NCBI GenBank assembly: GCA_003833135.1
Contig: QZLH01000618.1
Coordinates: forward strand, 10,330 to 60,032
DNA from: Oehlia diaphana
Lineage: Eukaryota > Glomeromycota > Glomeromycetes > Glomerales > Glomeraceae
DNA: 49,703 bases
Direction of reading: 5' to 3'
This document shows positions 1-49,703 of this stretch, piece after piece; position 1 is the stretch's first letter, and each line of letters starts with the position of its first letter. A program made the position numbers and the translations under genes. The notes beneath the pieces were generated by a model. It made no database searches. It was not told the DNA's origin and saw only the letters and a list, made by a program, of their open reading frames with translations.

Positions 1-67
1 TTGAACGATCTTTTTTTTATTTTGAAGAGCTCAATGAGTGCTATCAAACAAAAAAAAGATCGCTCAA
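1..67. repeat. Short inverted repeat (hairpin) at the left edge
   Basis: TTGAACGATCTTTTTTTT at the left is matched in inverse orientation by AAAAAAAGATCGCTCAA at 51-67, with about 33 bases between them. It may be the terminus of a small palindromic element; the window edge prevents checking for a target duplication. Confidence 0.45.
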
Positions 68-108
68 ATCTGATCACTGGATCACGAGATAATTGTAAAA
101 TATCCCCC

Positions 109-170
109 GGGTACTATACAATTCTATGAAATTTTTCAAGGGGGGTACTATGCATAGGGGGGGTACTATG
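109..170. repeat. Three copies of a GGGTACTAT motif
   Basis: The motif GGGTACTAT occurs at about 109, 144 and 162, separated by G-runs, in otherwise AT-rich DNA. Such short repeated motifs are common near ends of DNA transposons, but no partner end was found here. Confidence 0.35.
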
Positions 171-185
171 GCCCGCGATATACGG

Positions 186-470
186 TAATTTTTGGACTTA
201 ATTTTTTATAAAAATTATAAACAATTAAGCCAATAAATAATTAATTTTGTTTTTATATTTCATTTTTTTTTATAAAAGCTATTAACAATTAAGCTAATAA
301 AATAATTAATTTTGGGCTTAATTTTTTATAAATTATAAACAATTAAGCCAATAGAATATTATTTATTTTAATCTATTTAAAGGACTTAATTTTTTATAAA
401 TTATTTCATTTTTTTTTATAAAAGCTATAAGCAATTAAACCATTAGAATAATTAATTTATTAATATTAAT
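186..470. repeat. Degenerate AT-rich tandem repeat
   Basis: A unit containing GGACTTAATTTTTTATAAA followed by CAATTAAGCCAATA recurs about three times with a period near 90-110 bases and many differences. No coding potential is visible. Confidence 0.4.
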
Positions 471-654
471 TTTAGCAAAATTAATATTATTTTAATATAT
501 TTAAAAAGTTTAAATTATTTTATATAAAAGATTTTTATAAAGCCAATAAAGCCATAAATATTAATAAAAATCAATAAAAAAAGCTTAGTTTTTATAATTG
601 TTTAATAAAATAATAAGTTTTATAAGAAAAATCAAAAATTCATAATTATTTAAA

Positions 655-773
655 AAGTGATTATATAGAGGCTTTTACTATGATGTGATTATACAAAGGT
701 TTTTTTATATCATAATAAGTAATTTTATATGATGTGACTATATGGAGTGTGATTATATAGAGGTCCGACTGTA
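655..773. mobile_element. End of a pogo/Tigger-like DNA transposon
   Basis: Read from the other strand, 771 backwards gives CAGTCGGACCTCTATATAAT, which resembles termini of pogo/Tigger (Tc1/mariner superfamily) elements, and it abuts a TA at 772-773, the expected target site. Four variants of GTGATTATATAGAGG lie within the last 120 bases (about 657, 686, 735 and 749), like subterminal transposase-binding repeats. The opposite end was not found, so this is a partial element or a degenerate MITE. Confidence 0.55.
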
Positions 774-834
774 TATGGGATTTGGGACTAATGGGATTTG
801 GGATTCTTCATTAATATGCGAAAACAAACCTTTA

Positions 835-955
835 TCTTGTTTATCTGATGTATCACAAATTTATTTTCACGAAATTTCAATGACGTAACGCGTGGACATC
901 GTCACGTGACACTATTTTTACATAAACATATATAGTCCTTCGCTTCGCTCCGGAC
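835..955 (+). mobile_element. Solo Helentron-type 3' terminus
   Basis: The stretch ending ATATATAGTCCTTCGCTTCG then CTCCGGAC closely matches the terminus at 33199-33345 read in reverse and the one at 40278-40425. All three share a CACGTG or related block about 50 bases inside and a terminal hairpin with GTCC/GGAC stems. No Rep-helicase gene lies beside this copy, so it is a solo end or the edge of a non-autonomous derivative. Confidence 0.5.
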
Positions 956-1009
956 AATTATTTTTATATTTAGTACTACTTTTTTTTTTTTAAAAAAAAA
1001 AAGTTGCAT

Positions 1010-1380
1010 ACGATCCTATTCAGTAAATCACCATACGTAAAATATCTTTATCTTGGTCTAAACAGTTGTTGAACTTAAAAACTTTCTCGAAACAAATAAT
1101 TTTATCAACTTTATTACACTCAACGGTAACATTTTCATGAGCACGTCGCGATCGTTTGATGCGCGATGATGTTCTTGTTCTTCCAAGTAACGATGAATCG
1201 TCCTTTTGGATGCTTCTCTTATTCAGTTAATAATGTCGTCTTTAAAGGTAATTTATGATAAAAATTATTACTATCAATGACTCTTTTTCTTTTGAAATGT
1301 ATGTCGTCTTTCATGGTAATTTGATAAAAAATTATTTACTAGAAGATTAATGACTTCTTTTTCTTTTTGTTGGAATATTC
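1010..1380 (-). repeat. Dispersed repeat copy 1 (with short tandem units)
   Basis: Read on the minus strand this stretch parallels 9965-10570 on plus: AAAGAAGTCATT...TAAATTACC units (two tandem copies about 68 bases apart), then coding-like DNA (RYLEEQE ... RASNDRD), then TTTCGAGAAAGTTTTTAAG and CTGTTTAGACCAAGAT. The two copies differ by many substitutions and indels. It is probably an old non-autonomous element or a decayed segment of a larger transposon. Confidence 0.5.
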
Positions 1381-1383
1381 AAG

Positions 1384-1489
1384 GGTTCTGGCTCTCTAAA
1401 AAAAGTTATTTTTTCTGATATAGCCGATCTAGATGAAATAGAAGAGTGGCCAGAACTTGATATAGATTTTCAAAATTCGGCAGATGAAG
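1384..1489 (+). pseudogene. Exon-like coding island, unrecognised
   Basis: An open stretch of 35 codons lies between a plausible acceptor (TTCAAG before 1384) and a donor (GAAG then GTATTT at 1490). It reads GSGSLKKVIFSDIADLDEIE and continues EWPELDIDFQNSADE, an acidic sequence without stops in a region otherwise full of them. I do not recognise the family. No neighbouring exon with matching phase was identified, so it may be a lone captured or surviving exon. Confidence 0.3.
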
Positions 1490-1604
1490 GTATTTTAAAT
1501 TCCTTTTTTTATTGGAATAAATTTATCATCAGATCACATTATTATATGAGTAAAGTCTGATTCAATTGCATCACCTTTAATTATTTGAAGATCTAAAGAA
1601 TTTC

Positions 1605-1705
1605 TTAACTGAATAAGAGAACCCGACCGACGATTCCGATACTTGGAAGAACAAGAAACGGTTGAAAAATTGCGCGCATCAAAACGATCGCAAGAAAATC
1701 TTGAT
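1605..1705 (+). pseudogene. Fragment resembling a Helitron N-terminal basic repeat
   Basis: The plus strand reads RRFRYLEEQETVEKLRASKR then SQENLD. This basic, Glu-rich pattern resembles the arginine/glutamate repeats that precede DUF6570 in this window's large Helitron (for example the ETSSQCETRLAKQHE region near 39380). Nearly the same sequence sits inverted at 1135-1230 and a third copy (RALKRSRRAQENLEQNNSS) is at 10338-10394. All are short and broken. Confidence 0.3.
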
Positions 1706-2559
1706 GTTACATAATATACTGTTAAAGAATTCATCACTTGGTTAAAGATTATTGAGAAAATCAAGCCGCGTTATCCTGCTCTTTCATGAACATTTACTTA
1801 CAAGCTCAATTACAAGTGATTAGGATCAGGACACAAGTGGGCGGTTCATGATTTTTCAAATATGTTAGCGTTATCAGGTTTGTTAGCATTCAAATTATAT
1901 ATATATATTGAAGGGATTGATGTGAAAACTTTAGCTTTAATCTTTTATTATTTATTATTTATTATAGATTATTTGAAAAAATTCTGTCTTAAGTGAAGGC
2001 AGTTACACAGTAGTACTGATTCTTGCTGCTACAGTTATGGTTGTAGGCATACTCAGGATTTGAGCTGATGAACGAAGCCTAGGTGGCTAGCCTTGATTTC
2101 TTGGATATAATTATTTTTATTAAATTTACTTAATGTTCGGCGGTGACATAGACAATAAAAATTCGTGAAAGGATTAGAAACCAAAGATATGATAACATTA
2201 TAAAGTTGTATATTTATTAGAACAATTGGCTGCAAATATCCAAGTTTATTTTTTTATTTATTTAATTTCTATTTTAGTCAACGTCCTTTAAAACCCAATT
2301 TCTTAATGATATGCCTATTCTGACCAATAATTGTCCTTTAGCCAAGTGTAATTTTTATTTTGAAACGAAAATGAATAAAAAGTGTTATAAACATCTTACC
2401 AATCACTAAGATTCTAAAAAAGAAGAGAGACCGAGAAAAAGCGTTTATTTTCCAAAGTTACTCGTAATAAAAAAAAAAAAATTATTACATATTTTAAATC
2501 ATATCAACATTTATCATTATCACTGTCCCATCAAAATATTCATTATCTCCACATTAAAG

Positions 2560-2957
2560 GTTTTCTATCTCTAAACTAGCATCTCTAAATTCCTATCAAG
2601 AAGTTCAACACTTGGAAACCCAAGTAATATTCTAGTTTCATAAGTCCAACATCTTGCTACATTAGGAATTCTATAACCGCCACTTCCAAGAACTAACTGC
2701 TAACTTTTTATAAATCTTACGCACTCTCCATGAGCTTTAATACTTATATTAAAATCTCATAATCTCTCTTTTCCGAGAGAATCTGCTCCACATTGTAATA
2801 CAATAACACTTGGTTGATAATTATCTCTTACATCTAACATAACATTCTTGAACAATGAAACATAGCTATTATCATCAATTCCATCTTTGATGAGAGGTAC
2901 ATATAGACAAAAGAATTTGCCTAATCTGTAACCAATTTCGCTTGTATTTCCGGTTCC
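2560..2957 (-). pseudogene. Class I histone deacetylase fragment (HOS2/RPD3 type)
   Basis: Minus-strand translation starts [20 protein letters not shown] and continues through [65 protein letters not shown]. These are the hallmark blocks of the C-terminal half of class I zinc-dependent deacetylases, which remove acetyl groups from histone tails. The zinc-ligand Asp of GADSL and the catalytic-type Tyr of GGY are present. Internal stops occur after KERL (TGA), after FIKS (TAG) and again after LEMLV, and one residue is inserted in the PLIKDGIDD loop. A possible acceptor (TTGCAG) precedes the fragment, and the N-terminal half of the enzyme is absent. It is a truncated dead copy; the family call is secure, the HOS2 subtype less so. 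Confidence 0.82.
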
Positions 2958-3104
2958 ATTCTAACGCTGCAATTGATTATTTAATAGGACGTTTTATTTA
3001 CTTATTTTATTTCTAAAGAGTGGTTATTCAAAGTCATAGTATTTGTATACAAAGAAAACAAAGATAAGCTATCTAAAGAACAAGATCATTGATATTCATC
3101 CCGC

Positions 3105-3180
3105 CATGCAGGACCTCACCCTTCGGTAACTGCTATTTGAAACAGGAGAACTACGCTACTGCCCAAATTAAGAACAAAAA
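3105..3180 (-). other. GC-richer block, possible SINE or small RNA relic
   Basis: This roughly 75-base stretch has about half G+C, against under a third around it. On minus it reads GGGCAGTAGCGTAGTTCTCC and then CGAAGGGTGAGGTCCTGCAT. TAGCGTAGT weakly resembles a tRNA A box; no convincing B box or cloverleaf was found. It is not open over any length. A tRNA-derived SINE head or a structured RNA relic are possibilities only. Confidence 0.2.
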
Positions 3181-3413
3181 AATAAGACCAGGACTAATCA
3201 AAAAAAAAATAAAAAGAGTTAAAAAAAGAACTGAAGAGCCTATATATTAAAATAAAATAAACTATAATCAAATCTAATGTGTGAACGAGTAAAGTAGTAG
3301 ATGATAAGTCTATGTTTAATGATGACATCCATGAGAGATTGTAACGGAAATTTGAACTAGTGAGGTATATCCATAAAATGGAGTTGTCGAGAGCGCGGCG
3401 AGAATCATAATAT

Positions 3414-3545
3414 AACCGTGTGGCAAATGTATCGTTCTTATACGATCAGGTACTATGTTCTTATACGACGTATATGTCACACAATATAGGTCGTATAAGA
3501 TAGTATGTCGTACACGTATAAGAACGATACATTTGCAACCGTGTG
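3414..3545. mobile_element. 114-bp Mutator-type MITE, copy 1
   Basis: The element occupies 3423-3536, starts GCAAATGTATCGTTCTTATA and ends with the inverse, and is flanked by a perfect 9-bp duplication AACCGTGTG (3414-3422 and 3537-3545). A 9-bp duplication is typical of MULE insertions. A second copy, inverted, at 10630-10743 differs at a single base in my comparison. The near identity implies recent movement. Confidence 0.85.
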
Positions 3546-3794
3546 AGTCGCTGACACGAGCTGATTCATTAGATGGACCAGAAAAATGATCTTCATGATG
3601 ACGTTTGCTTTTCCGGTAAGTTGTCTTCGTGATTTGGTGTTCCTATTCCATTTTTTTCATTCGGTACTTCGTGCATGCCATAAAGTTTTGAAAATATTTT
3701 CGTGAAGATCTGATAAAAAATTTCCATAATAACTTTTCGATCGAGGCTTTATTTAAACTTGCAGCTCTATATGGGCATATTATATCCTTTGGGA

Positions 3795-4800
3795 TTAAAT
3801 TGAGTAATAAACAGTGGAGGCCGGAGCTTCACTCAATATCATCGGAGGGTTATTAGTCCAGGTAAAAATTGGACAAAAACTTATGCAATCTTCATATAGT
3901 GCATTCAAACTGTCAGAATTAGCTGTAATCGTTGTCTTAAAGATTTCTTTATGTTTATCAAAGACGGGTTTCATTATTTCTAAAACTTTTGGGCAAATCC
4001 ACAAATATTCATTGGTTTCTGGTGAATCATGACAGAAAAAACATTGATCGAATCATTTCAAGATATCGGTTCAGTATGTTTTAAGTCGGGAGATTGTAAC
4101 TAGAAGCCTTAACACGCCAGCTTACAACTTACTATACTTGAGGCTAGTGGGTCTATCAAAAGGATTATATTTCATCCATAATTGTATGTATTCCTAATCT
4201 ATAATTTAATCAAGGGTGAAATGTTTAATTGATGATAAATGTGCGATGGGAAATATGATGATCCAGAGTTCTGATCTTCTTTAAAGAATTTCTTAAGTCT
4301 CGATCTATAGTAATTTCGTCGTTGAACTTGACTGTGCATAGTTGACAAGTGGCGAGATTTGTAACGAGTTAGGATCGTCGCGGCCTTTTTTTTGCTATGT
4401 CATCGGCTGTCATTATATATGTTGCCAGAATGTGCTTTTATTTTGTGTAGTGTTACATCGAGATGAAGCGTTTTAAGAATATACTTAATTGCTTGCCAAA
4501 ATAAAACATTAAACTTTTCGTAAACGTCGAGGTGTTAATTTTGGCGACATTAATGAATTGAAAGTCGAGATTGCACACATTGAGTCCGTGTAAATGTCTA
4601 CTTTACTATGATTAGGGCAGACGATTAAAGCTGTCAAAATAGCAGTTGTTTCGGCTTTTGTCGAACTTGACCAGTGACAGTTGATCCACTGTACTTGATA
4701 TCTAGGTCGATGTTTGTAGTAAATATCATTCTAATCCCATTTTGGAAACGTCGTTATCTCGCATGAGCGAACTATCTGTATAAAATTCCAAATGATTAAA
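3795..4800 (-). pseudogene. RNase H domain and zinc-knuckle tail of a LINE-type element
   Basis: Minus-strand pieces read in order FYTDSSL (near 4780), CHWSSSTKAETTAILTALIV (near 4650), KVDIYTDSM (near 4595), then a long decayed stretch and finally CFFCHDSPETNEYLWICPKV and a 69-codon open tail. The YTD and STKAE blocks are ribonuclease H motifs with the first catalytic Asp and the Glu retained. The Cys/His cluster near the end resembles the knuckle seen after RNase H in non-LTR retrotransposons. Frameshifts and stops are numerous, and the reverse transcriptase part is missing. The element is dead. Confidence 0.7.
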
Positions 4801-5920
4801 GTCTGTTAATTGTGAACTTGTAAGGATCAAAGAAGAAAAAATAGTAAAATAATAATAATTTTAATTAAAAAAGAGGTTTCGTATTTAAAGGAAAAAATAA
4901 ACTATCGTTAAATTGAGGTTCAAGATCCGTATTAAAATTCCTGGATTGATGTTTTGACCATTAATTGAAGATATGCGTTATACGACAGGGTACGTAGTGA
5001 AATGTGTTGTTTAACAGTTCTATATATAATATTTGATCGGTTTTTGTTTTTAGTATGGATGGCTGCGTGTATAACTATCGTGTTGTCTGAGGGTTGACCA
5101 ATTATACATTTAGGTCGATTATAACCACCATAAATATTTAATAGGATGTAAATGGCAACGCATATAAATCATCAATAAAAACGCACGTGACCGTAGAACT
5201 GACAATACTGCTGTTGAAGAGTTTCGGTTTTTCAAAATTCAATCAAATGTTCATGGATTTAAAGAAAAGCAATCGAATTACTTCTTTCTAATTGCTTTTT
5301 TCTATATCATAAATAGCTTGCCGAATGATGAAATATTTTATCTTACAAGTAAGAAATGAGGTGGAAAATTTTATAGCCCAATACAATTTCGTTTTTATGT
5401 ATGAAAGGTGAAAAACATAAATGAAAGTAATTTATAGGTGTATATGGGACAAGTCGCTCAATAAATTTAGTAAATTAGAAATTTAATAAAGAATTTATTT
5501 TATATTTTTTATTATTACAAATTTTATAAATGAAGATTTTTAATTAAACAATATTAAAATTTTTGAGGTTATGGCAGTACGTATCTTTAAATGTGGATGA
5601 TACGCTCACGGATATGAACGTTCCGGTAATTTCAATTATCAGCCAGCCACTATAACCTAATTGCATCATTTAAGATTTCTCGTCGCCTTTCCTGTCATTG
5701 CCGGATTTTCTATGATACTAAATATTAATACCTCAAATTTATTTGAAGTCGATAAATTTTTTTTGCAAAGAGTTCTGTACTATGATTTTTTTTATTTTTA
5801 TTCGTCATCCATTCGATTACATCTATTATAATCTAATTGTGTTCGTAATATATTCAAGAAAAATGTAAAAGATTAAAAAAGTTGTTTAATAACAATCCAA
5901 AATATAAATTAATATCATTT
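4801..5920. other. Spacer without recognised genes
   Basis: AT-rich sequence between the RNase H relic and the XPF relic. I see only short open frames and no repeats that could be named. The stretch 5560-5710 is slightly GC-richer and may hold decayed coding DNA of the XPF relic's 3' part, but no motif could be matched. Confidence 0.4.
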
Positions 5921-5922
5921 AC

Positions 5923-7159
5923 CTTTGGTTCTTTAATTTGTTGTGTAATTATACCACCTGTTATACGTGTATTAATATTAAGGATTCATCTTGATTGTTA
6001 ATTATTCTTACCCAAGGAAATAACCATGATCTAATAAATAATCATAAATACAGAACATAAATCATTCGTCATCTAATCCTTGACAAAAAGGAATCGTAAA
6101 ACCGAAATATATCTTATATTTGCATTTTTTTCTCTAACTAATTTTTCAAATGCATCCTTTTCTTTACGTATCACACTTATATATTTTTGCTCTTCGATAG
6201 AATTTTATACATCATAAAAACACTTTACATGGTAAATCAGGATATAAAGTTCAATATACCTATTATTCTAAACCAATAATCTTAACCTTGAATATAAAGT
6301 AAAATCAAATTACTGTTAACTTCTCGACTAAAAGAAACTTACTTCAACACTTCTAACAAAAGCTTGGTCAGGATGATAAATAATAATATATTTGGGTGTA
6401 ATACTCTATCGTCTTCTTCACCATTAATAGGTCTAATAATAATTAAATTCTCAAGTCCAACAATCCAAAATAAGTAGAAAACGCTTCCACATCAAATTCA
6501 TCGTCATAACAAGTTGATGAACTATTATTTGAAGAAGTGTACTCCCTTAGTTGTGAACATTCCCTTTCATTTTCCATCATTATTAATATAGTATTGTTTA
6601 AATGACTTAAATCTCCTCCTTCGGATGAAGTTCTTGAAGTTTAAGTAGCGTGACTTATTATATCCGATTCGATATCTCGTAATCTTTTCGCACCTAAATA
6701 AAGTAAACTCCGATAAATTTGTATAAACAGTCAAACGTAAACTTTGTAAAAAATATATCTATGAATAATATTACACTAAAAATCGAATTTCTAGCATCCA
6801 AAGATAACCAAGGAGATTGTTGTTGTTGTTGTGAAAAAACAGAAGTGGAAGTTTGACTTGTAATAATGGTTTCTAAAAAACTATTAAATGATACGCAATC
6901 ATATCCAACCAAGTAACTATAATATTAAAAGTTGATCCAGTTAAACTCAAAAAAAGAACTCCAAAAAAGAAATTAACGGAAAAACTTAATCAAATACATA
7001 CTCAAGTAATTTTTTTAGAGTAGTTAAATCATTAACTATCAACTTAGTTTTTGAGCTGACACGATTCCAGACAGGTTCTAATTGTTGTTCTATTATTATA
7101 TCGAATGATCTAAAAAATGAATTTTCTACTGATAAATCATCAACGTTGAATAAATCACA
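5923..7159 (-). pseudogene. XPF/ERCC4 (RAD1) structure-specific endonuclease relic with introns
   Basis: Exon 1 (7159-7002) encodes FDIIIEQQLEPVWNRVSSKT and ends LTTLKKLL. A 85-base GT-AG intron joins in phase to exon 2 (6916-6777) DYLVGYDCVSFNSFLETI and SPWLSLDARNSIF. A second GT-AG intron joins exon 3 (6693-6343) with NERECSQLREYTSS, FDVEAFSTYFG, ENLIIIRPINGEEDDRVL and YIIIYHPDQAFVRSVE. Further pieces are NSIEEQKYISVIRKEKDAFE (near 6150) and INTRITGGIITQQIKEPK ending at a donor at 5923. These are conserved helicase-like and linker blocks of XPF, which cuts DNA in nucleotide excision and crosslink repair with an ERCC1 partner. A TAA after HAT, two frameshifts in exon 3, a deletion between the CSQLREY and FDVEAF blocks, and no visible ERKX3D nuclease motif show it is dead. 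Confidence 0.85.
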
Positions 7160-7214
7160 AGCTTTCGGTTAAAATAAAAAATACTGGAAATTTTATAACT
7201 GGTTACCCAATTCC

Positions 7215-9219
7215 ATTCCCCTTTTTTGTTTCACTTAAAGATGGTCGATTTGTCGTCATCGATGGTGGCGCTACTTTGCCCTAAATTCATTAATGAGACG
7301 CAAAGCATCATCAGAAGGTCGCGTATTTGTTCGCAAATTTGAGGAAGGGCAACTCACAGTAGACGATACTGGATTTAATGCAAGATACTCACATAGCAAA
7401 GTATTACGGTATGATGAAGGATTGCGTGGTACTATTCAATATTGGATACGTCGTAGAGCTGAATTAGATAAGGTCTCAGAGAATGATTTTTTTTACATTT
7501 AGCGCAGATATGCATTGGTAAGACTTACATAATCTAATGCATAATGGAGAAAATTCTGTAAACACAGAAACAGTCCAGGAAGCTGCCAGGCGCCGACGTA
7601 AAGATCTCATAAATAATCTCCATATTGCTGCATGGTTCTTTGAAAAGCGATTTAATGTTTTTTTTTGAGAAAGTGTTAATGTTAATTCCTAAATGGGGAT
7701 TAGTTGACTGGTGGTATCGATTTGAGTGACAAAATCATGGTAGTATTTACCAGAAATCGATTGGGAAAACATGAAAAATAATGACGAAAAAAGATTCTTT
7801 AATTACAACAATCAATCCCACCTCCTTCTGATCACCGCCCATGCCAAAAGCACTCTGAAGATAATAATGGTTACCTTACTTACCTAGAACTAACTACTGC
7901 CAGAAATGATCCACTTATAAATACACATAATCGTATTCAATTACAGGGATGGAGGGAAATGTTGATTTGATCCATCCTTACCAAGCAGTATGTTTCGAAG
8001 TATGCTAGTGAAGCAGAACCACGGTCCTTAGGGTACTTAGCCTTCTCGGAAGTGTTGGACAAAGCTCTTCGTAATGATAACCCAATGATCCAGCTGTTAA
8101 AACATCCTAAAAGTTGCTCATTCACACAGTTGCGGCTTTTAACGTTGAAGGCAGCACTATACATTCGTCACTTTCTGTTCCAATATGCGGATAAACATTG
8201 AGAATCTTTGAAGAAACTCTAAAGAAAACTAAAATATATAGAATATTTTATAATCGATGAAATGAGTATGGTAGGACGTCGTTTTCTTGCTATAATTGAT
8301 TTACGACTGTGGCAAACATTTCCGGATCACTACAATATTCCCTTTGGTAGCCGATCCATAATTCTTGTTGGTGACTTTGGGCAGCTTCCTCCGGCATGTG
8401 ATGTTCCCATGTATTCTCAGGACTCTTGAAACAGATCATATGGTCGTAGTGCCTATAGTCAACTTCAAGAAATTTGTAAACTAGAGGCTATGCAAAGACA
8501 ACAGGTAACTCAGATAAACAACTACAATTCAGAAATCTCCCATATCACTTACGTAATGGAAGGTCTACACGATCCGACGGGGAATTATTAATGACGCGAA
8601 TTCCAGAAAATATTCCGAATCAGAGAGAAAAACTTCAGATGCCATCAATGTTCTAACAACATGGGAAGAAGTGGATAAAATAATTTTGAATAAACTTCGA
8701 TTATTAACCCAACCCGTTGCTAAGATTCATGCGGTACATACGGGTGGATCTGAAGCTTCTAACTTCTAAGGCCTGCAGAATGCCGTTAGTCTTATAAATT
8801 GGGTAATAGGGACAATAACAGATATTATATATAAAGAGAAGCCCGAGTACACCTTTTTACCTGAGTTTCATTTGACAGTATAACGGTCCAACTCTTAGGA
8901 ATATAGAAGGGCCTATTGTTCTATAAGACGTGGGAAGATAAAACCGGAAGTTGCTCTCGCTTGCAATTTCCATTTTCTCTTGCGTGGGCCATCACAGCTC
9001 ATAAATTGCAAGGTCTGACTTTATCAGAAGTAGTAATAGACCTTGGAAAGAAGGAATTTGTGCATTTGTAGCAATTTTCCGTGTTCGTTCTCTTGATGAT
9101 ATTCTTTTCAAACACTTCAGTTTAAACAGACTTGAGCGTAAAAGGTTGAAAGAGCGAATATCGGAAGAAACTAGATTAAGTGGAATACAACGATTTAAAA
9201 TTTCCTCGTTTTTTTAATA
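7215..9219 (+). pseudogene. Decayed Helitron Rep-helicase (copy on plus strand)
   Basis: Rep part: an open 69-codon stretch from 7293 with EGRVFVRKFEEGQLTVDD and LRGTIQYWIRRRAELD matches the C-terminal Helitron_like_N domain, followed by HIAAWFFEKRFNVFF, LQGWR, and KQYVSKYASEAEPRS (near 7985), equivalent to the YVAKYASKKEPQS tyrosine motif of the larger copy. The HVH metal motif region is degraded. Helicase part from about 8240: FIIDEMSMVGRRFLAIIDLR, then PFGSRSIILVGDFGQLPP (Walker B and following Pif1-type motifs), and SLAWAITAHKLQGLTL-like sequence near 8980. The segment carrying Walker A is deleted between the two halves. Stops and frameshifts are frequent, so this copy is older than the one at 33600-39506. 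Confidence 0.85.
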
Positions 9220-9654
9220 ACCAAATTTGTTTTTTCGTTGAAAAAAGATTATCAGAATCTTGTGTTACAAATAAAAAGGTTATTAGTGGAACTGAGGGCC
9301 CGAACCAACTTTTCTTATGGATAATACAAATAATTAAAGGTGATGCAAACGTTTTATAGCAGATTTATTCTTTATTCATATTTTTTTTTTGTTAACATTT
9401 GCTTCTTCTAAAGATCTTATACAGGTTTGACAGGATTCATAATTCATATCAATTAAACTCTGATAAAATATCATAATAGGTATAAAATTTATTTCGAAAA
9501 AAAAGAGTTTAAAAATAAAAAAATACAAGTAAAATTAAAAAAAAATCATTTTCATCTTGAGAAAAAAAAATCGAGGAGGAAGATGAAGAAAATCAGAGGG
9601 AAGGAAAACAGAAAATACAATTAAAAGAAGATATAATGCGTGTCATCACCGTCA

Positions 9655-9965
9655 AATCTATCTTCGCCATCTCATAAGATTAGCTTCTTTTACGATCTAG
9701 ATAGTAGATAGTCTACTATCTAGACCTCATCTTATGAGATGGCGAAGATGAAATCTCAACGTAAAAGAATTCACCCAAACCGACACTTAATAAAAAGAGA
9801 AGAATGGTTAGTAAACCGTTTTATAATAATATAATAATAAAAAATAAATAAACCAAGATTCGTACTTACAAATCTTGGCCGTTTGGGTAAATTTTTACGT
9901 AGAGATTTAATATTTGCAATCTCATAAGATGAGATTCTTTTACGCCTAGATAGTCTATTTGACGC
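9655..9965. repeat. Nested foldback repeat
   Basis: ATCTTCGCCATCTCATAAGA at 9660 is inverted at 9730-9749. Between them lies a 29-base palindrome, TCTAGATAGTAGA-TAG-TCTACTATCTAGA (9696-9724). A second inverted pair joins GAAATCTCAACGTAAAAGAA (about 9750) and the stretch ending at GAGATTTAATATTTGC (about 9880-9917), and CTCATAAGATGAGATTCTTT recurs at 9921. The layout is that of a foldback-type or snap-back MITE. Confidence 0.65.
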
Positions 9966-10575
9966 CTAACAAAAGAAAAAGAAGTCATTGTTCATTTAGT
10001 AAATAATTTTTTATCAAATTACCATGAAAGACGGCATTTTAAAAGAAGTCATTGATAGTAAATAATTTTATCATAAATTACCTTGAAGGACCGTAAGATT
10101 TTTATAGGCGCGCGTTCCGCCCGCCAACATTAAATCTTTGTTTAATTGTGCCTTCCGGTTTCTTTCTCTCTGATTTTCTCCCTCTTCCACTTCCCGATTT
10201 TATTTTCTCAAGAGGACGCGGCGAACGCGAGAGGAGCGCCGATATTTTTTTTGTGGACCCGAGCAATTCTAACAAAAGAAAAAGAAGTCATTGATAATAA
10301 ATAATATTTTATCATAAATTACCTTGATAATGGCGCGCATTAAAACGTTCACGACGTGCTCAAGAAAATCTTGAGCAAAATAATTCTTCTATTTAACTTC
10401 TAAAAGAATGTACAGTACTGCGGGTTGTGCGAAAAAATGTTTATTGTGTGGGTAGTTGTGGTAGTTGTGAAAAAAAATTTTTTCGAAGTTTTAAGTTTAA
10501 CCACTGTTTAAACCAAGATCTCTATTTATATTCAAAATTGCAAGTTACTGAATTAGGATCGTGTTTCGTGTTTTG
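9960..10575 (+). repeat. Dispersed repeat copy 2 (tandem AAGAAGTCATTG units plus coding remnant)
   Basis: Three units of AAAAAGAAGTCATT...ATAAATTACC occur at about 9970, 10040 and 10270. A GC-rich patch (10108-10250, with GGCGCGCGTTCCGCC and GGCGAACGCGAGAGGAGCGC) separates the second and third. Then come RALKRSRRAQENLEQNNSS (10338-10394) and a tail with TTTAACCACTGTTTAAACCA. The same order appears on minus at 1010-1380. On the opposite strand each tandem unit begins AAGGTAATTT and ends near TTTTGTTAG, so it could also read as an intron. Confidence 0.5.
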
Positions 10576-10620
10576 TTGTTAACATATATAACGTGTATAC
10601 GTGTGGAAAAACACGTAACT

Positions 10621-10752
10621 GACTTAATAGCAAATGTATCGTTCTTATACGTGTACGACATACTATCTTATACGACCTATATTGTGTGACATATACGTCG
10701 TATAAGAACATAGCACCTGATCGTATAAGAACGATACATTTGCGACTTAATA
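10621..10752. mobile_element. 114-bp Mutator-type MITE, copy 2
   Basis: The element at 10630-10743 is the reverse complement of the copy at 3423-3536 with one base difference. It is flanked by a perfect 9-bp duplication GACTTAATA (10621-10629 and 10744-10752). It carries no gene and would depend on a transposase from elsewhere. Confidence 0.85.
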
Positions 10753-11575
10753 CGTACTAAACTGACTTTAATGACTTTAACCCACGTGTAATACTTTAAT
10801 ACTTCGTTAAATTCAGTGACGCGCGTGACAAAACAAGTGAAACACTTATGAATCTCTTAAAAAGTATAACCAAGAATTATACTTACATTACCAAATTACT
10901 AAGTTATTTTAACAATCCAATTTATGCTATAAAAATAAAAACTTTTAAAAATCATTTAGGGTTATATTACCTTAATTTCTAAATTTCTAAAATTTTTTGA
11001 TTTCTTAAATTATTTAAATATATCTTCTAAAAGAGATATGCATTTTAAACTTAATGCTATTTTCATAATATATGAATTAATAGTCAATAATAAATAAATT
11101 TGATTTGTTTAAATTTACAGAAAATTTTAAAAGTTCATAGGAATTCAGAAAAAATACTTAAAAAATTCTTATGCTTTTTAAAATACAAACAATTTTTTTT
11201 TTATAAATTAATAATTTTAGATTATAAATTTGATGTAAAAAATATCTTTTATTTAATTAAACATTAAATATAAAATTAACAAATATTTTCTAAAAAATAG
11301 CTAGTTTTATTATTAAATACTTAATTAGATTTATAAAAATATTTTAAGTCTTTAATATTTTATAAAAATATAAGAAAATACTTTTTTATATAATTATATA
11401 TTATACAATAATTGTTAAATTTATAATACTAGAATAGTTAAAATTACTAAATTAAAAATCTATATTTTATATAATATAAATTTTTTTTTTTGATAATATC
11501 TAGATTTGTAGTCTATTAAGTGAAAACATCAGGGTAATTTACTAAAATAATGTGTTATATATTTGATTAGTCAAT
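10753..11575. other. Very AT-rich spacer, no genes seen
   Basis: Long A/T runs and no open frame of note. Nothing in it could be assigned. Confidence 0.5.
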
Positions 11576-12478
11576 TTTTTTTTTTTTTTTCTTTGTAAAG
11601 GCATGATCATGTTTATTAATAATAATGTTAAAGTAATACAATATATTTACAAACGTAAAATAAAATAAAGTATTCTAAATTTATTTAAATATTATCAACA
11701 TACTCTGAAGGAAAAGACCGACCTGTCACCTTGAGATCAAAGATGACCCATCATGATAGGTTTAAAAATTTGACCAATAACCTCCCTTATCAAAAACTAG
11801 GCTATTCCATAGCTCCCAACGTGAACTTATTATTTTATCTAATTTGTTAATTACTAATTTAGATTTGTTGGCTGACTTTTTCATCTTTGCATTAATCCCT
11901 CTCTGATGTTCTAGATCAGCTAATTTAACATTCCTATACTCCCATATGAGAACTTTAAAATCAAAAATTTATTTATTAACCAAACCATCTAATAACCTTA
12001 TCCTATCTTTGTCTATCATTTTGTAACTTTTAAATAAATTAACTAAATTTATATGCACAAAACCTTTTGCTAATATAGACAAATTATATGTTTTATTAAA
12101 GTCCCAAATCTTGCAAAGCAAAATTTCTTTAAGAACATTCTCAGAGTTTATATTTTCTTCTTGACTATTAGCTAATATCAAGTCTTGTATGTATTGTTGT
12201 AATTTACCTATTATGTTTTCATTTACTTGTTTTAACTGTTCACATTTCCATAAGTGTAAGTATGTTTCACTATCTTTTAAACACATAGGACATTTCCATT
12301 TAGAATTATAAACATGTGGCTTTCTTTTAATTAGATTATCCAGTGTTGGTAATTCTTCTGTCCGAATTTTAACTTTAAATGAGTTCAATTCATGTTGAAA
12401 AAACCCAATTTTTCTTATACCATCTGTATCTTTTTTAATTTGCAGTAGTAAATTTTTTTTGTTTATTGTATAATTATA
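11576..12478 (-). pseudogene. 3' end of a LINE (ORF2 C-terminus with zinc knuckle, poly-A tail)
   Basis: The minus strand is open from about 12478 to 11969. It encodes DTDGIRKIGFFQHELNSFKV, a basic stretch LIKRKPHVYNSKWKC, and a Cys/His cluster CPMC-x15-LWKC, like the knuckle after the reverse transcriptase or RNase H of non-LTR elements. A second piece in another frame (KLADLEHQRGINAKMKKSAN, near 11900) ends in SRWELWNS. A run of T at about 11576-11591 on plus corresponds to a 3' poly-A tail on minus. The 5' part with the polymerase domain is absent, as usual for 5'-truncated LINE insertions. The call rests on the knuckle, tail and layout. Confidence 0.6.
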
Positions 12479-13079
12479 AGTTTAGTTTCGCCTTCAATTT
12501 GATGGCCAATTTTCAATTAAGGCATTCGCGTATCTCATTTTGACTTAAATGTTCAAATAATTTAAATAATTTGCATTTTTTTTATATTCCAGTACAAAAA
12601 AAGTTATATTAAGTAGATCTCCCATAGTTTTACTTCTTTTATACATTAGACATTCTGGTTTGAGTCTTATAAATAATATAATAAGTAAAATTATTTATGT
12701 TGTCGAAACTATTAGAAGTATTTAGGTACAGTTACTGTGAATGATATTCCTTTTATTACCAGAAGAAATTTGCGGCAAAAATTAAAATTGCAATCGATAT
12801 AAAAAATTTGTACAGTATAAGTTCGAATTAGTATGTGATCACAAAATCTACCTTGACAAAGCGTTTGGTAAAGTTTTATTTTTTATTATCAAAAAAAAAA
12901 AAAAAGAAAAAGGAATGATATGACTCATATTAGTAAAAGAAACTACTATACTAATTAATAATGAAAGAAAAATGAAAACAATAAATTCAATAAATAGAAT
13001 GTATAAAGTTCTAATATCATTTATTCTAATAAATCCAATAAAACTAATAAATATATAGGTTAATAAGTTACTATATGCT

Positions 13080-13422
13080 CAATCGGATTCAAATCAGGTG
13101 ATTGAGCTGGCCATTCAATGTCATTTATAAAGGATAAGGTATCACAAAAACACGAAGATCATTCCAGAAACAATTAATTATTGCCTTAGGGTTAAGATTT
13201 AAATCATAATTAATCTACCGTTCCTAAAAAATCTCCTTCTATTATCTTATAAATTCCTATTTAAATCAATCTTTTCTAAAATGTAGTTTGTTATAAAAGA
13301 AGTTAAATAACTTTGTTATAAGTCATTGATGACCTTCAAGTTGACGAACTTTCATCTTGCGCGCTTCTTTGAGTTGTTGAAATATTTCTGACGAGAGGTA
13401 TTAGAACGACGACAGGTCATGA
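13080..13422 (-). pseudogene. Tc1/mariner transposase relic
   Basis: The minus strand contains DIEWPAQSPDLNPIEHIV at about 13145-13085, the conserved block near the end of the DDE catalytic domain of Tc1/mariner transposases. Upstream, a possible N-terminus starts at an ATG near 13420 with MTCRRSNTSRQKYFNNSKKR. The catalytic core between the two pieces is largely deleted and there are frame breaks. Terminal inverted repeats were not identified. The C-terminal call is solid; linkage to the N-terminal piece is inferred. Confidence 0.65.
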
Positions 13423-13759
13423 TAGATAGATTGATTGATAGTTTAACAATAAATTACTGTAGATAAATGATTCTTTTTTATATGATATTCATCTTTTTTT
13501 ATTTTGACATTTCTTTTCCATTTCCATCTCAATCTTTATAATAAAGTTGGATGTTGTCTACGATAATAAGCACAATAAGGAATCATATCTTCAATGGAAA
13601 TAGAATTCATCCATATGATACGGATATTGCTCCTGAATTATTGTCAAATATGCTCCAATTCTATAATAATTCAATAAGTTATAAAAACGAAATTTTTGTT
13701 TTTGTTTTTCAAAATAGATGCAATTGTGAAGTAGATGCAATTGTGAAGTAGATCAAACC

Positions 13760-14185
13760 GTATCAAATACCACCATTTGTAATTACAAATAACGAATACC
13801 GCCATTTGTAATTACTGTTGTTGTAATAGAATCAATCATCAACAACAGTTCTATCAAATGATATGAGAGTCAGATCATATCGAATGCCTTCATTTGTAAT
13901 TACCATTGTTGTAAGAGTACAACAACAATACCCTCATTTACAACCGTTGTTGTGAGCGTACAACGGTCAAGTGGTATATAATCAATCATCAACAACAGTT
14001 CTATCAAATGATATGAGAGTCAGAATGCCCTCATTTGTAATTACCGTTGTTATGAGAGTACAACAACGATTCCATCATTTATAACCGTTGTTGCGAGAGC
14101 ACAACAACGATTCCATCATTTATAACCGTTGTTGCGAGAGTACAACAACGATTCCATCATTTATAACCGTTGTTGTGAGAGTACA
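13760..14185. repeat. Minisatellite of palindromic units (41-bp core array)
   Basis: From 14043 three 41-base units follow each other, each containing CCGTTGTTGCGAGAGCACAA then CAACGATTCCATCATTTATA, plus a partial fourth. Looser versions extend left to about 13760, and the phrase CAATCATCAACAACAG recurs at 13829 and 13981. Each unit holds an inverted repeat CGTTGTTG / CAACAACG around a GAGAG loop, so the array can form a row of hairpins. Open frames across it are a by-product of the repeat. Confidence 0.8.
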
Positions 14186-14399
14186 GTACTTAAATGAAGT
14201 TCTTCATCATCTAATTTTAATCTTCCAAACAATGATTTTAATTCATCGTCTTCTAATATCCACATTGTTGATGAGAAGTCCTGTGGTTTCAACAAATGAA
14301 AATCGTATCGAATTCCACCATTTGTAAACATTATGTGATATATAATGTACATCATCACATGATATTCCATGTATATCCGCCAATTAGTGTGGCAGAAGC

Positions 14400-15780
14400 T
14401 CAAAAAGGATTTGTTGATAAATAATAGCTGTAAAAGCTAAAATTTAATTAAAAAAAATTAGCATGGAACGGTCTAACTGAAAGTGATTGTTCATAACAGG
14501 ATTAATAAATATATACCTATATCAAAAAGTAAGTGTATATTACAATTTTATTTTTAACCCTGTAATCATAAAAAAAATACGTTAGTTAAAATCAAAATTG
14601 GTTATAATCAACCTAACTTTATCTATTTTCTTACCAGGAGAAAACTTGTAAAAAAAAGTATTTGGAAAGATTAGAAAAATGTGTGTAATGTATATTAATT
14701 TAAATAAATTGATAGAAAAAATACAGTATAGATTTTTTTAGTATAGGTTCAGATTCTTGTAATGGCTGGTATGTAAAACCCAACCTGTTTATATAACAAA
14801 TAAATTGACCGTAATGATAAAATGATAAGCCATTTTTAGAATTTCTTTTGTGAAAGGGGCTTGTCGTAAATGGGCTTGTGTGAAGTTTTTATTTGCTAAA
14901 TATGGAAATAGAAATAGGAATTCCGGTATTAACGACTGCAGGACTTTACATTGACGAATAAAAAAAAAAAAAAAAATGTACATGAAAATCAAAACCGGTG
15001 TCTATCTTTTTTATTTTAAAAAAGAATTCCTTTAAAATTTTAAGTAAATTTACTAGAGCGAGTTATGGTCACATGTAGAATTTATACTCGTCTTTAAACT
15101 TGATTGAATTCAATTCTTTAAAATTTAGTTAAGTACAGTATTTATTAAATCCTATCATGCTCCAAAACGTCATATTTTTGGGAACAATAACAACTTTTTG
15201 TAGTCACATGACTATGATTAGTGCAATATATCAGCTTATCAGCTATAGGATTTTTTTATTTATTCTTTTACTATCGTATCACTAAACGTGCTAGAATTTT
15301 TGTCTGACGACGAATATATTGCTATTATTTTATTTATGTTATGAACAAAATTATACTGTAATTTTCAATATTTATATTTTTTGTATGACGACAAATACAC
15401 GATAATATTATTTTTAGATTGATAGCTATAATACTTATGATGGAATATTAGAACGGGTCAACGGGATTTTAAGCCTTTTTTTTTTTGTATAATTAGAAGT
15501 AATCCTTTTTATTATCAGAGGAATCGAAGAAATGCTTGTGAAGTTTTTGATTGTATTGATAAAAAGCCGAATTTTTTTTTTGGTAGAACAATTTTGGATT
15601 CGGTATTAAATAATAAGCCCCCAAGATGGTCCAAAAACGTATAAATTAATTTTCGTTTAAATTACACTTTATCTACCTACTTATCTTGGAAACAATCACA
15701 ATAATAAAAGGAAGTTAGTACAACACCCGGTAGTACATTGACATCAGCTAAAAAACAAACCGGATAAAATTAATGTTTGT
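14400..15780. other. AT-rich spacer, no genes seen
   Basis: Short open frames only, no recognised motif. The GC content and composition are those of intergenic DNA in the rest of the window. Confidence 0.45.
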
Positions 15781-15789
15781 GATCCTATT

Positions 15790-15876
15790 GGCTGAAGATC
15801 ACGTGAGAACGTGAGTGGACCCGTGACCACAAATTTCATAGAACGTAGAAATATAGCTCCGCTCCGGCACAATTAC
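15790..15876 (+). mobile_element. Possible Helentron-like 3' end, divergent
   Basis: The stretch contains AAGATCACGTGAGAACG and ends ATATAGCTCCGCTCCGGCAC then AATTA. It parallels the layout of the terminus at 835-955 (CACGTG block, then ATATAG...CGCTCCGGACAATTA). The match is short and could be a related subfamily or chance. Confidence 0.3.
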
Positions 15877-16685
15877 TGCTTCGTCAATGCAGTTTCTTGC
15901 GGATTGCCCAATTCCTTGGATTGTCCCAACTGGCCAAAATCCGGACCGCTCTAACTTCTAAGGCAATCCCCGCATATAGTGGGTTGCAAGGTTTTGCCAA
16001 AGGAAACCGATCTTTGAATAAAATATTACAAATGGGCGAGTGCGTGAATGGGAATACGAAGAGAGTAAATGTCGCAAATGCTTTTATTATCCGGAACGTT
16101 AGGAAGGATATTCTGACATTCTACTGTACTGCATTAAGCGATTTTGTTGTGGTAACCTATGTAATTTTCCAACCTTCCATCCGGTAACATCGCCTCACAT
16201 ATTAGCCCTTGCTTTTTCTTTTTTTGATTATATAATTCCTTTCTTGATAACACTTGTAACACTGATGATCCTGTAACTTCTGTAACACTGCTTATTTTAT
16301 TCAATATCATATAATACTGAGTGACAGTTTTTTCGAGTAGGTAAAGACACTGTTTATTTTCACGTGTTAGTGCAAATGTCACGTGACTGCCACTAGGTAC
16401 TAATGATTGACGTGATGACGTCAGATCTCAATCTCCCTGTAAAAATATATAAAAATTCAGTGATATTAATACCTTTTCAACATTTGAGAAAGAATATTTT
16501 TTTAAACCATAGCAATATCTACCGTTTATTCACCGGGAAGCATTATTAATTAATTGGTTTTAATGGTACGCGATATAATTACTAATCTCTTTCTTCCAAT
16601 TTAATATCTATTGAAACATTCTCTTACCCTGCTAATTAATATGGTACAAAATTTTTTTGTTATTTTAAATTACGCGAAAATTTAA

Positions 16686-17730
16686 ATGTCTTTCGAACGA
16701 ATTAAAGATACAACAGGATTCGCCTTACAGCCTGAACCAGCAAATCGGATCCGTATGTGGAGAAACGAAATTCTAAAGCAAAGGTGACTCGGGAGTCGGG
16801 ACGAAATTTCGATGGCAACTAGTCGGAAATGATCCAAAAGTAAAGCATCACGCCAGCTGTTGATACTTTGGTATTGGTATGTCGTCGTAATATGCTATGG
16901 AAATTTTTTAAAACATATTCATCAAACTTATTTAAATTACTTTATGCATTAATAATGTATATATATATATATATATATATTCCCAGAAGATATTATAGGT
17001 TATTGTCATCTGAAAGATATCTACACCTAAAAATTAAGAATTCTGATATTTTGGATGATAATCAAAAATCGAGGCTGAAAAGCCTGCTGTTATTTCCTTT
17101 ACCATTAGCTGGTAGGACGAAAGGTGGCTTAACAAATGAGATAAATTTAAGAGCAAAGAACGGATGATTGTCAATTGCTAGTTTTCCTGGAATTAGGAAG
17201 ACATCGTTTGTGATGATAAAGCTTCAAGTATAAATGAGAGTGTCATTGAACTAATTAAATGGTCAGTACCAATCGTTTTCTGCAATGACATCGATCCAAA
17301 ACTCAAGCGTTAAGGTCCAATTGCTTATGAAGTGAAGTTCAACAAAACTTCGATCAGATCAAGAATTATGACAATCATATAAGGGAGGATTTAAAAGGAT
17401 GTGAATGAAGCCGTAAGAGAAGTCAATCCGATATTTGTCAAGTTTTGAACTTGTTACCCATATCAACCATGGTATTATAAACTTTGATGTCTTGGAAAAC
17501 TTGCATTTCCAGCATCTTACGGTGATATAGTTGATAATGAATCCTTGAGAATGGATTTCGCCTGCTGGTTATACAGTAATATGTATTCACGTCAATGGGA
17601 AGGAATTCAATGCCGCACGATAACTTAAATTTCAAAGCGGAGTTCAAGAAGTCATATTCCTATTCTTCGAAAGCTATTATTAAGCCTTTGATTGACCAAA
17701 AATCTGAAGACGTGAATGATACCATTTAAC
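16686..17730 (+). pseudogene. Decayed coding region, family not recognised
   Basis: Several plus-strand pieces read like protein broken by frameshifts and stops. They are MSFERIKDTTGFALQPEPAN from an ATG at 16686; KNSDILDDNQKSRLKSLLLF and PLAGRTKGGLTNEINLRAKN (17030-17165); after a TGA, LSIASFPGIRKTSF; IELIKWSVPIVFCNDIDPKL (about 17250); DNESLRMDFACWLYSNMYSR (about 17545); and FKAEFKKSYSYSSKAIIKPL (about 17635). FPGIRKTSF could be a worn P-loop (GxxGxGKT), but this is guesswork. A (TA)n microsatellite at 16956-16980 interrupts it. I cannot name a function. Confidence 0.4.
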
Positions 17731-17872
17731 AATCGAATCAATGACAAATCGAATTAGGATATGTAATGACAAATGACCAGGTCATTTCCGAACATTAACG
17801 TAATGGGATGTCATATATTTGATTATAAATAAAAGAAACAAAAAATTACTTATTGATTACACATAGATTATG

Positions 17873-19800
17873 GATATTATGGATCTATACACGGCAACAA
17901 AGACCAATTCTGGTACTCAAAGACGAGCAAACAAAATCTTGCAAAGGATCGCCTCTTTAGTAGGTCGAGAAGGTAACTGAGGAGAAATTGCGGCGGATAT
18001 AGCGTAGTGGAAGTGAAGAAGATGACCGCAATTTCATTTAGATTTTTTCAATTAAAAAGAACAATTTTTTTCCTTTTTACACAAATCGATATAGCAATAA
18101 ACTTTTAATATATTGCAATAATTGATGATGAATTATTGGCAATTAGTTTAACCGTTGGGACAAACAACTGGAATGATAAATGAATATTCGAGTTTAAAAA
18201 AAAAAAGGATTCGAATTGGAAGAATAGAAATGTCAAATGGACAACATAACGATCAACTTTGTCACAAAATAAGACAATACTCTTTGTGAACAGTAAAATG
18301 ATGAAATTAGCTGTCTAACGGTGCTGGCTTAAATTCCTGTTGAGTGTTGACTCTTTACTTCACGCGATATATATGAACGGGCAGCGATTTCGGTACAAAA
18401 GAATATCATTGAACTATTGGACGACTAACTCCCTATATTATTAAATGAGATTGAACAGGCAGAATAAACTGATATGTTTGAGTGCTCATGGGTATTATTG
18501 CATTTATCGGTTTACAGTATGTCAATATTGTAGTAGATATTCTTGTATATACTCATCTGTTGGAATATCTTCATGTATCTTGATTCTTGAAGATCCATTG
18601 AAGGATTACACGGACACACTTATTTGCATATTTGGGAGGAATTTTGTGAGCAACAAGGATAATTTTCTACCTCAGTTATAGTTTTAGTGTGTATGCATTT
18701 TTCCTGCTCTCTTTTTTGATCTTACTACCAATTCTAATATTAGCAGAAAATTACAATGTGAGCAATAAAGGTCAAATTCTTAGTATTATATGATGAATTA
18801 GCACAAGTCAAACACGACCACGAGAATATTGAACGAAAGAAATAATTTATTGTATTTAAAAATTCCATAAGATCTATTATATATATAATCAAGCAGTCCT
18901 ATACTGAAAAGCTTTAAGATGCCTAATGAATAGCCAGACGTAATAAATACAGAAACATTAGAATTCAGATAAGATGTAAACCCAATTAAATATGAGAAAT
19001 TCATGATAACTTGAATGTGGAAGAAACTATTCGAAAGGATTGTACAGTCGGCTCTTAGATCTTAATGCGGAAGATATTATTAATGCTACAAAATACACAT
19101 TGTCTTCGCGGTCTTCGCAGTCTTCATTTCAGAAATCAAACGGGGACTAAAACAATTCGTAAAGCAGGCAATAGCTTTACAATGCTTTCCCCCGACTTCA
19201 AAAGGACCTACCCGAAGTAAGTGATGAAGTCCGCACTCGTTTTCATCAAACGCTCTATTACAAGGTTCTGTATTTTAAACGATAGATGGACTTAACATTC
19301 AAGTTTAATTCATTATATTCAAGAGTTCTTGACTGAACATCAAATGTGATAAAAAGAAAGAGAACAAATCGAACCGACTAACTTGGGGAGTATTTTGATG
19401 AAAGCGTACTTTTCAAGTTTCCGCCGAGAGATTAGGACTTTGGCAACATACGAATGTGATCATATTCGATGAAAGTTAAGAATTTGCTCTGATGCAATCA
19501 GCTATCGGTTGATACAATGTTTATATGTCAAACGAGGTTTGGAAAAGCTTACGTGATGTGAACAGTCCAGAGAAGAAAGAAATCATTCTCAGGCCATTGA
19601 TGCAAAAACTTAGATAAAATTTGAGGTCATGTTCAATATATTGAAATTTATAACGAGATAACTAATTCAATACTTATAGATTAAGACATGACATTTAAAG
19701 ATCACGAAACATCATACAGGGACCACAAGAAATTATATAAAGAGAGCAAGGATTTATACAAAACTGTACAATGAAACCATCGCACGACAATCATGGAGAA
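17873..19800 (+). pseudogene. Further decayed coding DNA, unrecognised
   Basis: A fresh piece starts MDLYTATKTNSGTQRRANKI then LQRIASLVGREGN (17879-17980). More plus-strand fragments lie further on, for example LPEVSDEVRTRFHQTLYYKV near 19230 and DHETSYRDHKKLYKESKDLY near 19720. GC content is closer to coding DNA than in the flanks. The pieces are in different frames and no family could be assigned. They may belong with the relic at 16686-17730. Confidence 0.3.
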
Positions 19801-21115
19801 CATGTAAATAATTTTGTTTCGCTTTTATTCCATTAGAAATATATATAGCTTTATTTTTATTTTTATTACATATAAGTTAACCCAAGATATTAGCAATCTT
19901 ATTAAAAACCCTTATCTTTAATAAACTATTTCATAGACTTTCTTTTCTTTTTTTTTAGTTATTTTGAATATCTCTAAACTTAAAATTTTTCATTACCATT
20001 CAGTTATTAGCAATATACATTAATTGAGCTTGATCTAACTGAAATTTTGATATACTACAAGTTTTAATCCTTTTAACTTTCTATTTCTATTAAGTCAAGA
20101 ATTATATTAATTTGAATTCAAATTAATAAAATTAATGAATTCTTTTCTCCTTTCGAAAAAAATCATTTAAAAAAAAAGAAAAAAGAGTAAAATGGATTTA
20201 ATTGTTAAAAATCATAAATTATACAAACACGTTATCATAGAACTGAATAGTGAATAAATATTGATTTGATGTATTACTATTAAATCAAAATACTCAAAAT
20301 ATCTTTCTTCATTACCGTCATCACAGCTTCTATTGCTCCTGATATAATGATAACTTGAATTCTCCCATCTTATATGTACTTGCTATACTTGCTCTTAGTA
20401 GTCGACGCTGTGATTACATCTGGAATAGATTTCTTGATTCACCCCTAACGGACTCTTCCAATAATTAGCTTTTATTCATAAATATTTTAAAAGTTCTAGT
20501 CCTGAAATAGAGCGTTTCAAACTTTATGTTTGACCATCAAGTACGTTAATATTTTCAAGCAGATTTCTTCAAGTTTACCATTAACATCCATCGACCCATC
20601 AATTAACGATCATTACCAGCCATTAACTCAATTTCGTCATCTAATGATTATGTTCAACTCTTTTAGTTCCCATCTTTTGATCCCTTTGTTTTCTTACGTT
20701 TAGTATGATAATTACCCTAAGCCTTCTTGTACTCCGTAAATTTACGAGCAGCGATTCCAACTATTTTTGATGTCCAAATGTCATGTCTCACGAAGTCGAA
20801 CTATATTAGTTTCACTCGTTCAATTTCCTAAAAAAGAAAATTAACTATCTTTTCATGGGATTTATTTAATAGAAGTTTAATGAACCCCTGATGTTGACTG
20901 ATCAATCGCGTATTACGTATTTTGTTACACATGACATTAAAATAAGTATTCCTCACTCCTTGTATTTCAAGTTACTTGCTCTCGTTTGGATTCACTTACC
21001 AGGTATAATTTTATAAGCGGCTAACATAAAAGTTTTATTTTAGTTAGTTAAGTTCAGGTCAGCTATTTAAACGAAATCAAACTTTTTTATCCATTCAGTT
21101 TTTTAAATCAACCTC
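19801..21115. other. AT-rich spacer with a possible decayed minus-strand relic
   Basis: 19801-20280 is AT-rich with nothing assignable. From 20300 to 20820 the minus strand gives coding-like scraps such as WTSKIVGIAARKFTEYKKA and LDDEIELMAGND, in different frames. No family was recognised. Confidence 0.25.
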
Positions 21116-21135
21116 GAAAAGAAGTTTTCAACCAA

Positions 21136-21391
21136 AATGCCTTTCACCTCCTTCTTAGTGTCGACGCGCAATACTTAAAAGCTCGTTAAATTACGTCAAG
21201 CTAACAGGAATACTGGCAACTTAGTGCGTGTTTTTTTATAAACTGCCGATTTTTTTGCTTTTAGGCAAACTTATCGATTTGTTAAGATTTACCGTCATTG
21301 CAAGTTATTTCTTCAAACATTGGCACAAGAAGCTAATATTGGAGCAGAAACTGACAATACAAATGTAGTTGAAGAAAAACACGCTCTGGAG
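21136..21391 (+). pseudogene. Two-exon gene fragment candidate, unrecognised
   Basis: A start MPFTSFLVSTRNT at 21138 is followed by a TAA (explicable as CAA to TAA) and KLVKLRQANRNTGNLVR. A T-rich stretch ending TTTTAG at about 21264 then precedes an open exon-like piece QTYRFVKIYRHCKLFLQTLA and QEANIGAETDNTNVVEEKHA, which ends at a possible donor (GAG then GTTAGT). The phase across the presumed short intron does not join cleanly, so this is either a broken copy or a misjudged junction. The family is unknown. Confidence 0.3.
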
Positions 21392-21834
21392 GTTAGTCAA
21401 AATTGTGAACCAAACATCTCAACTTCAATTATTTTACTCTAATATAATGATTTTATCTATATAGAAAGTTTTATTTGAGTTCCAAGGAAATGCTAGGAAA
21501 GAAAATTATTAATTGATTCGATCTTAATTATGATACTTTGTATTTCTATTTTGAAATCATAGCTAAGAATTTATTAATTCATCAACGTGAAGTTTTTTTT
21601 CCAAATAATTATGTTTTTTCTCATGTCGTCCTATAATTTCCCCTTAACCATTTTGTGAAAAGTCAAATATTCTCTTCAAAGTAACAGGATCGCCTACAAT
21701 AATACAGTTTTATATCATCCTTTTTGCTTAATCAGCCTAAAAAATGAATTATTTTCGATTAAAACCTATGAAAATATTCAATTATACTTCGTTTTCGATA
21801 TCATTCATAGCATTCTCCTAATCAACATTTCACA

Positions 21835-21958
21835 TAGTGCCAGAGAATCTATTATGTTCTATCTGCTCAAATTATCTTAAAATCGTGTAGCAAGAATTCT
21901 CCAATCATCTATAGTAGATTCCTCATTACGCATCCTCAAGAGAATGTTTCTTGTTATT
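21835..21958 (-). pseudogene. Scrap of a Helitron helicase
   Basis: The minus strand reads ITRNILLRMRNEESTIDDWR and ILATRF, corresponding to RNILLRLRNGESTIDDWKIL and TTRIEDKL of the large Helitron at 35560-35640. Nucleotide similarity is visible directly (CCAATCATCTATAGTAGATT occurs in both). Only this short helicase segment is recognisable; the flanks have decayed. Confidence 0.65.
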
Positions 21959-22009
21959 CTTTTGAATTTCCAACTGGTATTGAACTTAAATCCCTTCCTA
22001 AATTGTTTA

Positions 22010-23040
22010 TTTGCTGAACTAAGATATTACAATATTCCTAGTTTTTAAATAGTATTATAATGTTAATAATTGATAAAATAGAATAAGATATTGGCTTTAA
22101 GTTTATTAATAAGTTTTATATATAATTATAAAGATTATTTCACAGTATTTATCAAAATTGTCTGTATATCTGTGAATATAAGGATTTTCATAGATTATTC
22201 ACAAAATTATCCATATGAAAATATTTATCCATGAATACTATTTAAAATAATAAAATGAATATTTACAATCTGTAATCTATATAGCGGATATATAAATAAC
22301 AAATATACGAATCTAAACTCCAAGAAAGCATTATTTTTAACTATAGAATAAATCAGATAACTAATCAAAAAAAGTTATTAATCAGGTAGATATCTAATTG
22401 GCTAGCATTTTACCTGTAATACTTGTTGAATTATAATTTTTCCAATATGAAATTTGCTCTGTTTTTAATAATGAAATTAATTAAAATTAAAACTAGAAGA
22501 ATTTTATTCAAAAAAAAATTGTAACAAATGCTAACTGTTTCCTACTAAATACCCTTTTATTTTTGAAAAATTTAATCCAAAAAGCAAAAGTACTAAAATT
22601 TTTCATTAGTTTTTTTTATTAAAAATATAAAAAGTTTTGTCTTCTTTATTTTAAAGTTTAAACCAAAAATCCTTTTATATATTATGTATTTTATAAAAAA
22701 ATAAACTAATTTACTATTAAATTCTAGTAAAAAATGATATAATTTTTTAAAAACTTCAAGAAATTTATTTTTTTTTTTGATATTTGAATATTGGTATGAT
22801 CATTTAAAATATATTTCTAAAGAATAAAAATATGTTTAAAAATAAACTATTCAGTAAAATAGCTTAAAAATTATTTTTTTATTATAGTTATTAAAAATAA
22901 ATTACTGTTCACTGATGAAGAATTTTTTTCTAGAAATATTTAATTGCAAATAAAGAAATTTAGATATAATAAAAAAGATTTACTGTGAATTATATTCTAA
23001 TTGTAAGAATATTTTTTTCATTAATTATAATATATGAATT
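22010..23040. other. Very AT-rich spacer, no genes seen
   Basis: Long A/T runs and short imperfect repeats. No open frame or motif of note. Confidence 0.5.
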
Positions 23041-23046
23041 TTTCTA

Positions 23047-23177
23047 ACTATTACCAGGGTAATAATTATCAGTAACTGAATTATGATAATTGATCAGCAT
23101 TAAAAAAATATAGTGCCAGTAAAAATTGATAAGTCCAGCTAATGGTAATAATCACCCCAATGATTTGAAGTAAAAAT
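23047..23177. mobile_element. MITE copy, GATCA-type family
   Basis: The sequence begins ACTATTACCAGGGTAATAAT and ends with CACCCCAATGATTTGAAGTA then AAAATC. It aligns along its length with the reverse complement of 32238-32369, and its two ends match those of 24355-24590. Both ends carry inverted GGTAATNATCAC-type motifs. No gene inside. Confidence 0.6.
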
Positions 23178-23569
23178 CATAATGGATATAAATAAATTTT
23201 ACTGTATATATAGGATAATGGAAATTTTGTTTTCCCGTAAAAATGGGAAATTGGTTTATACGATGTTACACTAAACTCCGAAAAAGGAATTTTACGTCGA
23301 TCTCATAATTCCGCCCGGAATTATCTCATTTTCTGTAAAATACATTTTTGTTTATCTGTTATGTTACACGATATACATTGTAGTGTAATTTGTTTAATTG
23401 TTTATGAATTATGAGTTTATCAATTTTTTTTTAGACACGTATTTTTTTCTTTTTAGCTTTCCGTTATTTTTTCTTCTTTTTTTTTTTGAAATGTTGTTAA
23501 TGCTACTTTTTTTTTTAATATAAACAACTGAAAATAACTTTCTACTACTAAGATAGCTTTTACTTTATT

Positions 23570-24175
23570 TTTTGTTGTTTATTTACTACTTTTTTGAGAT
23601 GATATTACTGACACTTTCTTTTCTTTTTCATTACTTTTTTATGAACTATTATTACATTATTATTACTAGTTTTTTTTTCCTTTTCTTGATGCTTTGCTTT
23701 ATTTTTGTGTATTTCCCATCTCCTTTCATGTTATTTTGTTTTTTTCATGGGGGTATTTGTTTCATTTTCGTAGTGTATTTGTGGTGTATTTAACTTATTT
23801 TCGTGGTCTACTTAACTCATTTCATAGTGTATTTGTGTTCTACTTAACTCATTTTATGGTGTATTTGTGGTACTTTTTGTGATACTTTATCTCATTTTTA
23901 TGGTGTATTTTGGTCTTTTTGTGGTGTATTTATCTATGTATTTGCTTCTTTTTGTGGTGTATTTGTGGTACTTTTGTGTATTTATCTCATTTTTATGGTG
24001 TATTTTTGGTATATTTATCTCTGTATTTACTTATTTTTGTGGTGTATTTATCTCTGTATTTGACTCATTTTATGGTGTATTTGTGGTATTTTTGTGGTGT
24101 ATTTATTTCTGTATTTGCGGTGTATTTATGATGTATTTGTGGTACTTATTGATCCACTTTTGTATTATATATATT
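23570..24175. repeat. T/GT-rich minisatellite with strand-biased composition
   Basis: From about 23740 the motif TGGTGTATTTGTGGT recurs irregularly at least ten times, mixed with ATTTATCTCTGTATTT and AACTCATTTTATGG variants. The plus strand is almost free of A/C-rich words, which keeps several frames open and yields hydrophobic VVYLWYF-like translations. I read it as a simple repeat, not genes. Confidence 0.7.
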
Positions 24176-24242
24176 TAAAAATTAATAAAGTTTTTATTTT
24201 TGAATTTTTCTATGATATGACTGAAACGGGGCGTCCTTAACG

Positions 24243-24350
24243 TACAGTAGGGGTGTACAATATTAACGTACAAACTGACCCGAGTTTAGGAGTTATGCAC
24301 TTGCACGTGATAGCGTTAACGTTAACTCCGGCCAGTTCGTACATTAAAAT
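24243..24350. repeat. Possible hAT-type terminus and repeated GTTAACGTTAAC block
   Basis: CAGTAGGGGTGTACA at 24245 resembles hAT element starts; ATTAACGTACAAACTG and GCGTTAACGTTAACTC follow. The opposite end was not found. Confidence 0.25.
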
Positions 24351-24354
24351 GATG

Positions 24355-24590
24355 ACGATCGACCAGCATTAAAAATATAGTGCTGGTAAAAATTGATAAT
24401 TCTGGTCCACCACCTTCATCATCATCATCACCATCACCTTCTTTACCATTACCATCATCACCACAACTATCCAATAGTTCATCAAATAACTCCAATAGTA
24501 ATCATATGGTTGGTGCAATTGTAGGATCTTTGATAAGTGTTATTTTCTTATTAGTGATCACCCCGGTGTTTTGAAGTAAAAATCTTTATT
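24355..24590 (+). mobile_element. MITE copy carrying a captured coding segment
   Basis: The left part (GACCAGCATTAAAAATATAG) and right part (GATCACCCCGGTGTTTTGAA) match the MITE at 23047-23177. The middle (about 24411-24558) is replaced by DNA absent from the other two copies. The frame 24380-24574 starts with GTAAAAATTGAT of the MITE and reads through the insert: a Ser/Pro-rich run, an Asn/Ser run, then a hydrophobic helix HMVGAIVGSLISVIFLLVI. That pattern is what precedes and forms the membrane helix in fungal kelch-type surface proteins, so the insert may be a piece of such a gene. The kelch link is from general familiarity and unverified. Confidence 0.5.
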
Positions 24591-24599
24591 TTTTATTTT

Positions 24600-24930
24600 T
24601 ATGAAAATACTTTTGAAATACACAATTCTGGCTGAAATTAATATATAAACTTGTTTTAAATAATCTGTGGTACTCAAAATTTTTTTAATTCTGGCTAAAT
24701 TTATAATATCAGCTTAAATTTTATTAAAATCAAAATTTTAGGTTTAATATAGGTAATACTGCATTTACATAATTATATCTAGTTCTTAAAAATACTTTAA
24801 AAATTAAAATTTGTTTATTTAGTTCAATTTGACCAAAGAAAGTTTATTACGTTCCTGATTATAATTTTTAAATGTATTTCGAATTTACTTATGATCATCG
24901 TGTCTCAAATAAAACGTTTTACATATCGTA
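24600..24930. other. AT-rich spacer, no genes seen
   Basis: This is the expected position of any further 3' exons of the TPX2-like relic, but nothing coding-like was found on either strand. Confidence 0.4.
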
Positions 24931-24932
24931 CC

Positions 24933-25868
24933 TCCTCTTCTTTTTGCTTTCGTATCTTTTCTTCTTGCTCACGTAAGCAACTCTTATATTCTATTTTATT
25001 CTTCAAAGGTGAAATCTGGACTAATTTGTGTAGCATGACTACTAGAAGTATAAATACATAGTAAATAAAAACTAACTAAAGTAAGTTAACAGACGCGTTC
25101 CCGTGTAAAAAGAATAAGTTTCTCTGTTCATCGTATATCTTACGTTTTTCAATACGTGCATCAATATGAGGATTGAATTTAATTAAAGGTTTAGCCTTAA
25201 ATTTGAAAGGTTCAGCTTTCTTGACGCGCCCAGAATTGATATCACTTGAATCGACCAGTTTTGATTGTACATTATCATTATTAATTTCTTCTTCATTCTA
25301 TAAAATTATTATAAATATTTAACATATAAAATGGTCTTTATTTAATTAAGTTTACCTGGTTCTTTCAGCAATTAATTCAGTGCGCAAGAATGGAGACTTC
25401 GTTTTTGTAGGAAGATTAACATAATTCGACGTAGACTATAAAATAAATTTTTTAGCTTAGTTAAATTTAATTTAATTATAACTATCAGAAATGACATGTT
25501 CACTTACTCTCTTTGTCACAAGCTTTGATTTGAATCTGTCTGGAGTTAAAACATAAATAACAAAGGTATTGACTATTTGAATAAGGATATGATTAGGTAT
25601 TATACGAATATTCATACCTGAATTCCTTGAGATTTACGACCAAGATAATTTTTTACTTGCTTAGCAGTATTAGCGGAACTGGTTGCAGAACTTGTTGCAA
25701 AATCTATGGAATTTAGGAAACGTGTAGTTAACAAAATTAATAACAAAACCATATTAATGCTTCGAAAAAAATCTGTCAATGTACCAAGAAAGTTGTCTCC
25801 TTCACCAAAAGTTATGTCGTTATTAAAGTCCCTATAATGTGGAGCAATGAATGAAAATGTACCATGCT
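24933..25868 (-). pseudogene. TPX2-like spindle assembly factor relic with introns
   Basis: Exon A (about 25868-25790) reads GTFSFIAPHYRDFNNDITFG then EGDNFL, like the Aurora-binding N-terminus of TPX2. It joins in phase over an 86-base GT-AG intron to exon B (25703-25618) FATSSATSSANTAKQVKNYL. Exon C (25435-25356) reads STSNYVNLPTKTKSPFLRTE, with the KxPxLRT pattern of TPX2. Exon D (ending near 25091) reads GRVKKAEPFKFKAKPLIKFN, the FKAxPL signature of the TPX2 C-terminal domain, and exon E (25019-24933) a coiled REQEEKIRKQKEEE. B to C is in phase; C to D is in phase only if the acceptor is AAG just before SDINSG. No start codon or 3' end was found. TPX2 activates Aurora kinase and nucleates spindle microtubules. 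It could be a fragmentary copy or an incompletely seen gene. Confidence 0.55.
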
Positions 25869-26455
25869 GTTCAACCGTTTGTCAAATCCACCAACGTGTA
25901 ATGATTTTGCGGTAAATGTAAGCAGACTCGTCTACGGGATTAACGATTGTCGATTGTCATCTCAGAACCAGATATTTGTCATCGTCGAGGCGAGGCCTGC
26001 CTAAGTCACCCTTTCTAGAATTTTGGAAATTAAGAATATGCACATTTCTTCTTTACTGCAAACGGATTCGGTTTACAGATCCAGACTGTAAGGCAAATTG
26101 CGTGAAATTGATGTGATTTAATCCTTGTTAAGATTTCTTTAGCAATTCTTCTCCATTAGGCAATATAGGACCCCAAATCCTTTGTAAATATATTGAGTTG
26201 CGTCTTTAATTATTAAATCAAAGATTCAAAGAAGGAGTTTTTTTAAATTCGACTCCGGGTGATTTTGTCAAGCTCCTTTATGAATTTTCAGGCAATATAA
26301 GTCTTTTGGGATCCAAGACAAATATCAAATGGGATCTATTTGTTCTACAAACCATTTTATAAAATCAATAAAAATTGAATTGAAAAAGTAAGGGACCAGT
26401 AATTATAATGCGTACCAATAAAACGGTAAAACTGTAGATCAAATAATTGTTTCTT

Positions 26456-26800
26456 CCATGATCAATATTCTTGAAATTCGTTCAACTGAGCAAGCACAAA
26501 AGGCTGCTAATCGCTTCACTGTACCTTTAGTTGTACCTTTATTGGTCACTATAAATAACCGGATATTATGATTGGTTTATGATCACGTGAACGAACATGG
26601 TCTGTCACGACGCGTGTATGGCCAATGAAATAAGGAATTTATTTCCCCAGTATGATTATAACCTTTATCATCAACAACACTATCTATTATCTAATAATTA
26701 TAACTTTACTAATGTTCAAGCTGAAATTCCGGAGAAATCTTTTGGAAAAGAAATTTCGTTATTATTAACTATGTTGGGTTTGGGTGACGAGATTATTTAA
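26456..26800 (+). pseudogene. Coding-like segment, unrecognised
   Basis: An open piece MINILEIRSTEQAQKAANRF with TVPLVVPLLVTINN runs to a TGA at about 26568. In another frame a 67-codon ORF starts at 26597 (MVCHDACMANEIRNLFPQYD ... LLLTMLGLGDEII, TAA). The composition looks more protein-like than chance, and the two pieces could be one gene broken by an indel. No family is recognised. Confidence 0.25.
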
Positions 26801-26848
26801 TTTTTGCAATTTCACGTGATGAACTCCGGTTACTCTTAGAGTGTAGTC

Positions 26849-27707
26849 TACAGTAGTAACTGACCCCAAATATTTTTCGAAGTCATGTGATAACCAGCTA
26901 TGAAAATTTACAGGATTGAAGATCAATGATAACCTTGATCATCTACAAAATTATAGGTTCGTACAATATATAAATCAAAAGTTGTGAATTTTACATCTCA
27001 AAAATATTTCATTTTATTATTATTTTACACTTTAATCTTTTATAGATATATAATTTTTTTTTTTTTATTAATCTTATGGATTAACACATATTTTTATATA
27101 ATTTTTGATCGGATAACGTAAATAGTTGGAAAAGTTTAACTATGCCTTTTTATTTTTTTACAAATTTTCAAATAGTGTTGCCTTTTTGCGACTAAATTGC
27201 AAGATCTTTCCTAGATATTTCTACCAAAAATTCACAGATAGAAGCTAAAAGATACCCTTCATAATATATATTAAACGTAAAATAAATATCAAGATCCTGC
27301 TTAAAGTAAATTGCATTACAAGTTTCAGAATTGAAAACCAACTGCAATATGGATTTTTTGCAAATAATTGACTTTTATCTGTCATTTAAATTTTTATTTT
27401 AATGATATTTTTAGATGGGAATAAACTTATTATAATGAATATAAATAACCAATTTTTTCATATTTTTACTTTAGTTCTGTGACACTTGTAGATGTTTATG
27501 CACAAAAACCGTTTTCATATCACTTTTTTAGCATTTTTAAGGCTAAAATTCACTGATCATCTAATTTTTGATTTATGTATTGTACGAACCTATAATTTTG
27601 CAGATGATCAAGGTTATCATTGATCTTCAATCCTGTAAATTTTCATAGCTGGTTGTCACATGACTTCGAAAAATATTTGGGGTCAGTTACTTATGATTCC
27701 TACTGTA
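26849..27707. mobile_element. 855-bp TA-flanked MITE with long terminal inverted repeats
   Basis: The element spans 26851-27705, flanked by TA on both sides. Left TAACTGACCCCAAATATTTT (from 26857) is mirrored on the right ending at 27690, and the inverted repeats stay nearly identical for about 130 bases (through TTATAGGTTCGTACAATA). The left end lacks about nine bases present at the right outer end. The interior (27000-27560) has no open frame. TA duplication suggests a Tc1/mariner-type parent. Confidence 0.82.
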
Positions 27708-27709
27708 TT

Positions 27710-29080
27710 TGACCGAAATTAATGAGTTATTCAACAATTGAAGAATTAAAACACGTAGAAAGCTCACATGGTTGTATGGACTTCAGTGGATATGTAATAT
27801 ACACTTGTATATCTTTTTTTTAAATTTTTGCGTTAAATTTTATTTTAATTGCAAATTATTACACAAATGGCAAAAAATTCCAAAAGATAACTGTTATGTT
27901 TTAATTGAACTTGTATGGATAGATAAATTTGTTAATTTTCACACAATTAATAATCAAAGTCCAAGGATATTTTAGATAAATGAAAACGATGAAAATAGAG
28001 TAGGTGATGATGGCGATGACGGTAAATAATAGTGGAAGCAGGACAGGTATTTATGATTATGATGTAGAAGACGTGATCAATTAATTATCCTTATCTTTTC
28101 AGCGTGAACTACCCAAAAAGTAAGGGTTATTTTTTGTTGGGAAGGAAAGTTAATGATAAGAACGAAACAAAGACAGACTGAAACGCGGTTAATTAGAACA
28201 CAGGAATTTATTAAAATGCGATTGATTAATAATTGATAAATTATGTGATTAAATTAGACAATAAAATAATTTTTTTATGTAAAATGATTCTCTTATCCAT
28301 CACTTTTCACGTTCTTTATAATATAGTATAATATAGTGGATTCTTAAATATTGCTGTAGTCAAACAGTTATTCTCCCATTACTTTAATATCAAATTATAT
28401 TATTACTAGCTGTAAAGCTGTAGCCACGGGTATGTATATTGCATCTCGTGTGACATCATATCTGATCAAATTTTAAAGCATTTTAATTAAAAAGAAATGG
28501 AAAACTTCTTTATCTTATATTACTTAATGCATGGTTTAGTGGGAAGACGTCCTTAATTTTACCGATATCAAACCACAAAACCTTAATTATAATATTAATA
28601 ATACACGTCCTATTGGGCTTCTTGATTTTATCAGAAACGCGATCGCCAACTTGGTATAGGCTTAGTTCAATTATTTCAGATAACAATGCCTTAAAAGGAC
28701 TTAATTTCTGTGGATTAAAAGTTGAAAGTATATCAATTCTTACCAGTATCATAAAAGACTCCAGAGAAATAAAAAGAATTTATGGATAGCGACGTAAAAT
28801 AAAAAAAAGTAATAAGGTCCTTGAATACAATGAGATACCTGACAAGGTTTAGTGTTCAATAGGCTGGACATCGGAGAGTTGTAGACGATTATTTTTTATA
28901 TGGGGAGCAAAACGCGGGTCATACCTTCCAGATTTTCCTCAACCATCTACTTGTTATCGAACCCTATAAAAATTTTTTGGAAAATTGATCAATTTTCCTA
29001 AAATAGTTTCGATCCGACGAAGGGTGTAAAAACTGAATTGTTTTGCGGTACTGTTAAAGTTTGCTAGAGAAGTTAACAAC
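27710..29080. other. Spacer without recognised genes
   Basis: Mixed AT-rich sequence. An 80-codon minus frame at 28510-28752 (MILVRIDILSTFNPQKLSPF ...) is moderately protein-like, but I cannot assign it and give it no gene status. Confidence 0.35.
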
Positions 29081-29084
29081 GCTT

Positions 29085-29960
29085 ATAATGAAACTAGAAA
29101 AATGATCATTTATCGAAAACAAGGTTCAATAAATGTATTACTTACTACCAGATGGCACACCATTTACATATAACCATTGGAGAAAGCTTGTTTTTCGAAA
29201 CAAGGTTCAATCAATGTTTTACTACCAGATGGCACAACATTCACATATAACCATTGAGGAAAGCATAGGATAGAAGGATTGTCCTTAGCACTTCGATAGA
29301 ATTGACGTCCCCCGCGATGTCCGAACTTGCTTTATCAAACACTCTTCCGAAGAGTGGAAGAAGACACAAAATTTGAAACTCGAATTCGAGAAGATCCAAG
29401 ATGTCTTCTATGAATTATTCGTCTTTTTATGTATAGAAAAATGAGTGTCCTCACTTATTATGGAACAAGTCCACAGTTTGTAGTCAACGATGAAATAGAT
29501 CAGGGCGACGCACTCGATCACATGCCTACTCATCAAGAGTTAAAGTCATGTGGCAACTGACACTTGTATTTGGGATAGAGAGGTAGATAGATAGATAGAT
29601 TGACAATCATCAACCTAAACAGGAGCTATTAACAGTACGAAACAAGTTAGACATAGATTCATAATTAATTTTAATACAGATGGTTAATTGGCATATAAAG
29701 AAATAGCATCACACCAAAACGAGACTTCCGCAAGCTGACGATGAGTAAAATCAAGATATCAAGATCTAAGGCCTAGCGTATTTAACGCACTTCTAGTCAC
29801 ACTTATTAAATTATTTAAAGAACTCGTATGGATTATGAGATGCAAAAATATGATCAATGGGGAGAAAGGACACAACATCGTGGTGCACGACAAAAGGGCC
29901 TCCTCATCACAATCTCCGAATATACTTACGAACGAATCGAGCATGGAGACGAAATTCGAG
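29085..29960 (+). pseudogene. LINE reverse transcriptase relic
   Basis: In pieces the plus strand gives a fragment near 29420 reading LFMYRKMSVLTYYGTSPQFV then VNDEIDQGDALDH. This corresponds to the palm region of non-LTR reverse transcriptases just before the PLLW block (T..G.T....V..GIDQGD). Further on, LLVTLIKLFKELVWIMRCKN MINGEK (about 29790-29870) resembles the C-terminal helix region of similar elements. An 80-base tandem duplication at 29108-29266 and a (GATA)n run at 29583-29601 interrupt it. The YxDD catalytic block was not seen. It is a decayed, dead copy. Confidence 0.5.
29108..29266. repeat. Imperfect 80-base tandem duplication
   Basis: CAAGGTTCAATAAATGTATT...CACATATAACCATT-type sequence (ACCAGATGGCACA, ACATATAACCATTG) occurs twice in a row with about 10% difference. 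Confidence 0.7.
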
Positions 29961-30288
29961 ATGTTATATTCTTGACGTGCATATAATATATATAGATGAG
30001 TCGAGAAGGTAATTTTACTGTTTTTGCATTACACATTTTAGGCCGTGGCCCATGATATGTAAAAATATACATATATTAAATAGGCGAGATTGTCAATTTA
30101 ATAAAATTTTTTTATATTGCTCAATTAAGTTTATAAAAAGAAAAGGAAGGTTGAGTACGATGAGTCGGCGATTCTATAACATTGTGTAGTAAGATTTTTT
30201 TTTCTAATCAATTCATTATTTTTATTTAATTTTAATTAAATTATATTAATATTCTTTTTTTTTCCTTTTTTTTTTTACGACAGGTAAT

Positions 30289-30469
30289 CTTAAAAAAAGA
30301 TTGTGTTATCGGTCATGGAGGTGATCCTATAACTCTAAATTTTAGTAAGAATTTTAGGGTTGGCAAAGATATTGTTATGGAGGAACTGTTTCGATTTTTA
30401 AATGAAAGAAGTAGCATGACCAACAATTGCAAAACGGGTAATTGTTGCATAATTAAACTGGATTATTAA
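30289..30469 (+). pseudogene. Exon-like open segment, unrecognised
   Basis: Following a T-rich stretch and a possible acceptor (ACGACAG), about 59 codons are open to a TAA: ILKKDCVIGHGGDPITLNFS then KNFRVGKDIVMEELFRFLNE and a Cys-containing tail. The family is not recognised. It could be the last exon of a lost gene, or part of the recombinase relic further on. Confidence 0.25.
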
Positions 30470-30569
30470 TATAATATTTTTGATCATAAAATATTCTTTG
30501 GTCAGCTTTAACAAACGTACAGAAAACCTTTATTAGATGACTAAAACTGATGCAAATCAGGCCAATCAG

Positions 30570-30715
30570 AAAAAAAAGAGCAGTATATAAAGATTCTTAC
30601 GCAAAAAAAAACTGATGGCCAATCAGGTCAATCAATTTTTCGCTTCGGAAGAAAAAGAGCAATACAAAGGTTCTTACGCAAAAAAAACTGATTGTCAATT
30701 AGGTCAATCAGGCCC
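30570..30715. repeat. Imperfect 80-base tandem duplication
   Basis: AAGAGCAGTATATAAAGATT and AAGAGCAATACAAAGGTTCT each lead into TTCTTACGCAAAAAAA, CTGAT and a GGTCAATCA end. The spacing is about 80 bases. Confidence 0.6.
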
Positions 30716-31149
30716 GAAAGAACTGATTAGCTAAAACGTCAGGTCCAAATAGGAGGTCTGGGCTAATGAGCCTACCTTTTTTCGGTCGAAATTGGGTGCG
30801 GCCATTGGATAAAATAAGGGTGATGCGCCTGTTGACCCTATTATTAGTGAGGTTAGTCCAGTACAAAAACCAACAAGTAAATTAAAAAATTTGATGGGAA
30901 GGATAAGATTAAGAAGCTGATGATAATGGCGAGATTCAATGTCTATTTTGGGAAGTATTATATTTTACTTGTATATATATATTATTAAAAAAAAAAGATA
31001 ATATTCGTCTTTAGGATCGATAGATTTTGGATCGGATCTTTTTGTATTTCTTCAGGTTGTAGGAAATATTGAATGTTAATTAAATAAATTAATTATTGAT
31101 TATTTAATTAAATGAAATTATAATTAAAACATCTCATTTTATTGCAGAT

Positions 31150-31496
31150 TAATTTAATGGACAATGGTATTACAAGGAATATATATCTGAAAAGGACTTA
31201 AAACTTATATGAAACAAATTGCTAGCTGTATAGATATTAACCTGAATGATCGTAAAATTAGTAATCATTCTGGATGAAAAACACATGTCCAAATCCTAAA
31301 GAGACTTAATCTTTCTAATGCTGAATGTATAACTAGTTCAAGACATAAGTCTGAATAAGGATTAGTAAAATTCAAACAACCAGAATTTGAAATGCAGTAC
31401 AGTAATGCAATGAAGCTTAGTAAAGTATTTGGATTTGGTAAGAAAAAGGATGATAATTTACAATCTGGACAGTTATTATTTTTTGATACTTTTTAA
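31150..31496 (+). pseudogene. Crypton-like tyrosine recombinase C-terminus
   Basis: The plus strand reads MKQIASCIDINLNDRKISNH then SG, a TGA, KTHVQILKRLNLSNAECITS and SRHKSE, a TAA, GLVKFKQPEFEMQYSNAMKL. The order NHSG-R-K...SRHKS..GL matches the C-terminal catalytic boxes of Crypton-type (DUF3504-like) tyrosine recombinases. The first stop stands where the box Arg is expected (CGA or AGA to TGA) and the second where Gln is expected (CAA to TAA). A T-rich acceptor (TTGCAG) precedes the fragment. The catalytic Tyr region and the N-terminus are not visible. Such enzymes move DNA as circles by site-specific recombination; this copy is dead. Confidence 0.6.
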
Positions 31497-31499
31497 ATT

Positions 31500-32237
31500 T
31501 TACAAAGTTTATTAAATTTCATAACTTTTTGAAAGATCAATTAATAAAAATGCTGAATTTTCTAACTATACTTGAAGGCAATTTTATTACTACTAAATCT
31601 TTAATTAATTGTATTGATTTTTATTTTGTATAATGCATTTGTAATTTAATTATTAGATATTTATTTTTTTTTATTAGATAAAAGTGAAGTTATTAATTTA
31701 ACAGATGATATAAATAAAAAGTAATTCTACATGTCAGATTACAAGATTTGAATATTATTCAAAAGAAACCAAAATAGGGATTAGAGGAATTAATTTTAAA
31801 ATTGACAGCTAATATACAGTAGTTTTCATTAATTCTATTGTTATTTTTAATAAGGTCATTTCAAGTTAATAATTAGTTTAATATCCTTTCTGGCCAAAAA
31901 TTTTGAAAGGGGGAGGAAATAATTTAAACAAACATGAAAATTAAACATATTAAAATTTCAGAAATTTTGGTAAAATTGAAAATTCTTGATACTATTAAAT
32001 TTTAGTAAAGGAGAAGCTAAGGAGATGTTTTAAGCATATTTAACATATATGTTTAAATCACCCTTGAATTTTCAAAAATAGAGAAAGGAAGAAGGATGTT
32101 AAATTAAAGATTAAATTGAAACAGCCTAATAGTAGTGAATCAAATTAACAGTACTATCATTATTAATATCAATATTAAACCATATTTTATATATTATTGT
32201 AAAATATTATATGCATAATATTGCAAATAAAATAAAG
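31500..32237. other. AT-rich spacer
   Basis: Nothing assignable. KSEVINLTDDINKK at 31680 may be a last scrap of the recombinase relic's tail. Confidence 0.35.
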
Positions 32238-32369
32238 GTTTTTACTTTAAATCACTAGGAGTGATCATTACCATTAGCCAAAATTATCAATTTTACCGGT
32301 ATTATATTCTTTAATGCTAGTCAATTGTCATAATTTCAGTCACCAGTGATCATTACCCCTGGTGATAGT
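32238..32369. mobile_element. MITE copy, GATCA-type family, inverted
   Basis: Reverse complement of this stretch (ACTATCACCAGGGGTAATGA ... CACTCCTAGTGATTTAAAGT) aligns with 23047-23177. Inverted motifs GGTAATGATCAC stand at both ends. No gene inside. Confidence 0.6.
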
Positions 32370-32905
32370 TAAAAAAATTCTAAAATAAAAATCTCAAAAA
32401 CAAAATTTGTGACATCATATAAAGGAACATAATAATTCATTTTGTTAGTAATGGCTTTTTTCTAATTTACTTATAAAATTAATATTAATGTAATTTATAT
32501 TTAATTTAAAACAATACCTTTAAAATTATGAATTGGAATATTATTTAATGAGTAATAACTAATAACTAATAAGATATTTTAGAAATATTAGGATTTGAAT
32601 TTAATAAAATTATTATAAGTTATATATTTTTAATAGAATTGGTTGATTTCTTTTATGAATATTATGATATTAAGTATAAACATATTTTCAATATTTTGTA
32701 AACAATAGTTATTTATTACTACTAATAATTTTTTAAAATAAGAAATTTTTGTCAATTTATTATTCTTTTAGAAATCCTATATTTGCAAGTATATCAATAA
32801 AAGAAACTGATATTTCAGAAGTTTCTAAATATAATTCAATATTTGCTTTAATTGTATTTATATATTTATTATATAAAAAAACTAACTTTTTATTATTAGA
32901 ATGCT
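32370..32905. other. AT-rich spacer, no genes seen
   Basis: Dense A/T runs. Nothing assignable on either strand. Confidence 0.45.
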
Positions 32906-32908
32906 ATC

Positions 32909-33052
32909 AAATATTACCTAATATTTAGAGAAAGGGGTAACCAAAGATCTTAAGTTATATACAATACTATATAAGAAATTATATATATAATATATCTTAC
33001 CTAAAAGAGAGGGTAAGCTCTTATATTAAAGTGATATTAGGTAATATCTGAC
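32909..33052. repeat. Small inverted-repeat element (about 140 bp)
   Basis: CAAATATTACCTAATAT at the left is mirrored by ATATTAGGTAATATCTG at the right, with an AT-rich centre. It is likely a MITE; flanking duplications are not clear. Confidence 0.5.
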
Positions 33053-33198
33053 AATGCCCTTATTATTATTTACTTTTTTAGATTTTGTATTTATAGGATT
33101 AGTTTCTTTATACAATTTATCAAAAAAACTAATTAAATCTGCAACTACTTCTTCTAATATAATTTTAAATTCATCAGAATTATAAATTGTTTTTTATT

Positions 33199-33345
33199 GT
33201 CCAGAGCGAAGTGAAGGACTATATATGTTTATGAACCTTAATGACATATTGAATCACGTGACGATGTCTGTTTGTCCGCACGCATCACGTCAGCTGATTC
33301 TTTATGCTACATAGATAAACAACCTGATAAACAAGATAAGCTAGT
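33199..33345 (-). mobile_element. 3' terminal region of the Helitron
   Basis: Read on minus it ends CATATATAGTCCTTCACTTC then GCTCTGGAC, preceded by CATCGTCACGTGATTC. Very similar to 835-955 (CATCGTCACGTGAC; ATATATAGTCCTTCGCTTCG). The terminal hairpin GTCC...GGAC may be the signal that ends rolling-circle transfer; that role is inferred. Confidence 0.55.
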
Positions 33346-33599
33346 GTTAGTACTGTGTTACAAAATATACTGCGCAAAATTAGTGTTACAAGAATAGTGT
33401 TACAAGATATACTGCAAAAAAAAGATGTGAAAAAAAAAATTAAAATGTTTTGTAGAATTAGAAATTTTAGTTAGATTCGTAAAAATAAAATAATGTATTT
33501 TATTTACAACACAAACGCGCGTTAAATATAATATTAGACGTTTTTATCAAAAATACCTTCAGTTTTTTTATTTTTTTATTGTTAGATCTATTATTAAAT

Positions 33600-33987
33600 T
33601 CAGTTTTCTGGCATCATGAAAACTGAACTTTTCTCTTCAGCTAATCTTTCTTTTAATCTTGTGCATTTTTTAAAACGTTGAAGTCTCTCGAAATTGAACG
33701 GTTTGAAGAGAAGATCTTTAAGGGCGCGTACCCAAGACACTGCCACAAAAGCAAAACTTGCGATAAACTTTTTATCACCAAGGTCTATTGTAGCCTTTTG
33801 TAATGTAAGACCCTGACTTTTATGCACCGTAATTGCCCACGCAAGACAAACTGGAATTTGTAAGCGCGAACAAGGAGCTCCAGATTTACCATTCCAGATA
33901 CGTCTAATTGGTACAATTGGTACAACTCTTTTACCCTCTAAGCTAGTAATGGTGGGATCTTTATAAATATCGAAAGAGATCAACTTA
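33600..33987 (-). pseudogene. Helitron helicase C-terminus (Pif1-like motifs V-VI)
   Basis: The minus strand is open for 127 codons: ISFDIYKDPTITSLEGKRVV, then LQIPVCLAWAITVHKSQGLT (the AxTxHKSQG motif V region), LQKATIDLGDKKF and FAFVAVSWVRALKDLLFKPF. In Pif1-like helicases the last block normally reads SRVR, with the arginine needed for ATP hydrolysis. Here it is SWVR, which a CGG to TGG change explains. A TAA follows MMPEN at 33600. It continues the helicase at 35200-36257 but is cut off from it by a TA-flanked insertion. Confidence 0.85.
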
Positions 33988-33989
33988 GC

Positions 33990-35195
33990 TATCAGTGCCT
34001 ATTTTTTTGATTACCATATAATAATCCTGTAATGTATATTTTGTAATAATTGACAATATAATTGCTATTATAATTTAATATATATTNNNNNNNNNNNNNN
34101 NNNNNNNNNNNNNNNNNNNNNNNNNNNNNNNNNNNNNNNNNNNNNNNNNNNNNNNNNNNNNNNNNNNNNNNNNNNNNNNNNNNNNNNNNNNNNNNNNNNN
34201 NNNNNNNNNNNNNNNNNNNNNNNNNNNNNNNNNNNNNNNNNNNNNNNNNNNNNNNNNNNNNNNNNNNNNNNNNNNNNNNNNNNNNNNNNNNNNNNNNNNN
34301 NNNNNNNNNNNNNNNNNNNNNNNNNNNNNNNNNNNNNNNNNNNNNNNNNNNNNNNNNNNNNNNNNNNNNNNNNNNNNNNNNNNNNNNNNNNNNNNNNNNN
34401 NNNNNNNNNNNNNNNNNNNNNNNNNNNNNNNNNNNNNNNNNNNNNNNNNNNNNNNNNNNNNNNNNNNNNNNNNNNNNNNNNNNNNNNNNNNNNNNNNNNN
34501 NNNNNNNNNNNNNNNNNNNNNNNNNNNNNNNNNNNNNNNNNNNNNNNNNNNNNNNNNNNNNNNNNNNNNNNNNNNNNNNNNNNNNNNNNNNNNNNNNNNN
34601 NNNNNNNNNNNNNNNNNNNNNNNNNNNNNNNNNNNNNNNNNNNNNNNNNNNNNNNNNNNNNNNNNNNNNNNNNNNNNNNNNNNNNNNNNNNNNNNNNNNN
34701 NNNNNNNNNNNNNNNNNNNNNNNNNNNNNNNNNNNNNNNNNNNNNNNNNNNNNNNNNNNNNNNNNNNNNNNNNNNNNNNNNNNNNNNNNNNNNNNNNNNN
34801 NNNNNNNNNNNNNNNNNNNNNNNNNNNNNNNNNNNNNNNNNNNNNNNNNNNNNNNNNNNNNNNNNNNNNNNNNNNNNNNNNNNNNNNNNNNNNNNNNNNN
34901 NNNNNNNNNNNNNNNNNNNNNNNNNNNNNNNNNNNNNNNNNNNNNNNNNNNNNNNNNNNNNNNNNNNNNNNNNNNNNNNNNATATTACAATGAAATGTAA
35001 AAAAATAATAATTTTGTAATATATGATAATTATCCTTTTATATTAGTTACAATATTAATATTAAATATTATGCTTGTTAATAGACTTATTAATATATATG
35101 TTATTAAATATGATATTTACATGACATGTTAAAAATTCCTATTAATATTATTTAAAAAGCATTATAAAATACTACCAAAAAAATCACCACTGATA
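33990..35195. mobile_element. TA-flanked insertion inside the helicase, with inverted repeats
   Basis: Left TCAGTGCCTATTTTTTTGAT (33992 on) and, read inverted, right TCAGTGGTGATTTTTTTGGT (35193 back) are imperfect terminal inverted repeats, each next to a TA (33990-33991, 35194-35195). The helicase sequence stops on one side (LPIAVFF) and resumes on the other (SFDIYKDP). A Tc1/mariner-type element or MITE fits. Most of the inside is the assembly gap, so content is unknown. Confidence 0.65.
34087..34981. other. Assembly gap (895 N)
   Basis: All bases are N. The gap lies inside the TA-flanked insertion and its true length may differ. Confidence 0.99.
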
Positions 35196-35199
35196 GCAA

Positions 35200-36257
35200 A
35201 GAAGACCGCAATAGGGAGTGAAGGGGGACCCTAATCTTCTTTGAATATTATGTCTTGGACAGTTCCCATTGAACCATTGACTAGCCCAGCGTCTGTCTGT
35301 AAGTTTGCCGTTAACATGACTCTTGCGCCTCTCGCCAGTAATATATATGCTCTGAGACCATGCGCTGTATCTGAGTCGGCTTTTTTAGCTTCTTTTCCAC
35401 CTGTATGTATAGCTTGGATTTTGGCAACAGGAGCATCCAAAGATCAAAGTCGATCTATATTTACCGCGTTGACTTCGGACCACTTTATTAGAATGAACAA
35501 AGCGTCAGAGAATCTACTACGTTCTATTATACTGAGCTTGTCTTCAATTCGTGTGGTAAGAATTTTCCAATCATCTATAGTAGATTCTCCATTACGCAGT
35601 CTTAAGAGAATATTTCTAAAGTTTTGTTGCTCTTTAGAATTTCTGGATTGGCGCTGTGCAATTTCAAGCTTATACACTTCTTTGAACTGCTTGTATGCCA
35701 CAATACCACTATTAGATAATGTACTTCGTTTTGTATCAGCATACATAGGAAGATCAAGGACAGGTGGAAGTTGACCGAAGTCACCGAACAAAATAATCGA
35801 CCTGCCACCAAATGGTTCGTTATTATGTTCAGGAAAAGCTTGTCGGAGCTGCTTATCAATTATAGCAAGCATTCGACAACCAACCATACTCTTCTCGTCA
35901 ATTATTACGTAACTTACATTTTTTAATTTATCTTGTAGTTGCTTCAGCCATTCCCCGCTTATATCAAGACAATTTGCGTCATTAACTATCGGAATTGATA
36001 GTCCTGAATGAATCGTTATACCGTCAATGTTGAAGGCCGCAACTCCTGTTGGAGCGAGCACTGCTATAGGTGACTTAGGTCCTCCCGCCATTTCTCGAAG
36101 CCTGCATCAGATTGCTTCTATTAGATATATAGGTCTTACCGGTCCTAACAGTTCCTATCACAATGATCCTTAAAGGTTCATCTTGACGTCCCTCAAGCGT
36201 ATTGTGATAATGTAATTCTATTCGCTCGAAAACAATTTTTTGATTAACATTTAACGT
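35200..36257 (-). pseudogene. Helitron Pif1-like helicase core
   Basis: Walker A appears as GTVRTGKTY (near 36150), followed by a 4-base TATA slip that shifts the frame into YLIEAI-stop-CRLREMAG. The next frame is open from 36091 to 35444: VLAPTGVAAFNIDGITIHSG (motif Ia), SYVIIDEKSMVG (Walker B), PFGGRSIILFGDFGQLPPVL (motif III), NFRNILLRLRNGESTIDDWK. After a TGA (35444), VAKIQAIHTGGKEAKKADSD and GARVMLTANLQTDAGLVNGS lead to a TAG (35231) and GPPSLPIAVFF, where the insertion begins. Walker B usually reads DEMSM or DEISM; here it is DEKSM. This 5'-3' helicase would unwind DNA during rolling-circle transposition. It is inactive through stops, the frameshift and the insertion. Confidence 0.9.
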
Positions 36258-39200
36258 TTAATAATCCATTAATACATTTTCTTCTTCGCCAATCTTAGGA
36301 TTTCTACTTAAAAACGTATCAATATTCACGAGGTCCGTATATCGTTCTCTCAGATCGTTAATCCAATCATGGTTCCAATCCATGTCTTGCGAACCTAGAT
36401 CAGAAGAGCAATCGAAATTTGGTTTTGGGCCCATCTCAGCAAGAAACATCCAGTCAGGTCGATGTTCGTCTTGTTCATCATCATCTTCTTCAAATAGTTC
36501 TTCTTCATTGTTTATTTCGCTTTCTTCATCATCTATAGGTGACCCAAGTAGATCAATTGGATCAGCATTGATCTCTTCGATATAATCATTGTACAAAGAT
36601 GACCATGCAATAGTTCCGTCTTCGGTTAAATCTTAATCTCAGTGTCGAACGTGAAGAAGAACCTTCACTCAGCAAAACTCCTCCCATTGAGGACCCTTGC
36701 GTAAGGATGATGGGGGTGGAAAGACACGCACAACATTTTCCTGTTGACACTCTTTCCATCGACCTTTAACCAACTTGTGTGTCAAGTGAAGCCAGAATAG
36801 TGTGAAATCTTCAAGTTCAGTAGATCGATCCCAATATATTTTTAAAGGTGATTTCTCTGTTCGCCCCAAATTATTATTAATAGAATAAGATTCTTCACTT
36901 TTCCCAGTACCACGAATCCATCTTGGTGCTTCTTTGTTAAGATTCAAGAAGACAAATTGCCAACTTGAATGGTAAAGAGGAAGGCCGAGAAGAATATGGC
37001 AGGTTTCTTGGGCAGAAATGTCCCATTCCGCAACACTATGTAATAAAAGCTTTTGGGCCAGAGCAAGTAACGTATCTTCTGGCTGACTTTCACTAAAGAT
37101 TCGATCCAATACGTCCGAAAAGGCTAACGATTGCGGTTCTTTTTTGCTTGCATATTTTGCAACGTATTGCAGCGCAGCATGTATACTTAGGATTGGCTTT
37201 AAATCCACATTTGCCCGCCAACCCTGTAATTGAAGTCGACTATGTGAATTTATGTATTGATCGTTCCTTCTCATTACAAGCTCCAGTTGTCCATTGTTAT
37301 CATCTCGCACGAATGTTCTTTCAACAATTTCTTTAGGATATCTAAACTGGCAAATCTGTTGTCCTTCTCGGTTGATACGAAGACAGTACGCAGGACTACA
37401 TCAGGTATGTCGTTGTAATTTATTAATCAAGTCAATGTAGTCTTGCTGGTCATCATTTAATTCATTGCTTTTCTTTTGGCACGGATGCCGTTCAGGAACA
37501 GGCATATCGAGTCCTGAATTTATTGTGGTAACGAGACTGTCAAGATATTTTATAATTTCATTCATTTTGTTCTCATCTTTCTTCATATGCTTCCATTCTA
37601 TTGTAGGTGCATTTTTTCTTTTTCTGATTTCATGCACGTGAACACTGCCGCGATGTTGCCATTTGAACCTAAACCACCAATCTTCCAAATCCCATTGTTT
37701 CTTTAAGACGTCGTTAAAGAAAATTTCAAATCGCTTATGAAAAAACCAGTCCGCGATATGAGGATTATCCATGATATTTTGGTGATGGCGTTTGGCTGAA
37801 GTTTCACAATTACCGTTAGATGGCATAAGCTGATGGAGCTCAGGCCAATGCAAATCGGTGGCACTAAATGTAAAAAAGATTAAGCCATCCAGTCCTATCT
37901 GCTTAATCATATCGTTTAATTCGTTGCATCAAGTATACCAAAATTGACAAGATCCACGTAAACCTTCTCCAAATCGCATGATTCTATTGGCCATATAGTT
38001 ATCACCTTGGGTAATTCTTTCCTGAATATCTGTAACGGTAATTTGCGCATCAGTAAGATTTTGCTTAATGTACACCTTTCCTTCTTGTAGTGCCCGTCAA
38101 TGCATCTGAAAATTCAATGCGAAATACCGCCAACGAGCATGATGCGCAAATCTTTCGTCCTTGTATTGAAGAAGGTGCCTGAAATACTCAGCAGGCTTTA
38201 TATCTCTAATACGTTCCACGCGAAGGTCTGCACTTCCAGTCGGGTATAAGGTTGGGAATGCGCATGCTATATACCCTGGCGTCTGGAATTCGTTAACAGG
38301 ATTTCCATTTATTTGTGGCCACATTATGGGATGATTTTCATTTTGTATTCGATCGAGTGTGTTTCTAATAGCAGTATCTTCACGATTGGCTGAGAGTGGA
38401 AGTGGAACGAAGGTATGTGTAATAACGTCATCCTCACTTTCGTCGTAATCAACATCTTCATTAATGTCTTGAAGTTGGTCATCAATTGTGCCATCAATTG
38501 GCAGAGACTGGAGAATTTCATGATCGATGATTACGTCAGCGTAGTAACGATTATTTTGTTTTTACCAGATTAACGCTTGAGTGACCTTATCATGACGAAC
38601 TTTAAAATCCCTAAACGCTTCTGCATTGCTCGCAGATTGATGACGTATGACAAGCACATCTAATAATGATGGATGCCTAGGAAGCTTTGAAGCAAATTCT
38701 TGGATATCTTGAGGAAAGTTGATTACATTTTCTCGATATTCATGCTGACCTCCACGAAGTCTATAAACTGACATCACGGGAAATACTCGTGCAACCAACA
38801 TTTCCTCAATTTCTGTGAGATCACGAAGTTCATCAGGTACTTCGCCTGGGTCCATATTGTTATCTTTTGAAAATTTTTTTGGCTGCTTCTCTTTATGGCA
38901 ATGTTGGCATTCCCCCCTTATAATTACAATTGATGGAAAACTTTCATTGCACGTTGTGCAGAGCGAATGTTTAAATTTATTAACTTTGTTACGAAATTTC
39001 TTTAGAAGATCTCGCTCGAATTTACCAAGTACACCAGCATCAGTATGTGTGTCTGCGCCATCTTCTGCGCCGTCATCTTCTGCACCGTCCACGCCACTAT
39101 CTTGAGACTTTTGCTGCAGATTTTTTTGTTACGAATTCAAGTCTTGGGCCGTTGTATTTTGAATATTTTTCAGGTATTTTCTTCGTTTACAGTAGTAACT

Positions 39201-39506
39201 AAGACGTTTTTCATGTTATTCGTCCGTTTCTGTTGCTAACTTTACGCGTTTTCATTCTTTGTCACGTGCATCACACACCTCTCGCTCTTCAGCATTTGCA
39301 TTTTCCCTTGCTCTTTTTTGCCACGTAATTTCATGTTGCTTTGCAAGGCGTGTTTCACATTGACTAGATGTTTCATTCTCTCTAGCTTTACGCTTTCGAA
39401 GTGTGTCACGGCTTATGAATTTATTATCCATTATGCATGCTATAGAGAAACTCCATAGTGGCTTGTATTTTACTTTTGTTAATCGAACATCGCATATAAT
39501 CATCAC
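36258..39506 (-). pseudogene. Helitron Rep (HUH) half with DUF6570-like N-terminus
   Basis: One frame runs the whole length with about eleven stops and no visible frameshift. Order: basic repeats from MDNKFISRDTLRKRKAREN (39430); a Cys-rich DUF6570-like domain with CTTCNESF and CQHC, then DELRDLTEIEEMLVARVFPV and MSVYRLRGGQHEYRENVINF; EFQTPGYIACAFPTLYPTGS (start of Helitron_like_N); LTDAQITVTDIQERI and GEGLRGSCQFWYT; FFTFSATDLHWPELHQL; RFKWQHRGSVHVH with the HxH metal motif; ALQYVAKYASKKEPQS with the paired nicking tyrosines; then an acidic linker. Stops are at 39252, 39216, 39129, 38562, 38097, 37929, 37401, 36669, 36639, 36633 and 36258. Rep nicks and joins single-stranded DNA. All key residues survive, so inactivation is recent. 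Confidence 0.92.
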
Positions 39507-39789
39507 GCCAGATTACCGTATTTAGAATAAATATTAGTGATAAAAAAACGGTTAATTATGCATTTATTCTTACGAATTTATTTTTACCAATTTTCAATTG
39601 TTGTTAATAATTAATTACATGATAATAGTATGATATACTTATTTAAATTTTATTTTACAAATAATACTCAAATTTTATTAACGTATACATTTAATTATTA
39701 CATTTGATATTTATGATTACTACATTTCTTATCTAACCTTAAATTCGAAATGTTGCAAAAGTAATTAACAAAATTTTCTCGCTCTGGAC

Positions 39790-40277
39790 CCCCAACGGTT
39801 TCCGTTTCCTAGTTTAAACTAATTTTATTAGAAATAGTTAATTGTATTATGATTTGATAATCTAATTCAAACTGTTTTAATTTTTCTCCACTATATAATA
39901 CATCTTTTTTATATAAATAAATATGATTTTTTATATTTAATATATTATCATCATTTTCTTTTTTAAAAATTGATACATTATATTTTCCTAACATATTATA
40001 ATTAGGATTCTTATTTATTTTTTTTTCTATATAAGTTATAAATTTAGCAGTTTTTATTTAATTTAAAATTAACATTAATCTTTTTGAAATTTTTTCAAAA
40101 TTAAGATTTTTTAATCTTTATTTATATTTTTTTAATTGACTTTTATATTCACCATTTTTTAAATAAAAACTAGTAATATTAAGTTTAAAATTATATATTT
40201 TATTAGTAATAAATTTATTATAGTGAGTTTAATACTAGGAAATGAAAACTGTTGTAAATCTGAAGTGAAAAAAAATG
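39790..40277. other. AT-rich spacer beyond the Helitron 5' end
   Basis: CCCCAACGGTTTCCGTTTCC adjoins the element end. A 61-codon minus frame at 39809-39994 is Asn/Lys/Ile-rich and looks like chance. Nothing else seen. Confidence 0.4.
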
Positions 40278-40425
40278 TTAATATCTGATGTATCCCAAAT
40301 TTATTTTCATCTGGTATAACACAAAATTTCAATGACGTGACACATGCAAATAATCGAATATTGTCACATGATACTATTTGACATAGTCCTTCAAAAACAT
40401 ATATAATCCTTCACTTCGCTTCAGA
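40278..40425 (+). mobile_element. Solo Helentron-type 3' terminus, degenerate
   Basis: Aligns with 835-955: TATCTGATGTATCCCAAATT, CAATGACGTGACACATG, then AACATATATAATCCTTCACT and CTTCGCTTCAGATAA. It points opposite to the neighbouring Helitron, so it is not that element's own end; together with 33199-33345 it looks like a long inverted repeat around 7.2 kb. Confidence 0.5.
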
Positions 40426-40429
40426 TAAT

Positions 40430-41250
40430 AATATTATTTTAACTAAAATATTTCTTATTATTAGTAATTTACCTAATTACTTCTTTACAATCAAGTAAAT
40501 TCTATTGATACAGTATTTATTGAATAATTTATAATTTTTTAAAAATAATATTTTGTATTAAAAATAGTACTATTTTTATAAATATTAATAAAATAATTTT
40601 TAAAATAAATCATAAAATTATATCCAAAAATTAGCTTTATTAACCATAATAATTGCAAGTATTTTTTTAATAATAGCTTCTTAGTTATTAAAATTATTCT
40701 CTTAAATACTAATCAAATTAGGATAATTAGCATATTATTATAATTATTAAATATTTCAATCTAAAGTATTGCATTTTTTTTACTACAATAATTTTATAAT
40801 ATATTTTTGATAATCTAATTACCAAATAAATATTATAAAATTTTTTTGAATAAATATAGTTTTATTTAACTTTAATCTTTACATAAAATTGTTATATTTT
40901 TTTTATTAAAAATAATAAAAGATAAAAAAAAACTTGAAATTTACCAAAGTTAACAAGTTTTAAATTTAAATAAAAATTAATAAAATATAGCATATTTTTT
41001 TTTTATTTAATAACTTAAAAAAAAAATTTTTTTTTTAGTAGATTTATATAATAAATTTAAAAAAAAAGCTTAAAAGATGAAAATTTAAAGAAAAGTTTAA
41101 TAGATAAAGTTGAAACTTTTTATATTGAATATAATGAATATAAAGTTTAGATAATATATAAGTAAATGAATTTTTAGAATTTTTATTTGAATTAGATTTT
41201 AATATGCTTACAAATGCAAAAAATTAGTTTAACAAAATATTTTAGAAAAA
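40430..41250. other. Very AT-rich spacer, no genes seen
   Basis: Long A/T homopolymers and no open frame of note. Confidence 0.5.
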
Positions 41251-41254
41251 GAAG

Positions 41255-42095
41255 ACAATTGGAAGAATTTAAGTGATATAAAAAGTAATTTTTCTGAGAC
41301 AGAATCTAATGATGAGTATGATGAAACAATTACTAAAGTACCAAATAATGAAAATAACTCTATGTGTGTAATTGATATGTTAGATAGTAAAATTCAGCAG
41401 TACAACTATAAAAAAAAATTGAGATGACTTTGGCAAATGATTGGAACTTAGCAAATTGATGATGAAGAAGTTAAAGCAAAAATTTTTTTATTTCCATTTT
41501 TTATATAATCAAAATCAATTGCATTTATCAAATTTAAAAACAAATTAAAGATTATATGGAAAGTATTATTTATAGATATAATTGTTATTTTGTAATAAAA
41601 ATAAATATGGTTCTAATTGTAAAAAACATCCACATACAGTTATAGGTAAAAATATTCAGGTATCTTGTATAAGCAAATGAAATGTGGTTCATTGCAAACA
41701 ACCATTCTTTTGTAATTCCAACAAATTTGAGTAAACATGCATGATATATATGAATTGTTATAAAGAAAAGGGTGGGCATATTTATCAACATATTGGACAA
41801 GATATAAAAAAAGAAGGCATTAAAAGTAATTGGATATTGGATTCTTAATATTGCTAATTCTGATAATTTACATTTCAAGAAAAGGTTTTAACACATTTAA
41901 CTCCTATTTAATGTATTATTAATATTCAAGAAAAATCTGATACTACATCATCAACGCTACTATCAGTATAAAATATAAAAAATGAAGTATCTTCTATATT
42001 ATAATTCTTATTATTCTTATTTTAGTAAAAATTAAATCCTAAGAATCTACATCAAAACATTTTTTGAATTTGAAGAAGTATTAGCACATACAATA
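41255..42095 (+). pseudogene. Decayed protein-coding relic, unrecognised
   Basis: The plus strand reads EDNWKNLSDIKSNFSETESN then DEYDETITKVPNNENNSMCV and IDMLDSKIQQYNYKKKLR (41255-41425), then NCKKHPHTVIGKNIQVSCIS (about 41610), KEKGGHIYQHIGQDIKKEGI with KSNWILDS (41765-41850), and LTHLTPI, EKSDTTSST. Stops and small frameshifts separate the blocks. The acidic start followed by a Cys/His-bearing segment (CKKHPH, CKQPFFC) suggests a nuclear or transposon-related protein, but I cannot name the family. Confidence 0.45.
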
Positions 42096-42099
42096 ATAC

Positions 42100-42270
42100 T
42101 CGCGAAAAATGGTCAGGACGTTTCGCCGAAAAATCAGGACGAACGGTTAAAGCAACTACAAAATAGTTTAAAAGAAGCGAGATTTGTAATAATCGATAAG
42201 ATAAACATGGTGGTCACTGAATGGTTGCTTTAATTGACATGCGGCTTCGGCAAGCTTTTCCAGAGTATAA
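42100..42270 (+). pseudogene. Scrap of a Helitron helicase (Walker B region)
   Basis: The plus strand reads LKQLQNSLKEARFVIIDKIN then MV, and after a 1-2 base shift MVALIDMRLRQAFPEYNIQQ. This matches the Walker B block of Helitron helicases (VIIDE-SMVG-RML-IID-RLRQAFPE), with the key Glu changed to Lys. It ends abruptly at the EED-like relic. Confidence 0.7.
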
Positions 42271-42309
42271 TATCCAGCAAATTTTGTGACAATGGCCACC
42301 ATTAAACCT

Positions 42310-42982
42310 GTAGAATTATTGGAAGCCGCTGATTTTACATCAGACTTCCAAAGCAGTATCCTTGCGTCACGAGCACATCATGTCAGTAAGAGATCGCCGT
42401 ACCATTTACACAATCCACAAATTTGCCTGTTGAAAATATAGGATAATGCACCGTCACACCGTCACTTTGATGGCGTGCCGTCCGATGAACAACAACAATT
42501 AATTTTTCCTAATTGATTCCCCGTTGCAAGCATTCGATAGTCACACAATATTCTAAGTCGAAGGAACCAAAGATCACAATGCATGAATTCGAATTCACAA
42601 GCTTGATTGTTGCTACCTTATAAAAAATTTTCTGGAAAAAAACTCCAATGAATGATCATTTTTCTAGTTGTTACTCCAGAAAAACTCAGACATGGCTGGA
42701 AAGTAAAGAAATCCATCAATTTACTAGAAAATTTAAAAAGTTATATCACTTATTCTTACCTTACTAGCAGCTGATTCACCTACAACTACCGTTGTGATGT
42801 TAGAAGCCGCTGATTTTACATCAGGCTTCCAAAGCAGAATCCTTGCGTTGTGAGCACCTCTTGTCAATAAGAGATCGCCGTATCATCTTACACAATCCAC
42901 AAAGTTGCTGTGTACTTCGCCTGTTAAAAAGTAGAGATGGGTCTCTGGGTGGAACTTCATCTCATGTATCTCTTATATATAT
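42310..42982 (-). pseudogene. EED/ESC-like WD40 (Polycomb PRC2 subunit) relic with exon duplication
   Basis: Exon 1 (about 42982-42759) reads EIHEMKFHPETHLYFLTGEV then HSNFVDCVR, a TGA where Trp is expected, YGDLLLTRGAHNARILLWKP, ending at a GTAAGA donor. After a 65-base intron (TTTCCAG acceptor) comes ACEFEFMHCDLWFLRLRI and CDYRMLATGNQLGKI (about 42600-42500). The pattern VDCVRW-GDL-LS...WKP...CDLWF-RF...MLA-GNQ-GK is characteristic of EED/ESC, the WD-repeat subunit that binds H3K27me3 in PRC2. At 42450-42325 part of exon 1 (VDCV.WYGDLLLT...ARILLWKSDVKSAAS) occurs again with a frameshift, in the same orientation. Only a few WD blades remain. The copy is dead. Confidence 0.75.
42325..42450. 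repeat. Direct repeat of the 42800-42937 segment
   Basis: GAAGCCGCTGATTTTACATC and AAGAGATCGCCGTA, with CACAATCCACAAA, occur in the same order at 42331-42420 and at 42804-42903. Divergence is roughly 10%, and the spacing is about 475 bases. Confidence 0.75.
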
Positions 42983-42984
42983 TA

Positions 42985-43895
42985 AAATTTTAAATCTTTA
43001 AATTTAATTATAAAAATTCATTATTATGTCAATCAGAATAAAGTCGAATTATACCGAACTTATACCCGTTCCCTTTAAGGGTAAAATTTAACGAAATATT
43101 TAGTCATACAGCAGTTTACCTTTAATTAAATCAATTCGTAATATAAATAAATTATTATACCTTTATGAAAAGCCCAACCGACGTATTTATAATTTTAATA
43201 ACGGTAGCGAATCCTGCCACGGTGAGTAACGGTGTAACAAAAAAAATACACAAGTAAAATTAAACAATTTACATTCTCGCCAACATATGTGTAATGATTA
43301 AAGCTACCGGCTTATAGCTCAATATAGAAAATAAAAAACTATATAACATAGAAAGCTAATAAGGCTACTAAGGGACGTACAATTTTTTTATTAAAATGAT
43401 ATACTTACATAACGACCTCTGACAACGGTTATCTGTATCATAATTGCACTATAAAAGCGGGTGGTTTGTTTTGCGGGTACTTTAGTGAAATTGCAAGAAT
43501 TACAGTGTACACGTTTCAATAGTGTGAATAAATAATAAAAAGTATTTGATGTGACGTGCTTGAGTGTATGCAGACATTTGTTTCTTGATGAATACGTTTG
43601 GTAACAATTAGAAAAATTGAAAAAAGTTACAGCGAGAAATTCACAAGAATCAATGAGATAATCACAGTGGGAAAATCTATATCATAAAATCATGTTTCAC
43701 AGATTTATATTATCATTTTTACAATGTAATTTGTTATTAAATATAGGAAACGCTTTAGCATCAGGTAATGCTCGTGCCTCTCAGCATTATAAAATACTTT
43801 TGGACAATAAGATTGTTATTGTTATATTATAAATTTTATTAAATTTTTTCTTTACAATTAATCTTATGATATAAAATCTTATGATAAAAAATTAT
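42985..43895. other. Spacer, no genes recognised
   Basis: Mixed AT-rich DNA. ACTATAAAAGCGGG at about 43450 looks like a TATA box, with GC-richer DNA around it, but no plus-strand gene follows. The HMG gene on minus ends at 43902, so its 3' untranslated region should lie in the right part; AATAAT and TTTATTAAA-type words are present but not decisive. Confidence 0.35.
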
Positions 43896-43901
43896 TAAAG
43901 C

Positions 43902-44891
43902 TTAATAAGAATGAAAGTCATATGACATTGGTAACTGCGGTTGTTCATGTTGTGATATATATGATTGAAGGAATTCTTCTTGTTGTGGTTGCAGTTGGTA
44001 TTCAAATAGAGGATATGATAGCAGCTGTTGTGGTTGTGATAATAGTTGTTGCAGCTGCGGTTGTGATAGCTGTTGCGGTTGTGATTGGTCATATTGTTCA
44101 TATGAGTATGGCTGAAATTGTAATTGTGGTTGCGTTGAGGATAGTTGTGGTTGGTAAGGATCATATGTTTGTGGTTGCGTCGAGGATAGTTGTGGTTGGT
44201 AAGGATCATATGTTTGTGGTTGCGTTGAGGATAGTTGTGGTTGGTAAGGATCATATGTTTGTGGTTGCGTTGAGGATAGTTGTGGTTGGTAAGGATCATA
44301 TGTTTGTGGTTGCGTTGAGGATAATTGTGGTTGGTAAGGATCATATGTTTGTGGTTGCGTTGAGGATAGTTGTGGTTGGTAAGGATGATAATATTCATAT
44401 GTTTGTGGCTGCGTTGAGGATAGTTGTGGTTGGTAAGGATGGTAATATTCATATGTTTGTGGTTGCGTTGAGGATAGTGCTTGGTAATATTCATAGCTTT
44501 GTGGTGTTTGTGGTTGCGTTTGATATGAAAGGGGTGAGGATAGTTGTGGTTGGTAACCATAATCATACATTTGCGATCTCAATTTAAACCGACGATTTCC
44601 CTCAAGTGCAAGAATTTTGAAAAATTCTTTTATTTTGTTAGGCTCATTATTCCACATTATATTCAATAATTCTTTATAATTAACAGCATATGGACCAACT
44701 CGTCTAAGGTGTAACATTTTATTACGACGATATAAAGCAAAGGCATTACTATTATAAATATCTAGAAAAAGATCATCGAGCGTGAGGTTTAAGCTGCAAG
44801 GCGGGTTTTCCATAACATTAAGAAATTTTTCGTAATCTGATAATTTTACTTCTTTTACTTTTTTAACTTTCTTTACTTTTTTTATTTTCAT
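43902..44891 (-). CDS. HMG-box protein with Q/P/Y-rich tandem repeats (MATA-HMG-like)
   Basis: A 329-codon intronless frame from ATG at 44891 to TAA at 43902. Residues 1-16 are a Lys/Val run, possibly nuclear-targeting. Residues about 47-105 match an HMG box: SNAFALYRRNKML, then YKELLNIMWNNEP and FFKILALEGNRRF, with the NAF-LYRR start and W-NEP core typical of sequence-specific MATA-type fungal HMG proteins. From about residue 120 the tail is Gln/Pro/Tyr/Ser-rich: five tandem YDPYQPQLSSTQPQT units, two longer YEYYHPYQPQLSSTQPQT units, then a Q-rich end. The function is probably DNA binding in the nucleus; a role in mating cannot be told from sequence, since such genes form large families in glomeromycetes. 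The ATG follows a run of A's on minus. It is the only gene here without visible damage. Confidence 0.85.
   Translation of the reverse strand: MKIKKVKKVKKVKEVKLSDYEKFLNVMENPPCSLNLTLDDLFLDIYNSNAFALYRRNKMLHLRRVGPYAVNYKELLNIMWNNEPNKIKEFFKILALEGNRRFKLRSQMYDYGYQPQLSSPLSYQTQPQTPQSYEYYQALSSTQPQTYEYYHPYQPQLSSTQPQTYEYYHPYQPQLSSTQPQTYDPYQPQLSSTQPQTYDPYQPQLSSTQPQTYDPYQPQLSSTQPQTYDPYQPQLSSTQPQTYDPYQPQLSSTQPQLQFQPYSYEQYDQSQPQQLSQPQLQQLLSQPQQLLSYPLFEYQLQPQQEEFLQSYISQHEQPQLPMSYDFHSY
44130..44490. repeat. Coding minisatellite, 45-bp and 54-bp units
   Basis: Unit TGTGGTTGCGTTGAGGATAG + TTGTGGTTGGTAAGGATCAT + ATGTT (45 bases) repeats five times nearly perfectly, with two 54-base variants to the right. Lengths are multiples of three, so copy changes keep the frame. 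The same array has no stops in two other frames, giving long spurious ORFs on both strands. Confidence 0.9.
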
Positions 44892-44899
44892 TATTTTTT

Positions 44900-46411
44900 T
44901 TTTTTAAAAAAAAATTCGAAAAAAAAACGATAAAGGAGGGGAAAAAGACTTTTAAAAAAAAAAATTCGAAAAAATTTGCTTTTTTCAATAATTGTTTTGA
45001 TACCGTATTTATATATAATTATCACTAATCGTTTACATATCAAATTTTTTTTAGAAATCAAAATATTTTAGGAATACGAGGTATGGAAGCATGAGATTAC
45101 GGGAACTAGATAGACCGAATATATATTATAAAATTAAATTATGCATCATTGATCGAATTTTTTTTAATCATCTCCTCCCCGATTAAATTATATTATATAA
45201 AAATATAAATATATAAACAATGAACATTTATCTTTATCAATAATATAAATTATACAGTAGATACGATATTTTTTTATCATCGTTTGATCAATTGATCAAA
45301 ACAAATGCGCTATCTAATAAATCTGTACGTATCAAAGAAAAAAAAAATAAATAACATATTTATAACTTTAAAAAGAAATATATATATTCTTGTGAAACAA
45401 TATATGCATATATCCAAATTATTATTATAATTCTTTTATTAAAGTAATTAAAATAAAATGTATTTTATTAATTAAATCATAATAAATCACCTTTTTTTTT
45501 ATCTTGAAAATTCCGAAATCCGCCGCAATAAATCGTGTTGAAATTTTCGATCGATAAAAATAATTTTCTTTTTACAAAGATATAAAATTTTAAGTATACA
45601 AGAAAGTCAACTGATGCATTGAATGATTTGAAATATGATAAATAGCAATGCGCTTACTCATGTATTAAAAGGCATTTTCCGGAATCCGGATTTCGATAAA
45701 ACGAAAATGGAATAAAAATAAAGAATTATTTTTTTTTTCATAAACTAAATTATTAATATACGGAGGTGATTTGAAACAATGATTGATAACAAATGCGTTT
45801 AATTAATCAAACTTGTACTTTTCGGATTCCGGAGGAAAAAGAACCTGATAATTTGGGTGCTACTGCATTCAAAATTTACTTATAGTGTGCATAATCAATA
45901 AACTTATATTTATTAAATCAAAGTAGTCCCTGATCCAAAACAATAATATCAATAACATCCTTTCTTTTAAAATTATACAAATATGATAAATTTAGTCCAA
46001 ATTTATACAGCTACCATCTATCAACCAATCACGTAATACTGATTATGCATTGTGCAAAAATAATGAAAATGTAAATCATTAAAAATTCGTTCTTATGATC
46101 GTTTTTTATGCATTCTTCTATTTTCGAATTATAGATTCACCAAATTCGTTTGATTCATAAGCCTCAATCCTTCAATCAGAATATTGAATAGCTATACATG
46201 TTTATACAAATTCTATTTGCGACAAATATTACTGCAGGTAATTGTGATAAATTATTAAAAGAATATATTCAAAGCGTATAGTAAATATAACTTTAGGAAT
46301 AATGGAAACGTACGTACATATCAAAGACAAAGAAAATTTTCTTTTTTAAGATTGATTTGGCCCCCCTTTTCTCTCATTCGATTTAGAATTCGGAATGTAA
46401 GTTCCGATAAT

Positions 46412-46412
<1 letters not shown>
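44900..46412. other. AT-rich region upstream of the HMG gene
   Basis: It should hold the promoter of the minus-strand HMG gene near 44900-45100; T/A-rich runs and a TATATATAAT-like word at about 45010 are present, but no start site can be fixed. TTTTCCGGAATCCGGA at 45675 and TCGGATTCCGGAGG at 45819 share a CCGGAATCCG-type core in opposite orientation. No gene was seen. Confidence 0.35.

Positions 46413-46454
<42 letters not shown>
46413..46454. repeat. Poly-A tract of 42 bases
   Basis: Uninterrupted A run. It could be a retroposon tail, but no body to the left could be identified. Confidence 0.9.
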
Positions 46455-46457
<3 letters not shown>

Positions 46458-46751
46458 ATGATTACGCCAAAAAATTTTTTTATTAAATAAATAGGTGTAA
46501 ATTTTTTTTTTAAAAAAAAATAAAGGATAGAATATTTTATTAAAAAAAAAAAAATACCACTATCAACATTAACTAAGAACGATATATATATTACCCCAAT
46601 AATTAAAGAACATGTTTTGGTTTTTTCTTATAAGTTGATGCAATTATTGTTAATTACGATGAAGAAATTATGACACCGGTCTGACTTGTTTTGAAAAAGA
46701 TTCCGGAACACAGCAAAAATGGTGGTAGCTTTTGGATAACCGAATTTTTCA

Positions 46752-47049
46752 GCAGATAACTGATCGGTAATTTTTAATTTAATAAATAAAGTCGTAAAAA
46801 AAGGCAATTTGACTTAATATTCTTTTTAATTTAGCTAGAGGAATGTTCTCGATCCACGTCATAAGTAAACTACATCTTTTAGTATATATTTAAAAAGAGA
46901 GCAGATAAGTGATCGGTAATTTTTAATTTAATAAATAAAGTCGTTAAAAAGGCAATTTGACTTTAATATTCTTTTTAATTTAGCAGGAGGAATGTTCTCG
47001 ATCCACGCCGTAAGTAAACTACATCTTTTAGTATATATTTAAAAGAGAA
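46752..47049. repeat. 149-bp tandem duplication
   Basis: GCAGATAACTGATCGGTAAT starts at 46752 and GCAGATAAGTGATCGGTAAT at 46901. Both copies run through GGAATGTTCTCGATCCACG to AGTATATATTTAAAA with about ten differences. No coding content. Confidence 0.85.
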
Positions 47050-49250
47050 AGGAAAATAAATATGTTTCTCCATTTTTACTAATGTGTCACGAAACAGTTA
47101 AGTCTACGAGAGAGATATTGCCGATAAGATAAAGAGAATTCGGAAAATGTCACGGCGATCGTAGGCTTAAATACCTTACTGGCATAAAGTGCAATAATAC
47201 CAGTAAGAAATCACCGGGATCGCCAAGGAATCCGCATTTGTTCCAACCTTTAACCGATCTAACAAAGGGCAGTGGGTGGGTAGGTGGGCTTACAGTACGT
47301 GAACATTGCTGTACTGTATATCACTGTCCTTTTGATATATCTTTATTCGATTTTTTGTTTATACTTTTCGTTTTCGCATTTTTTTTTCGTAAAATCTTGG
47401 TTGTTTTTTTTTCGTAATTCCCTTTTTTAATTCTTATGTTCGGTTCTTCCTTTGATGCTTTTTTTTGCTAAATTCTTTTCGGTTATACAAATTACGTAAA
47501 TAATCAAACTTATTCCCTCCTCTCTTCTAGTTTTTTTTTTGTTTAGACGAATTGTTCCACTTTTTTTTTATTGTTTTTTTTCCAATATTTTTCATTTTTT
47601 ATTTTTTATTTTATACATTTTTACTAGGAAATAAAATTATCGTATTGCTTAAAAAAAAATTGTTTGTTTGATATAAAAAAGCATTTTAAAATGTTTATTA
47701 TTCATATTCAATATACCTCTAACAGATAATGTGTGGTGTAATTATAAAAACAATACTGCTTTTGATTTAAAAAGAAAATTAATAAAAATAACAAAAATTA
47801 AAGCTTTTGCGATATATTTAAATATTATCATTTATTTATTTTATTTATAAGACAAGTTTTTGTCATCATACTCTTTGCAATTTCTACTAGTAATGACAAG
47901 ATGGCAAGTTGTCTAAATGAAACTTGGACCATTAGTCACGTGCAAAATTGAATCATGCGGCGCAGTTGTGATCACACATTTTCGTCATTACCAAGAAATA
48001 CAAATTTGTTTTATAAAATGAAATTCAAAAATTACAAATCAAAAAAATTCATTATTAATTTATTTACAACTTAATAAACTTGTAATTCAGGGAGAACTTG
48101 CATATATGGAATAAAATAACTAAACTATAAGTGATATTATTATATTATGAACTTTAAATATTTAATCCCTGAATAATTATTTAATTTTTTTAAAATTAAG
48201 TTAACCAATGAAATCAATTTTGAAACGGCTAAAAAAATTTCACCGAAATTAAATCAATCAATAAACTAATTCAATGCCGTAAATTATTGGTTAAAGATCA
48301 GCTCGTATACGGTATACCTATATATGATTGAACTTTCGATAATTCATGATTTAATTTGCATATATAATTATTAATCAAATGACAATATATTGACTTTTTC
48401 GTTAAGGTTTAAAACTTTTATCATGTTTATGATGTTACAAAGCATCAATGTCCTTTGTTCAAGGCTTTCATTTTAATAATTCGTTAATTCGTAGAATAAC
48501 CAAAAGGATCGATGATCAATATAAATATTTGGTGGGAAATTTCACCCTGGTCAGGATCTGCAAAGGATCCTAAATATGGTTTAGTAAGATAATAATTATC
48601 AGCCACGTAATTTTTTGTTTTAAAAAATAAATAAATAAACATATATATATATATATATATTATATACAAATATTTTAATTTTATAAATTAATTGATCATT
48701 TAGATTATATTCATTTAAATGCCCTTGAATAAATTTTACGATAATTCATTCATTCATTATACAGTACAGTATACTTTAAAATATTTTTTTTTTACGTTAA
48801 TTATTCCCGTATATTATTCCATCCGTATCATTCAAACAATAATTATGTATGAAATTAAACACACGCATTATCTTTCTTTGAAAAGAATATAGAGGCGTTA
48901 TTATTTCGATTAATTTAGATTACAGGCTAAATGATTTCATATTTGTTTTTCTTAGTTGTTTCATCTCATGATTTGCGCGATATTTCTTTATTTATAATAT
49001 TTATAATTTATTTCCGTGATTTCTGCGATTTACCGCGATTTGAAATCATTTAATCATTTTCATGCATGTTATTACGCGTTGTTTATTATGTATCCTTATT
49101 CGTTTCATTTGCTGCGCAAGGTTTAAATTAAATATAAAAGCAACCATAAAACAGTCCTGGTCAAAAAATAAGAATATGAAAAGATATTCTAAAAAAACTT
49201 ATGATATTAATTATGATTTTATTTCATTGACAAAAAAAAAAAAAAAATTA
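47050..49250. other. Spacer, no genes recognised
   Basis: 47100-47330 is GC-richer (ACCGGGATCGCCAAGGAATC, GGGCAGTGGGTGGGTAGGTG) but not open for long. 47340-47640 is T-rich. A (TA)n run lies at 48643-48665. The minus frame at 48484-48620 (ADNYYLTKPYLGSFADPDQG) is too short to name. Confidence 0.35.
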
Positions 49251-49254
49251 TTCC

Positions 49255-49412
49255 CCCCAAAACCATCAAAACCGTCTTCCAAAACCGTCCTCCAAAACCG
49301 TCATCCCAAACCATCCTCAAAACCGCCATCCTAACCATTCTAACCGTCCTTACCGGCCTCAAAATCATCCTAATCGTCCTCAAAATACCGCCTATCAAAA
49401 CCCGTCCCCTGA
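49255..49412. repeat. C-rich minisatellite (CCAAAACCGTC units)
   Basis: Variants of CCAAAACCGTC, TCCTAACCGTCC and TCAAAACCATCC follow one another for about 155 bases, bounded by A-runs. G is almost absent on plus; the other strand is a series of GGTTTTGGAGGACGG words. Confidence 0.75.
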
Positions 49413-49703
49413 AAAAAAAAAGAAAAAAAAAAAAAATTATGGTTAGTTAAGATGAATTAATTAAAAATGAAATTTATCAAAATTACAACTCTCAACTAAT
49501 TTAATCTTTTGCAATCTATATTATACGAAGTAATCTGCTTCATTCTTTTCCGTTTTCGTTTCACTTTTCCCAAAAATAAGTTTATTAATTAAACAAAAAA
49601 ATTTATTTCACTTTTTTATATGTAAAATAAACTATCAATCAAATAAATATAATATGATTTATGTGACGTTCTTATCCATTGCTGTGACATTATCGTAATT
49701 ACG
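49413..49703. other. AT-rich end of window
   Basis: Nothing assignable was seen. Confidence 0.4.

Follow-up and report, generated by a model that had tools for sequence, protein, structure and literature searches.

The four nuclear gene relics scattered through the analysed stretch of DNA (the window, 49,703 nt) are probably (roughly 0.72) duplicates of ordinary nuclear genes, made at the DNA level and since decayed, lying in a transposon-rich part of a Rhizophagus genome and produced by the mechanisms proposed below. Most of them look like ordinary decayed DNA duplications later cut up by transposons, not Helitron cargo. This reading draws on open-framed relatives, retained introns, collinearity, gene linkage, a broken structure common to two loci and the lack of a third-position excess in two relics, and on the fact that flanks and gene order were copied with the genes (the EED block, the TPX2–XPF linkage, the HDAC flank and the pieces downstream of TPX2). 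How the copies arose (by ectopic repair or recombination) and in what sequence the changes at XPF took place are inferred. Coordinates prefixed w are positions in the whole stretch, whose contig is C615; other C labels denote contigs of the same genome.

Four gene relics and their open relatives

The relics of a histone deacetylase (HDAC), XPF, a TPX2-like gene and EED listed in the first-pass annotation were all confirmed on the minus strand, with matches far beyond chance, while their limits were revised to w2491–2958, w5811–7238, w24842–25866 and w42311 to about w43656, respectively. The introns it had reported in XPF, TPX2 and EED are retained in all three, which makes these pieces, by their sequence, DNA-level copies. 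No function is indicated for any of the four fragments. A search for parent genes, set beforehand as a test, recovered relatives with open frames for all four genes in the same genome: HDAC at C172, XPF at C1054 (over the 8 exons read and a further, N-terminal one), TPX2 exons at C110 and EED exons at C174 and C696. Since such relatives exist, capture by Helitrons does not fail for want of an intact parent.

In two of the relics, changes by codon position (first/second/third) show no sign of coding constraint after divergence from the parent gene. On the HDAC window lineage, 40 changes at 481 sites are distributed 21/10/9, against 5/4/19 at C48, where the third position is in excess; the first-position excess in the relic may stem from misaligned bases at its edge. 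The branch shared by the EED relics of the window and C827 carries 51 substitutions relative to C696 and C174 at 493 exon sites (20/20/11), again with no third-position excess, compared with a clear excess in C696 (0/2/14) and a weak one in C174 (5/4/9). Changes confined to C827 (6/6/10) lean slightly towards the third position, which counts against the main reading. Differences between the XPF relic and C1054 are 21/11/22, a pairwise count made without an outgroup.

The EED relic within a collinear block

One exon of the EED/ESC-like relic (w42311 to about w43656, minus strand) is duplicated within the relic, and a dispersed repeat has been inserted at about w42614–42694. Among the best 40 of 186 candidates, its best match is C827 (E 2e-266), itself a relic, and its matches to open exons are C174 (1.5e-56) and C696 (9.5e-52); in the PDB, Polycomb EED is matched by the exon at C696 (E ~1e-15), and the introns of the relic are 82–83% identical to those of C696 and C174. 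A 7.7-kb block (w42027–49703) has the relic at its edge; it includes the region upstream of the gene and is collinear with C827:34298–27374 at 79–86% identity in the main pieces; the block reaches the contig end, and its outer ends were not reached. Within it, w42311–47741 is also collinear, at lower identity, with C696, where EED is open. Homology runs past the gene for ~6 kb in C827 and ~4 kb in C696, which argues against the capture of a gene piece. C827 was rejected as a haplotype copy, 79–86% identity being judged too low.

The window and C827 have in common the broken EED, the dispersed-repeat insertion and a helicase scrap. The insertion, which has at least 32 further matches among the best 40 of 186 candidates, is absent from C696 and C174. 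The scrap (w42141–42271, plus strand) adjoins the EED relic, as the first-pass annotation had described, and does so at C827 too (tblastn E 5e-6 in the window and 1e-14 at C827, with a helicase query whose PIF1-type identity is by profile). The EED copy would belong to a long segment that went through a further round of copying once it was already broken.

XPF, TPX2 and the Helitron between them

The XPF/RAD1 relic (w5811–7238, minus strand) is made up of exon and intron pieces of the XPF gene at C1054, its best match outside the window (E 4e-249), which is open across the 8 exons read. In a numbering that counts only those eight, introns 2, 3, 6, 7 and part of 1 are retained, and two internal deletions have removed exon 5 entirely, exon 4 for the most part and exon 6 at its start. 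Identity to C1054 is 94.1% in exons (915 sites) and 91.3% in introns (392 sites); this greater likeness of the exons counts against the main reading.

The TPX2-like relic (w24842–25866, minus strand) has its best match outside the window at C1495 (E 1e-168), with which it groups in the tree with support of 1.0. It retains a GT-AG intron at about w25355–25298 (read by eye) and bears a dispersed insert at about w24979–25113, and short pieces downstream of the gene are common to the window and C1495. XPF DNA is present on three contigs (the window's own, C1054 and C783), and because all three also carry TPX2, upstream of XPF and mainly on the same strand, the two genes appear to be what is left of a linked pair that has decayed. 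The chance of a TPX2 neighbour per XPF locus is ~0.26%, for 7 TPX2 loci, 20 kb on either side and 108.8 Mb, or 0.4% with 4 further TPX2-domain contigs added. The distance between TPX2 and XPF in the window, 17.7 kb, speaks against a linked pair. So does the lack of an XPF match on C1495, the contig to which the TPX2 of the window is most closely related.

Next to XPF lies a Helitron helicase relic (w7239–9232, plus strand; tblastn with the window's second Helitron), which is cut within its reading frame at the XPF side and whose end was set by eye; copies occur at C172, C1003, C1282, C317, C305 and C827. It is followed by a 3' non-coding tail of the same family (w9327–10580, plus strand), a sequence that also comes after the coding region in two copies at C172 and in those at C827 and C137. 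The gap of 56 bases previously placed between XPF and this Helitron is in fact about zero, as XPF homology reaches w7238 and the alignments of three further Helitron copies begin at w7236–7237. These starts were rejected as proof of an element end, because the query to the left of that point is XPF. When breakpoints were compared with Helitron ends, both the XPF/Helitron and the EED/helicase junctions fell within the helicase gene. The XPF and TPX2 copies would be remnants of a linked TPX2–XPF pair between which a Helitron came, and a deletion may then have fused mid-exon XPF to the middle of the Helitron gene.

To the left of XPF, w5234–5775 is also found on C137, in the same orientation as the final part of a Helitron helicase gene that begins ~3.3 kb further on, so that a position of XPF within a Helitron stays conceivable. 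Comparison of w5230–5815 with the window's other Helitron, the rest of the window and 18 other loci gave no convincing match; the matches in the window were one of 60% in AT-rich sequence (w47997–48190) and one of 32 bases. Further left, a LINE-like insertion (w2993–5136, minus strand), with an RNase H reading below the Pfam cut-off and a target duplication of ~14 bp by eye, divides a C773-like stretch (w2958–2992 and w5137–5248). C773 was rejected as a clean empty site of the HDAC block; only these two pieces are shared, and they demonstrate the LINE-like insertion.

The HDAC relic and its Helitron tail

The HDAC3/HOS2-type relic (w2491–2958, minus strand) is part of the last exon, with w2491 just beyond the stop; as it falls within a single parent exon, no intron is expected. 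The Pfam HDAC profile scores the relic itself at 72 bits. Its best match outside the window is the open gene at C172 (E 2e-138), with an exon whose top match is a Rhizophagus diaphanus HDAC. Identity to C172:112.4–113.1 kb is 91% over w2621–2958 and 89% over w2491–2599, and between them an internal deletion (w2600/2620) has removed ~228 bp of the parent. The 3' flank (w1745–2490, minus strand) is common to C172 and partly to C57, and is absent at C48, which shares only the gene. Beyond it lies a Helitron-family 3' tail (w961–1602, minus strand), collinear with C172 and C57; the strong match is w1238–1384, the rest of the stretch giving short or low-complexity matches, and the same sequence comes after Helitron coding relics elsewhere. 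The tail lies downstream of HDAC, in the orientation of the gene, in all three flank-sharing loci (C172, C57 and the window). The HDAC loci are the one result favouring the first-pass annotation, and are also what a Helitron origin would lead one to expect. The main reading holds that the 3' end of the gene would have been duplicated along with its downstream flank and the Helitron tail.

Alternative origins

Helitron-assisted copying of the HDAC gene is possible. The tail downstream of the C172 gene would be the 3' end of the element and copying would have started at varied points inside the gene, yielding the 5'-truncated copies of C57 and the window, whose cut points differ. The arrangement of gene, flank and tail, orientation included, is the same at all three loci (C172, C57 and the window), and C48 has the gene without the flank. 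We nevertheless consider this account unlikely: the match between C57 and C172 resumes past the tail (L039 8517–8566 and 8696–8983), suggesting a wider duplicated segment, no 5' end was seen and the family's true 3' end is not defined. It does not conflict with the main reading of the remaining three genes. Quite unlikely is a broader version in which the Rhizophagus Helitron tail beside HDAC drives one-ended duplication (5'-truncated copies, variable starts, a common tail) and the XPF relic, with w5234–5775 on one side and the helicase on the other, might represent another capture by the same family, this time internal.

The first-pass annotation had proposed that the window may be a site where Helitrons transduplicated chromatin and repair genes. 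DNA-level copies with open-framed relatives were indeed found, but capture as the general cause was not supported, given the EED collinear block, the XPF–TPX2 linkage on three contigs and the two junctions inside the helicase gene. That Helitrons captured several unlinked host genes and dropped them here, their ends having since decayed, is in our view highly improbable, even with introns retained, Helitron relics at the XPF and EED breaks and the tail after HDAC in three loci. No Helitron end was seen at the edge of the XPF, TPX2 or EED fragments, the true ends of the family not being defined, and the coding piece nearest TPX2 (w21865–22014) is 2.8 kb away. A scan of 21 sources found Helitron coding sequence in two, the window and C827, and, HDAC loci aside, the gene searches (for EED, the best 40 of 186 candidates) gave no further fragment–Helitron join but EED at C827. 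Hairpin-CTRR candidates are near chance in the window (14 and 15 on the two strands, against a mean of 11.9 and a range of 8–19 over 12 shuffles of two-base blocks); the ends of fungal Helitrons can differ from this form, according to one report (PMC5148889). A ~200-bp repeat (w40230–40432) was not used as a Helitron end, being a dispersed element with at least 43 matches among the best 40 of 59 candidates.

Processed pseudogenes inserted by LINE machinery, to which the LINE-like insertion between HDAC and XPF and the single-exon HDAC piece might point, can be virtually dismissed: introns refute RNA-level copying for three of the four relics, and the HDAC copy, uninformative on introns, is accompanied by ~0.75 kb of the sequence downstream of the gene as well as by a Helitron tail.

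Relation to known systems and implications

As in the Helitron transduplication of maize and bats, intron-bearing DNA-level pieces of host genes lie near Helitron relics; unlike there, no Helitron ends were seen enclosing the pieces, junctions fall within the helicase gene and the segments are long and collinear or linked. In fungi, Pleurotus Helitrons reportedly do not capture gene pieces of their own host, though they carry genes probably from other hosts (PMC4289320), and for Fusarium oxysporum 27 putative capture events are listed, in which the authors see no important role (PMC5148889). Among the publications listed that pair Rhizophagus with Helitron, none was a gene-capture paper, judged by title; a search on segmental duplication in arbuscular mycorrhizal fungi gave no convincing result, the matches listed being mostly on plant gene families. 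The relics resemble duplicated (unprocessed) pseudogenes from segmental duplication in that introns, flanks and neighbouring sequence were copied together, in the lack of a third-position excess in HDAC and EED since the split and in the later deletions and transposon insertions; they differ in nothing of kind, the HDAC copy additionally bearing a Helitron tail.

Gene relics near Helitrons are easily taken for captured cargo where most of them, as here, can be put down to segment duplication and gene linkage. The association of HDAC with a Helitron tail in three loci provides a testable case for the idea that Helitrons assist in the copying of genes in arbuscular mycorrhizal fungi.

Four gene relics and their relatives

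The window's four minus-strand gene relics are most likely ordinary decayed duplicates. Their presence, proposed in the first-pass annotation, was confirmed by searching all four fragments against the whole genome (108.8 Mb in 1672 contigs, prefixed C; the window is C615:10330–60032, and its end is the contig end), which returned relatives of each. HDAC matches lay on C172, C48 and C57, plus a 35-bp piece on C773; XPF matches on C1054 (three pieces, 90–92%) and C783 (91%); and gene-level TPX2 matches on C1495, C110, C792, C783, C1054 and C381, the remaining TPX2 rows being small dispersed repeats or short matches. For EED, among the best 40 of 186 candidates, 14 of 49 rows were the window and C827, C174, C696, C884 and C495, 32 were a dispersed repeat at about 42614–42694 and three were a helicase scrap. 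Relatives were identified by PF00850 (HDAC), the ERCC4 domain (XPF), PF06886 (TPX2) and a PDB match (EED, E ~1e-15). The N-terminal exon of an XPF relative matches XPF in the PDB (E 2.6e-6); the other strong ERCC4 locus (C146) was ruled out as XPF, being MUS81, and the third (C69) gave no PDB match at E 0.001.

XPF and TPX2

On C1054, the eight XPF exons read form one open frame, with introns starting GT and ending AG. By that numbering, the window relic (5811–7238) keeps introns 2, 3, 6 and 7 and part of 1, bearing out the earlier description of an intron-containing fragment. Two internal stretches are missing from it, and as their edges lie off splice sites these are deletions; C783 carries its own 3' XPF relic, deleted differently. 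There, the XPF relic lies downstream of a TPX2 gene and shares its strand; ~330 bp separate the last match to the C110 TPX2 locus (position 4448 of L007, the stretch around the C783 locus) from XPF (4778). On C1054 a rearranged TPX2 relic, partly inverted, precedes the open XPF, and in the window TPX2 and XPF share a strand, the TPX2 relic (24842–25866) being 17.7 kb upstream, with a Helitron relic next to XPF in the intervening DNA. TPX2 is thus present on all three contigs with XPF hits.

The window's XPF and TPX2 probably represent a decayed pair, with a Helitron that would have inserted between them and a deletion that would have joined mid-exon XPF to mid-gene Helitron. Helitron capture of XPF is the less likely reading. 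Other Helitron copies align from the XPF/Helitron junction onward, as is expected beside any truncated copy. The closest relative of the window TPX2 is that of C1495 (support 1.0), the two agreeing at 88.2% of 1025 sites, with branch lengths of 0.13 versus 0.044; the XPF genome search had no hit on this contig. One TPX2 exon occurs three times in tandem on C1495 (3637–4358 of its stretch L036). A repeat at 5234–5775 has copies on C668, C137 and C381 and may be a Helitron 5' region; the C137 copy precedes the final portion of a Helitron helicase gene by ~3.3 kb.

The EED block

Positions 42027–49703, including the EED relic (42311 to ~43656), are collinear with C827:34298–27374, from which 44050–45235, a repeat-rich reading frame, is missing. 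Window and C827 both have the rearranged EED, the helicase scrap and a dispersed-repeat insertion absent from C696 and C174. The EED exons of C696 are open, and this contig aligns collinearly to 42311–47741 at 69–86%. Over 493 exon sites, changes at codon positions 1/2/3 numbered 20/20/11 for those common to window and C827, 9/5/4 for the window only, 6/6/10 for C827 only, 0/2/14 for C696 only and 5/4/9 for C174 only. The common structure and these counts point to an already broken EED copy that was duplicated again with several kb of neighbouring DNA.

EED/ESC-like genes are multiple in this genome, with open-frame exons on C174, C495 and C696, related loci on C884 and C827, and relics in the window and on C827; R. 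irregularis and R. clarus also have several EED-like protein clusters. A 333-aa open frame with a Q/P-rich 45-nt repeat (43902–44903, minus strand) had no Pfam hit; its start resembles an HMG box.

HDAC and the Helitron tail

The HDAC relic (2491–2958) corresponds to two pieces of the C172 last exon, and the match extends through 3' flank down to 1745 (76% to C172 by BLAST; 84.5% over 607 sites by MAFFT). The best hit of the C172 exon is a 450-aa HDAC from Rhizophagus diaphanus, which agrees by eye with the C172 last exon; the next five are from R. irregularis. These hits indicate a Rhizophagus host, probably R. diaphanus or one very close to it. Over 481 sites, codon-position changes were 21/10/9 in the window lineage (including a few misaligned bases at the relic edge), 2/4/6 in C172 and 5/4/19 in C48, which shares the gene and not the flank. 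C57 is a separate relic (43/43/31 over 594 sites, inflated by misalignment). The relic's 5' edge adjoins a C773-like stretch (2958–2992 and 5137–5248; 4587–4725 of L042 on C773), interrupted by a LINE-like insertion flanked by a target duplication of ~14 bp. The stretch looks like the relic of a hAT-type protein.

A non-coding tail follows the window's Helitron relic (9327–10580). Among the best 40 of 89 candidates, copies follow a helicase part on C172 (48.9 and 122.5 kb), C827 and C137; others stand free on C142, C31, C139, C109, C338 and C452, and helicase hits on C1003, C1282, C317 and C137 (115.9 kb) showed no tail. The tail also lies downstream of HDAC, in its orientation, on C172 (115.2–116.0 kb) and C57, and at 961–1602 beside the window relic (strong at 1238–1384). 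No helicase coding was found in the 9 kb read around each HDAC locus on C172 and C57. The tail at these loci is the one result leaning towards the proposed capture; C57 and C172, however, match again beyond it, which counts against a Helitron origin of the HDAC copies.

Other Helitron and repeat features

A second Helitron (33194–40434; PIF1 and Helitron_like_N profile hits), containing a run of N at about 34085–34981, is flanked by inverted copies of a ~200-bp dispersed repeat, and a third helicase piece lies at 21865–22014 (minus strand, tblastn E 2e-9). Inverted copies of a 117-nt palindromic element occupy 3420–3536 and 10630–10746 (98% complementary), and a 129-nt inverted repeat occupies 26855–26983 and 27563–27691 (97% complementary, 579 nt apart).

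Proposed Helitron capture

Helitrons bounded by 5'-TC and 3'-CTRR are described in PMC5148889, together with fungal elements whose ends are non-canonical and an end-bypass model; in Pleurotus, pieces of own-host genes are reported not to be captured (PMC4289320). In R. irregularis, Helitrons are reported to be one of the transposon types that give rise to small RNAs (PMC8647823); nothing here ties these to the window relics. The first-pass annotation had suggested Helitron capture as a possible origin of the four fragments. Capture is not needed for EED, given the collinear block, or for TPX2 and XPF, given the linked pair; for HDAC a Helitron-assisted origin is possible and is the one lead worth a test.
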